A stretch of DNA of 64,000 nucleotides from Grammothele lineata (lineage: Eukaryota > Basidiomycota > Agaricomycetes > Polyporales > Polyporaceae). Positions 1 to 64,000 of this stretch are shown piece after piece. Made by a program: the position numbers and the translations under genes. The stretch lies in the NCBI GenBank assembly GCA_002150815.3, contig NDFF03000043.1, forward strand, positions 248,001-312,000, given 5' to 3'. The notes beneath the pieces are model-generated. The model searched no databases, had not been told where the DNA came from, and saw nothing but the letters and a program-made list of their open reading frames with translations. The first letter of the stretch is position 1, and each line of letters begins with the position of its first letter.

Positions 1-1624
1 ATGGCTATCGCAAATGCACGCAGCCGCGGAGGCGGCGCGGTCTCTACAAGGCTCACCCTAAACTCCCGCAAGCCGTGCGCGAGAGCTGGGGTTTCCCGGA
101 GAGCATCGAAGATTGTTGGCCGTTTGTCGTACTCCATCTCTTCTGTGGATGGACCGAGCCAGACGTAAGGAAGTACTCGCCGTTCGAGGTCTGGATGTCG
201 CTCCGCAAAGCGTGTGAGGACGCCCACCGAGATGTCATTTGCTCCGCCGAATGGAGGATCTTCCTCTGATTTAGGTCTGTTCAGCAAATCCAGCTCAAAC
301 TCGCGCAGGCGTGGCCACGCGTTCGCAAAGGGAACGAGATTGATGGCATCGCTAGGAAAGCTCAAGCCTCGAACACGGATTATGATGTGGGTTAGGAAGT
401 CGAAGGCGAGAGCAGATTTGAAGATGTATCCAATGTTGGGAGAGTTCTGGGATGCGTCGGACCACGAAGAGTCAAAGACAAGGACGATGCGAGGAGTTTG
501 GGCTCGAGAAATGTGGGATAAGCAGGATTCGAGTGTTGTTCGACGGTTGTGCGACAGCCTTCAGGACAGTTGTCATTGTGCAGCGTAAGGGAAAGGGACA
601 TGAGATGAGGAGGTGAGGTGGCGGACAGAAACAGGTCGAGGTCATGAGGAGTTCCTAGGATGCTCAATTCTCTAAGACTTTCAAAACCGGCTGGGATGTT
701 GAGTTTCGGTTTTATCCCCTGTGGCAAGTCTAATCGGATCGAGAGTTCCAGCTTGTGTAACCGAGGGAAATCTCCTAGAGCGGCGACAAAATCCCTCTGA
801 ATCCACAGATACTGTGTGAGTTCTAGGACCTCGAGATGGGTCCACTGCTCCAGTGGGAGGGACAACCTGCGAGCACCAGTGAAATCGTTGTAGCAACCAA
901 TGCGAAGGCTAGTCAATCGAGGGATAGCCGAAAGGACAACTTCGCCTATAGTATCCATCAACGTCATCTCTTCTAGTGTGAGGAAGGTGTCCATAGGCTC
1001 GACTGTGACGTGCCGGAGCGTCGGTAAGAGTAGGATACGCTGGTCAGCTTCGTCTTGGCGGTCATTGTCGTACACCTTGAGGCGGAGCAAGCGAGGTAGC
1101 AGAACCGACTGCTCCCCAAGTTTGAAGCGCGTATGGAGACATGTCCACTCTTCCGGTATATTTCTCCAGTAACCAAACGATTCCTCGCCGTCGTCCTCGG
1201 AATACAGTTCTCGCACGCGCCACGCATACCGCCGGAATCGCGCACATTCCGCTTCCGTAGGACCGGGGTTGGTCGAACGGGTCTGAAGAGGATCAGTCAG
1301 CTTTGACAGTGGAGGACTATGGCTGAATGAGGTTAGGGCACCGACATAGGGTAGATCGAACAGAGGATCCAGGTTGTCGAGCACCCGCCACAGGACGTCC
1401 AGTGCGGGGTCTGAGAACACTCGACAAACGCGAGCGAGCCGCGAGAGGGTGCGCCGACGCACGCCTCTTTCAATCTTCTCGCGGGGAGGTGAGTCGGGGC
1501 CAGGAGGGCTTCCAGGGTCAAGTTGCTTGAAGATCTCAGAGAGGATGTCCTGGCACACCAACGCCTGACGGGTAGCCGACACGAGAGTAGGGTCGTAAGG
1601 GTAGCGCCTATAACTGGAATGCAT
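1..1624 (-). CDS. F-box/LRR-like protein with an internal frameshift; 3' end beyond the window
   Basis: The likely role is a substrate adaptor of an SCF ubiquitin ligase, inferred from an N-terminal F-box-like stretch (DILSEIFKQLDPGS, then RRRTLSRLARVCRVFSDPALDVLW) followed by leucine-rich strands. The start at 1624 fits the paralogues at 17771 and 19986. An intron at 1283-1345 (63 nt, GTCGGT donor) is supported because removing it joins Tyr to TRSTNPGPTEAECARF, matching the paralogues' Tyr|TLRxDPTExEWARF. The open frame runs to a stop at 392, but from about 575 downwards the family similarity (SCLSHISRAQTPRIVLVF, later WPRLREFELDLL and RFAERHPDLERRVLP) continues in another frame to base 1. 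The shift lies at roughly 540-575. It is either a pseudogenising indel or a sequence error. Without a fix the product would be about 389 aa after splicing, with a false tail. Confidence 0.72.
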
Positions 1625-2106
1625 ACTACGGGCAAGTGTTCAAGCTTCGGGTCAATTTCAGATTGTGATTGCATGCTGAGAAAAAAACATACCTTGCCAG
1701 CTGGGACACGGCTGAGGATGATGACGGTTGCTGAACAAGTTCACGAGAGCCAGCCTACGCACACCAGCGCGGACACGCCTCATGTTGAAGCCACCACGTG
1801 TCGGACACACTGGATTCGAACGGCGTCAGAGTGGTCAGAATGTGGATGGCCGCGAGTGGCGAGGCCGTTCATTCCCGAGAGATCCTTAAAGAAAACAGAA
1901 GAAGCGTCCAAAGCGGGTATGTAAATACTACACGAGTGCTACAACAAGAATGACGAGACAGATAATGAAGAAAGAGATGAGACAGATGTGAACACACAGA
2001 TAGCTACACGGACGCAGACGACCCGCCGTTGCGTCCTATAGGTTATGGGTCAGAGAGCGCGAAGACTGAATATAACAAGGGACGCATTCTACGCCCGCCC
2101 GACTGA
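1625..2106. other. Intergenic, F-box gene to PKA gene
   Basis: This is the 5' flank of the F-box gene and the 3' flank of the PKA gene, both on the minus strand. I see no further gene or clear element. Confidence 0.5.
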
Positions 2107-3640
2107 TCATGAGCTGGTATACTCGAAGTCCGGGAAACGATCCCCATAGGGATCGTCTGTGATCTCTCCGTAACGCGTCGACGCGCTATCTTCCGGGTAC
2201 CGCTCGAAGCTGGGAGGACAGTCAGCGCTTGAGGATGTTAGAGCATATCCGTTCAGGGGAATGCACTCACGCGCTTGCGTCACCGTCGCTCGCGATCTTG
2301 GGCAGGTACGGCGCGGTGATCTCCCTGTTGTGAAGCTTCTTCCAGTCGACCTCGGCGAACCACGGGTGGGCGAAGACGTCGCCCGCGCCGTGAAGCATGT
2401 TTCCGAAGCGTTTTGATGGGTCGCGCTCCATGAATTTGAGGATGAGGTCTGTCGCGTTCGGGTGGAACGCGGGCCATTTGATGCACGTTGGCCCCTGAGC
2501 AATCTTCTCGTACAGGACGACGGGAGAGATGTCTGGCTCGTGGAAGGGGGGCAGGCCGGAGAGCATCTCGAAAATGAGCACGCCTAGGGCGTACCAGTCC
2601 ACGGACTTGTTGTACCGTGCATTGCTGATGATCTAGTGCGCATATAGTCAGCATTAATTGAGGCGTAGGATGACAAGGAACGCGAGACGGGTCCGCGTAC
2701 CTCTGGGGCGAGATAATCTGGGGTACCGCACAGCGTCCAAACGGTCGTGTTGCAGTATTTTGCGAAGCCGAAATCGGCGATCTTGATGTGACCGTCGAAG
2801 TTGAGAAGGATGTTCTCCGGCTTCAGATCACGATAAATGATATCTTTTGTGTGGAGGTAATTGAGAGCGAGCGCGACCTCGGCCGCGTAGAATTTCGCCA
2901 CTGGGTCCGGGAACCGCTGCGCTACGCGTCGGCGCCAGAGTCCATACGAGACCGGATCGGTGGCGACTCACGTTGGATCGCCGCAGGAGCGTGAAGAGCT
3001 CGCCGCCGGGCACAAAGTCCATGACCATGTACAGATTTGCGGTGTCTTGGAATGTGCCCCAGAGATTGATGATGAACGGATGCTGCACCGCCTGGAGCAT
3101 CATCTGTTCGTTGCGGGTGTGCGACTCTTGCTTCATCCGCACGATCCTGTCCTTGCTCAGCACCTTGATGGCGTAGAAGCGGAGATTATGCTTGCTCCGA
3201 ACTATGTCAATCACGCGCGTCAATACACAGAAATTGTAGTGGGAAGCGCATGGAGAAAGAGTCGCGGGCTGGATGCGAGTCGACGGGGATAATGGCAGAT
3301 GGACGAAGGAAGCGCAGATCAATCGCTTACCAAGATGCACACGGCCAAAACTGCCGGTCCCAAGCGTTCGCTGGATGATGAAGTCGGAGAGGCGATATGA
3401 GCCCTTCTGGCGGCGAACCTGGATCGCGGCGTCCTCCGCCTGCATCGAGCGCTGCTGCTGCTGCTGAGCGGCCTCCGCCTGGTTCTTGACCCACTCATGG
3501 AGCGAGGTGCGCTCGGTCGATATCGACGCGCGCTGCTCGTGCGAGAGCGTGGACTGGGTGTAGCTCGAGGAGGCGGCCGAGGACGAAGAGGACGACTCAT
3601 TGGTCCGGAGGTGGAGTTTCGACGCCATTCTTTTGATCAT
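2107..3640 (-). CDS. pka1: cAMP-dependent protein kinase catalytic subunit (PKA)
   Basis: AGC-family Ser/Thr kinase that phosphorylates basic-site substrates once cAMP releases the regulatory subunit. Five exons: 3640-3331, 3201-2972, 2916-2701, 2632-2271 and 2209-2107. The introns (128, 55, 68 and 61 nt) keep frame exactly and give 406 aa. Visible motifs are the Gly loop GTGSFGRV near residue 98, the ATP lysine in YAIKVL (about K116), YRDLKPEN (catalytic Asp about 210), DFGFAK (about D228), the activation loop [13 protein letters not shown], and a C-tail ending FPDFEYTSS that resembles the AGC hydrophobic motif. The N-terminal ~80 residues are Ser- and Gln-rich (a QQQQQ run) and non-conserved, as in other fungal PKAs. 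A second in-frame ATG at 3628 could also start the protein. The CACTA-like element at 4148 lies about 500 bp upstream. Confidence 0.95.
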
Positions 3641-4147
3641 GGACCGGGGCGTCCGTCGCGCGCTGCGCTGAGGACCGTGTGGGGGAGAGCGGGGGACGAA
3701 GGGAAGGCGGACGGGGGCGGGCGAGAGGTGGAGTAGGACGGGGAGTCGGGACAAGGGCGGGCGATGGCCCGGCCAACGACCATTGTTCTTCGGCGCCACG
3801 CGGGTGCCGATGTCATCTTTGTGTTCCCTATTTGGACGGGCTCGCCGCCACGACCTTGTTCTGTGTTCGTCGCGAGGTTCGCGCTGAGTGTGGGACAGGC
3901 GGTGCTTGTGAACTGTGGTGTTTGGAGTGAGAGCGGCGGGAGAGCAGGCGAGGCGGTATGTCGAGGGTTGGTCGCGAGGAGGCAAATGTTCTTCGAGGCG
4001 CGTCGCGCGTTTGAGCACATGTTTGACGCCCACCTACGATCGTTCTTTCACGGTGACCGCGATATGCTTGCAAGCGCTGCGTCGTCCGCTGGCGTTCGCG
4101 CGCACAACCTCCGGAAAAATCCAAGTGAGCGCATACCAGCGAGTTCA
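3641..4147. other. PKA upstream region
   Basis: Probable promoter and 5' leader of the PKA gene (minus strand). The frame stays open upstream of 3640 to 4033, but the extra sequence is low in kinase-family character and I treat it as untranslated. Confidence 0.4.
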
Positions 4148-4582
4148 CACCGGGGGCATTGATGAATGATTCACTCGTAATCATTTTGGCGTCACGTTAG
4201 GGATACTTACATTGCTAATTTGGTGATGTTAGACGGAGCATTGATAACGCACTATTGGTTCACCAAAGGTTTTTCTAGAGTGTTACGGGTGGAATCACCA
4301 CCAGGCTCACGCATGCAGCACGGTAAGTGCCAATTGCGTTTTGCGCGATTTTCGCGTTTCACTCAATTAGCACGCATGAAAACGCGTCTCACACAAGGCT
4401 CACGTAGACATCATAATTTGTCAGACAATTCGTTTTGTCGAGCGATTCACGCATGCATCACGCGTTCGGACCGTCAGGTGACTCCTGCGTGCCGCAGCGC
4501 GTTTCACGCAGGAGTCACCATAAGTATTACACGCGTAAAGTCTATGTGCAACTACGTGTCTCACTCGTCAATGCCCCCGGTG
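4148..4582. mobile_element. CACTA/EnSpm-like non-autonomous element (MITE), 435 bp
   Basis: The ends are inverted copies of CACCGGGGGCATTGA: 4148-4162 on the plus strand and 4568-4582 on the minus strand, 15/15 identical. Weaker matching extends for about another 12 bases. The element is flanked by TCA on both sides (4145-4147 and 4583-4585), a 3-bp target-site duplication. A CAC terminus, a 3-bp duplication and many short subterminal TCAC-type repeats (about 12 between 4170 and 4565) fit the CACTA (EnSpm/CMC) superfamily. There is no transposase, so it would depend on one elsewhere. An open frame across it (4220-4684) has no protein-like character. Confidence 0.72.
4477..4519. repeat. Perfect 15-bp hairpin inside the MITE
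   Basis: GGTGACTCCTGCGTG at 4477-4491 is exactly reverse-complemented at 4505-4519, leaving a 13-base loop. It lies among the TCAC subterminal repeats of the element. Confidence 0.85.
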
Positions 4583-7500
4583 TCAACGGGGTACAACCCG
4601 AAACCTGAAGCTGGTGCCCAAAATACTTGTGCTGGTATATATGTGCTAGGTCGCTATTACCCTCATCTCGCGTGCATGATATAATTTAATATGTCAGAGC
4701 CGTGCACATATATCACCTTCTCAATCTCGTCCTATGGCGATATCTTGTGTCTATACACCGGGAAGATGGCTGCCGCCTTTGCCGTTCAATGAAGCGTTCT
4801 CTCAAAGACGACACGTAGTCATTTCGACTGTAACGAGCCATGACTCGGAGCACTACCTTCTCCAATACTGGAACCTCCCCGGAGACCGACTGCAGCGACG
4901 CCGGTAATCAATCTTGGAGACGCATCTACCCTACTCAAGTGCAGCAGGTTTTATTTAGATGAGGCCGATTCCACGACGGAAACCCGAAGGTACCTTCCAA
5001 GTCATGGCGGACCTATTTCCGTCCTTTACCCAAGCATATGTCAAGCTTAGAGGATCAGCGACGACTGCTGCGTCCAGCGTGGAAGTCAGACGGGTCATCT
5101 GCTCCTCAACGGCCTGACTTCTTCCGGTCTCCTGTCAGATTCCCAGCTTATTACTCTCACATACGACAGAATCCATTTCCAGGGCTATGCACAAAGGCTC
5201 CGAGAGACGTACAGCATGTCGGCCTTCCTCTCCCATCAATGCCCGCATGATCTAGGGCTTTTCCCTCATCGACCCCTCTCAACTTCTACGATATGCCTCA
5301 AACCAGTGATCCAAGTCCAAAGCAATGCTCTTCTCCCAGGCAAGCCATCAATTAAACACGTCGCGGTCCAGAAACTTCAGCATTAGGGAACGCGTCCGGA
5401 GTTCACTGTCCCATCGACCGTCCTCGTGGCTCGACACGTTCAATGTGAAACTCGTACATCGTGTCTTTCATCGCGCGACCGCGGCGACGCCACCATGAGC
5501 CTCCGACTGACCAGTGACCGACCACTGACACGGGCGGTGCGCCAACTGCAGCTGAAACCTGCGCCGCATGGCAGAAACTCAGCTGGCCGTGACCTCTGAG
5601 TGGGTCGTCCGGTGGTTACATGCCGCGCAGATACATCCGTGTTGGGCACAACGGCTTGGAACTTGCTTCGCCACGCCGATTCTGGAAATAGTGCGTGTCG
5701 GTGTATTTACGGCCCACTCTTTGAGGACGCTCGAAACAGCTCCTCGCCACACCCCGCCGCACCGAAACATCTACACGCACGCGCACTCCCCTGCAGCCTG
5801 GTGGACCTGAGGCGTGCCCGCCGACACCCAAACAGCATCTAAACGCAACTTGTCGACAACCCGATAACTTCAAAGTTCGGACTCCAAACACGCCCCTTCG
5901 GACGCTCCCACCTGCACGGACATACGCTCGGTTCTTGATGCCACCCGTGACGGCATCCCGCGCGAGCGTGATTGAACGCCCCGCATCGAACTTTGAAGGC
6001 GACACCGATGATGGGTGATGGGCAGCCAGCCACTGACTGCCTGGGGGCTTTCGGCCGAAGCCTTCGAAACTTACTCCTGCGACTGTAGAGCGGGCCGGAG
6101 GGCCCGATTCTGCTGCTTGCTTATCTGCTTGGGGGGCGGGTGCTCTGGAGGACCTCGAGATGCATGGGTACAGCAGTGTAAGTACTTGCTTCATGGGGAT
6201 AACGAGGCGCGCACCTTACCAGAGCTTACGAACGGAACTATGTGTCCGAGGGCGGTCGAGCCGTAAAAGGTCGTAAGAGGTCGTAAGATATTCTAAGTGA
6301 GCATATAATCCGCACACATGGTACATACGCACATTTAAATTCAACGAATGGTGTGTAGCGCCACCCCTCGCACAAAGTCGCCCTGAGCTCATGCGGTCCC
6401 ACCGCACACCGGTACCGCACCACCTGGGCGTACCTCATGCCACTGACAGAGGAACCTACCCCAACAGCTGGCGTCTTCTCCCCCATGTGCCAGGAACCTC
6501 ACCCTGTCAGAACAGGTCAGAGCACAGCGCAAGCGTGGGACGACTCGCCCAGCGGGGCAGGAGGACTGAGGCCTGACAGGCACGCGGGCCGGCGGCGGGG
6601 GGAAGCTCGAGCGCATCTGGAATAAGAAGCGTCGCGGAACGAGTTTTGAGTTGGCTCTTACCTCAGCTGGCGCGCGCCGCTTTCGAACTTCGCCTTCGGG
6701 TTCCCCGCGCGGGGGAACTCGGAGCTCGGGAGCTTGGCGCGGATGTGCGCGTGAGTACTTACTGGCGTTGTGCTTGCGAAGTTCTGTCGAAGCCTTGGGG
6801 ACCGCGCCGTCTCTTGCCTTTTGTGGCGCTGGGCTTGAACTTGCATGCATGGGAGGGATCGTCGGGAGGTGGGGGAGCAATTTATCGATGGGGACACGCC
6901 GCGAGCGTGAGTGCGTGGGCATGGGTCGCCGTTAGGGTGCACGACATTCGTAGCTTCGGAGGATTGAGATACGGACGACAGAGCGCATGTCCCTATAGCT
7001 CTTGTAGTCTTCAGGTGCACGAAGGTCGGGACCGGAGTGAGAGGGCCCCGAGCTCGAGCGCTGTAGGTGTATTCACTGTGTGTACGGAACGACTTCTGGG
7101 CGGACGAACGTAACGACACTCGAAGGCGTGCGCCACCACCGAAGAGCAACGTTGAACGCTGAATAAGCAAACCACCAACACATACGCACAGCACAGAACG
7201 TTCGCCGACGTCCCCATATACACACATCTCCGCGTCCTCCCGTAAGCAAGTGCACCCTCCCCCGCGCCGTACGCTTGTCCGCCGCTTCCGGAAGCCCCCG
7301 TGTACTGGGCGTTGGGCGCTGCGGGCCCGTTCGACGTTCGTCCGCGGTTGACGGGCTGACGGCGGATGCGGCGTTCTTTTCCTGCGCTTGTCGGGGCATG
7401 CTCGTAGGCGAAGGGGATGACCCGCAAAGGAAGGCACGAGGCTAGCACGGGCACAGTACTTCGAGCGGAGGGCTGTATCTTCTCTCAAGGGTCCGTGGCA

Positions 7501-7589
7501 TACGAAGGTTGAAAACTGATGACGCTGCTTCGAAGTGAGGAGGGGGCCCGCGTGCTCCGTGTGCTGAGCTGCGGCTCGAGATGGAGTCG
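4583..7589. other. Gene-poor stretch; possible unresolved minus-strand exon near 6660-6930
   Basis: No complete gene could be built here. Two overlapping minus-strand frames around 6660-6930 have coding-like composition (for example AKLPSSEFPRAGNPKAKF) and end at a plausible GTAAGA donor near 6660, but I found no convincing partner exons. The rest is moderate-GC sequence with only short chance frames. Confidence 0.35.
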
Positions 7590-8127
7590 CTACCTCCCGC
7601 TCGACTTGCTCTCCGAGCCGGATCCGCCTTCGACCTCCTTCCGAACTGTGATGTGCGCGCAACGGGATGCAATAAGCGTCCGCACCCAGAGCCACGCCGG
7701 ACGACCAGCAACGGGAGAGGCCGTCCAGCGAGAAACAGAACGCAGGAGTACGCTTACCCTTCTCCAAGTCCGCCTGGTCCAGCTCCTCCGTCCGGCGCGT
7801 GTCGAACCTCCTCCCAAGCAGCACCTCTCTCCACCCAATACTCCCCTCGCTCTCTCCGCCCTTCTCCGCCCCGGCCCCTGCTCCTGCAGCCTCTCCACGA
7901 CTAAAAACGTCATGGCTACGCGCAAGGCGCCACAACCTGTCGAACTCGCGCGGGGGGATGCTCTCCCCGGCGCGGAGGCGCTCCTGCAGGTCAGAGAGGA
8001 TGGAGAGCTGCGCGGCGACGTGTGCGCGGTCCGCCTCGAAGGCCTTGCGCTGGAAGAGGTGGTGCATGCTCGTGGAGGTGAGCGCGGTGGCGTAGATGAG
8101 ATGCGGGAGGTATTCGAGGGCGCCCAT
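7590..8127 (-). CDS. Conserved-looking small hypothetical protein, 141 aa
   Basis: Two exons, 8127-7758 and 7645-7590, with an intron at 7646-7757 that has a GTAAGC donor and a CACAG acceptor. Joining gives DLEK|VRKEVEGG and a stop at 7590 in frame. The start MGALEYLPHL was chosen over an upstream in-frame ATG at 8172. The N-terminal 40 residues are mildly hydrophobic (YLPHLIYATALTSTSMHHLF), followed by an amphipathic, probably helical segment rich in Arg and Glu (AAQLSILSDLQERLRAG, EFDRLWRLARSHDVFSRGEA) and a Gly/Ser tail. I do not recognise the family. A small mitochondrial or membrane-associated protein is possible but unproven. The intact frame across a canonical intron is the main support. 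Confidence 0.6.
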
Positions 8128-9821
8128 GGTCGTGGTTGTGAAGAGCGAACAGCGAAAATGCCGAGGTAGCAAGGGGTCACAACTGGCAAGGGTGGCCCTC
8201 CGACGCGTGGACTCGGCGCGGCGGCGGAGGGAGGCGGACGCAGAACGGTGTTATTCGGCGTCTGCTGAAGAGGGATCAGCGGGTGTTTACCGCGTTTGTT
8301 AGCCGGGATCGCTTGTGTTTATGCGCTTCTTACACCGTCTTCGGGCGGGTAAGTAAGCTCTTAGACTTCATTATACCCAAGCCATAGCCGTGCGAAGCGC
8401 CTTCCATCTCCGCACTACGCGGCGCGCCGTCGATCATCCGCGCAGACTTGCAAGTCCTCCCGGCGACTTGGCCTCCGCGAAATATCCGCCTTACGTTCGA
8501 GCGGGACCCCATCTGCCAGTGTAGCCCGCCGCGTCCGTCATCCAACACCTTCTCTGAATTCTTTTCCTGACTTCACGAGAGCCGTTCTCCGGCCGTTTGG
8601 GTCGCCGCCACAGCACTAATCCTCCTGGGGGGGGGCACATCACCAGTCTTCAGGCCCCCGTCACATCAGCCGTTCCATCAGGGTACTCAACGCACCAGAA
8701 CGCGCCCGCCGGCGGGTTAGAAGGGCGCGTGAGGCGGCATGGAAGAGGGCGGCAGAACGCAGGCGGGGGCGAGCTCCGTACATACGCCCATACGCATCCT
8801 CGCCCGGGACCGGCCGGGGAGGATCCAGGCGAGTCGGAGAAGGGGGTGGCGAAAAAGGCACCTCGCCGCGATCGAGGGGATATTCCTTTCAGCGCGTTTC
8901 GTAGCCTTGCTCATGCGCAGGCACAGCTGCGTGCGCAGGCGCCGGAGATATCTTGGGGCGGGGTGCGTCGTACGCAGTAAGAAGACAAGAATAAGCATAC
9001 ACATCCCGGGCGCAAAGGTTCGAACACGCAGGTATGGCCTGGCCGCGCCGAGTTGGAGGGAGGGAGGCCCACGGAATATATTCCTTCGTGGGGGCCGGCG
9101 CGAACGCGGCAGGGGGCCCGTGGAATTGGGTTTTGGCTTCTTGCACTTGGACGTTCTGGGCAGGGAGCCTGGAATCTCGACTCATATATTTCGAACGCGC
9201 CACCGTCGGGGGCTCGGGGCACCCTCTTTTGTGCACGGGCGCACAGATGTGCATGTCATCCGATTCGTCGAAAGGGCGCGCGGGGGCGACCCGACGTCGA
9301 CCGCTTGCGGTGCTGGCGCCAGGAAACGCGCAGGCGGACGTCGGAGCGGGCGCGTACGCACTCTCACCGGCACGGCCGTATGCATGCTGCGGGGAAGCAG
9401 AGGTGGGCCAGGGCCTCTGGAGCGGAGGCCAAAGGTCTGTGGGGGCGCAGGTGGGCGCAAAGGTCGTCCGTTGGAGGGGCTTCTGGGGTTGTGGCGGGCA
9501 AAGTGTTTCTGTTGGGTGGCTGGAGTGGCTGGAGGAGCTGATACCGATATGGAAAGAGGCGCGCCCCGCCGCTGGACGTTTTGGGCCTAGTTCGCTCGCC
9601 GCGTCGGTCGTCCTCCGCCTTCGAGATTTCTCGTCTGCAGCCCTCGCACGCCGACCTTCTCGCGCGTCCGCTCGCTCCCCGGGGACTGGCACGGACTCAC
9701 GGACTCACGGACGCACGCACGGGGAAGCTGGCGAGGAAGGCGCAGGGCGGTCAGACCGCCGTCGGTTGATGCTGCTTCGCCCGCTTCGAGAACATCAATC
9801 ATCCTCATATATCCCAGTGCT
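8128..9821. other. Gene-poor, GC-rich stretch
   Basis: This holds the 5' flank of the small hypothetical gene and then about 1.5 kb in which both strands carry long but low-information open frames, an effect of high GC content. I see no gene I can support. Confidence 0.4.
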
Positions 9822-10329
9822 TACAGCGCTTTTCAGAGCGCTTGTCGTTTTGGCCGATTCGCGCGTTTTGGGCCGCCGCGCGCGAGTCTCGCGCCTCTCC
9901 GCCTGCCCCATCTTCGAACAACGATATCTCGTCGACGCCTCTACTTTTCACCCTCAAATCTTCAGAGTTCTACTCTACGCATCATTCCGCAGGTCCTGGT
10001 ACCGTTTTCGCACTGTTTTCGTCACTCGTTCGATACCGCGCGCTCGTACCCTCGCAAATCAGCCTCGCCGGACTTCAAACAATCGTATCTCGACGTCCTC
10101 CCATCCTACAGGCCCGGAACATCGCATGGAGACTTTATGGTACGTCCTTGAGGGCCTCCCAGCGTTACTTCAGCACTCCCGCAATCTCTTCGTGCGCGCC
10201 ATGCTCGCTGGCGCCTGGTGCTCAAGCCCAGCACTCGCCGACTTCAAACATCGCGTTCTCCCTCCCCCGCCATATTCGTCCTGTGAAAGCCGGGGGGTGG
10301 GTCATTCGAACCCATGCGCAGGTCCTGGC
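9822..10329 (+). repeat. Left arm of a 508-bp inverted repeat
   Basis: The arm is repeated in reverse complement at 11244-11751. Translations of two different frames through both arms are identical over their whole length, so the copies appear to be fully identical. The outer end reads TACAGCGCTTTTCAGAGCGC. The arm contains degenerate internal repeats (GCAGGTCCTGG twice, GACTTCAAAC twice). A 460-residue frame that crosses it (9034-10416) is not protein-like. Confidence 0.93.
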
Positions 10330-11243
10330 ACTGATCACTCCCCGTTCTTGCAATCCCTGTGCTCATGCGACACTCACAGATGTCTCATCACTGGCCCGCT
10401 CGCCCATCACCGTTAGGCATCCTGCGAATGACAACGGCACACTGTGATGTGGAGACAATGCGAAGGATATTTAAGAGGGGCTATGGAGACGTTCAAGACG
10501 AGTTTACATACACCAGTTTGTCGTTGGTACGTTGCATTTCAATATATTCCGTTGCCTCTACATCGACTTGTGCGCCTTCTGCTGTACTCTCCTTGTATGC
10601 TCCCGTGGCGAAGTGTATAGATGAATATACAACTAAATACATTCAAAACGCGCGAAGCCTTGCTGTTGTGGGATGGACTGCAATACAGAACGCGACAGCA
10701 TGCCCTGACCTGCATCCGAGCTTGCTCACTCTTCCCTCTTGTCAACTTCCGTACCTAACCTGCGCAACAGACGTTTCTACTGAGACAGAGCTACCGTCAA
10801 AGATTCCTGTGAATCTGCTCAGTGGGTCAGGCCATCGCGCTTCAGGGGTGTTGTAACTGTGTCCAATGGGACAAGGGGGACGGTGACGAAGTGTATTGCT
10901 CAGGACAGATGACATCGACAAAATTTATCACAGAGTACAATTCTAAGTATTCTACTCGAGAACTCACCATGTCCCGATGCCTGTACACTGTGCTAGCAGA
11001 CGTTTCACTTCGTCTCAAGTCCTCCTAAGCCGCCCTTAGCCAGTTCCCAGCTCTGATTTCGACCGGTTGTAGTAGATACTACATACCACAGGTGTTCTTG
11101 AGCCTGTACTACTCTTTCATGGCCATTCCGCACATATTTGTGATGTGAGAAGCGGTTGACGAGAGAGGGGTGGGACCGTAGGTGGCAGGGTGTCCGTGAA
11201 GCTTGCGAGGGGCAGAGATTGATGGAATGAGCAGGAATTTGAC
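10330..11243. other. 914-bp spacer between the inverted-repeat arms
   Basis: This AT-richer spacer has no recognisable transposase or other protein. A 165-residue open frame at 10359-10856 has no family character that I recognise. Confidence 0.5.
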
Positions 11244-11751
11244 GCCAGGACCTGCGCATGGGTTCGAATGACCCACCCCCCGGCTTTCACAGGACGAATA
11301 TGGCGGGGGAGGGAGAACGCGATGTTTGAAGTCGGCGAGTGCTGGGCTTGAGCACCAGGCGCCAGCGAGCATGGCGCGCACGAAGAGATTGCGGGAGTGC
11401 TGAAGTAACGCTGGGAGGCCCTCAAGGACGTACCATAAAGTCTCCATGCGATGTTCCGGGCCTGTAGGATGGGAGGACGTCGAGATACGATTGTTTGAAG
11501 TCCGGCGAGGCTGATTTGCGAGGGTACGAGCGCGCGGTATCGAACGAGTGACGAAAACAGTGCGAAAACGGTACCAGGACCTGCGGAATGATGCGTAGAG
11601 TAGAACTCTGAAGATTTGAGGGTGAAAAGTAGAGGCGTCGACGAGATATCGTTGTTCGAAGATGGGGCAGGCGGAGAGGCGCGAGACTCGCGCGCGGCGG
11701 CCCAAAACGCGCGAATCGGCCAAAACGACAAGCGCTCTGAAAAGCGCTGTA
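11244..11751 (-). repeat. Right arm of the 508-bp inverted repeat
   Basis: Reverse complement of 9822-10329. The outer end at 11751 lies 56 bp before the ATG of the gene at 11808, so this arm occupies that gene's proximal promoter or leader. The whole structure (9822-11751, 1930 bp) is bordered by TGCT at 9818-9821 and 11752-11755. Read one step inward, it has TA then CAGCGC at both ends, as in Tc1/mariner-pogo insertions. Confidence 0.93.
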
Positions 11752-11807
11752 TGCTCTCCCACCCCTCCCCTGCCCCCAAGTTCGAGCCCCCCGACCAAGC
11801 CTTCGCC

Positions 11808-14125
11808 ATGTCGCTCCCCACCATCGTCCCCCTCCAAGACCCCCCAGCACCGTTACCGCCCCTCCCGCCCTCCACCCCCCGCTCGCTCACCCACAAACGC
11901 TCTACGCTCGCCACCCTCCCCGAGTCCTCGGAACCCATGTCCCCCACACAATCCCCCGATGTTCAGGCACAACAGCCCACCGAGCACGCACCAGATCCTC
12001 GCTCCGAATTCATCGAGCAGGTGTGTCCCCTATACCTACCTGCGCCGCTACTTCCTCTCGAATGTATCCTGACGGCTTTCCCCGTACATGCAGATATTCC
12101 AGAAAGTCGAAGAGGAGAGTGCACGTCGTGCGCACGAACAGCTCCTCGAAGAGGAGCGTTCGTCACGACCCACCACCGCGTCGTGTTCGCCCCCCTTGGC
12201 CTCAACACCCTTACCACCCGCCGCACCAGTAGCCATGTCCGTCGCGCGCGATCCCGCACGGGATCGCCGGAGAGGGAGCATCTCGGTCTCGCGTTTCGGC
12301 CAGGTGTGTGTTCCCTGCCCTCCTACTCGTCCCGCTTCCTGTCTCCTTGGGTTCCGCGGCCTGCGAATAGCTGCGTTTCTGGATATGGTGTGGTTGGGCA
12401 GTGTGGGGCAAGCGGCGGGGCAGCTGGCCCTTTGGGTTTCCGCGTCTGCAGCGCTCCGGGCTTCATTCGCCCAACCGCGTTCGCAGCGTTCCCCCGTCCG
12501 CGGCCCGTCTGGGGCATAATGGCCGGGATCGAACGTTGAACGTGTACTAGGGGACGCAGCTCGCGGTGGCGGCTGCGCGTCCGGCCCCGGGGGACCCCCC
12601 GTTGCCCTTGTCCTTGTCCTGTCCAGTGTCCTTCCCCGTCCCCCTCGTGACACGCGTCATTTGTGCGGCTCCCTTGGGACGTCGGCGATGACAGCGGCCC
12701 CAATACCGGCGCGTCTCTCGACGCCGCACGCGCAGCTCTGCACATCGCCGGCCCCTGTGTCGTGCCCTCGAGACGAGACGGGCTGCGACGCGTCGCGAGT
12801 GCGGTTGGAGGGCGTGGGGACCGCCCCGTTCGCCGCCTCCATCATCCTGGCGCGGGCGGTGTGCGTCGAGGGAAACGCGCATGTTCGGGCGCCTCGAGGG
12901 GGCGCTCGTTGTGGTTTTCCGAACTTCGCGGGTTGGGGGGTTTACGGAAGGCTAGGAGGTGTTTGTCGCCCCTCGACGTCCTTGCCCCTTGGGCCTCCTG
13001 CGGGAGACGAGCTGGCTATCTCTGACAGGGGTTGGCTTGGGCTGGCGTGGCGAAGGACGTTGTGGCAGGCAATCGGGACCGGTGGAAAGCCCCGCGTGCT
13101 CCGTGGACGCAGTGTGCCTGAGACGGCGAGCATGGATCATAACCATCGAACCTTGCCTTGGTCCCGCGCTCGTCCATCATGCTCTCGCTCGTCCGGGCAC
13201 CCGCAGGGGAGATCGTGCCTCGCGCCTGCAGCCAGGCACCGCGTACCACACGTCCGTCCCGCGCAGTGCGTGATGCGCGCCCCCGCACGTCCCCTCGCCC
13301 GTTCATTTTCTCCCAATTCTTCATTTCTATCTACATTATGTGCCTTCACGAGCTTCACAGCTGACCGATTCCGTATGTGCACAGGCGACAGACCTCTCGT
13401 CAGGCACGCACGAACACCCCGCCGACCTCGCCACGCGCCAAAACGCGCTCATCATCAACGCAGGCTCGACCGGCGCCTTCTACCAGGCGCAGAAGTACGC
13501 GGGCAGCGCGGACTCGTTCGCCTCGGACTCGGACGCGCACGGGCTCGGCTCCCCCGGGTTCGGCTTCACGGGCACGGGCACTGGGGCCCCTGCGTACAAT
13601 GGCTACCACGGCCACTACGACGACCACGCGGACGAGGAGCAGGTCACGCAGATGGAGACGATCGCGGGCAGGGTCTCGCTGGGCAAGGCGATGGGCCGCA
13701 CGATCGCAAGGAGGCTCTCGCGCGCGCGGACGCGCTCCCGGGACGTACTCGCTGTGCCGAACGGGCTCGTCATTGGGGTCTCTGTTGAGGAGGCGACGGT
13801 CGAAGCCGCGCACGAGGACGGGGCGGACGCGGAAAAGGCGGGGGAGAATAGCGAGATGCCGCGCACGCCGCTGGGCACGTCGTTCGTGTATGCGGACGCG
13901 GCTGTCCGGGAGGGATCGCGCTCACGGCGCTCGACGGTGAGCATGCCGCAGGCGCCGCCTGGGATCGTGGCGGCGGCGGCGCAGGAGCGCGCGGGCAGCG
14001 TGGCGGGCGCGAGAGAGGAGAAGAAGTCGTCGGCGCCGTCGACGTGGATGACGAAGGCGAGGGATATCACGCGCATGCTCCGTCGGAGAAGTCTCGCGGT
14101 CCTCCCCCCGAACTCGTCGCCGTGA
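11808..14125 (+). CDS. Fungal hypothetical protein, 387 aa, with an unusually long intron
   Basis: Three exons are supported: 11808-12020, 12094-12303 and 13385-14125, all joined in phase 0. Exon 1 is Pro/Ser-rich and ends with EFIEQ. Exon 2 has a charged, probably coiled segment (IFQKVEEESARRAHEQLLEEE) and RRGSISVSRFGQ, a possible basophilic kinase site. Exon 3 carries YQAQKYAGSADSFASDSDAHG, EEQVTQMETIAGRVSLGKAMG and a basic C-terminus (RMLRRRSLAVLP). I recognise no catalytic domain; it reads like a largely disordered cytoplasmic or membrane-peripheral protein. The second intron (12304-13384, 1081 nt) is about 15 times the local norm. It ends in a proper CTGAC...CACAG acceptor and may hide an exon or an insertion. 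Confidence 0.62.
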
Positions 14126-15779
14126 CCGTGGGCCGAGTCGGTTCCCCGAATTCTCCTTTCGCCCTTTCCTGCTCGCCAGTGCAAAATCTCGACATCCGCC
14201 GTCCTCCTCGTCTCGCTTGTTCGTTTGCTGTACATGCTGCTCCTGCCCGTCGTCCAACCCATAGACTTTCGTTTTCGCATCTCGCATCCTTACCTCGGCC
14301 TCCACCCTTGAGGCCTGTGGCCGCTCCGTCGTCCCACCTTGCCCCCACCCACCTTGCTTCCCCATCCTACTGCTGTGCCTCGCATGCTGCTTGACAACTT
14401 GCCCTTTCTGAACCTCATCCCGCGCCTTTTGGCCTCCCCGCGCTGTCGTTTCGCATTCGATGGAGGCCTTCCTCGGCACGTCGCGCTCCGCCCGCGCGCT
14501 GGCACCCTTTACACCTTCACCCGCTCCGCAATTGGGCTCCTGTCGTCCACTCGTCTCTCCTCCCCCTCTCCTTCGTCTGCTTTTCTCCCTCTCTCTGACT
14601 TGCCTCTCTATGACACGTTCCTCGCATCCGCACTATAGTTCACACCGCTCGCATCGTCGCATACTCTTAAGCATAAGCCCTCACCCCCGTACTACGTCTT
14701 CATCAAGTGTCTGCTGTACATTCATCACTCGTAGTACGCACCGTCGCTCGTCAAATCAACCAACTATATTTCGCATCTATTACGTTTGGTCTGTTGGACT
14801 TCAACACTGCATGACCGGGATTTTATGGTGGGTCGTGCCAGCAATACGAGCGTGCAAGACTCTTTGACTTTCATTTCTATGAGCAGTGAGGCTGACGTAA
14901 CCCTCGTGTCACAGGAACAACACTGAAGGCATGTGCATTAGTGATGGATTGCCACCACGTTCACATAATCCTGCAAACAATATTTCTGTGCCAGTCTCTT
15001 AAATCGCGGATGCATATATGCGCACTAGTAACTGGAGTCGCCGCCTTCACGCTACGTCATGGCGCTTCTCGGATTGGAACTCTGAACGTCAAGATGGCCA
15101 CACCTGTCCGATCCGGCGCCCTTGTGAGGTCGCTTCGACCACGACCATCGACCGCCCTCGCCAACCTCGATCTGAACGGAGCAGATGCGCTTTTGAAAAC
15201 TACGTATGTGGTCGCATCTACGAGTCCATGAATAGACTTTGACTGATTTCCATGCAAGACGCCCCGCAGTCCACGTGCTTCCTGTCTAACTCAGACCAAC
15301 GGAGGGAGGATTTGGTGTCCCATCGCGCCTGCTAATCTTTTCAGAGCAGCACACTACGCTCTTATCATCCACCTCGCGGTGTCCGCGAAGATGCTGGTGT
15401 CCTAAAGACCCTCGGCAAAAGGTCATGTCCCCGAGGACCGGAATTTATTCTGAATAGCAGCCGTGTTTAAACGCTGCCTCTACGGCCGTATGTATTACAA
15501 GGGCGCTCTGGCTGAACAGAAAGACTGATCGGAAAATCCACCTTCCCACCATTCGCTGTAGAATGACGTCCGCCCGGTACCGAAGGAGTTTCCCTGTGTA
15601 GGCGAGGCCTTGCCGTGAAACCTATAAAGGTGCAATGGGGACATTCCATTTCAGCTTTTCACCCTTGTACCCTCCTACTTCGCATTGTGGACTCCATACG
15701 TAATTGGTATGTTGTCCTCAATACGGGTTATTGGAAACCACACTGATCGCTGTACCAGGCCCTCGTCTTCAAGAGCGAC
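14126..15779. other. Intergenic, no gene seen
   Basis: Pyrimidine-rich 3' flank to about 14640, then about 1.1 kb without a supportable gene. The last part is the promoter side of the F-box gene at 15780. Confidence 0.45.
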
Positions 15780-17324
15780 ATGGCAGCGACCAACGTTATG
15801 TTCTGCATCGACATTCTCGAGTCTATCCTGGAGCACCTCTCGCCAGGGCCGTTGCCCATAGATGACGAGCTCTTTCCGGCTGAAGTAGAACGCAAGACAC
15901 GCCAACGCTCCCTCGCCAGTATGGCACGCGTATGTAAGGCTGTTTCCGACACCGCCCTAGACGTTCTCTGGAGCGTAGTGGATGACATCACGCATGTGCT
16001 TCGTATCCTTGTCCCGAACAACGAGCGGTTGAACGTACACGTGAGTGTCTATCATCGGTCTTGAGCGTGCTTAGTACTCATATCAAACCGTTTCTAGTCA
16101 TTGGCTAGCTACATCCGGGGAGAAGCATGGGTGCGCTTCCAGCAATACGCATCCCGCATCCGGGAGTTACGTATAGGCACCGACGTCCAGGACAGTACGG
16201 TCTGGGAAGCGCTCGCACAACGTTCGTCCGGCGACCTCCTATTCCCCCGTCTACGACGACTACACGACCTAGAGGTTCGCAGTCTCGGATCGAGGAAGGT
16301 AGATCTCCTCCTCACACCCACTCTCAAGCATCTCGCTCTACACATCCTCCCAGGCAACGCGACGGACGCAGCGCCACAGGAGGTATCCGTAATTTTCGGG
16401 CAGCTAAAAAGCCTCGACATCACGCAAGGAAGCCCGCGCACATATCACCTCGAGGCATCAGAGCGAATCCCGTTTTGGGAGCTACGTCAGCTCAAAGTCA
16501 TACGGGTCCATCATCGACTGGTCCTCGTACCCCCGATCCTCCACTCCCTGGCCTCGTTCGAGCATCTTCATACCCTTTCCCTATGCTTCGTGCTTTCCGC
16601 CCCGTCCTACCAACACTTCCAATGCGTCGGCTTTCCTGCCCTGCGCGACCTCACCCTCATCGCGCCGACCCATGACCATATTGTCCGGTTTCTGACTGCG
16701 ACGGCTCCTCTCAAACGTCTGCAGCACTTGAGTATCCACTCCGAGCAATTCGCGGAAGCCTCGCCCTACCTCGTACGTCACCGACTGCGCACCATGTGTA
16801 CCACATTCCCGCTATCTCTACGAAGCCTTCACCTCAAGCTGACTCGAGGAAACTGCGAACCAGACCCTCGGCTCGACTTCAACGAGCTCTTGGGGCCTTT
16901 GGTATCCATGTCCGAGCTACGTACGCTCAGAATACGCTGCGAGAACATGGCTGTTCGTCTTCGTGATGAGGACTTAGGTTCTATCGCAAGCGCATGGCCG
17001 GGGCTTCACACGCTCGAACTAGCAGTCTACGCTGGAAACATCCTCAGCAAACAGAGTGCCCTTGTGACTGCATATTCTGACAGTACCATCCCACTCACGG
17101 CACCATCTCTTCTCACTTTCGTGCGCGCCCATCCCTGCCTCACGTACCTTGCACTTCCTCGCCTCGCGTTTGGTACCGAAATTGGCAAGGATATGGACGA
17201 GATAGGACTCACGATACGTAGACCCGAACACAGAAGGCTGGGCAGCGATGCAGCATGGGCTATTTCCGGCCTGGGTGAGGACGGTTCCCTCGAATACTTG
17301 ATGATGTGGAGGCGGAAAACTTGA
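15780..17324 (+). CDS. F-box/LRR-like protein, 495 aa (tandem copy 1)
   Basis: Probable SCF ubiquitin-ligase adaptor. Exons are 15780-16040 and 16098-17324, with a 57-nt GTGAGT...TTCTAG intron in phase 0. The F-box-like N-terminus (IDILESILEHLSPGPL, then RQRSLASMARVCKAVSDTALDVLW) is followed by WVRFQQYASRIRELR, the signature that starts the repeat region in all four related copies. Leucine-rich strands then run through about 350 residues (LKHLALHIL, LRDLTLI, LQHLSIHS, LRTLRIRC, LHTLELAVYA). It is the most diverged of the four copies: the intron sits at the same place but uses a standard donor, and the C-terminal RFAERHPLLERLVLP block is replaced by FVRAHPCLTYLALPRL. The substrate cannot be inferred. 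Confidence 0.82.
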
Positions 17325-17770
17325 GGGGCTAGCGAGCTTCAGTTTATGCGAGAGAGATAATTTCGGTAACTACAATGAGAATGCTAAATAATCATTGGGT
17401 TCGAGGGAAGTATTGACTTGTCCGATGTTTCCTTGCAATTTACGTGCAAGTGGAGTCGATCTCTCGTCCTATGGTCGGTACGCATATAGACGCCAAGACG
17501 CGTTACGACGCGTGTCGCAACGCGACCTAACGCGACGCGTCGCGTCGAGCGCCAGGAAGAGACGCCGACAGCGACCTTCGTCTCCGACCGTCATCTAAGT
17601 ACTTACAGCTTTGGGGATCTCCCCTCAGTCATTCCCGCTCAAAGGTCCTTCCATGGTCTTTTGGTGAAAATTCCTATCGAGATGTAAGCATGCCACGTCA
17701 CATACGCTCGAAGTTGTCTCATCAATCTTGTCCTCGCACAAACTTGACGATAGTTCGGTCTGAGATTATC
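17325..17770. other. Intergenic between F-box copies 1 and 2
   Basis: Holds the 27-bp repeat at 17487-17513 and a run of ACGCGT/GCGACGCG words to about 17550, about 220-280 bp before the next ATG. Confidence 0.5.
17487..17513 (+). repeat. 27-bp repeat with paired ACGCGT/GACGCGT words, copy 1
   Basis: Matches 19734-19760 in 26 of 27 bases. It ends 257 bp before the ATG of F-box copy 2. ACGCGT is the core of the yeast MCB (MluI cell-cycle box) element, so a regulatory role is possible but unproven. Confidence 0.75.
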
Positions 17771-19499
17771 ATGGCTGCCGCCTACGTGGTCTCCAAATCT
17801 TCATTTCCTCAAGAGGTTATTTTTGAGATCTTTGAATGGCTCGATCCCGGTAGCGTTGACCCCGACGCGCGCCCAAGAGAACGTGTTGAAAGGCGAAGAC
17901 GCCAGCGGGCGCTCGCACGGTTGGCTCGCACTTGCCAGGTCTTTACCGACCCGGCTTTGAACGTCTTGTGGCGAGTGGTGGACGACCTGGTTACGACATT
18001 GTCTTTGTTGCCCGGGTTTAAGTTTGCCCCTACCGAGCATCATTATGTTGGTGTACCTGTGTCGTTGTGTTCGTACTGAGATGCTGACGTACGTCAATCA
18101 GACTCTCCGCGTCGACCCTACAGAACAGGAATGGGCTCGCTTCCAGCAGTACGCGGGGCGCGTGCGGGAGCTGCATACCATGTCAATGGACCCATACCAT
18201 CCCAATAATACTCGACGGATCACAGCATCTACGTGGACTTTCTTGCAAAGACGCATGTCATATGGGCAAGGGCTCTTTCCCCGCTTGCTCCATTTCGATG
18301 GGCTCGACATAGGAATGGGTGCACCTGGACGCATCATATTACTTTCACCCTCCATTCGGCACCTGACAATCAAAATGCACAGAGCGCACATAGAGGAAGA
18401 AAACGAAATTGCCGGCATGATGGCCAGCATCGTGCTCAAGACGACTATTCCTCACTTAACCAGCCTTCGGGTTGTTTTTAATGGCATCGGACCTGCCCCC
18501 AAGAAAATGATGTTCCCTTACGAGCAATTGGCACACCTTGAGGTCCTCACAGTCACACAACGCGTAAGCGTTGATGAACCTTTCCTCGCTGCACTAGCGG
18601 CCTTCCCTCGATTACGCAAGCTGGAGCTCTGGATGACGTCGAACCTCCCTAACGGAACGAATTTCGACTTCCAGGCGGGCTTCGACAAACTGAGTGACTT
18701 ACGCATCGCTGGCACTACCGAGAGCCTGTCTCGATTTCTGTCTACTGTCTCGCCTACTCATCTCACGTCACTCTCCCTTCATTTGCGCAATACGACTACC
18801 GGGATACAACAGGACGACCGCGTTCGCCATATGCAGTCGTGCATATCTCACCTCAGCCACGCCAGGACTCCACGCTTCAGTCTTGTCTACAGTACAGAAG
18901 AGGATTTCAACCGGAACGTCAAAAAGGATTTCGCGCGTGTGCTCTCCCTTGACTTTCTCACTCACGTTACGGTCCGGGTTGAGCGCGCCAGCTACCTCCC
19001 TTCATTCGGCAATAAGCGGCTCACCAAATTCACCGATGCGGCCTGGCCACATCTACGGGAATTCGAATTCAGCGTTGGCGCCGTAACAGACACGAAGATC
19101 GACCCCGATGATCGTCACTGCCTCCCTTCTCCATATATCCTCGCGCGCTTTGCGGAGCGCCATCCACTCCTCGAGCGACTCGTGCTTCCAGCCATCGACC
19201 TCGGCGAACCCGACACGGGTATCTATGTAGCCCCCGAGAAGATGTTCGGCCGAGTGCTGAAGTCCCCCTTGCCCACGCACAATCTGCAAGTACTCAAAGT
19301 GTGCATTGTTGAGGATGTGCCAACCCAGCGGCTTCGTGCGTTCGCGACGTACATCGACAAACTCTTTCCAAACTTGGACCTGGACGAAGAGATGCGCTCG
19401 TCGCGGCTGATGCTGGGTGCCTTCGATCACTGGTGGGACGTAGAGCAGTTTTTGTTTGCGATCAGGACGGGGCGGAAGGGTACGCATCACATAAGGTGA
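17771..19499 (+). CDS. F-box/LRR-like protein, 557 aa (tandem copy 2)
   Basis: Probable SCF adaptor. Exons are 17771-18046 and 18102-19499. The 55-nt intron starts with the unusual donor GTTGGTGTAC, at the same codon boundary as GTAGGTGCC in copy 3 and GTCGGTGCC in the left-edge gene. The F-box-like region reads FPQEVIFEIFEWLDPGS...RALARLARTCQVFTDPALNVLW, then TLRVDPTEQEWARFQQYAGRVRELH, then leucine-rich strands (LEVLTVTQ, LRKLELWM, LSDLRIAG, LTSLSLHLRN) and a conserved end block RFAERHPLLERLVLPAIDLGEP. An upstream in-frame ATG at 17690 would add 27 residues with no family match, so 17771 was preferred. It is closest to copy 3 and the left-edge gene. Confidence 0.87.
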
Positions 19500-19985
19500 A
19501 GACGAGACGACGGGCCGCGGTATTGGTCGGATATGGACGAGTGTCTCGTACCTCCGAGTCATTTTGCTTCATTACTCAATAATGCACGTTCGATACTGCC
19601 TATCCGACTTTCCCCCATTCTTTTCCAACGGTTTGGATTGTCTCATTCTCTCCCGTCGATATATTGTACGCTCGTTTCGCCTCGCAACTTCTTTCTCGCG
19701 CGGGGTTCAGAGCTTAATTTGAGCACTCTTATTTAGACGCCAAGACGCGTCACGACGCGTCAGACAGCGTGGACAAGCGCGCAAGGCCTTTGTTTCCTAA
19801 GCTCTTCATGGTGGTGGTCGCATACGCCCCCAGGTGACACACGACCTCCGACTATCTTGCACTCAACAAGGACCCGGCACTCAAATCAGTACAGGATAAT
19901 TTCACTTGTACGCGTGTCACGGTTTAGACACTAAGTAGTACGAATACTCATTGTTACCACTCTACTAGGCCAATTTTGGAGCACT
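19500..19985. other. Intergenic between F-box copies 2 and 3
   Basis: Holds the second 27-bp repeat (19734-19760) about 225 bp before the next ATG. Nothing else is recognised. Confidence 0.5.
19734..19760 (+). repeat. 27-bp repeat with paired ACGCGT/GACGCGT words, copy 2
   Basis: Single mismatch to 17487-17513. The similar distance to the downstream F-box ATG suggests it was duplicated with the gene, or kept as a promoter element. Confidence 0.75.
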
Positions 19986-21748
19986 ATGACTGCCACGTCC
20001 GAGTCCGCCGAGGCCTTTCAAACGCCTTTTCCTCAGGAGATCCTTTCGGAGATCTTTGGACACCTCGATCCCGGGCGCCCCGACGGGGATGCGGGTTCGA
20101 GATGGCGCGTACAAAGGCGAGTGCGGCAGCGCACACTCGCCCGCCTAGCACGCACTTGTCATGCGTTCAGCGGTCCCGCTCTCAACGTCTTATGGCGCGT
20201 TGTGGATAGCTTGGCTACGTTGCTTTCCATATTTCCCAGCTTTCAGTTCGTGAATGGGAGCCACTACGTAGGTGCCACTTGTCCAAGCATGCGCTCTTTT
20301 TTACTCGAAGCTCATCAGTATGCCCTTGGGATCAGACTCTCCGCAGCGACCCTACGGAAACGGAATGGGCTCGGTTCGAGCGGTACGCACGGCACGTTCG
20401 GGAGCTCCACACGGACGCATCGTGTGTCAAGCCGGCACCGCCTATCGAAGAATCCATGTGGATGTTCCTGCAAAGGCACCTGCCTCGCGGACAAGGGCTC
20501 CTCCCTCGTTTACTGCATCTTGATGCACTTGACGTGGGAGGAAGCTTTGCTGGCCGTATCGCCTTGCTCTCGCCCTCTCTCCGGCACATCACAATCAAAA
20601 CCCATAGCACATTGGGAGATCAATCAGTCGCGAAAGTCATGGTCGACATCACGCTGAGGAATATAGTGCCCCACTTAACCAGCCTCCACATTCGCTGCAA
20701 CCATGCCCCGGACCTTAGCTCAACATTGTTTCCCTACGAGCAACTGGCACACCTGGAGGTACTCCATATTGCGTCTCAAGTATCCGTCAATTGGCCCTTC
20801 CTTGCTGCGCTAGTGGCTTTTCCTCGGCTACGCAAGCTGGATATCTCAATACGAGTTGAACAACTCAATATCGGAACGGAGGTGGTCGTTCCAGCAGGCT
20901 TTAAGACGCTCAGGGATTTGCGGCTCAGCGGCTCACCCTATGACCTTGACTACTTCTTACTCGAAACGTCACCTCCTCATCTTATCTCGCTCTCACTGTC
21001 AGTGCGCAATGTCGATGGGCCAGGAGCCGAGATCGTGCACCACCTCCAGTCTTGCATATCTCATCTCTCACGCACCAAGATCCCACGCTTCGCTCTCGCG
21101 TTCAATTCTTTGGCATACGGTCTTCCCGACATCGGAGAAATCCTCATATGCGCACTTTCCTTCGACTTCCTCACCCACATCTCGGTACAGATTGACAGCC
21201 TTTTGGAGCCGCTTCCCATTCGCAACGCCACACTCCATGCTTTCGCAGTCGCATGGCCACTCTTGCGCGAGTTCGAGTTCGCCATTCGTGACCCCGACGT
21301 TGACGAGGACGTGCTCGCAATGGACGACCTCCCCACTGCAGATCTCCTCGTGCGCTTCGCGGAACGCCATCCCCTTCTCGAACGGCTCGTACTTCCGTTC
21401 ATCGACCTCGGTCCACCCGATTTGGACCCAGACGAAGTTGTACCCCCGGACATGATCTTCGGCCAGCTCAAGGAGGCCCCGGTGCTCGTTCACAGCCTGC
21501 GCTCGCTCCAGGTGTCCATCGTTGAGGACGTGCCGGCCCCTCGTCTGCGCGCGCTCGCAATGCTCATCGACAGATTGTTCCCGAACCTGGACTTGGAGGA
21601 GGTGGAATATCCGCGGGGAATGCTCGAGAAGTACGGTCACTGGTGTCGGGTCGAGCAGTTGTTGCTCGCCTTGAGGATCGGGCGCACCGGCGCGCATCGC
21701 GTCGGGAAGTTGGAGCACACAACCGAGCACGGACTGGGTTTGCCTTGA
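19986..21748 (+). CDS. F-box/LRR-like protein, 564 aa (tandem copy 3)
   Basis: Probable SCF adaptor. Exons are 19986-20267 and 20336-21748, with a 68-nt intron (GTAGGTGCC donor, ATCAG acceptor, phase 0). F-box-like FPQEILSEIFGHLDPGRP...RTLARLARTCHAFSGPALNVLW, then TLRSDPTETEWARFERYARHVRELH, leucine-rich strands (LEVLHIASQ, LRKLDISIR, LRDLRLSG, LISLSLSVRN), SCISHLSRTKIPRFALAF and the end block RFAERHPLLERLVLPFIDLGPPD. The frame is intact throughout, which makes it the best reference for locating the frameshift in the left-edge copy. Confidence 0.88.
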
Positions 21749-22873
21749 AGGTGATCCCTACTGCGGAAGAGTGAGATCAAAGCACCGACCGCCGCCGCGC
21801 CTCACGACGTGCGGTTCAAACGAGTAGCTACACCAAAATGCGAAGGGAGGATCACACAGCGAGGACCGCATCGTGGTGAAAGAAGACGAGCACGGGAGTT
21901 CCTTGTCACGCTCTCAACGCATCTTACGCCAATGCACCCAACCATCGAACCGGTTGTTCCCGGAACAAGCCCCATTTTCAAGTATCAAGGTACTCGTCGC
22001 GGAGGGTGCCCCTCGTTCTGATGGAGGTAGGATGGCATGAGGCAGGCGGTCACACAAGCGTTGAACGCATGACGTACATCCAATGTCCCTCAACGTTCTG
22101 CGCCATTTGATGGCCGTCGGCGACACCGTCTCGCTGTACAATACTTTGGAAAAGTATAATGTCTTGGGTAACAACAAGGATTCGAAGGACGTATATAGTC
22201 CAACTGCTCCTTGTATTGTTTGGCTTACGCACATGTAATTCTCCATCTTACGTCGACGCCAAAGCCTGCGTGACGACCGGTCTGAAACAAGCGAGCAGGA
22301 AAGGCTGGTACGTGACGTACATTTATTACATAGTCCATGTGTCTCCCCGCATTCAACGAGAGCATAATGGGGCGCGACCCTCCACCCATTGTGCCTACGA
22401 ATGGGTTGCGGTGCATCCTGGTCTGCTGGTGCACCGGTTGTAACCTTCGAGGAGCGTTCGAGACTTGTCTCCAGCACATTCGAAGATAGTTTGGTCATAA
22501 GAAAGCCATAGCGAGTCCTGCGATGGTCGTGGTCAGAGGGCAAGGCATGGAGAGACGCCAACGCAGTGAGGTGCTGCAGCGCTGCTCCTCCATCCTTGTA
22601 CTCCTCCCACCACCATGCCCCGTCCTCGAAGGCTTTTCAGCGGCTTCCGATGCTCGTCTGCTTCTTCTCGACTTCTGTCCGTGTACATAACGCCCGCGCA
22701 GCCAGACAACGTGGGCTTTTTGTGACCCTTCTTTGACGCATTCCGGTCGCGGGGCATGCGGCCGACACGTGTAGTTAGCCGAGCGCGACAGACGATGGGA
22801 GATTCGGCCAGACTATATCTCTGGCGCAGCCCCGTCGGACGACCCTCGAGTTTCCCTTCCCCACTCCCCCACC
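21749..22873. other. Intergenic, no gene seen
   Basis: A 215-residue minus-strand open frame (21914-22561) has no family character. No repeat or RNA gene was recognised. Confidence 0.45.
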
Positions 22874-25800
22874 ATGGCCCACAACTTCTACACGCCCCAG
22901 TCGGCGGTCGAGCAGATCAAGCGGCACCCAAAGTACTACCTCAATGGTGGCGACATCCACTTCCTCGTACGTCCCTCCGCTGCGCGCGCTCCCCGCGCTC
23001 GTGAGCACGGTATTAAGCTCCGTTTAGGTGGAGAACTACATCTACCGTGTACATCGGTACTTCTTTGAGCGGGAGTCAGCATGGTTCCGTGAAAAGCTCG
23101 GTGTCCCCTCGCCCGTAGGCCAGCCAGCAAGAGGCTCATCGGACGCGAACCCCTTCCCCTTAGATGACGTTGCGGCGGACGATTTCTCGAAGTTTTTGTG
23201 GATCTTCTACAACCCGTATGCTTCCTCTTACCATTGGTGTGTTAGGTGGTGCTGACGTGTCATAGGAAATACTCAATATACGACGCTACCCTCGAGGATT
23301 GGATCGCCATCCTCAAGCTTGCATTCGATTGGAGATTCGGCGAAATCAAGAAGCTCTGCACGCGCGAAATCGAGAAGTTCGTCATCGAGCCCGTCCCCAA
23401 GATCGAGCTCTACCAGTTGTACGAGCTCGACAAACGGCTCCTCATCCCCTCCTTCCTCTACCTCTGTATGCGCGCCGAGCCCCTTACGCTCAAAGAGGGT
23501 CGTCAGATCGGTCTGGAGACCGCGCTTCTCGTCGCGACGGCCCGCGAATGTGCTCGTGGCAAGCCCGCCGGCAATGGCGTACGCTCTCCCACGGCGGCCA
23601 ACCTCGAGGAGGACGACATGGTGTCTATCATCAAGGATGTTTTTGGGCTTCTCGCCGGTCCTCCTTCGCCTTCGTTGACACCCCTCGTGAAGGGCACCGG
23701 CGTCTCCACATTCAAGGGTATCAGGCGTGTTACCCCGACTAGCTCGCCCCACAAGCTTGACACGAAGCCCTCTCACCCTCCAACCGAGGTTGTTTCGCTT
23801 CAGGCGACCGCGTCCATGTCTAAGAGCGATCCTGCCTCGCCTATTCCGCCCAACGTCCCCTCCATCTCCACCCCCACTCCTCCTCACCCTTCCGCCTCGG
23901 CGACGACCCAGCCCCCCACCGCCCCTAGTCCCATGTCGACGTGGGGCTCCGGTGTAGGCACCCTCATCGGGAGCGTTGTGAATGAGTTCGTCGGCAACGG
24001 CACCTCCACCGCGATGAACACCGCGCCTCAGTCCCCCATGGTCACGGTCAACGCCCCCGTCGGCACCACCACGACCGGGAACGGCTCCGCGAACCCCTTG
24101 TCCAAGTCGCTCTCGAACGGGAACAGCAACGGCTCCGCAAACCCCGCCGCCCCCGCCGCCTCGGCTGCAGCAGGTCAATCGGTGCCCGCTTCTGCTCCCG
24201 CGTCCAAACCAAACCGACTGATGGCCCTTTTTGACTCGCAGGGGACACCGGTGCGGGCGCCGCCAACGCCAACGGCAGCGCCAAAGCCGCCCCCGACGGC
24301 AAGGACGCCCCAGCCGCCGGCAAAGGAGGAGAGCCTGCCACCCCCGCCGACGCCAAAGACCTCTTCTCTTCCCTCAAAGGCCTCGACGGCAAAGGAGACG
24401 AAGGCGCAGACACCGGCGACGAAGGCAGCGTCCTCGGAGGCCCCAAGCGGAGAAACAAGAAAAAGACTGGAGGGAAGTGAGCCCCCGGCGGCGACGCCGG
24501 CTGCGGCCGCTTCTGCGGTGCCGGCAGCGCCGGCGGGGCAGGAGGAGGTGAAGGCGGCGGCAGCGGAGAAGGGGAAGGACATGGAGCAGGGGACGGCGCA
24601 GGCGAAGACGGATAACGATATCACGGACACTACGGACCTCACGAATGCTATAGACGGTGCCGGCACCGGCGTTGGCAGCACACCCACTACCACTACCACC
24701 GCTTCCAGTACGAACAACGACAACGGCACGGCCGTCACGGGCGCGAGCGCCTCTGACGGAACCCCGAAAACGAAACCCAGCGACGACGCAGAGACGAAGA
24801 AGGAGCAGCGCGCGGAGGACACGAAGCAGGCCGCGAAGGAGGACAAGAAGCCCACAGCCCCCCTTCCCGATGCGAAGGCTGTCAAGCCTGCGCCTGTTAA
24901 CGTGGCTGTCTCGATCCCTACCCCTGCCTCTGCTCCTCCCACGCCCAAGGTCTCGACCCCGATCACCTCCACGCCCAAAGGCACGACCCCCGTCACGACC
25001 ACTGCGCCTGCCTCGATCCCTGCCTCGAACCCGGCCACGACCCAGGACACGACTGCGGCTTCCGAGAAGATGCCTGAGGAGGCCGCTGCGGACGTGAAGG
25101 CTGAGACGCCCTCTGCGACGGCTGACCCCGTGACGGAGGTGAAGGCTGAGGAGAATGAGGTGAAGGACGAGCCCAAGGCGAAGGGTAAGAAGGGCAAGGC
25201 TAAGGCTAAGGCGCTGGCGGCAGCGAGAGAGGCAGCAGCGCGGAAGGAGGAGGAGGCAAAGGAGGCGGCTGCGAAGGAGAAGGAGGCGAAGGAGGCTGAG
25301 GCTGCTAAAGAGTCGGCGAAGGACGTCACGCCAGCGGTCGACACGAAACCCGAGCCGGAGGTTACGCCCACCCCCGCGGACAAGGCGCAGGAGTCGACGC
25401 CTTCCGTCCCCGAGCCCACTCCTGCTTCCGATCCTGCTTCCGAGCCTGTCTCCTCCCCTGTGGACGACAAGAAGTCTGCGGTAGCGCCGGAGGCAGAGAA
25501 GCCGAAGGAGGAGGCCAAGGAGACGGAGAAGGAGGAGACGAAGGAGGAGGATGCAGCCGAGGAGACGACAGCGGGCCCCAAGAGTAAGAGCGCGAAGAAA
25601 AGGAAGAAGGCGAAGGCAGCAGCGGCTGCCGCTGCGAAAGAGGAGGCGAAGCAGACGGAAGCCGCCTCTAGCGCAGACACCTCCGCGAAGCCCGTCGACG
25701 GTACCGCGACTCCCAAGCGCGACGCAACCGCAGACGACAAGGCTCGGGACGTGCCTTCGCGATCGTCGACCCCTACGCCCGGCGGCAAACAGGACGCGTC

Positions 25801-26377
25801 CGCTCTCGACGCGCTCAAGCCCGACTCTGCCAAAGCCGACGGCGAGAAGCCTGCCTCCACGGACGCCACCTCTTCCAACGCTGACGCTCCGAAGGCTTCC
25901 GCGGACGCTACGACGGGTGATGCTACCAACCCCGACGCCGCAGCTGCGAAGACCGACGACGCTAAGCCCGGTGTGACAACCCCGACCGACGCTTCCTCCG
26001 GCGGGAATACCGAGACCCCTGCTGCCCCTGCCGACGACGCCGCCAAGTCTACCACTGACGCTCCCAAGGACGGCGAAAGCGCTGCGACAGGCAAGAAGGC
26101 GAAAGGCCTGGCCAAGAAGGCCGCCGCCAAAGCCGATGCGCTCAAGCTCCCCGGGACGATGTCCGACGACCCGCACGCTTCCGACTACGACACCGCCAAC
26201 GAAGACGGCAGGGACTCCTCTCGGGCGCCGTCAGTGTACGACGATGCACCCACTTCTCCCGCCATCCTCCCGCAGATCAACACCTCGTCCATCGCCACGG
26301 ACAAGGACAACGAGCGCATCGGCTCGCCCAGAGCGCTCCCGGCCAGTCTCCTTCGCTCTCCAGGGCGCCCACCATGA
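22874..26377 (+). CDS. BTB/POZ-domain protein with a long Ala/Lys/Glu/Pro-rich tail
   Basis: Exons 22874-22966, 23028-23215 and 23266-26377 join in frame (introns 61 and 50 nt) to give 1130 aa. The N-terminal ~130 residues form the fungal BTB domain: YYLNGGDIHFL|VENYIYRVHRYFFERES, DDFSKFLWIFYNP|KYSIYDATLEDW. A BACK-like helical part follows (AILKLAFDWRFGEIKKLC, YELDKRLLIPSFLYLCMRAEPLTLKEGRQIG). BTB domains dimerise and often recruit CUL3. The rest is low complexity. Two frame problems exist. A possible intron at 24174-24241 would give a 475-aa form ending PKRRNKKKTGGK at 24480. Coding-like sequence also continues past the stop at 26377 in another frame to 26670 (separate entry). Confidence 0.8.
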
Positions 26378-26670
26378 CCCCCAAGAGCCCCGTGAATGCC
26401 TGGGGCTCCGCGAACCCTCAGAATCCCGCTTGGGGCGGGGCGAACGCGGGCGCGGGTGGGCCCAAGACCCCCGCTTGGGGTTCTGCTAACACTCCCAAGC
26501 AGACCGGCGTCGCTTGGGGCGCCGCCGCACCTCCTCCCAAATCTCCCAACGTCTCCACGCCTACCAGTGCGACCAAGCGTGGAGGTCTCGGTTCTCGTCT
26601 CAGCGCACTGCTTGGTGGTGGTTCCGACCCTAAATCCAACGATGCCGACGACCACGCATGGGGCTTCTGA
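26374..26670 (+). CDS. Trp-Gly repeat C-terminal segment, frame-shifted relative to the BTB gene
   Basis: An open frame of 98 codons whose ATG overlaps the upstream TGA (ATGA). It has five AWG units (NAWGS, PAWGG, PAWGS, VAWGA, HAWGF) and a LGSRLSALLGGGSD segment, too ordered to be chance. The same frame reads coding-like for some codons upstream of the ATG (GQSPSLSRAPTMTPKSP). It is therefore most likely the true C-terminus of the BTB protein, reached by an unrecognised intron (a removed length of 3n+2 is required) or separated by an indel. A separate gene is unlikely because there is no intergenic space. Confidence 0.55.
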   Translation: MTPKSPVNAWGSANPQNPAWGGANAGAGGPKTPAWGSANTPKQTGVAWGAAAPPPKSPNVSTPTSATKRGGLGSRLSALLGGGSDPKSNDADDHAWGF

Positions 26671-26952
26671 CGGTCAACACCCCCACGGTGCCGTAACGCT
26701 CGCTGGGTCCGGGACCCTTCGTACATACCCGCGTCGCTGTACCTGTACCACCATTTCACGACCGTGCCACGTCCATTCTGTTGTACGAACTACTGTAAGC
26801 GCCACATTGTACATACCTCCCACTATTGTGCCACGAATACATTCAGGTCCTATACTGCATCCGCCGAATGCGACCCGATCGACCTAACGAGAACGCAAAT
26901 AAGTGATAAATACAACACATCGAGAAGGACGAGAGCGCGTATCCTCATGTCG

Positions 26953-28054
26953 TTAGCGAGCAACATCGATCCCGAACGCCTCTGCGATCAGTCGTGCGGG
27001 TCCCGGTATAGATGTCGGGCTCTTCCTCGCTGAAATCGACAACGACTTCACCTTCGCTCGCCCGTCGCGTTGCGCTAGACGGTCATCGACACGGCTCCCT
27101 AAGAAAGCCCCACCACCAAGCCGCTGCCTCTCCGCCCGCGCCGCCACCGTAGCCGCCTCGCGCGCCGCCGTGCTCCTCGTGGGCGCGCAGTACCCTCCAT
27201 ACCGCGCACTCAAGCTCCGCCCGCGCAGCTGCTCCCGGAGCTGCGCGACGCGCGTGGCGGCCTCGACGCCCAGGCGCGAGGCCTCCGCGAGCGAGAGCGG
27301 CTCCGGGCGCGTGCAGAGCGCGGTGTACGCCGCGAGGAGCCAGCTGCCTCCTTCTCCTTCTTCTCTGTTTCCTCTATCCCCTCTCGCGCTGGTTCCGCTC
27401 CCGCTCCCCCCTACCGATGTGGTGGGGATGTCGTAGGTCCGGGCGAGGAGGATGCGGTCGACAGGGGAGAGGGAGGGGTCGGATTGGAGATGCGAGATGG
27501 CGAGCGCGCGGACGGAGGGGAAGTCCCAGCGCGTGGCGAGGCTGAGGACGGAGGTCCACTCGTCGGGCGTGCGCGCGGGGGGTGTGGCGTAGTCTCTGTG
27601 GTATGCATAAGACGTGTTGGAAGTCGTTTTGTGTTTCGCTAACAGCGTTTAACGGAGGAGGGAGGGAGGGGGAGAACTCACAAGGGATAGAGCACCCAGA
27701 GCAGCCGTTCGAAGTCTCGTGCGGAGACCCCTGTAATCTGGAGTGGGCAGGTATCCTCTGTGCCTTCTGCGGGTTTGTCGATTGGTTTTGGTAGGCTGAA
27801 CAGGTCTCGGAAGACTGAAGAATGCCTAGAGAGCGTCGAGCGGAATACTCTGAAGAGCGTACTCTCGACCTGAGAACGGAGGTCAACACAAGGACGGCAA
27901 AAACTAGGAAACTGCTCACAAGAATCACCAGACTCCCGTCTTCAAAGTAGTAGTCGGGGTGGCGCAGAGCGGTGAACGTAAGCGTAACATCACCTTCGAA
28001 CTCTCTGGAGGGGTAGCGAGGGGTGGGCCGTACGGGAGGGCGAATGGCCATCAT
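26953..28054 (-). CDS. BTB/POZ-domain protein, 321 aa
   Basis: Exons are 28054-27920, 27869-27682 and 27595-26953 (introns 50 and 86 nt, frame kept). The BTB core reads LRHPDYYFEDGSLVIL|VESTLFRVFRSTLSRHSSVFRDLFSLP, then LQITGVSARDFERLLWVLYPL, the standard agaricomycete BTB layout. The BACK-like part (EWTSVLSLATRWDFPSVRALA, YTALCTRPEPLSLAEASRLG) aligns with the neighbouring larger BTB gene (CMRAEPLTLKEGRQIG), so the two convergent genes are probably paralogues. A glycine/serine/arginine insert lies in between. The C-terminal 80 residues are Ala/Arg-rich and probably disordered. It likely acts as an oligomeric adaptor, possibly with CUL3; the partner is unknown. Confidence 0.82.
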
Positions 28055-28517
28055 CTGAGGGTTGGAGGTTTATACGGGCTCACGACAGAACATCGTGTAG
28101 CTTATAAGCGAGGTACATGCCGCAAGGGCATGCGAGGACAGCTTGCGCACAGGTGGACAACCTCGAAGCAGGAGCGTGCTCAGGACTGTGGAGGAGCGTA
28201 AGTACATTGAACGGCTCCGCGCTCCGAACCAGAACACGACATTTGAGGCGTCTTACTACCCGCTATAGATCGGGAGAACATACGCTAGTCTGGGCAGTAT
28301 CTAGCGTCCTTCGCCTTCTCCAGATCTTCTCTAACGGCGAACGCGACATGTAGTCAGCGAGACGTCTTGAAACAGGCTCACCATAGAGCAGTGGAGGTTA
28401 AGAGATCTCATACTCACAAATAGTTGGTGGCCGCGGCATACGTGCCGCGGCACACGTTTATCTGCTCGCCGGGCGATCAGCGGGAAAGAGATGACCTCAC
28501 CTCTGCTAGCCTCATAT

Positions 28518-28550
28518 CCGCCGATCTCCCGCCGATCTCCCGCCGATCTT
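28518..28550 (+). repeat. Short tandem repeat, 11-bp unit x3
   Basis: Three near-perfect copies of a unit like CCGCCGATCTC in a row. Confidence 0.7.
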
Positions 28551-29198
28551 TGTCGCCAAGTACCAACCACGACCGTCGCGCTCTGCACGTGGAGCTACCC
28601 GGTGCACTCCGGTCGTCCGTACGCCGGCGGTACCTGGCGCGTGGTCATTGAACGTTGATTCAGTCCAAGTTGCTTCTCGTCCTGAATGTACACCCTTCCT
28701 CTGGAAGACCACATAGTTGGAGGATAAGCGACCGTGCGTGAGCAGGCGCTGGGTATATTAGGTGTAGGAGTACTGCGGACAAACGTGCACGAGTGAGTAT
28801 CGATCAAGAGCTACAAATCTGGTCAGGGGGCCGGACTCACAAGAACGCATGTGCGTTGGCAGTCCTAACTGCGACTGACGACAGAAACTCGGTTTCCCAC
28901 CACAATTTACATACTTTAGTCGACGCCAGCTGGAGTCCGCCTGAAGAGTGCGTGAATACAGCTAGTATGTCGAGTAGAGGATGAGGGAGAGACAGAAGAC
29001 ACGGGACGGTAGCCGTAGTAACCGTTAGGGCGGTAGCGATTCAAATGCCACAGCGGCTCCGAGAAGGCGCCGGGTAAACGTACTTCTCCTCCGCGCGGCC
29101 ATGATCACAGGTGTCCGAAGGCCTTAACGTACCTGGTCCTGTTCCCTAGCAGAATTCTGCAGTGAACATCCAATGTCATTCGGCACCAGCAGCCATGC

Positions 29199-29205
29199 AT
29201 AAATA
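29199..29205 (+). promoter_or_regulatory. TATA-like box of the NLP gene
   Basis: ATAAATA lies about 80 bp before the ATG at 29283, with a CCAAT at 29170-29174 upstream. The placement is right for a fungal core promoter. Confidence 0.45.
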
Positions 29206-29282
29206 GGCGCAGCGCGACGCAGCAGTCCAGCACCGACGTCCCCGTCGACGCTAATCTTCCTCCCCTCGTCCCGTTTCGCATC

Positions 29283-30116
29283 ATGAAGTTCACGTCCACC
29301 GCCGTCACCTTCCTTTCCGCGGTCGTTGCCGCCTCCGCCGCAGCGATCGACCGGCGCGCGGTCATCGCGCACGACGCCGTCGTTGGCTTCCCGGAGACCG
29401 TCCCGGACGACAACCTTGGACGGATCTACCTCAAGTACAAGCCTTACCTCAAGGTCGTGAACGGCTGCGTCCCCTTCCCCGCGGTTGACGCAGAGGGCAA
29501 CACTAGGTACGCTTCAGACCCTGCGCAGTCGTATAGTGACCGCCGGGACTCTAACTGGTGATCATAGTGGCGGCCTGAGCCCCACCGGCTCGCCCGAGGG
29601 CGGTTGCTCCTCCAGCACCGGTCAGGTGTACGCCCGCGCGGAGGCTTACAACGACGCGTTCGCGATCATGTACGCGTGGTATATGCCCAAGGTGAGCTCC
29701 CCGTCAGTATTCACTCGCACCGCACGCCGACCGCCCGCATCTTGCGTTTGCAGGACGAGCCCTCCGACGGCATTGGTCATCGCCACGACTGGGAGGGCAT
29801 TGTCGTCTGGATTGACGACCCCACCAAGGACGAGCCCACGATCCTCGGCGCGGCAGCGTCCGCGCACGGCGGCTTCGGCACGACGACCTCGCCCCCGCTC
29901 TCCGGCACGAGCCCCCTCATCCAGTACTACAGCGTCTGGCCCGTCGACCACCAGCTCGGCTTCACGTCGACCGTGGGCGGCCAGCAGCCCCTGATCGCCT
30001 GGGAGAGTCTCACGGACGCGGCGCGAACCGCGCTTCAGGACACGGACTTCGGCTCTGCGAACGTGCCGTTCAAGGATGGCAACTTCGAGAGCAACCTCGT
30101 CAAGGCGGAACTGTAA
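29283..30116 (+). CDS. NPP1 / necrosis- and ethylene-inducing-like protein (NLP), type 1, 236 aa
   Basis: Secreted protein of the NLP family. Characterised cytolytic members act on plant plasma membranes by binding sphingolipids; other members are non-toxic. Exons are 29283-29506, 29568-29691 and 29754-30116 (introns 61 and 62 nt, frame kept). A hydrophobic signal peptide covers about the first 20 residues. The central hallmark heptapeptide GHRHDWE is present and intact. One Cys lies in a VNGC context and one in GGC, the two-cysteine pattern of type 1. The length is typical for the family. The gene has no visible break. Whether it is cytolytic cannot be told from sequence alone. It faces the PARG-like gene tail to tail. 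Confidence 0.93.
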
Positions 30117-30375
30117 GAAGTGTATTTTGGGAAATTCGGAGTGCCCTACTTGTGTTCGATATCTGGTATGTGATCCTTCGGTCATGGCTTTCGACCGTTG
30201 CTGACAGAGCTGTAGAGTCTTGTCACATACCCCCGAAAGGAACTGTCATTCGTTTAATACATAGTCGTTCATTAATACCCTTTAGTACACAACCAAAGAC
30301 AGATCGAGCGTGACTGCGTACAATCAGGTCAAATCAGTGCGGGGCGAACCAGGACGCGACCAGCGTACCTTCTTC

Positions 30376-31284
30376 TCATGTCCCCAAGGCACCCCGATCC
30401 TGGAACACGCGTTCGAACGTCTCAAACGTCTGCCTCCCCAAGATCGCAAACACGACCGTCTCAAACGAGCGCCCAAATCGCGCCTCGTCCCCGACCAGCA
30501 AATCCGCCCACAAACTTGCCACGGTCTCCACGTTGTTCTGGAATACGCCTGTGCCAAAGGAGCCGAGGACGAGGTGGCGGACGCTCTCGCGCTCGAACAA
30601 ATACAGCACGCGCGCCATGCGCTCGCGCATCGCGTCCGCGATCTTCGCCTCGACGCCCGCGGGGCCCGCCGCGCGCCCAAAGAGCGAGCGGCGGACGACC
30701 CCGGCGTTGACCGCCGCGCTCGTCAGGACGTCCGCGCGGACGGGGGGCAGCCACGCCCCGGCGTCGTCGCGCACGAACGTGACGCGCGGAGAGTAGATCA
30801 TCGCGTGCGTGTAGTAGCCCGCCTTGGGGTCACGGTTGTGCGCGGTGTAGAAGGCTTGGGCGGTGCGCGTCATAAGCGTGGGGTAGAGCGTGGACGCGCG
30901 CGCGACGGACTCTTCTTGTGCTTGTGCGCCGGTGAGGAAGCCGCCCCCGGGCTTGCGCGCGGAGGCGAAGTTGAGGACGCCGATCGTGGGCGTGTCCGTG
31001 GGCTGGGCGACGGCGCTGCGGAGGGTGTCGTGGAGGAAGCGCGTGCCGTCGAACGTGGAGACTTCGAGGACGGAGATGCTTGTGGTCGCCGCGGGTGATG
31101 ATGGTGAAGCGGATGTCCACTGGGAAAGAAAAGAATCCGGATCGTAGTATGCGGTGTTGCGTTTTGAATCAAAGGTGGCTTCGCGTAGGTCATAGGTGGT
31201 CCCGTCCAGGGTGTACGATCCGTGTTCGATAGCATCGAGGGTAGTCTGTGCGATCTGTTTGAGCCTGTCCCGCCTGGCTGCCAT
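30376..31284 (-). CDS. Bacterial-type poly(ADP-ribose) glycohydrolase-like protein (TIGR02452/DUF2263), 302 aa
   Basis: Probable hydrolase of poly(ADP-ribose) or another ADP-ribose conjugate,with a macrodomain fold. The PARG signature GGG-x7-QEE is present (KPGGGFLTGAQAQEES, residues about 111-126), with the catalytic tandem Glu at about 124-125. NFASARKPGGG before it and HLVLGSFGTGVFQNN near residue 245 match the family's ADP-ribose loops, the latter resembling the usual LGAWGCGVFxN motif. Single exon and full length. The start at 31284 (MAARRDRLKQIAQTTLDAI) matches the usual N-terminal helix. Likely cytosolic or nuclear; no targeting signal is seen. Confidence 0.9.
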   Translation of the reverse strand: MAARRDRLKQIAQTTLDAIEHGSYTLDGTTYDLREATFDSKRNTAYYDPDSFLSQWTSASPSSPAATTSISVLEVSTFDGTRFLHDTLRSAVAQPTDTPTIGVLNFASARKPGGGFLTGAQAQEESVARASTLYPTLMTRTAQAFYTAHNRDPKAGYYTHAMIYSPRVTFVRDDAGAWLPPVRADVLTSAAVNAGVVRRSLFGRAAGPAGVEAKIADAMRERMARVLYLFERESVRHLVLGSFGTGVFQNNVETVASLWADLLVGDEARFGRSFETVVFAILGRQTFETFERVFQDRGALGT

Positions 31285-32413
31285 GCTTGTCCGGGAGAAG
31301 AAACGGGGGAGAAATGCGATGGTCTGTGGCTTACGTCAGTCCTTCAACCGATTATAACGGAGACTGAATCACAGCCTCAGCGGACAGGTCCTAATAGAGG
31401 TGCTTCGGCACCGTCAAGACTCGACGTGGACAAGGAGTCATTCCTCCAAAGATCGAGGACACGAATGCTTGACTATCACTGTTTTCACTGAGAATCTGAG
31501 ACTCTGGTCACAAGGACAACGAGCACAGTAATCCTAAGCCTAGCAGTCAGAAGCTATATATACTGTATAGTGCACCGTCAATGCGCATGAGGGGCTGAAT
31601 CTTTGAGAGGTTAAGAAGTGACGCATGATTCTCACCAGATTATGATGATCGTCAAGCCACGGCCGTACCTCAAGAGTCTGCGATTCCGAGGAGGAATGTG
31701 TGCACAAGCGTCCGAGACACGATGTGATAGTCGGTGAGTAACCCGATGAACTAGGAAGACCAGACACTAATATGCGCAAGCGCCCGTGCTTCAAATTTCA
31801 ACTAGGCTTCATTTAGTTTCAACTGACCGCTTGCCTTACGTCCCCTTCTTCTTCACTGACCAAATGACAAACTCTGGTGGACCTTCCGGCTCTTCTCTTT
31901 TGGATACCGAATGTTGAATGTTGGAATAGCCCTTCACGACCCGTAACGCGTTCAAGTCCGGCGGCTACAATCTTGCTACCATATACTCACCGTAATCAGC
32001 ACCTCGCCGGGGTTCTAGGGGATGAGCCGGGGTCGATGACCGACCGTAAGTGTAGGAGAGGTACGTAAACTCTCCTCCGAATGGGGACGCGAACTAATGT
32101 CCACGACGTACCCGCAGCTGTCTAGCTGCCCGCAAATCACGCTGCGCTCGCCTCCCGCAGCATCCTCCCGCCCATGAGTCGCGGCACAATCTCGGCTTCC
32201 ATATGGACTGACTGCATCGACAACGGCGCACAGCCGCTGCGCAAGGGACAGCGGACACGCGTTCGAAGTCGTGCGTTGCGGAGTCACGACTATTGAGTTC
32301 ATTGTGAAGATGACAAATTCGATTGCCGTGTCCGAGTCGGACTATAATGGAAGATATAAAAGCTGGAAATGACATTGTTCTGATCCCTCGCAGTCCACAT
32401 CTCTCGAGGCATC
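31285..32413. other. Intergenic, divergent promoters
   Basis: Upstream of both the PARG-like gene (minus) and the first membrane-family gene (plus). Only chance open frames are seen. Confidence 0.5.
32355..32361 (+). promoter_or_regulatory. TATA box of membrane-family gene A
   Basis: TATAAAA 53 bp before the ATG at 32414. Genes E and G have TATAAG at similar distances. Confidence 0.55.
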
Positions 32414-34053
32414 ATGACTTCACACACGTCCCCCTTGGAGAAGGCTGAGGAGTTGACCACCCTCATGCCTGTAGCTCCTCAGGTCTACCCCGCCTCTCAG
32501 GTTCAGATCTATCCCACCGTCTACCCTCACCCTGTGCACGTGAATCCCCAGGACCGCCCGAGGAACGCTCGCAAGCGGCGTTTCTTGCACCTTCTTGCTT
32601 GCACCCTCGTTTTCTTTGGTGCAATTCGCCTCTTCTTCGCCGGCGACATTCGCAACCTGCTCTCGGTGAGTGCTCTGGCTATGACGTCTGTGCATGTCTG
32701 AATCTAACGCTCCGTTGGTTGTCATTAGCGTGACCGTAGCAGCACAGAAACGCGGTCAAGGTCTTACGACCCTTCCAGTTGTGTTGAGACGGTCGCGTGG
32801 TCTAAAGGCGGCGCTTTCAACCGCGAATTTCCCTTCCATTCTTCAACTTCTTTCACCCTTCCGCTGGATGCGACGGAGCTCACCTTCATCCACGACGGCG
32901 CTCTTGCCTATGGCTCTTTCAACGTGTCTCAAGATGCTGTCCTGGGCTCGAACGAGGCTATCGTCGAGGTCGACATATCCTACCGTCATCCCTCTGCGCT
33001 GGACGACGCGACCGTGTGCAAGACGCACACAGATGACAGCTGGGGCCTGGGTATCTTCGTAAGTCTTTCCTATAGCTAATCGGACAGCACATTAATCGTC
33101 TACATTTGCCACACTTAGACTCGGGAGCATCGTCCGCATCATAGTCGCATGCTCCGGCTCGATGTCCGCCTCCGCCTGCCCACCGCCCAACCTAACGCAC
33201 CGCTGAAGATGGGCCACCTGTGGACCGACCTTCCTCTGTTTAAGCACCACCTTCCCGAACTCGCCGACACTGTTCTCCTCAAGCGAATCACACTCCAGGC
33301 AGACAACACGCCCATAACCGTTGAAGTGCGGATGCATGCTTTCGCTGAGTTTCTCTCGCGTTACTGATCCTAGGCCGGTGAAATGTTCATAGTCGCTTGC
33401 CGGTGACTTCATCTCCTTGTCGACGCGTAACGCGGCCATCCACGGGACGTTCAACGCTTCGCGGTCCCTTGTCCTCGAGACCGCGAACGCACCTATCACC
33501 GTGCGCGCCAACCTCCACAACGCCGACGCCAGTAACGAGACCCTCGGCGTCCTCACCACAAGCAATGCGTAAGTCCCTGCATGTCGTGTCATCTTGAACC
33601 CGCTTTGACTCCCGGCATAGCCATATCGACAGCACCTTCGGCCTCTACTCGACTTCCGACACCAACGCAAGCGCGTACCGCGTCTTGACGACGACCGCCA
33701 ACGCTCCCCTCACCCTCCGCTTTGCCGACGCCCCCGTCGACTCGCACCTCACCCTGGACGCACGTACCTCCCACGCACCCGCGCGCGTGACGACGCACGA
33801 GACGTTCGAGGGCGAATTCGACCTCGAGACGTCCATGTTCTTCGTGCCCGAGGTCGCCTGGCCGGGCGGTGTCCCGGACCCCGCGGGCAAGGGCCGCCGC
33901 CGCGTCGTCGACACGAACCAGGTCGGGCGCAGCGTCGTCCGCGGCGGGACGACGTGGGGCCCTGGCGAGGCGAAGGGAAAGGGCAGGATTAGGATCGAGA
34001 CGACTGTCGCGACGCTGAGGCTAAACTTGGGGAAGATCTACGGAGAGGACTAG
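32414..34053 (+). CDS. Single-pass membrane protein with repetitive ectodomain, family member A, 465 aa
   Basis: No characterised function recognised. Exons are 32414-32665, 32729-33058, 33119-33325, 33393-33568 and 33621-34053 (introns 52-67 nt, phases 0,0,0,2). The cytosolic N-terminus is rich in Pro/Tyr/Val and ends in basic RNARKRR; one TM helix follows at about 57-75 (FLHLLACTLVFFGAIRLFF), implying type II (C-out). The ectodomain has SSCVETVAW, SFTLPLDATELTFIHDGALAYGSF, WGLGIF, LETANAPITVRANL, TTANAPLTLRFADAPVDSHL and VPDPAGKGRRR. The recurring TxNAPI strand-turn units look like a beta-solenoid or adhesin-like fold (inference). It is the best complete representative of the family. Confidence 0.85.
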
Positions 34054-34374
34054 GGGAGCCGTGGCAGAGGTTGTGTTTTTCCATTGTTTGCAAGCCGCGC
34101 CCGCACTTTTCTTTCTGGGTTCCTACCGGGTGTCGTATCGTTTCAAGCCGATCGAACTGTTTGATTGGTGCGAGTGAGTTGTGTTGGGCTCTGAGTGTGC
34201 GTTCACGCCGAAAATGGTGTCACACATTGTGCTATTGAACAGTCTAGTGCGACGCCCTTCGAGAATCGGTAGCATTTACGCAAGTATCAACGTGCATATC
34301 TGGGTTCATGACGATGGCATGGAGCTACTACGGAGAACGTCAGTTCGTACAGAAAATGTTAGTGATTTCCCCGA
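34054..34374. other. Short convergent intergenic region
   Basis: 3' flanks of gene A and of the minus-strand F-box gene. Nothing else seen. Confidence 0.5.
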
Positions 34375-35940
34375 TCAGACACGACGGAAACGAATCCAGT
34401 GCCCTGTGTTCGCCCTCTCCCACTCCTTGTCATACGTAAATGCGATGCGCTTAAGCGAAGGTGCATGCTTCTCGTACTCCGAGATCATTGCCCTCTGAGC
34501 GCCGTTGTCTCTATAGAGCGAGGATTTAGCACGGAATGCCACCACTGTCTCCGGCAAGAGGAATGTGTGCAGACGCGGGAGCCGAGGCAATAGTTGCTCT
34601 CCAAGAGACAAAACTTCTTGCTATACATGAGAGGTAGGAATTGAGAAGGTCAGCGCAGGATCCGGACTTGTCGTAGCTGGAGCCGGTTAACATTGAACAC
34701 GCACCTGTGTGGGTACCTTAGAGATGCTAACCAGTAGATACTCCAGACGCGGGAGTTCGGCTGCCATCTCTGCAAGAGCAGCAACATCTATGCTGATCAT
34801 CCCAAGGTGGAGAGTTTTGACGGGCACTCTCGAGTGCTGGAGAGGGGCGAGATCTGAGCGCAGTGCTGCACCTGTCATGTGTTGGATCTCCTCTGTTTGG
34901 AAGGGGTTGAAGTAGGAACGACCCCACTCGTATCCTGCCACGAAGAGTCGTACAGAATGGATAGGTCTCCGGAGAGACACGGGAGTACTCTCAGGGAAAA
35001 AGGAAGGAAGTAGGTTGGTGGGACATGCAAGCTCCTCTAGCAACGGCCATACGCTGCTGTCGATTGACAAGCTTGGTGATGTTTGTCCCTCATGGATATC
35101 GCCGAAGTAGGGCCCGTCGATGAAGAGCGATCGGAGTTGTGTATGTCTCTGTGCCCACGCGCAGTGGATCATGTGCATGTCGATACGAAGCGTCTGGAGG
35201 GCGGGAAGTATGTTCCCCTGATATGTGAGTTCGTCAATGATGTGCTCTGACGGAAGACTTTCATCGAGTAAGTGGAGGGAGGAAAGATGTGAAGAGTTGA
35301 GCAAAAGCAGGGTGCGGAGGAGGGTCGCATGAGTGCAATTGGGGTTTTCAGGCGCCCATAGCATGATGTGTTGTAGACAGGGAGTGAAGCAGGGGAGCGG
35401 ATTTGAAGCGAGGTGGTTGTCGATGAATTCGTCGTGTGATTCAAGCCTGCACTCCGAGAAGATCGAGCGTAGATGGAAGTGTGGGGTGGACATGAGCGCA
35501 TGTACGACCGTGATCGGCGTCACGAAGTCTTCATCGTCGACGATTCGGATTTCGCGCAGATTAACCATATTCTTGATCGTGCCATACACGAAGTCCGGCT
35601 CGACTGGGCCAACCGTCCGATGTGGCCATACACTATTCTTCTCATAGGGATCGTAGGGGGTAAAGCCGAGAACGAGGGTATGAACGAGAGTAGGTACGTT
35701 GCGTTTGAAGGCGTACCATTCTGCGGATGAATTGAACGTCTCAACGAACTCAATCGCAGAGCGATACGATTTGCATGTGAGGTCAACATGGCGATAAAGG
35801 TAAGGTGTCGCGATGATGTTGATGGATCTGGAAACAAGCAGGAACGAAGGAAACGTGTTGGCGCGAATGAATGGGCAGATCTCTCCGAACAGTTCAATCG
35901 GCAGTTTGACACATTGCGCCTCATGGGCCAGGGGCATCAC
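34375..35940 (-). CDS. F-box-like protein, 493 aa, unrelated to the 15-22 kb group
   Basis: Exons are 35940-34705 and 34620-34375, with an 84-nt GTGCGT...TATAG intron in phase 0 (KVPTQ|QEVLSLGEQLLPRL). The N-terminus VKLPIELFGEICPFIRANTF...LLVSRSINIIATPYLYRHVDL is an F-box of the kind common in agaricomycetes. The remainder is leucine-rich with scattered LRR-like strands (LREIRIV, LHHLLD-type turns, LPALQTLRIDM, LRSLFIDG, LPRLEYLLVSISK). It lacks the WARFxxYAxRVREL signature of the other F-box group. It probably serves as an SCF adaptor with unknown substrate. It sits inside the membrane-protein array, in opposite orientation to its neighbours. Confidence 0.82.
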
Positions 35941-36761
35941 GAACGTCCAAACTGTCGTCAGAAACTACTCCTAGCTAATGGGTCAGATAACTTGCACTAA
36001 GCGAAGATATCCCTATAAGTCTGATAGATCGTACCTGATACAACGAGATTTCTATTCCTAGTGGACTCTGAGTAAAGACCACGGTTGTAGACAAGAGTTG
36101 GGACTGTCAAAGAGATATGTTGCTACTGTCACCGTCCTCCGCCCGGGCTTTGTGTGGTATGGTGGCAGCCGGAGGTGTACAAGTTTCGGCGCTTCAGGCT
36201 GGAGGCGCAGTACGTACATGACACAGACCCCGGGCACCGCAGCCGCTGCCTCCCGGACACCGCTGGACCAAGACTACATAGTAAGTACTTACTAAGTTAC
36301 TTTAACGTTACTAATTAAGAGGGACATTGATGTTCTTGCTGGACGTGGGCAACCCGAGGTAATGCGTATCTTTTGTTGAGTCTCGTGTATCTCCAGTATC
36401 ATGGGCTAACCACCACTGTTTGCAATATGAAGTTCTTTGCCACGTATGCTGTTATTTTCCCTTATCTCAACCGTTGTCTTACCAGTCTTCACAACTTCTA
36501 GCGCAGGTCGACCACAAAGTTTCGAGTCCGTTGCTGCGGCATACGTGAACTTAAGTGCCGACTCGATGCCGGCTTGAGTAGTATGGAACCTTGTTCCTGT
36601 TGTATGCACAAGTACACTTCTATCCAGACGATTCCATGCTGCGGCTTCGAAAGGTCTTTATACGCCTCTTTGACTGTTGTGTTTTCAGGCGACTTGGTTG
36701 CGCAGACTCGCCACAACCTCTAGTCCCGGCCCCCTCTACAATCTACCTGAACACCTCGAAG
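35941..36761. other. Intergenic, upstream of family member B
   Basis: Searched for a transmembrane exon for gene B; none found. A strong-looking acceptor (TGTTGTGTTTTCAG, ending 36688) is out of phase with the family intron. A TTTATAC box lies about 100 bp before the ATG at 36762. Confidence 0.45.
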
Positions 36762-38125
36762 ATGAGTAATACACACGCGCAAAGCATACCCATAGTCTGG
36801 GCAACCGACTCGGAGCGTATTCGAGGCGACATTCACTCTTATGCATCGGTATCGTTCCCCGTCAGCGCGTTGGCATCGGACACCTTGAAGTTCCTCGCAC
36901 GAGGAGAGCGGCTAGGCGGAGAGTTTGAGCTCTCTCAGGCCACTCTCAACGAACCTGTGGAGGAAGAGGATGTCGCTGTACAGGTAGACATCGACGCCTT
37001 CTACCAACTCGAAGGTACAATCCACGACGTCGCGCTAGAAGTCGCAGCAGATGCAGCCTACATTTCTCTGATTGTGAGTTACACTGCACTATTTATCATG
37101 TTTATCATCTAACGTCTGCTTTCTATCCAGCGCTCGAGCAGGCGTTCTCTTGATGCATGGCGAAACCAATCTCAGTTGAAGTTCCACATCCATGTTCGTT
37201 TACCAGCACCGGACCCCGTTACACGCATGCCTCTGGCCTTGCATGCCCTCGTCACCGATCTGCCCCTCTTTTCTCATCATATCCGCAACATCGCCGAATA
37301 CTCGATCTTTGACGCAGTCGTTCTGAAAAGCACAAGTTCCCCTATCCGCATTGGGGTACGAGTATCTTTTCTTCCTAGCATCTCCTGCTTACAATGTCTT
37401 TGACGTGCAGTCTCTGAATGCGTACTCCATCGCAGTAGATACGACGGACGGTCCTATCCAAGGGTCGGTCAAGACGCCATCGAAACTCAGCTGCAAGACG
37501 CGCAACGGACCAATCGTTGTCAACGCCATCTTGAGCATTGCACGCAATGAGTCGGCTTCCCTCACTCAGGCGTCGCTTCAGACCATCAACGCGTACGTCT
37601 TACCGTACCTCCCTTATCTTTCGTTCGCTGACTATTATGATGTCGTCATCTAGCCCCATCGAGGCCAACTTCACACTCGCGGAGGCCTCTTCCAACACGC
37701 CTGCAGGAGCGGCCGGCGGGAACAACACAACCCACACAAGCCCGGGAGAGTTCCGCGTGCTGGCACAAACCGTCAACGGCCCTCTCTCCGCCACTTTTGC
37801 TACCTCCGCCTCCGCAGGCCCAGTCGCACGCCTGAGCGCAACGCTCAGCACGCAGAACGGCCCCGCTCGCGTCGAGCTACCCCCAACCTTTGCGGGCACG
37901 TTCGAGCTGCGCGGTTTCCCGTTCCTCCCTCCCGTCTTCACGGAGCGACCCTACGTGCCGAACGCCAGCGGTCGGATGCGCCGCGTCCAGCGGACGGGCG
38001 TTGGCCTCTGGCAGCCGGGGGTCGTATCCGGGAGGGTATGGTGGGAGCCTGCGCGCACGGATGAAAGTCGGGGGAGTACGGTCTCTGTGGTGACGTCGAA
38101 CGCGCCGTTGCGGCTTATATTGTGA
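36762..38125 (+). CDS. Membrane-protein family member B without a transmembrane segment, 396 aa
   Basis: Exons are 36762-37073, 37131-37355, 37411-37592 and 37654-38125 (phases 0,0,2), the same layout as A minus its first exon. Conserved blocks are SFPVSALASDTLKFLARGERLGGEFELSQA, FHIHVRLPAPDPV, LVTDLPLFSHHIRNIAEYSIFD, VDTTDGPIQGSV, TRNGPIVVNAIL and PNASGRMRRVQ, the last a degenerate form of the D-P-A-G-R motif. There is no cytosolic tail or TM helix, the conserved Cys is missing, and no signal peptide is visible. The product is therefore either intracellular or the gene is a 5'-truncated duplicate. All reading frames after the start are intact, which argues against recent decay. Confidence 0.75.
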
Positions 38126-38292
38126 TATCTTAATGATTGACACGAGACCTCCTTGTACCTTCAGTTGGATGTTCGACCGACTGAAACGTTCTCTCCATGT
38201 AATGCACCGTGGTTTACGCCTTCGTAGGTCTCTGCAAACGGGAACAACCAAACAACTAATTACATATACGCGTCTTCGTGCACGCGCATCAC

Positions 38293-40000
38293 TCAATCCG
38301 GATCCGTACCTCCGAGATTCAATCTCAACCGTTTATCTCCCATATCCCGACCAGTAAGAATGACCTTCCCCTTGAGGCTTGGATCCATCCTCTCTCCATC
38401 CTCTTCCCACATCACGCTCTCGTTCAACGTAGTGTCCCCATCAAAGACCGTGCGCACGATACGCTTCCTCCCGCGCCCGGCTGGGTCCTCCACTCCTTCC
38501 GGCACATACACCTCCGGCAGCCTCCACGCCGCGCCCACACCTTTCCTAGCGAGGACGAATGCTCCCTCAAACGTCGGGTGCAACGTTACAGTACCCTCGT
38601 TGGAGATGGTCTGCGCATCAAGCACTAGGCGGGAGTCGGGAGGGGCGTCTGCGAAACCGAGATGGAGCGGCGCGTGTCTGGTCCGTGCTTCTACGGCGAA
38701 TACGCCTTCGGTCGCGTTGGCCGTGGTGGAATAGAGGCCGACGGTCGTGTTCAAGGGTCTGTAAGAGGAGTATTGTGCGTCAGACAGTACAGTCACGTCC
38801 TTGCGGAGGAACGAGTTGAAAAAAAAGGCGTACGCGTTGCTTGTTTCTAGGCGAGCGAAGGTGAGCCGGTCGGCCTCTCTGCCTTGATCTGACCGGGTGG
38901 ACTGGCCGTTGAACAAGTTGACGCGGGCGGAAATTGGTGCGTTCGAAGTTGCCAGTGCCAGCCCAGCTTTCGCGATGAACACGCCGTCGATCGTCGCATT
39001 TTTCGTCGCGAACACGATCAGGGCTGCAGCCAGTGACTTCAACGGCGCAATGATAAGATGACATCACGTCGGGCATGCCGACACTCGAGTGGAATCGACT
39101 TACATCAGCGTGAACGGGTGTCAAGTATGCCTCTGACCAGACACCTGTGAAGTATACAGACTCCGCCAGCGCGTGGAAGTGTTGAGTGAAGAATGGCAAG
39201 CGAATGGCAAGCCAAGACATCTTGACAGGGGAGCCTGGAGTAGCCGGGGCCGGAAGGTGGACATGGATATTGATGTTCAGAGTATGGTCCTGGTCGAATA
39301 CGAGCTTCTTGGGAGTCTTAAGTCCCAATATCCACATTAGCACACACCCAAGGAACAGTTTGAACGCGATAACTCACAAAGATGCCAAGTCCCCAATCTC
39401 TGGCAGCCGGATTAGTACGGCATATTGTCGCATCATCAAAGGCCTTCGGGTCCCGATAGTGCACGTCGACGTCCACTATCACCTCCGTGGAACCGGGCGG
39501 CGCTGTGGACGACATCTCGAAAGAACCGCGAGCGAAAGAGCCCGCGGCGGAGAAGTGCAGCGTCTCAGCGTCGACAGGGAGCTTCAAGGTAGCGTTTCGG
39601 TTATACGAATGTCCCGATCCCCCATCTGGAATTGGTGGAGACCAGTCCAACATGCCGTTGCAGGTCGCAGGCAGGCTAACGACTGGAACTTGGAACGTGA
39701 CGGGGCTCGCGCTGGTCTCGAATGTGCTACGCCACCAAATCCGGGGATCCTGAGATTTGAATGGATCTGTTAACATGATATCTTGAAGAACGTCAAGATG
39801 CTGCTCACCTTTATCCAAAGGCTACGAGTTGCGACTGTAGCGAAGGAGAAGAACAGTAAGCAAATGGGCACAAGCCATACGAGCCACGTATTTGATGCTC
39901 GGGCTTCTAGCCCAGCGACGCCAAGCATGCGACTCGAAGATGCTTTTGTGGAGGTCGGTCCGTCAAGCCTCACATCTTCTGATACACTTTCAGAGTTCAT
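38293..40000 (-). CDS. Single-pass membrane protein, family member C, 481 aa
   Basis: Exons are 40000-39809, 39749-39378, 39316-39104, 39036-38834 and 38758-38293 (introns 58-75 nt, phases 0,0,0,2). Cytosolic tail of about 37 residues, TM at about 38-56 (TWLVWLVPICLLFFSFAT), then ATCNGMLDW, ATLKLPVDAETLHFSAAGSFARGSFEMS, DWGLGIF, INIHVHLPAPA, TKNATIDGVF, LATSNAPISARVNL, HAPLHLGFADAPPDSRL and VEDPAGRGRKR. It matches member A throughout except for a shorter cytosolic tail. The last intron is a multiple of three and could be read through, but the family comparison supports removing it. An upstream in-frame ATG at 40060 exists but adds unconserved sequence. Confidence 0.83.
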
Positions 40001-40398
40001 GACGGTCGGAAGGCAAGACGGCAGGGCAAGTAGTCTTACGCGCCCAGCTTTGAGTAGCATGCAAAGGGAGCGTCCTCGCCATCATGTCCCGCCGGTCTCG
40101 CGCGGCCTCGCTACCTCTAAGGCTAGCGTTTTCGTGATGAGGCACAGTGATGTCAGTTGTCAAAGAAGACAATCAAACAACGGACAAGTCCACGATATAC
40201 AATTGAAACCCATGACGGTCATGTGAAGCATTCAACGTGTGAATTCAACAGAGAGGTCTGAGCGCACTTCAGTATAGAACATCGATACATGTTTACTGAT
40301 TCACGTACCGGATTACCCAGAGTCACACTTACGCATCTGCTATACTGGTACATAAGCATCGGCCACAAGGCGCACATATGTTTTTCATCTCCAGCCTT
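40001..40398. other. Intergenic between members D and C
   Basis: Promoter side of C and 3' flank of D, both on the minus strand. No clear TATA recognised. Confidence 0.45.
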
Positions 40399-41971
40399 TC
40401 AAAGCGACATCACCACAGGCGCGTTCGAGGTCTTGAGGGTAATATGCCCGCCCACCCTCTCCGCCGCACCCTCCTCCCACTCAACGATCCCATGGCGATA
40501 GTTCGTTCCCCCGTTGCTCGTCGAGACGTGACGCTCTCGCCCTTTCCCCGACGGGTCCTTGATCGTGTCGTCGACATGCACTGCCGGCTCCGCATTTGAC
40601 GTAAGAAGCCGGAACTTGCCTTGGAACGTCTCGTGCGCGGATACCGTCACAGGGCGGTTCGACGAACGCACGAAAGCGGTGAGGCGCGATTCGAGCGGGG
40701 CATCGACGAAGGCGAACGAGGCAGGTGCGTTAGAGGTGAATGCCGTCACGTGGAATCGGCCGCCCCAGGATGAATGGGCGGTGGAGTAGAGGCCGACCGT
40801 GGCGTTGATCTGGCTGGAAGAGTAGGAACGTGGTTGGCTGAGGGAGAACTTGCGAGTGCGGAAACACGCTTACCCATTACTCGTGTGTAGAGCGGCCTTC
40901 GTGTATTTATCATCATCATCATTGAAGAGATTGGTACGAGCGACAATCTCCGCGTTCGAGGTCCTGAGTACGAGGGAAGAAGACACGTTGAATGTGCCAT
41001 GTATAGGTTTGTTGTTCGTTTGCACGTGCACGTGGTTTGCTACAATAGACTGTAAGTAGTTCAGTAAGTGGGAAGTCTATGCACCACCGCATCGAACGTA
41101 CATCGATCTGAACTTCGGCGTTGGCAGATGTGATCGTGACTTCATTGAAGGAGACTGTCTGCTCCAGAGCGCGAAGTCGATGCTCAAAGTTTGACATCTC
41201 CATCCTCAGCGCCTCGAACTTCACCGGCGATTCTCCGCTGGAGGGAGGCAGACGGATGTTGATATCAAAGTGTACCGTACGCGCTAGGGCCTTAGCAAGG
41301 GGCGAGCCAAGGGTCTACCCAATACATCGTGAGCAAGGGGACATTGAGGAACATAGACCACTCACGGCAATGTTCAAACCCCATTCTCTGTCAGACGGAT
41401 GCGTGCCGCATACGACTAGGTTGTCCAATGAGCCTTCGTGCTGATATGTCACGGCAATGTCCACAACCACATGCTGCATGCTGCTATGGCACGTTTGTGA
41501 GACCGTAACAGATCCAGTGGAGAAGGCGTCGTCGGAGAGGAAAGACAGAACATCCGCAGGAAGTGGCAGCTCCAGGGATGTTTGGGCATGGAATGCGCCC
41601 TCATTGATAACGGCGCTAGTCACATTCATGTCCCACACAGCACTGTTGAAGCAGCTGGGCTGGAAAGAGCGATGTGTTGTCTCCTTCCGCGACCGCTGAA
41701 GTAATCGATCAATGGCGAGCCGACGGCTGAGAACACGTACACTCACCATGTCGCAAAATTTGAATCCTGGTCCCCGGTGGAAATACTCATACACGGTCAT
41801 GAGCACGAGCATACACCCGGTCATGTAGAGGCAGATGCGCTTGCCGGTCCTACGTAACGCGGCATCTCGGTGTTCGTAGGCCTCATGGACTGTCCACGAC
41901 GGGGGAGGCGCATCTACTGGCGGCGCCTTCTCAGGATCAAGTTTTTGGAGGGGGGAATGGGCGATGACCAT
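40399..41971 (-). CDS. Single-pass membrane protein, family member D, 452 aa
   Basis: Exons are 41971-41747, 41695-41366, 41314-41102, 41049-40874 and 40813-40399 (introns 51-60 nt, phases 0,0,0,2). Cytosolic tail rich in Pro and charged residues ending RRTGKR, TM at about 46-61 (ICLYMTGCMLVLMTVYEYF), then PSCFNSAVW, SLELPLPADVLSFLSDDAFSTGS, EWGLNIA, FDINIRLPP, VQTNNKPIHGTF, LRTSNAEIVARTNLF, FTSNAPASFAFVDAPLESRL and IKDPSGKGRER. Start chosen at 41971 (MVIAHSPLQKLDP) because the open frame further upstream (to 42268) has no family character. Confidence 0.83.
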
Positions 41972-42694
41972 GCTTGCAGCGTTCACGTCAGGAAATGACG
42001 ACAAGCTGTGGAGAGCCCAGGCGTTAGTACTTATACTCACGAGTACGGTTTGACGCTCGAAGGAGACACACTCGGGACCGAGATCGCAGCAGTCACGCCC
42101 TGATCGATGATCCCGGGAGTAATACACGAGTATGTGCACGTCATGAAATCGTCTCTTGCGCAGCGGCTTATCGTGTCCATAACGGCAAGGAGCTACTATC
42201 ATAGAAGCAATAGAATGAATGAGACGCACCACAAGCGCAGTCGCGGCAGCGTCCAGCCATATATACATACCACTTTGGCCTAAATTGAGAGATCATGGTC
42301 TCCGGAATATGCTAGAATTGCGCAGAGTGTGCTTTAGAAGACATATGAGACGTCGGAAACAGATACGCACATGTAGTGAGGGTACTTGCTCCATCTACGC
42401 CGACTTTAAAGTTCCTTTCTCGAGTTCACGAGCGTTCAAGTATTCCAGCGGGTCTGGTGGGTAACCCATGCTGTCGGGAAAGCGCGCCATATGTGCGAGC
42501 ATGAACAGCCAAGGGACTGCTGTAAGAAGGAAAACCAACGTTGAAGGACATCATAACTATGTGGCACGTATAAAAGTTCTAGATACGAAGGGCGAGCGCT
42601 AATATGGGGGCACAGCCGGTACGGGCGCTTGAACACTTCCGTGGCTGCGTCCACTCAGAAACAGAAAAGTACACATCGCACTAGTAGGACCCCT
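41972..42694. other. Intergenic upstream of member D
   Basis: Contains 5' flank of D and 3' flank of E; only short frames seen. Confidence 0.45.
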
Positions 42695-44408
42695 CTATTC
42701 GCTCACCGTCCCAGCCAGGTTCAAACGGAGCGTACTGACGGACGTCTTCACAGTCACCGAACTGCCCCCTCCCGGCGTGCTTCCTTCTCTCTGTCCCTCA
42801 CGCCCCCACACCACGCTCCCATTAACCGCGCCCCAGCCCCCCTCCGACATCTCTACAACGAGCGGCCTCTCCCTCCCTGCCGGGTCCCCTGGATGGGCCG
42901 GCCAGCGCACCTCGGGCTCGAAGAGCCCCCCAGGGGTCGTGGTGAGTGCGAACTTGCCCTCGTACGTAGGAGGTAGGGACACGCGCGCGGGCCCGAGGGA
43001 TGTCTGCGCAGTGATACCCAGGAAGGAGTCTAGGGGCATGTCCGCGACCGCGAGCTCGAGCGGGGCGCGTCTCGTCTGTGCTGTGACCTCGAAGAAGGCG
43101 TGGGGACGGTGTATAGGAGGACCGGTCATTTCGTCGCTCGAGGTGAGCTCATGGGGAGGGTTGGAGTTGGAGGAGAGGTTGAAGGTGGCTTGGATCTGGC
43201 TGCGTCGACGCGGACGTATGAGCGATCAATATATACTGTTTGAAGAGGCCACGTACCCCTTTCTTGTCCAGAGGTTGGCCCACGTAAACGGGCGATGGGG
43301 TAACACTGTTTCCAGACCATTGACGAGATTGCCATGAATAGTGATAGGAGCGTTCTTGGTCGTTAGGGTGAGCGTAGCGCCAACGGTGAAAATACCATCG
43401 ATGGGCGCGTCGGTCGTCGCGACGTAGACTTCATTTGCAGCTACAGACTGTGAACATTCAGAGTCAGCGTCATCAAGCAGAGAAACGGGGATCCGGCGGC
43501 GAAGGACTCACGCGAGACGTGAGAGGCGCATGGTCCCCCTGTATCCCGATCGACTGAAAGTGCACGGCATCCTCGAGCTCGTGCAGCCTGTGAGAGAAAT
43601 GCGGGAGCTTCGTGTACAGCCGGCCTAGTCGCAGAGGCGGCGCGCCCTGTGTAACGGGTGCGGGGAGTCGGACGTGGATGTTGAAGCGCAGTGGCTGCCG
43701 CCCTTCCCAAGGGTGTGGCCAGTACGGAGTCTATCCCGAAGAGACGAGCATTAGACCCATGGTGGAGGACTTCAAGTTGTAGAGTAGGAGACTAGGACTC
43801 ACAAAGATTTTCATCCCCCACGTTGAGAGGATTAGCGAATGGGATCGGCACGTTGTCAGGCCTCTGGCGTCCTTCGAATCCGAATAGACCAACTCGACGT
43901 CCACGACGGCCTCAGTGGAGCCAGCAGGGGCTGTCGCCGAGACTTCAAACAGGCCGTGTGCGTAGTCGCCTTCGGCGCGGAAGTCCAGCGCCCCCAGCCA
44001 TGTTCCGTTGAACAGCGGGAGCGTGAACGTTGTCGTCAAGCGGTGAGGCCCCGGAGAGTCCTCCCCTGCTCCTCCAGCGATTCGAGTCCAGTTCAAGCTG
44101 TCGTGACAGGACGACAGATCGTGTTTCGTAGGCCTGTGGTGTTCATGCGGAATCTGGGAGATGAACTCCGTCAGCTGCGGCCAGTAAACGAGGGACCATG
44201 ATGAAGACGCCCTCACCAACCATGGCGGAAGAATATACGACGTGGGGAAGAAGAGCCATAGAATCCAGAGGAAGATGAAAACATATAGCAATAAGCGCCA
44301 GAGCGGACGTCGCTGCGGCCGTACAGGCTCGCTGGAGACCACTCGTGGTGATTCCCCGAGGAGGGGAGTGGTCTCCTCCGCCGGCGCCTTCTTGTCTTGC
44401 TGCTGCAT
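42695..44408 (-). CDS. Single-pass membrane protein, family member E, 506 aa
   Basis: Exons are 44408-43803, 43730-43512, 43447-43257 and 43199-42695 (introns 57-72 nt, phases 0,0,2). The first family intron is missing: cytosolic tail, TM and first ectodomain block are one exon. Tail ends RPQRRPLWR, TM at about 37-54 (LLLYVFIFLWILWLFF), followed by SSCHDSLNW, TFTLPLFNGTWLGALDFRAEGDYAHGLFEVS, TWGMKIF, FNIHVRLPAPVTQG, TTDAPIDGIF, LTTKNAPITIHGNL, TRRAPLELAVADMPLDSFL and PGDPAGRERPL. An acidic dileucine-like TTPLLGE at about 14-20 could be a sorting signal (inference). Confidence 0.83.
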
Positions 44409-44816
44409 GATTCAGATGGCGGTGTTCGTGGGCCGGGTACGAGTCGAAGTAGGCTCACTGAGGGCTTATATGCGCCGCGGGTAGGCATCGTGGCCCTTAT
44501 AAGTTGATGACTCCTTGTTTGACGTTTGATCGGTTCTGCGGACCACCGTGATGGACATGCCGTGGGCCTCAGGTCGCGACGATAGAACGGGCTAGGCAGC
44601 GGCGTCAATAGTCAGTCTTATGACCATTTCAATGAGGAAGCTTACCTTCGATCAATATTCGCAAGTCGAGCCTTTCTTGCGGTCTGAGATAGGCAAAGGA
44701 ATACTATAGCACGTACAAGTACAATATAGTACACGTGTATAATCGACAGCATAGCGACAAGATGGTATACATACTCACACTCAACGTCCGCATTCAACGT
44801 GCAGAGCCGCAGAGCC
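44409..44816. other. Intergenic between members F and E
   Basis: Holds the TATA box of E; otherwise nothing recognised. Confidence 0.5.
44465..44470 (-). promoter_or_regulatory. TATA box of membrane-family gene E
   Basis: TATAAG on the minus strand, about 57 bp before the ATG at 44408, a similar spacing to genes A and G. Confidence 0.5.
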
Positions 44817-46577
44817 TCAGAGCTGCAGCGTCGCGGGCCTATTCGAGCTCCTCAGCGTCACGCTTCCCTTCCCTCCCTCTCCGCCCCACGACACTACGCC
44901 CGAGATATGCCTCGGCGACCGCTCAGTCTGCTTGAACGTCCTCGTCCTCCCGCGCCCCGCCGGGTCAGCCTCCCCCGCTTGGAAACCGACGTCCGCGTGC
45001 GCGTTGGCGGCGTGCACGTGGAACTCGCCCTCGAACGAAGGCGACAAATGTGCAGTCGCAACCGCGTTCGTTGTTGTCCCCGTCAGAGTGAGGGTGCTGT
45101 CGATAGACTGGTAGGGAATCTGCAGCTCGAGCGCGCGGTTTGTTGTGTTGGCAGAGACGGTGAAGGAGCCGCCTGTTCCGTCAGAGGAGGTGGAGACGAG
45201 GGAAACTATCGAATGAATCAAGCTGTTGGGGGACTGGAATCAGCGGCTGAAGGTTGGTAGAGGAGAGGAACATCGGCGTACCCCTCCGCAGATCGTAGGG
45301 ACATTTTGGTCGGGCTCGAACTAACAGCGTCGTGATAGAGCACGGCCGAAGCCTCAATATTCCCGTTGGCAGTTTCTAGCTGAAGATCCTTCGATACGTT
45401 GAAAGTACCTCCAATGGCGGCGTTCGTCGTGACGATTGTTGCGCTCTCTGCACTCAGGTACTATGAAGGCAGAGTTAGCTTCAGCAAGCCCATGCTACGA
45501 GATTACGGAACGCACGTCGGTATCGATACGTTGATTTTGGGAGCGGAGGATGATGTTGCCAAACGTGACCTGGCCTGCCATCTGACGAGGAAGGGTATGT
45601 TTGAAATCGGGCAAATTCGTCTCGAATGACTTGACGTGTAGTGGCATGCCGTGCAAAGCCGGGAACTGGACTTCAATACGGAAGCCTCCATCTTCAGCAT
45701 GCCAATGTGAAGGCGTCTACGCATATTGTCAGTCGAACGCGACGCATATATTAGCACCTTGATACGCACTTGTATACCAATACCTTGCTCGCCCGGGGCG
45801 CGTTCCAACACGCATATGGTCGTCAAAGATAACGCAGTGGAAGATTGAAAGATGGGGTGAATGTTGACGCGGATGAAGCCATCAGGTATGGAGGAGTCCT
45901 TGACTGGCGTAAAGTGAACAGATCCATGGGCCAGCGATCCTCTACTGAACAAATAGAGCGCTTTTGAGGACAGGGGCAACGGGATTGAGAAGGGGGCGAG
46001 GTATGGTGCACTGCCCAGACTCGCGTTGATATCCGCTGGGTAGCATTTCTTGACTTCGCCATCTTTGCGCGTTGGCCATGGTACCTGTCATGTACAATGA
46101 GCGACCCGAAACTTTGCGAAAGATCAAACTTCGGCTCACCACCGTGCTTGGCCTACCACCACTCCACTTGACAGATACAATCGTGGTTCGGATAAACCAC
46201 CCCACGAAAAAGTAGATGAGAACCGCTGTGAAGAAGGCCTTGAAAAACCGTTTTGGAGCCCGTTCTCCTCTTCGGATGAGTAATGGTGGTTGTGGTGGGG
46301 GCTGTATAGGGGAACCGACGAGTGGTGTACGTGCGCTAATGGCTTGTGTCTGAGCCTCGATGTCGACGTTTTGGTACACATTGTATGGCTGGTACGCGAC
46401 CGTAGAGTGGCCGCCTGGAGGTGGGGAAGCCGTACCGTACGAAGGGGATGGCACAGGCTCGCTGCGGCCAGGGTATGCCGGCGGTGGGGGAATGTGGTCT
46501 TCCTCAGGGACCTCGGACGGCGGGCCCTCTGCGCGCGTCTTCGCGGGCGAGGCGGGGGAGTCGTCGGGGAGGATCAT
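44817..46577 (-). CDS. Single-pass membrane protein, family member F, 512 aa
   Basis: Exons are 46577-46140, 46084-45770, 45716-45516, 45460-45282 and 45222-44817 (introns 53-59 nt, phases 0,0,0,2). It has the longest cytosolic tail of the family (about 110 residues, Pro/Tyr-rich with several P-x-Y and PPPAY-type motifs), basic RRGERAPKR, and a TM at about 111-129 (FFKAFFTAVLIYFFVGWFI). The ectodomain is more diverged: KKCYPADINAS in place of C-x6-W, SIPLPLSSKALYLFSRGSLAHGSVHF, TTNAAIGGTF, LETANGNIEASAVL, TTNRALELQIP and EADPAGRGRTR. The Pro/Tyr motifs resemble WW-domain or NEDD4-type ligase docking sites (inference). Divergently transcribed from LSM4. Confidence 0.8.
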
Positions 46578-47218
46578 GACTCGAGGAGCTCAGGCCGCAG
46601 TTGCGCAGGACGACGAAGGCACTGAACAGGTGAGCGAGAGGAAGAGAGCAGACGGAGGACCGGGACCGGGCGAGACGGTTTGTATGCTGCCCTGGACGAT
46701 CGAGCAATGTTGGGCGGATGATGAAAGACGTCGCCCCGCATGGTGCGCACGGCTGCGCGCGCAGCGCTATCGCTGCGCCGGTGCCGCCATGACTCACGTC
46801 CGCCTTCGTTCCTGGGCGTCGACCACCTTCAACGCGCTACTTTGGATGGGCGTGGACATCTCGTAGCGTGTGCGCCCGGACGCGCAGCAGCACGCGTGCG
46901 GTGTTTCAATGGCCGAACTTGAAGGACGTTCGCGCCGACCGCGCCGCAAGCAGCCGCAAGAAATTGGCGATGCTTCTGACTTGATAGGAAACCGTACGGG
47001 CGAACGTGCTCGTCAACGATGACGACTCCATAGCAAGCGTTCGAGGATGGAATAACGTTGAGAGGTCGAGGTCGAGGTCGAAGGAAGGGAGATGCAGTGC
47101 GTGCCAGGCCTCTCAGGTTGGAGATCGTCGCGTGCGCGGCAGCGAGGCCCGCGCCTCGCGACGCGTTCGTGACCTCCATCCACCACATCCTCCCTCTCCC
47201 TCCTCACCGTCTTAGAAA
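46578..47218. other. Divergent promoter region, member F and LSM4
   Basis: No gene seen. A pyrimidine-rich run (47180-47205) just before the LSM4 ATG looks like an initiator-type leader. Confidence 0.5.
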
Positions 47219-48177
47219 ATGGTATCTCGTATCCTTACTTGCGGCTGCCATAGAACCATGTTGACGCGTTGTTTGGCCAGTTGCCTCTATCTTTACTAAA
47301 TGCCGCGCAAAACAAGCCCATGGTGAGTTGCCACTGCAGCACTTTCATCCGTCGCCGCCAAGGACTAAACCCACAAAGACTGACTGCCACACCCACGCCC
47401 CCTCCCTCCCTTTTCCTCCCTAGTTGGTCGAGCTAAAGAATGGCGAGACATTCAACGGTCACCTTGTCAATTGCGACAACTTCATGAACATTACGCTCCG
47501 GGAGGTGTACCAAACAAGCGCGGAAGGAGACAGGTTTTGGAAGCTAAAAGAGTGCTATATTCGCGGTAGCACAGTGAGTCCCATACGTTCATGTCCTTCT
47601 GTATTGGCATCCTTGCGCTATGGTGGGCGTGGCGGTAGTGGTGTTGGATTAAATACGCATGGAGAACCCAGTATCCTGAGTGCTCATGCGGGAGACGTAT
47701 CCTGCTAGAGCCAGCAACATGCTATGTCTCACATAGTATCTTCCCCATACCTTCACATCACAAGGAATCTGTTCGATTCAGTAGTTCCGCTCGGTGCATA
47801 TACCCAGATTTTTGTGCGGTCCGGGCCGTTCTTGGTATACAGCTGCATGTCCCTGATCTTCAACCATCTTCTCTGTATTGAATATCCCTGTGCTGACTCG
47901 TCCCCCTCAATTCGCAGATCAAATACCTCCGAGTACCAGATACGCTCCTTGACGCCGTGAAAGAGGAGCAAAATCGCGCGCGCGAAGCAGGCCGCAGCGC
48001 AAGAGGAGCGCACGTTAGCGGCGCAGGCCAGCGCGGTCGTGGAGCTCCACCCCGAGGTTCGTCTCCAGTTATCAAGGTCATCCCACCTCATACTGATGGC
48101 ATATTGTCACAGGTCGTGGTATCGTCCGTGGTGCGGGTCCGGTCCGTGGCGGTCGCGGAAGGGGAAGAGGGATGTGA
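47219..48177 (+). CDS. LSM4: U6 snRNA-associated Sm-like protein LSm4, 132 aa
   Basis: Subunit of the LSm2-8 ring (binds the U6 snRNA 3' end, nucleus) and LSm1-7 ring (mRNA decapping, P-bodies). Exons are 47219-47221 (the start codon alone), 47281-47322, 47424-47573, 47918-48056 and 48113-48177. The ATG-only first exon is followed by a GTATCT donor and a TTGGCCAG acceptor and gives [29 protein letters not shown], matching LSm4 exactly. Sm1 and Sm2 motifs are present ([32 protein letters not shown]). The tail is Arg-Gly rich ([29 protein letters not shown]), as in metazoan and plant LSm4. Intron 3 (344 nt) is long for this locus. Confidence 0.93.
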
Positions 48178-48735
48178 TGACCCTCACTCGCCCTTTGCCC
48201 GCGCTCGGCCGCTCTTGTTATCGTCGTTGCTCTCAACAGTTGTACACCATTTGTTCTACACTACAATAGGATTTTGCGTCGTTTGGCGGATGTGTCGGAA
48301 TAATGGCCTACTTCGCCACGAACGTGTCGCCCTCCGTTGCCGTTCAGGAGCGAACAGATTACTCGATCGCACACAACAGAGTCAGCACTATCGAGTTTAC
48401 GACTGGAGAAATGGTATAGCATGTATGCGGAAGGGAGCTCTCGACTATGGTATAGGGATGGAATAGCAGGTGCAAAGGAACGTGGTCCGTGTTTGAAACG
48501 AGCGTAGTCCGTGCGAAAGAGCGTGAGTGTCCTTGGAACGAGCGGAGTGGTCCATCTGTACATGGCTAGGCGAGAGCGTGAATATCATGTTGAGATGCAG
48601 CGAGGAAGATGGTGGAAGATATCCAAAGCGCAATAAGAAATGGTGTACAAACGTCTGGCATGTGGTGTACCGCTTGTATGGCGGTGGCGGCAAGGAAGAT
48701 ACTTAGTCGCGGTATATGTAGGCTGTGAAACATCA
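48178..48735. other. Convergent intergenic region
   Basis: 3' flanks of LSM4 and the minus-strand F-box gene. No element recognised. Confidence 0.5.
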
Positions 48736-50905
48736 TCACGACCGATCCCACTGACCCTCCTTGACCACGTTCGAGACGATCTCGAACTCGATATGATTCG
48801 CTCCGTCTTCGTCTTTTTGGTGTACCCATCGGCCCTGAAGGACAGGTGAGCTGATACATCGCCTGTCCTGGATACAAAGGCCACTTACCCTATAAATTCG
48901 TGTGCCGATTCCAACAACTCTTAACACAGAGCCTTCGCGGAGCATCATATTTCGTACGGCGGCGGTGATGCTATCGATTTCGTCCCGCCTCACGGCAGAC
49001 TTCCAGTTGTTTCTGTTATTGACGTTAATGTTCATCCTGAGCTCACGCAGGCTGTTGGCCTTGACAACAGCCTCCTCATACGGCGTCTGTAGAGACAACT
49101 GCTCAGATAGGATGACAGAAGGGTATGATCGCGCGACTTACCCCATCTGGGCTCCACATCGTCAGGCATGAGAGCGTCTCGAGTGCCGGAAAGACCGTAC
49201 AGAGGCACTCGATGTCCGCGAACGTCATCTGCGTCCAGTCCGCGATGAAGCTGCGGAGCGTCGCCCCGTGCGTCGCCGCCATGTCGAGTATGAACCCGCG
49301 CGGGATCATCGCTTCGCCCTGGGTCGAGAACTCATTCAGCGTGAACGCCTCGAGCGCCGGACGCGGGGTAAGCCTCCGGATCCACGGCCACAGTTGCGGG
49401 AAGCCTTGTACGTGCACGGAGCTCGTGCGCACCGTGAGCTCGCGGAGGTCGCCCGCGGGCACGTCGTCGTAGCGGGACACGACGGGGGCGGCGCCGAAGT
49501 AGTCCGTGTCGAGCGCGACGAGGTGCGGGAGGAAGGTAAGCATCTCGAGGATGGCGGCCGAGGGCGCGCCCTTGAGGCGGAGCGCGCGCAGGTTCGGGAG
49601 GTGCGAGAGGACTGCAACGAGGATCGAGGCGGGCACACCTGAACAGCGCTGCCTCACGCACGCGGGACGGAGCGGGCGGCGCACCGGGAGGGAGGGGGAG
49701 AGGGAGGGGATCAGGACGTACAGTCATGCGGATGCACGCGGGAAAGGGAACTGACGCCCAACTCGAGGTGCGTGAGGCTCGTGCCGAGCTTCTCGGACCA
49801 CCCTTGGAGGATGCGCGGCTTGCCCTCCATGCACCATATTGAGACCTTGCTGAGGCCGGTGAAGTCGTGAAGCGAGGCCCATACGTCGTCGCTGAGACCA
49901 TGGAATGTCCGAATGATAAGCTCCCGCAGAGGAAGTCCTCGGAGAACATCTAGGAACTTGACGAACTCGCGTTCGTCGACTCCGTCAGCAGTATCATCAC
50001 TCCAGGTAAACCCCTCAAGATTAACATAGAGGTTCAATGCCTGTCGGGCTTGCTCTTGAAGATCTGGTCGATGGTAACCCACAACGGCTGATCTCAACAA
50101 TCAGTGACATCAACATATACGCCAATCGATCACCGGCCAATAGTGCAGTGTAAATAAACCTCCAACAACGAAGCTCGGTATGACTAGTCATACGAAATGA
50201 TTGTGGAAAAGTCCATTCATACTTCTATACCGGAAGACCTATCGAGCAAACTGTTTCTGCTTCGATAGATCTTCCGATGCAATGACGTACCGACAAGCCG
50301 GCGAACGATGGAATGCAAAGAGCCCCGTACCCGTCTCTGAAACATGCCGGACATACTTGGCGTACTCGGGCTTCTTGAGGATGGTGGTGGCTGGGTGAAC
50401 CACAGCAGGTCTCTAATCGGAAAAGAAGTTGTCAGAAGCCTGATCGTGTCTCATCTATGCACGCCACGTGTCCAAAATCGCCCAAGCCGTTCGTCATCCA
50501 CCGAACCCTTGCCCCTACATTCGAGCGGTATAAAATCGGTGCGAGGTTATCAGGAATGATGGAGCCCTCATTCCCCGTGGGCCGTGGGCGTTGGTGAACG
50601 AGTGGCACACACACATCGCAAGCGACGATCAATGAGCGTGGAAATCCACGCTCTCGGTGCCCGTTGTACTGGCACGAGAGCAACAAGATTGGGGTCGAGA
50701 CCGTGTTGCGTACCTGGAGTTTACGCCTGCCGCTCGCCGTGATTCGCACGTCGAGCGTGCGGTACAAAAGCGGGGTCGCCGCGTGTTGGAAGGTTTTCGA
50801 GAGCTGCGCGCAGGTGCACAAGTCTTTGCGGTCGGCGAGGTGCTCGAGGATGAGCGGGAGCACGTCGAGGGGCAGGCTGAGGCTGGGGTCGTCCGCGGTC
50901 GACAT
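48736..50905 (-). CDS. F-box-like protein, 496 aa, six exons
   Basis: Exons are 50905-50714, 50412-50291, 50092-49722, 49638-49142, 49098-48889 and 48834-48736; phases agree and the total is in frame. The N-terminus SLPLDVLPLILEHLADRKDLCTCAQLSKTFQHAATPLLYRTLDVRI is a clear F-box. VVHPATTILKKPEYAKYVRHV follows, then leucine-rich strands (LPLRELIIRTFH, LTHLELG, LSHLPNLRALRLKG, LPHLVALDTDYFG, FPALETLSCLTMW). It ends with an unrelated acidic tail. Intron sizes vary from 43 to 301 nt; the 301- and 198-nt introns are the weakest parts of the model. The start at MSTADD was chosen because the open frame above it (to 51070) is unlike F-box proteins. Confidence 0.78.
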
Positions 50906-52328
50906 CGTCGCCGGTGGCCACGCCGCGCGTCCAGACCGCCGGAACTGCTGCTGTGACGAATCGGTGCCGCGCGCGTTAGCCGCGACGTCCGCGGACCCGC
51001 CGGCGCGTTCACGTTTCTCCGCACTCGCCTTTGCTGGGATGGTCGTTCCCGCGCGTTTTGTCGAGACCATGCGCGGGTCGTTGAATAGTGAGCGGCGCTG
51101 TTTTGTGCTGAGCGCGCAAGAGTGGGGGTCGAGCGGTATGCAGAGGAGGAGCGGTGCGAGGAGCAGATCTGTCTTGCCACTGCTGAGGGCTTTTGAGGCA
51201 CGAGAGGCACCAGCGCGGATAGATTATAGCCGACGCTAGATCGCATCTCGAGATCCTGGCTGATCGGCTGACCTGGAATCAAAGGCGCTTGCTTCGTATT
51301 GTACTGGCTCTCTACGTCCACCAAACCCCACGCACTCAGGGCGTGTTCGGCCTCATGCCTCGCATTCATTCTATGTCACAGCAGTCTAGAAGACGAAAAG
51401 CCCCCGAGATCGTTCTGTGTAGTGTCGATGAGTAAGTCAGTTTCCTCGTAAGAGATATGATGGAGTATGACGACATAGAGTAGGAAGACTTTGCAAATTA
51501 GCGTGGAAGATGGCTCTTGCTGTTTCGGGTGCATAATAGAGGACACCTTCGAGCGTCAGGCATTCGGCCGAGAGATTAGATGATACTGGACAGCTTTCAT
51601 CTGTTCTCATCAGTGCCAGATTACACGGCGAAAGCGCTGCGCTGCTCTCCGAGATGACCGACCAGTTTGAGTGATTAGCCGAGCGTAGGAACTTCTCAGT
51701 GAACTGTCACGTCAACTTTGTGCTTCATGCTAACCATGCGGTCCGGTACCGACGGGCACACGGGGGCACATAGAAGGTGTATGGTGTGCCTGAAGGGTCA
51801 CGGCAGTTGGGTGACGTAAACCACCGACCCATCTTCGACCCACACGATTCAGCTACGCAGAATGAAATGGAACAGTATATTGGCTCTCCATGTATGAAGT
51901 CGCAAGCACCTTCAGCAGAAGACGCCAAAGTTGTACCGTGGCATCGTTGTGCAGTGAAGCGCAGCAATCGGAGTCAAAAATTTAACCACACACTCTTAGG
52001 CTGAAATTACCGATCGTACCCCGACTTTCCCAGCGTTCCCCATGGCATCAGGCGACTCCACGCGTCAGTACTGTATTTGAGAGCTAGACGTCAAACTTTG
52101 GTTAAATGCAAAACTCCGTGAATGATGCCAATGACCTACGGCGCTCGGGCTTCTCGGTCACTCCGGGCAATACGACTGACGGCTGAATTATCCTCGTCTC
52201 ACGCGTGAGTTACATTTATCGCTTGTACTTTACTTCTTTCGTTGAAGACGCCAGTCAGCCTCATCTCGATAACGTATATTACATGCCGCCTCGATCCCAA
52301 CCCACCCGCTCGGCGGCACCCTCACTGC
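50906..52328. other. Intergenic, no gene seen
   Basis: About 1.4 kb between two minus-strand genes. Only short frames on either strand; no repeat or RNA gene recognised. Confidence 0.45.
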
Positions 52329-53430
52329 TCAATCCAACGCGCACCCATATGCCGTCCTCGCCACCTCGCGCCACGTCTCTCTATTCACGGCAAAGCTCTC
52401 TGCATACTCGACCTCGAGATGGTGTAACCGCCGACCGACGATCACGAGACTGTGGAGCGGCTCCCCAAACGCCTCGGGTGGATGCGTGAGCAACTCGGCG
52501 AGCGTGCCCGCCACCAGGCGCTCCTCGGACCCGCCACCGACCCGAGAGAGCGCAACGGCAAGCGTCTTCTCTGGGGCAAGGACACCGGCTTGGCGCGTTG
52601 CCTCCACCTCTGCGAGTTGCGAGACCGCTTGCGGGATAGACATGTACCGTGGCGGCTCGTAGATCTTTCGTCCACTGAGAGGAGGTCAGCAATGTGCCTG
52701 TATTACACTACAAGCAGGGATACACTTACCGCGCAAGGTTCTCCTCGCTCTGCTCCTTGACTTTGATGTCGAGCAGGACGAGTGTATGCATGCCGAGGTC
52801 CGCGTTCTCCTTGACGCGATCGTAGAAACTGTCCGGCTTCCAAGTGTCGGTAAAGAACACGAGCGAGACGGTCTGCCCGAAGTTGTACAGCTGCAAGCCG
52901 CACGCGCCGATGGCGTTCATGATCGACGCGTTATGCACGATGCGCGTCGGGATGCCGAGCGCGCGTGCACGTAGGACGATGTCGGTGTGTGTTGTCGCTC
53001 TGTGGCAACGCTGTGGCTTTCAGATACTGGTTTCGGAAACCAACGAAGCGAAACTGCACGAACCCATAAGGATCGCCGACGACGAGAAGGGAAACGTCTT
53101 CCTTATCCGCATCGCGCAGGATCTCGTCGCTCTCCGTCTCAACCATGTCGCGATCGGCGACGATCAGCTCCTTTCCGTAGAACTCTTCCTTGCGTTATCG
53201 GTAAGTAGGGAGCCTCATGCACGGGAAGATTGCTTTGAACCGACCAATCTTTCCTTCTGGATCATGAGAATGCTGGTGTATGCCTCGAGGTAAACACGAG
53301 AAGATCCCTTCACGGCCTGGAACGAATGTCAGGGAGGCGGCTTGGTCAACAGGAAAGACCACGGTACCTCTAGTCCTCGGATGGTGATATCTTTCTCATC
53401 GCACAAGCCTAGACCGATGATGTAGAACAT
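52329..53430 (-). CDS. DPH5: Diphthine methyl ester synthase
   Basis: SAM-dependent methyltransferase of diphthamide synthesis on the elongation-factor-2 histidine; cytosolic. Exons are 53430-53368, 53316-53245, 53188-53064, 52999-52730 and 52674-52329 (introns 51-64 nt), giving 291 aa, close to the usual 270-300. Family blocks in order: [124 protein letters not shown] and [16 protein letters not shown]. The GDP and HNASIMNA segments form the SAM site in known structures. Intron 2 uses a GTCGGT donor. Confidence 0.95.
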
Positions 53431-53937
53431 CTTTTCTTGGAGGGTTGGGATTACGACGCTCGAGTCGGCGGCGTTGGAGGAAAAGATAAAATCACAGCCA
53501 CATCCGCGTAAGCTCGCTGATCTCAGATTGAGTGCCAGATCGGATCTGTACTCGACGCCACCTCGCCACGGCTGCCACACTCGTAGGCGATCGCTGCCAT
53601 TCGAGGTAGCTGAAAACGACACTCGACAACGTACTTCATGCGTTCCCTCAACGATGTACGCTACAAATCATGCGGAAGGTCCACACACACCCGCCCAACG
53701 AACCGCGATTCAAACACCTCTCGCTCATGGGCTGTCCGACGAGCGATCATACGCTGCTGACTAGTGGCTGCTAGTAGGGGCAACCTTGGAAGTAGACGGG
53801 TATAAAATGCACTCCTGAGTGTGAGCCGGACAGATTGTGTGCATCCTCCACGAACCAGGCGTAACAAGCGCATATACTCGTACAATACCCAAGCACCCAA
53901 ATAGAAAAAGAATAACGGGCCAAGACAAGTAACCAGC
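53431..53937. other. Intergenic between DPH5 and ERV2
   Basis: Promoter side of DPH5, 3' flank of ERV2; nothing else recognised. Confidence 0.5.
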
Positions 53938-54917
53938 TCACTCTAATAGTGCTCTCCCACCCTTTACCAATCCTGCTTCGATATGCCTGTTCCTGCTGGG
54001 GTCGCTCTCCAGGTCCATGGGATCGTTTGCGGGGCCTGCAATGCTCCCGATGGGCTCGTCTCCGCACCCACAATCGTATGTAGCATCAAGGTTGGCGCAG
54101 TCAAACTCAGGCTTCTTCAAACGCTCGTTCACCTGGTTGTGTACGTAACACAGCCTGCGTTGCCTCACATTAATGGGTCGATGCGAGCCATGAATGAAGG
54201 GGTCGACTCACCAAGTTGCCGCTGCCCGCCGTGAAGAGGTCTGATGCCACATATTGAGCAAACCGAGCGAAGGGAGGCATTGAAGACGTACCTGTGGGGG
54301 ATATTTCTTGAGGAGCAGCTGGAATTCTGCGGCGCACTCTCCACATGGGTATAGGCGTGACATTAGGTGGAAGTAGTTGTTGAGTGCGTCACGTTCGTCT
54401 TGCGAAGGTTCCTAATAGAGTCAACCGCGCCTTGATGAGAACAACATAGCAAATAAAACAGAAGGATGCTCACTTCGGGGAAACGCAAAGTCATCGTGTG
54501 ACTGAGAAGGTCCAGGCATTAAGGTCATGGATGCTAAAGTCAGAACGTAAGGACTTACAGCAGTTTCCATGTTGCTCTACCCAGCTCTGCCCTACTCGCT
54601 CATTAGAGCTCGAGAGTCTTAGTGTGTCTGATGGATTACTCACTTTGCGGTCGCATTCCCCAGTTTGGCCATGATCACGTCTCCCTTTGCGCCCTGCGAA
54701 GGCGACGTGGGCGGGACGTAGCCACCTTCACCGAAGAGGTCTCCAGTCCATGTATCCACGTATATCCGCGAGGGAGGATGGAGAAGGGCAAGCGAGCCTA
54801 GTAGAAACTGTCATAGATTCGTCAAGAGTATGAGCATGGTGCTAAAAGTATTGCTCGGAAGACGCGTACGAGGGCAAGGATGGTGAATATGAAAGCTTTG
54901 CCAAATCGCGTGATCAT
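53938..54917 (-). CDS. ERV2: FAD-linked sulfhydryl oxidase, Erv2-like, 212 aa
   Basis: Transfers electrons from thiols to oxygen through FAD to make disulfides. A hydrophobic N-terminal anchor (AFIFTILALFLLGSLALLH) points to the ER/secretory pathway (Erv2) rather than mitochondria (Erv1). Seven small exons: 54917-54870, 54807-54644, 54591-54559, 54501-54474, 54411-54292, 54240-54212 and 54154-53938, with introns of 51-62 nt. The model gives ELGRATWKLLHTMTLRFPE, NNYFHLMSRLYPCGECAAEFQ (active-site C114-x2-C117), ATWLCYVHNQVNERLKKPEFDCANL (FAD-contacting HxxVN) and a C-terminal CGCGDE resembling the shuttle-cysteine tail. An upstream in-frame ATG at 55049 would add 44 residues. Confidence 0.9.
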
Positions 54918-55449
54918 CCTAGGGACCGCCAGAATGCAGAGAAGCCAGTAGGGTGAAGATGAAGACGAGACGGCGACGGTCGCGGAGGTGGTGGTAGTGG
55001 GTAGAAAGGCTCGGATGCCGTGTCCAACCAGTGTTCTGATGTTGTTCACAGTCTCGACCTGCGGGCGCGACGCGCCGAGTTGCGCGCGGCGGCTGTTGCC
55101 CGGCCCGCGGTGGCGGCGCGAGGGCTTTCGCGTTGAGCTCGTCTCTTGACTCGACCTCTACTTGCCCGCATACCAACAGCTCTTTGCTCGCCTTTTTTCG
55201 TCGCGATCTCTGCTTGCCAGCTCATCTTGTCCAAAAACCTTGCGACCGCCGGTCATCTTTGCGCTCAAAGTCCGGGAATCTCGCGTAGATAAGCCGAAGG
55301 CCTTCAAAATCCGATAAAGGCTTGTAACAACTGTGAACTCAAGCATATCGCTCCGTGAGTCACGACCATCGCTCTGCTCGACGACTGACTCGTCTAACTA
55401 GCATATATACCAGCTCACGCGCGGTTGTACCCCTCCTCATAACACCACC
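54918..55449. other. Divergent promoter region, ERV2 and AsnRS
   Basis: Short region with GCATATATAC near 55401, about 45 bp before the AsnRS ATG, a possible TATA box. No gene seen. Confidence 0.5.
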
Positions 55450-57367
55450 ATGGCGCCATATCATGTCGACGAAGCTACTGGCTCAGACGAGACAGGCAAG
55501 GGCACCTCCGAGCAGCCTTACCAGACCCTCGCATTTGCCGTATACACCCATCCTGATGGTCCCTTCGTAATTCGCAAAGACGCGTTGGGGACGTACGAAG
55601 AGCCCACTCAGTCTGCGCTTAAGAAGGCCAAAAAGGGTGCAGACGGTATCGAGAAGAAGCGCAAGAAGGCGGAGGAGCTCGCTGAGCGCGAGGCGAAGGA
55701 GCAGGCGGCCGCGCGCGAGCGGAGGGAGAAGAAGCTCGAAGAGAGCAAGAAGATCGTGCTCACTCAGGATCCCAGTCTCCCTGCCGCGGTCAAGGTGCGT
55801 ACATATGGCCACGCTCTGCTCGCGTGCTCACACTGAATTGCTACTGTTGCGGCATATTCCATATCCATCTCTTCGTAGTCGAAGATCGGAAACCTCACCA
55901 CTCTTAGGTCAAAACGTATCCGCACTTCCGGATGGGTTCACCGCCTACGCGACCAGAAGGAGATCATCTTCATCGTTCTTCGCGACGGTACTGGTTACCT
56001 CCAATGCGTTCTCTCAGGGCAGGTCGCGCAGACGTATGAGGCGCTCACTCTCACGCTCGAGTCCACCATCGAAGTCCACGGCTTGCTCAAAGAAGTGCCT
56101 GAAGGACAGACGGCTCCTGGCGGACATGAACTCGTGGTTGACTATTGGAAGGTCCTTGGAGCAGCCCCGGGCGGTGAAGACGCCTTCACCAACCGCCTGA
56201 ACGAAGTGAGTTCTGTCTGTTGGCAGTCATATGACGTCGCTCATCGCGTTCGGCCAGAAATCCGACCCGTCGATCCAAGCCGATCTCCGGCATTTGGTCC
56301 TCCGTGGCGAGACCTCCTCCGCTGTCCTCAAGCTTCGCTCCGCACTGCTCAGCGCGTTCCGCAAGACGCTCGTCTCCCACAACCTGCTCGAAGTTACGCC
56401 TCCCTGCCTGGTGCAGACGCAGGTCGAGGGTGGCGCGACGCTCTTCAAGCTCGATTACTACGGGCAGCCCGCGTTCCTCACACAGAGCTCGCAACTCTAC
56501 CTCGAGACGTGCCTGCCCTCGCTCGGCGACGTCTTCTGCGTGCAGGAGTCGTTCCGTGCCGAGAACTCGCACACGCGCCGACACCTGTCCGAGTACACGC
56601 ATCTCGAGGGCGAGCTCGCATTCATCACCTTCGACGACCTCATGACCCACCTCGAGGCCATCATCTGCGACACCGTCGACACCATCCTCGCTGACCCCGC
56701 CTCTGCCGCCCTCGTGCGCCAGCTCAACCCCGACTTCCAGCCTCCCGCAAGGCCGTTCATGCGCATTTCGTACGTCGACGCGATCAAGTGGCTCAACGAG
56801 CACGGCATCAAGCACGAGGCCGAGGACGCGGACGGGAACGTGATCAAGGACGAGCAGGGCAACCCCGTCATGGTCGAGCACAAGGTCGGGGACGACATCG
56901 CCGAGGCCGCGGAGCGCCGCATGACGGACATCCTCGCGCGCCCCGTGTTCCTGTACGGGTTCCCGACGGAGCTCAAGGCGTTCTACATGAAGAAGATGCC
57001 CAAGGCGGAGGGCGAGCCCGAGGGCGGCCCTACGTTCACCGAGAGCTGCGACTTGCTCATGCCTGGGGTTGGCGAGATCGTTGGCGGGTCCATGAGGATT
57101 GCGGACGAGGCGGAGCTCCTGGCTGCGTACAAGCGCGAGGGGATTGACGCATCCCCGTACTACTGGTTCACGGACCAGCGCAAGTACGGCACGTGCGAGC
57201 ACGGCGGGTATGGTCTTGGTGTTGAGGTACGTCTTGCATTTTGTGCGTGTGCGCTGAGCAGGTGCTCATACCTCTTTCTCTAGCGTTTCTTGGCGTGGCT
57301 GGCGAAACGGTACACGGTCCGCGAATGCTCGCTCTACCCGCGCTGGCCCGGACGCGCGACCCCGTAA
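55450..57367 (+). CDS. DED81: Cytosolic asparaginyl-tRNA synthetase, 574 aa
   Basis: Class IIb aminoacyl-tRNA synthetase charging tRNA-Asn. Exons are 55450-55794, 55879-56205, 56258-57226 and 57284-57367 (introns 52-84 nt). The N-terminal extension typical of eukaryotic AsnRS comes first (YHVDEATGSDETGKGTSEQP, then a charged helix rich in Lys/Glu). The OB-fold anticodon-binding domain follows (IRTSGWVHRLRDQKEIIFIV, GYLQCVLSG). Then come the catalytic domain with motif 2 FRAENSHTRRHLSEYTHLE, GPTFTESCDLLMPGVGEIVGG, and motif 3 GYGLGVE|RFLAWLAKRYTVREC, ending RWPGRATP as in other AsnRS. Length and all motifs are complete. Confidence 0.95.
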
Positions 57368-57559
57368 GCGCGAGAAGAGAACAAGTGAAACGGCGAGGTG
57401 TATTCCTAGGTGTATAGATGCACGGGGATCAAGTATCTTCTGTCATGTAGTCGCGTCCAAACTGCTGTGCTGTAGCGTCCAATAAATTATCGCCATTCCC
57501 ATCCCTTGTAGGCCACAACTCCATCCGCATCCCTACAGCGCATTCTGGCGCAAGGTCAA

Positions 57560-59641
57560 TCAAGCGGACATCGCGACATAGGTGTTGAAGTTGTACGTCC
57601 GCGGGCGCTCCTCGACGACAAACCCTTCCCGCTCCGGAGCGCACTCCGCGACGACAGCTCCTTGCCGGATCATCGTCGCGCACATGCTCTCTCCCGCGAC
57701 GAGCGGGTGCGCGAGTTTCGTGAGGCCCTCGCGGACCGCATATTTCTTGACTGCGCCGTGCCGACCCGTCGAGAGGTGCACCTCCGCTGGCGCGGTCGCG
57801 AGCACGACTACCCAGAACTTGTCGTCCGTCTACCACTTCGCGTCAATCATATACATGTCTCTCGATGACAGCGTCATGATTATTCAAAAACGCACCAACT
57901 GCCACCCCTCCGGTCGCCCCGCCCTATCCTCGGAGGCCTGAGCGTCACGCAGGTGCGGGCGGCTCCACATGAAGATACGATCCCGTTCGATGGGCGGGTA
58001 GGAGCCGTCCTTGAACGCGCGCGCAAAGTCGCGCGTGAGCTCGAGCCACGGGGTATGCGGGAAGCCGTTCACCCATGCTTCGGAATTGGGCTGCGCGCCT
58101 TTGATGGGCCCGATGTAGTGCGACTCGCCGTAGTCTATGCAGGGATATCGGGAGACATTTGAGGGACGACGTCAGAGAGGTGAAGAGGGTGCGGAGAGAC
58201 GTACCGTTCCACGAGATGATTTGAACGATGTCGATGTCGTCGCGCGCGGCAATGAGCTGTTCCCACCGGCGGACGTACAGCCAGTCGTCGCCGCGGTAGA
58301 TCCACTGTGCAGTTGATGGGTAAGATAGCTTAGCGCATCATTTGGACCAGAGCCTTACGTTCTTGTTCCACGAGTCTTCACCGTAATGCTGGCGTGAGGC
58401 AGATCTAAGTTTCATGAGCTGGTAGCTGTATGCGTGCGCGACGTACCGTGAAGAACCATGGTGAGACTGCTGCCATGAACGTCCGTCCGCGCAGGTAGTG
58501 GATGTGGTGGCGGTCAGTATCGAGTTCCGGATGTTCGATATCTCTCCTGGGCGAACTAGCTTTCAGATGGATTGGCCATCCACCATTCCACTGCACAGCG
58601 TCAAAGGCGAGTGATGATGGAAGGATAGATCAATGCGTACATTGAAGTAGCCATCCATTGAGTGAATGCGGGGATAACGTCGGGGATCGATGAAAAAGGA
58701 CAGTATAAGATGTATCTTGAAGGGTCACGGACCCGTGTTAGAAAGATGAAAACGTAGGATCACGATGTCGTGACGCACAGGAGCAATCTCTTGCAGGCAT
58801 TCCTTGGCATATGTCCACGCCTCCTCGAGGGTCGGCTTTCCGAAGAGGCTGTCTTGTCCTGCAAACGTAGACACTAGGATCCCGCCTTTGTATACAAGCT
58901 GGTTGGGATGTCTCCCGAAGGTGGAGACATAATCACGTAGTAGCAGTACGTCCTCCGGAGACTTGCTAGGCATCGCACTTATATGCAGAGAGATGTCAGA
59001 AGCTTGAACGTGAGCAGAAACGACGCGCTGGGCTTACTTCATGTCAAAACTAAGAAAGAGCTTGAATGGTAGGCCGGACTCGCGAGCAGCCGTATAGCAC
59101 TTGGACGCAGATTCCTTTTGCCAAGGCTCTGGACCAACATTGAGAGCAAAGGCATCGCTAAAAAGCATTCGGTGCGTAAAACACGTGGGTAAGAGCTGGT
59201 GTTAAGCCTTAACTCACATTCCATACGAATGAGCAAGTGTAATATCTTCCCTCCAGTCTTGGACCGTATATGGCTAACGAGAGAACGCTATTCAACCCTC
59301 CGGTTCATAGGACGTATTGCGACTTAGGCAGGCAACCCACATATGTATTTCCTACCATAAAGCTGATTGAACAAGATAGTTAGTATATGTAGGTTCACGA
59401 GAGCCTGGCGGTTTGTGACTCAACTGGGCGACCACGAGCTTCGCCGTCTGAGGGCTGCGTGGAGGCTGGAAGCAGTCAAATTCGATTACCGGGTTACATA
59501 TGGGACTCTAAGAACCTGAAAATTCGTGAGACGCGGGCATCACAGGTTGAGATGAGATATGTCCATGCTCACTGCGCTAACGATGTCGTTCCGACTGGGA
59601 GAACTCACTTGTCCCACTGCAACGTCGGTGAACTCTGCCAT
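57560..59641 (-). CDS. GH71 alpha-1,3-glucanase (mutanase)-like protein, about 436 aa, 12 exons
   Basis: Glycoside hydrolase family 71 cleaves alpha-1,3-glucan, a fungal wall polymer. Exons (minus): 59641-59609, 59447-59425, 59362-59341, 59273-59218, 59157-59038, 58977-58779, 58715-58641, 58590-58447, 58388-58359, 58304-58205, 58134-57896 and 57829-57560; the total is in frame. Family blocks: KLVVAHFMVGNTYPYTVQDW, AHSYGIDAFALNVGPEPWQ, LFLSFDM, SFFIDPRRYPRIHSMDGYFN, FMAAVSPWFFTHYGEDSWNK, SWNDYGESHYIGP, then a C-terminal beta-rich part. The first exon is the weakest call (an alternative acceptor at 59465), and no signal peptide is visible, unlike most secreted GH71 enzymes. It may be intracellular, or a signal exon was missed. 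Confidence 0.85.
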
Positions 59642-60225
59642 TCTAAGGATGTTTATAGCAACCTCGATTATTTCTACGAGTGCTGCGACAATCGAAATAG
59701 AGCGTCGCCTCCCAGATGTTGACGGTCAAGCGCAAAGGATTGGACAACTTGGAACCAAGGCTCTTGACAACTTGTTGAAATCGACCCCGGGCCGAGGCCC
59801 TGAATTCTGTAATCAACCCCCTCCTCCTCCTCCTCTGTTACCTTCGTTTAAGCGCCTGCATCTCCCCTGCATTTACCACCATCCCAGTACCATCCCGAAC
59901 TCGCCCTCCTCCTCCGGGCTCACGCGGCCATCCTTTCACTTGCCTTCAGCCTCCTCTTCGCCGCCAAATTTCTGAGGAAGATGCGACGTCGTCTCGGCTG
60001 ATATCGCAGAATACGAATACGGACGCGCTGCGGTCAGTCCGCAACTGACGTCGTATTCCGGAGTCCGCAGCCTGTCAATCCAAAAGCCCCAGGCCTATCA
60101 CGAGCCACAGGATGGAATCCCCTGGCTTGCATGGCAGTTAGAGTTTGAGCAATGCTGATATGATATAAGGGTGTGGACGTACACTTGGTGAGCTCGCCTC
60201 TCTCTGACCCGCACGTCCACTCACC
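59642..60225. other. Divergent promoter region, GH71 and member G
   Basis: Contains a CCT-repeat tract near 59819-59837 and the TATA box of member G. No gene seen. Confidence 0.5.
60164..60169 (+). promoter_or_regulatory. TATA box of membrane-family gene G
   Basis: TATAAG 57 bp before the ATG at 60226, matching the spacing in genes A and E. Confidence 0.5.
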
Positions 60226-61811
60226 ATGTCCTTAGTCAATCCCGAAAAGCGTCTCGTCGCAGAGTCGTACTCCGTCCTTCCGCGCCATGTCGTTGTGGAT
60301 TCACGCATTTCAATCGCAAGATTTGTGCAACCTGAACCTGCTTCAAGCGCATTCAAACGTCGTTTCATACGTCTTCTCACCGGAGCGACTGTCCTTTTTG
60401 GCCTTCTCTTCTGGTTCGTCGACAGTCGGGCTTTCTTTGGGCTGACGGTACGCACCTTCTGAGTCTGAGACATGCCAGTTGCTAATGCGTGGATGATAGC
60501 ATCGCTATTGGCGACACGGAGGCGACGGTATATCACAGTGCGCGGATGAGCTCACCTTTTCGCGGCCATATGGCAATAGGACCTCCGACCAGCAATATCA
60601 CATGCAATTGACCACCCATCTTCCCATCGACGCACACGAGCTCTACTTCCTCGCTGAAGGTTCTCTTGCCCATGGCACCTTTGAAGTCTCACGTACTCTC
60701 CCCGCGGATTCCACCCAGGCCCGAGTAGATGCAGATGTCTATTACCAACACCCTGATGCCCTCTCGGATATAACGATGCGCCGAATTCATCACGACGATA
60801 CATGGGGATTAGGAATATTCGTACGTTCACATTACTTACGTTTGCACTCCGAGTCCCGCTTACTGGTCGTCCATAGACTCCCAAATGGCGAACGCCTTCC
60901 AACGACCGTAAGCTGCATCTCAATGTCCACTTGCACCTTCCTGCCGGTTCCGAACTCGAGTCCGCACCTCTCAAGATGGGGTGGCTTACGACGAAGCTGC
61001 CCTTCTTCGTACATCACTTCCACCACCTCGAGAACGTGTATTTCGAATATCTCTGGCTGCAGGCAGACATCACGCCCATCATAGCTAACGTGAGTGCATA
61101 GCCAATATCGAGCCTCTACCGTAACGCACAGACTAAAACGTGCACTAGGCTGTTTCCGCCAACTACGTATCGATAAGGACGAGTAACGCACCCATTCACG
61201 GCACATTCAACACCTCTTCCCTTCTCCGCCTCGAGACTGCGAACGCACCAATCTCCGTCCGCGCGAACCTCATGAATGGCGCTACTGACCCCTCTGGCAT
61301 GGCCACCGCTGCAATCCTCACCACTGCCAACGCGTATGTCCCCTCGTCCGAGCATATGATCCCACTGAGCCTTACGCGCACGTACAGGAATATCGATGCC
61401 AGCATCGGTCTCTACACGAACACGACCTCAGGCACCAAGGGCAGCTACCGCGTCGACGCGCGCACCGCGAACGCCCCACTCGTGCTTGCGTTCGTCGACG
61501 CCCCTGTCGACTCGCACGTCTCCGTGGAGGCAAGCACCTCGTTTACCCCCGCACACGTCACGCTACACCCGACGTTCGAGGGCGCGTTTGACGTCCGCAC
61601 GACCCCCTTCACTTCCGCTGCCGAGGTCGACTGGGAGAAGGATACGGAAGATCCCGCAGGACGTGAGCGAGAGCGTGTTGTGAAGTTCTGGGAGGTGCGG
61701 AGGGGCCACGTTTCTGGGGTGACGGCGTGGAATGACACGGATGCGGTGGAGAAGGGGGACATTCGGGTGGCGACCTCGTTCTCCAAGGCCAGCATTTACA
61801 TTAGAGCGTGA
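60226..61811 (+). CDS. Single-pass membrane protein, family member G, 454 aa
   Basis: Exons are 60226-60447, 60500-60820, 60877-61089, 61149-61333 and 61388-61811 (introns 52-59 nt, phases 0,0,0,2), the canonical family layout. Cytosolic tail ending AFKRR, TM at about 48-65 (IRLLTGATVLFGLLFWFV), then SQCADELTF, QLTTHLPIDAHELYFLAEGSLAHGTFEVS, TWGLGIF, LHLNVHLHLPAG, VSIRTSNAPIHGTF, LETANAPISVRANL, TANAPLVLAFVDAPVDSHV and TEDPAGRERER. Closest in sequence to member A, although 26 kb away and separated by the housekeeping block. Confidence 0.85.
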
Positions 61812-62157
61812 AGCATATGATGTCGCCTTCTCAGTGCAGAAGTCCAGTGAATTGTACATTATTCAAGGTAGTTCTTGCAGTAGTGGTTAGATACCATTCA
61901 CTCTGAATTACCTGTGTAAAGCCCGCACGATTTGCCTGGGAAAATCTGGTGCTGTCCACTTAGCTTTGAGGAATCTATGGCTGCGACATTGACGATGGCC
62001 GTTTTCACCAGGGGGCCCGACATGCTCCTGTTGCTGCGTAAGCGCCCAACTCTTGCCTACGCGCGTCGCGTCGCGTCGCGTCACGGTAGACCGGTTGGCC
62101 AGCCACACTCGTCTACGACCCGCCGTCCGGGCCTGCTAGCTTTGTGCTGGGCTCGAC
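61812..62157. other. Intergenic
   Basis: Includes a GCGTCGCGTCGCGTCGCGTC run near 62066-62085. No gene seen. Confidence 0.45.
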
Positions 62158-62954
62158 ATGTCCTCTCATGTTACTCTGAGACCACCCGCCCCGCAGTTCT
62201 TCGCTCTCCCTGCCAAACACAGGGACACTCTCATCGAATATCTGTCGCGGCCCCAACACAGCGAGCACTTCGCTGCGGACCCGAAGCTACAAGAAGCCAT
62301 TGAGCTCTTCAAACTGGAGCTTTCTCGCCCTTTGGTAGCTTCAACCTCACGTCCGACTTCTGCCTTTGCGGCTGCCAAATTGTCTGCCCCCGCGTCGCGT
62401 CCTCGACGCGTAAAAAGAGTCAAGGAGGAGCCTTGTGTCAATAATGTAAGTCCTGCCATAAACATTTGGACGCGTTCGATGAGTGAACACGGCTTTTGTA
62501 CAAGGATGATACATCCAGTCCCATTCTATACCCCCTGGCCAATCATTCCGGTGAACAGGCCGTTATGATCCTTCCAAGCACGCAGCCAAAAGCTGCTGCC
62601 CGGTTCCTGAACTCCAAGACCGGAAAGCTCTCGAAACGCGTTCTCGCGGAGGCTCCCGCTGCGTATGAACTAGCCCAACCGGGTTCTTCACGTGTTGGTC
62701 TAGACTCCTCAGAGTCTCACCGGTCTATGACGCTTTACTGGCGTCCAACACTCATGCCGGCCCCCACAAAACCTGATGGAGTGTTGGCGCGTACACAGCA
62801 CATCTCCAAAAATGTCTCCATAACCGTACCCATGAGGGATGCCATTGAGATGGAGCCCAAGGATGTAGAGATTGCAGACGCAACAGACGTCTTTGAGGAT
62901 GAAGGGTCTGACGGTGCCAAATCAGAAGATGAGGCTGAAATGCTTCTGAGATGA
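62158..62954 (+). CDS. Hypothetical protein, 245 aa
   Basis: Two exons, 62158-62445 and 62505-62954, with a 59-nt GTAAGT...ACAAG intron in phase 0. I recognise no domain. The N-terminus (PPAPQFFALPAKHRDTLIEYLSR...AIELFKLELSRP) could form one or two helices. A basic patch RPRRVKRVKEEP resembles a nuclear localisation signal next to a sumoylation-like VKEE. The C-terminus is strongly acidic (DVEIADATDVFEDEGSDGAKSEDEAEMLL). A nuclear, partly disordered protein is a reasonable guess only. It separates family members G and H. Confidence 0.62.
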
Positions 62955-63552
62955 GTTTGTTGAGGTCAACTTGCATCGGCCTCCCCTTCCGAATACCACT
63001 GTGCGTCGTCGTTCTGGGGAGTTTGTTACTGGTGCAGAAGCGAGTGGTCCTTGAGGAGTTTTGAATGGTACTACTTCGATTCCTGATCAAAAAGTTTTAG
63101 TGGCATTGCATCCTGCGAGATGAATCCTCAAAATGGCCGAAACATTGGTCAATATGCATTTTGCCTCGTCGAATCCTAAACGTCACTGCAATTCGCTTGT
63201 CAATTATTCTGACTCTTTATAGAAGTTCTTGCTCCATCACAGGATCACAGTCCGATCACAGGGAGGAACAGTGAGTTCCGTCTACTAGCTTTCTCATTGC
63301 CTCACGGAACACTCACCGCCGCAATCTAGGATGTCCACTATATACCATGCGGCAACTCAAGAATTGACCATTCGCGGCGCTCTAGCCGGCACTCTGGGCT
63401 TCAAGGCGCCCCGTGTAATATGCCCAGCCTGTGGTCCGGCCGGTTCAAACGTGATTCCAAACGGACGCTAGCTCACGTCATGCAGTGAACTCAACCTCGG
63501 TATCTTGAATGAGACACACACCCCACTGTCTCTCTCCTTTCAACTATCCGCA
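62955..63552. other. Intergenic upstream of member H
   Basis: AT-richer stretch; no gene or repeat recognised. Confidence 0.45.
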
Positions 63553-64000
63553 ATGCACTGCCCACTCTTCGCTCATGCAGAAGTCAACAAACCACTCCCT
63601 CCTGTCCCTCTAGGACACCGTCGACCTGTGGATGGGTTAATTCAACGATCCTCTCGTTGCGCTTTCATGACTAGTCTGCGCAAGCGATGGTGTTATTTCG
63701 TAACACGCACTTTACTAGTCGGCACGGCGTTATTTACGCTCTATTCGAGCGGTCTCCGACCGGCTATATTGGTAAGTATATATATTCTACCTCAGTTTAT
63801 CTTGCGATTTGACATGCTCCCAACAGTCTCAGCTCGCACTCAGAATACAGTCGGCCGCGTCGGCTCCATGCCAAGAGGGCGCCATATGGACCAAATCTGC
63901 TGTGCAAGACGAGAGGACCGGCGCGTTTCGCGCCAACACGTCCTTCGTGATCCCTCCGTCAGCGACTGAGCTATCTTTCCTCGCCCTATTTACAGAAGGC
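63553..64000 (+). CDS. Single-pass membrane protein, family member H (partial, 3' end beyond window)
   Basis: Exons are 63553-63771 and 63827-64000 (continuing), with a 55-nt GTAAGT...CAACAG intron in phase 0 at the family position right after the TM. The cytosolic tail of about 45 residues ends SLRKRW, with TM at about 46-64 (YFVTRTLLVGTALFTLYSS), then APCQEGAIWTKSAV (the Cys-x6-Trp element) and SFVIPPSATELSFLALFTEG, aligning with member A's SFTLPLDATELTFIHDGA. It shows that the array continues past the window. Confidence 0.78.

What the first reader, a model, noticed from the sequence alone, without database searches (positions are those of the whole stretch)
32414..64000. Eight-member tandem family of type II membrane proteins with repetitive, probably beta-solenoid ectodomains
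Members A-H share order and spacing of features: cytosolic tail, basic stop, single TM, a Cys about six residues before Trp, an LP-x3-x-L-F-x3-G block, WGLGIF, two TxNAPI strand-turn units and D-P-A-G-R-x-R. Intron phases (0,0,0,2) and exon lengths are nearly invariant, so these are tandem duplicates, but the cytosolic tails differ completely (37 to 110 residues). Variable intracellular tails on a conserved surface module suggest a diversified sensing, adhesion or self-recognition set. I know of no characterised function for this architecture.
Basis: partly seen in the sequence, partly recalled or inferred. Interest (0 to 1): 0.85.

Follow-up and report, generated by a model that had tools for sequence, protein, structure and literature searches.

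The report
Mushroom Toastrack membrane proteins, tandem array
A mushroom-type fungal genome carries a row of related single-pass membrane proteins whose outer domain has a fold known mostly from bacteria (Toastrack); one long-conserved member keeps an internal motif of the kind that binds a ubiquitin ligase, and most of the duplicated copies have lost it.

Summary
The array is real. Members A-G and the start of H lie in the window; H ends and I-K follow beyond it. The ectodomain is not unknown: it is the fungal DUF7330 family (PF24016), and profile searches, Pfam hits of homologs and an AlphaFold model of a homolog indicate a Toastrack (DUF4097-type) right-handed beta-helix. B lacks a TM exon and the conserved Cys pair; H's TM is weak. 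'Tails differ completely' is only partly right. F is an old Polyporales-wide ortholog with a conserved tail (MILPDD.P.SP.K ... PPPAYPG ... RF). A and two copies elsewhere in the genome share a second conserved tail (RPRNAR-type). C, D, E, G, H, I, J and K have tails unrelated to these and to each other. Homolog tails carry PPxY in 38 of 53 (shuffle mean 6.3) and in 28 of 28 of a second, partly dependent set; PPxY is a WW-domain ligand, and one locus here combines WW and HECT (Rsp5/Nedd4-type). Best mechanism: a type II Toastrack protein whose ancestral tail recruits Rsp5, as adaptor or regulated cargo in membrane-protein sorting; array copies shed that link. Rsp5 binding, topology and function are inferred. 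Self-recognition is neither supported nor excluded.

The parts
32414..34053 (+). Member A: exons 32414-32665, 32729-33058, 33119-33325, 33393-33568, 33621-34053; 465 aa, TM near aa 57-75, Toastrack/DUF7330 ectodomain
   Evidence: spliced model; clade with C,E,G,I,J,K
32552..32584 (+). Juxtamembrane tail motif DRPRNARKRRF of A, similar in copies at C41:386k and C76 and in Polyporales homologs
   Evidence: tail alignments z 7.0-16.0 against those six tails
36762..38125 (+). Member B: exons 36762-37073, 37131-37355, 37411-37592, 37654-38125; ectodomain only, no TM exon found, Cys pair absent
38293..40000 (-). Member C: exons 39809-40000, 39378-39749, 39104-39316, 38834-39036, 38293-38758; TM, tail of its own
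40399..41971 (-). Member D: exons 41747-41971, 41366-41695, 41102-41314, 40874-41049, 40399-40813; passes the DUF7330 cut-off (28 vs 27 bits)
42695..44408 (-). Member E: exons 44217-44408, 43803-44153, 43512-43730, 43305-43447, 42695-43199
44817..46577 (-). Member F: exons 46140-46577, 45770-46084, 45516-45716, 45282-45460, 44817-45222; Polyporales-wide ortholog with conserved cytosolic tail
46473..46484 (-). PPAY (PY/WW-ligand motif) in the cytosolic tail of F
   Evidence: and sequence; PPxY also in 28 of 28 tails of the homologs with a detected TM
60226..61811 (+). Member G: exons 60226-60447, 60500-60820, 60877-61089, 61149-61333, 61388-61811; second conserved Cys absent
63553..64000 (+). 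Member H, start (exon 63553-63771, exon 63827 onward); gene continues to 65058 beyond the window; weak TM

Best explanation
These are fungal DUF7330 proteins: single-pass type II membrane proteins with a disordered cytosolic tail, one TM helix and a lumenal or extracellular Toastrack beta-helix braced by one conserved Cys pair. In the ancestral form (member F and its orthologs) the tail carries PPxY. I propose that it recruits the genome's Rsp5/Nedd4-type ligase through its WW domains, so that the protein works as a transmembrane Rsp5 adaptor (the Toastrack face binds partner or cargo membrane proteins) or as a receptor whose level is set by Rsp5-dependent endocytosis and vacuolar sorting. In this genome the gene multiplied beside F and at other places; most array copies lost PPxY and replaced the tail, keeping the binding domain while cutting the ligase link, so they would stabilise or compete for the same partners, or serve new ones. 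Shown by computation: family, fold of a homolog, conserved Cys pair, PPxY conservation, its absence in most array copies, one locus with WW and HECT. Inferred: topology, disulfide, Rsp5 binding, adaptor role, partners, role of the array.
Confidence: 0.42

Rival explanations
1. One reading: a diversified surface sensing, adhesion or self/non-self recognition set, with variable tails coupling to different outputs.
Against: Pfam scans of whole members showed no domain in the tails; signalling motifs other than [PL]PxY were not searched. Paralogs at 28-43% identity to G do not look like recent allelic diversification; relaxed constraint after duplication explains divergent tails as well. Nothing population-level could be tested.
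Confidence: 0.15
2. Envelope or cell-wall stress platform like bacterial LiaF/LiaG: the Toastrack sheets assemble sensing complexes at the membrane, and PPxY only sets the protein's own turnover. (Not exclusive of the best explanation.)
For: Homology and fold; the PSP paper proposes Toastrack sheets as protein-docking surfaces and links Toastrack proteins to membrane-stress operons (PMC11237479, passages read).
Against: Gene neighbours give no hint of a stress system, though only a few were identified, and the bacterial domain is argued in that paper to be intracellular.
Confidence: 0.25
3. Opposite topology: Toastrack cytosolic as proposed for bacteria, N-terminal tail outside.
For: Published inference for bacteria (PMC11237479, passages); sequons not enriched; three of seven window members lack the expected charge bias.
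Against: A PPxY motif this conserved needs the cytosol to meet WW domains; Cys pair in 59 of 63 homologs and absent in the TM-less copy B; basic residues precede the TM in most tails.
Confidence: 0.12
4. The array copies are mostly decaying duplicates without selected function; only F and perhaps A, N386 and M76 matter. (Not exclusive of the best explanation for F.)
For: Loss of PPxY and tail similarity, B without TM or Cys pair, G with one Cys lost, H with a weak TM.
Against: Stop-free models of 396-512 aa could be built for all nine copies printed (the models were chosen to be stop-free), and fifteen alignment columns are invariant across the nine.
Confidence: 0.2

Closest known systems
DUF7330 family (Pfam PF24016), fungal
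   Same: Same domain by Pfam in 49 of 63 homologs; several are named 'DUF7330 domain-containing protein' by a source
   Different: A, F and G score below the curated cut-off; DUF7330 matches at C146 show no evident TM in the frames read
Toastrack domain (DUF4097/DUF2807/DUF2154; LiaF, LiaG), mSystems 2024 PMC11237479
   Same: Right-handed beta-helix fold; profile and Pfam similarity of homologs; often C-terminal to a TM segment
   Different: Here a type II single-pass protein, probably lumenal/extracellular with a Cys pair, and a PPxY tail; the term 'fung' has no occurrence in the main text of that paper, which gives human FAM185A as a eukaryotic example (supplements not searched)
Transmembrane Rsp5/Nedd4 adaptors: yeast Bsd2, Tre1/2, Ear1, Ssh4, possibly Rcr1/2; insect Comm; vertebrate PRRG, Shisa-like
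   Same: Membrane protein with cytosolic PPxY/LPxY; binding to Rsp5 or Nedd4 is reported for several (passages in PMC2810449 and PMC5578492)
   Different: Domains were not compared with these proteins; Rsp5 binding is untested here

Membership tests
DUF7330 (PF24016) | Profile match above the curated cut-off (27 bits) | tested here: inconclusive
   D 28.0 passes; F 24.8, A 11.7 and G 17.6 do not; scores of B, C, E, H, I are not shown singly, but 7 of 9 match at E<=1 with D best. In the genome search C76 reaches 27.4 with neighbours. Homologs P0001 33.3 and P0006 29.1 pass, P0002 26.8 and P0003 20.4 do not
Toastrack / DUF4097 | Sequence profile similarity | tested here: met
   Met among homologs, not window members: 8 of 63 at E<=0.01, P0060 over the cut-off; reverse search finds twelve PF13349 proteins. 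No A1 member matched PF13349 at E<=1
[quoted passage not shown]
Toastrack / DUF4097 | Intracellular location proposed for bacteria | not testable with these tools
   Cys pair, charge and PPxY suggest the opposite here
Transmembrane Rsp5 adaptor | Cytosolic PPxY or LPxY motif | tested here: inconclusive
   Present in F and N386, absent in A, C, D, E, G, I, J, K, M76; H was below the TM cut-off there and its tail as read has none. Homologs 38 of 53 and 28 of 28
Transmembrane Rsp5 adaptor | Physical binding to Rsp5 WW domains and effect on cargo | not testable with these tools
   Only the presence of a locus with WW and HECT matches was shown
Self-recognition / allorecognition gene set | High polymorphism or presence/absence between strains | not testable with these tools
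   One genome only; no relatives held

The most novel reading that the evidence does not exclude
Mushroom-forming fungi have a eukaryotic branch of the Toastrack fold turned to the outside of the membrane and wired to Rsp5 by a PPxY tail: a class of transmembrane ligase adaptors. Polyporales have made tandem sets of ligase-free versions (PPxY lost, ectodomain kept) that act as antagonists or decoys protecting partner surface proteins from turnover, possibly in fusion or confrontation between individuals.
Probability: 0.13. Interest if true: 0.78.

Novelty: new variant of a known kind. Interest (0 to 1): 0.5.

Why it matters
It turns an unnamed fungal surface family into a testable hypothesis: the fold is tied to a bacterial membrane-stress domain, and a short conserved motif predicts one kind of partner, Rsp5/Nedd4. 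The array gives natural copies with and without that motif on related ectodomains, a ready comparison for what the ligase link does. In the held library, searches for 'DUF7330' and 'PF24016' found no paper; 'DUF4097' with 'fungi' listed one, on Streptomyces antibiotics (listing only); 'Toastrack' listed four.

Tried and rejected
Solved structures by sequence: A1 gave two matches at E 0.56-0.64, treated as chance; A3 gave none at E<=1. Sequon enrichment as evidence of lumenal location: failed, fewer than shuffles; one column, residue 287 of P0001, has N-x-S/T in 37 of 63. One recent common origin of all eight: rejected for F. B has the longest window branch (2.01) and no starred set, so it was left out. 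Checking that the Cys pair is close in the model: not possible, no coordinates were laid. dN/dS: not run; paralogs are far diverged and no strain data are held. A literature search on beta-helix type II proteins and Agaricomycetes gave nothing relevant in its listing of four. L003, fetched upstream, was not analysed apart from the genome-wide searches.

Limits of the counts: homolog searches scored only about 8000 candidates each, so species counts are lower bounds. The 53 tails come from 63 rows; 10 were dropped for no TM at the hydropathy cut-off or a tail under 15 residues. The 28 come from 29 new proteins; P0115 was dropped. The second set is not independent: its query alignment A4 included tails with PPxY, and many rows are Trametes orthologs. 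The wish to root on Exidia, Serendipita and Rhizoctonia failed, as these were not one side of a branch.

Full report
Setting. The window is C41:248001-312000 of a 41.8 Mb genome. The nearest named homologs are from Polyporales, so it is probably a polypore; the species was not identified.

Gene models. I rebuilt A to H and found that H continues past the window and that I, J and K follow it. Nine models were printed, 396-512 aa, stop-free by choice. Phases 0,0,0,2 were imposed when choosing models; when one junction at a time was freed, slightly better alternatives (1-20 points) appeared in 10 of 11 copies. There is no cDNA, so boundaries are provisional. A genome-wide search with part of G gave 23 matches, which I group into 13 loci: the 11 cluster members, one copy at C41:386 kb (N386) and one at C76:247 kb (M76) (models). 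The DUF7330 profile adds two places on C146; there the frames read show a PPPPY-bearing N-terminal stretch and no evident TM at one of them (not modelled).

Topology. The PSP paper argues that bacterial Toastrack is intracellular (passages). Here I infer the opposite. Cys102 and Cys182 of P0001 are both kept in 59 of 63 homologs (three have a gap and one a Ser at the first site) and in 11 of 13 genome copies: B lacks both and G lacks the second. B is also the copy without a TM. The N side of the TM is more basic on average, 3.0 against 1.4, with N>C in 53 of 81, N<C in 20 and 8 ties; among the seven window members with a TM, C, D and G do not fit. Sequons are not enriched. The inference is reasonable but not proven.

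Tails. For C, D, E, G, H, I, J and K that holds: no pair of them exceeds z 4.5 and none resembles the nine reference tails (z up to 3.0). But A, N386 and M76 share a tail with Cerioporus, Earliella, Dichomitus and Ganoderma homologs (A z 7.0-16.0), and F shares one with a Trametes and a Cubamyces ortholog (z 13.1 and 14.1; 4.3 with Mycena). In homolog tails PPxY occurs in 38 of 53; with prolines held fixed and other residues shuffled the mean is 6.3 and the maximum of 1000 is 15; the next PPxX in excess is PPxG, 11 against 6.5. A further search gave 28 of 28 with PPxY (shuffle mean 2.8, maximum 11), a set related to its query and possibly drawn partly by tail words. Own copies with PPxY are F and N386 only (11 counted; H, under the TM cut-off there, has none as read).

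Evolution. In a tree of 64 ectodomains without B, F joins nine F-type Polyporales homologs (100/99), all with PPxY. N386, D+H, M76, the A clade and homologs from Ganoderma, Daedaleopsis, Fomes, Earliella, Dichomitus, Cerioporus, Lentinus and Polyporus form a second clade of 28 (100/99). A, C, E, G, I, J and K form one group (98/93; 98/98). PPxY needs at least 9 changes of state. F-type and array-type homologs lie close in other genomes by locus tag: GSI_04423 and GSI_04430 in Ganoderma sinense; V8D89_001047, 001054 and 001075 in G. adspersum, which has two more array-type copies on other contigs (names). This suggests that the array grew beside the F-type gene; gene maps of those genomes were not seen.

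Mechanism. Rsp5 has three WW domains that recognise PPXY or LPXY, and membrane adaptors Bsd2, Tre1/2, Ear1, Ssh4 and possibly Rcr1/2 are said to contain such motifs (PMC2810449, passages). Comm, Rcr1/2, PRRG and Shisa-like proteins are compared as short TM proteins with L/PPxY motifs in PMC5578492 (passages), which also notes that Rsp5 or Nedd4 binding is not needed for every activity of Rcr1 and Comm. In this genome one locus, C84:56.6-58.5 kb, combines three WW matches with a HECT match; other WW and other HECT matches exist. I therefore propose that F is a transmembrane Rsp5 adaptor or Rsp5-regulated receptor and that most array copies lack this link. Every step from binding onward is inference.

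Verdict. The fold is known; the combination with a PPxY tail in fungi is a new variant, with function unproven.

Noticed in passing
window 9816-10329 and 11244-11757: Two 514-nt arms of a 100% complementary inverted repeat, 914 nt apart; the same reading frames appear on both strands. Recent foldback, mobile-element remnant or assembly artefact not decided.
   Followed up: partly
window 30376-31284 -: Microbial-type PARG (PF10021, E 1.4e-42), a single open frame.
   Followed up: partly
window 392-1624, 18024-19499, 20279-21748, 34687-35940: F-box/LRR-like genes scattered through the window; Pfam matches are below cut-off, and absent for 34687-35940.
   Followed up: no
L027, genome C146:127645-130947: DUF7330 match without an evident TM; frames read there hold MIIVNDTTPP and, in another frame, PPPPY, like F-type tails. 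Soluble relatives may share the tail motifs; not modelled.
   Followed up: partly
P0104 and P0105, Trametes cinnabarina scf184985.g4 and g5: F-type homologs with consecutive gene numbers in another species: the F-type gene may also duplicate in tandem.
   Followed up: no
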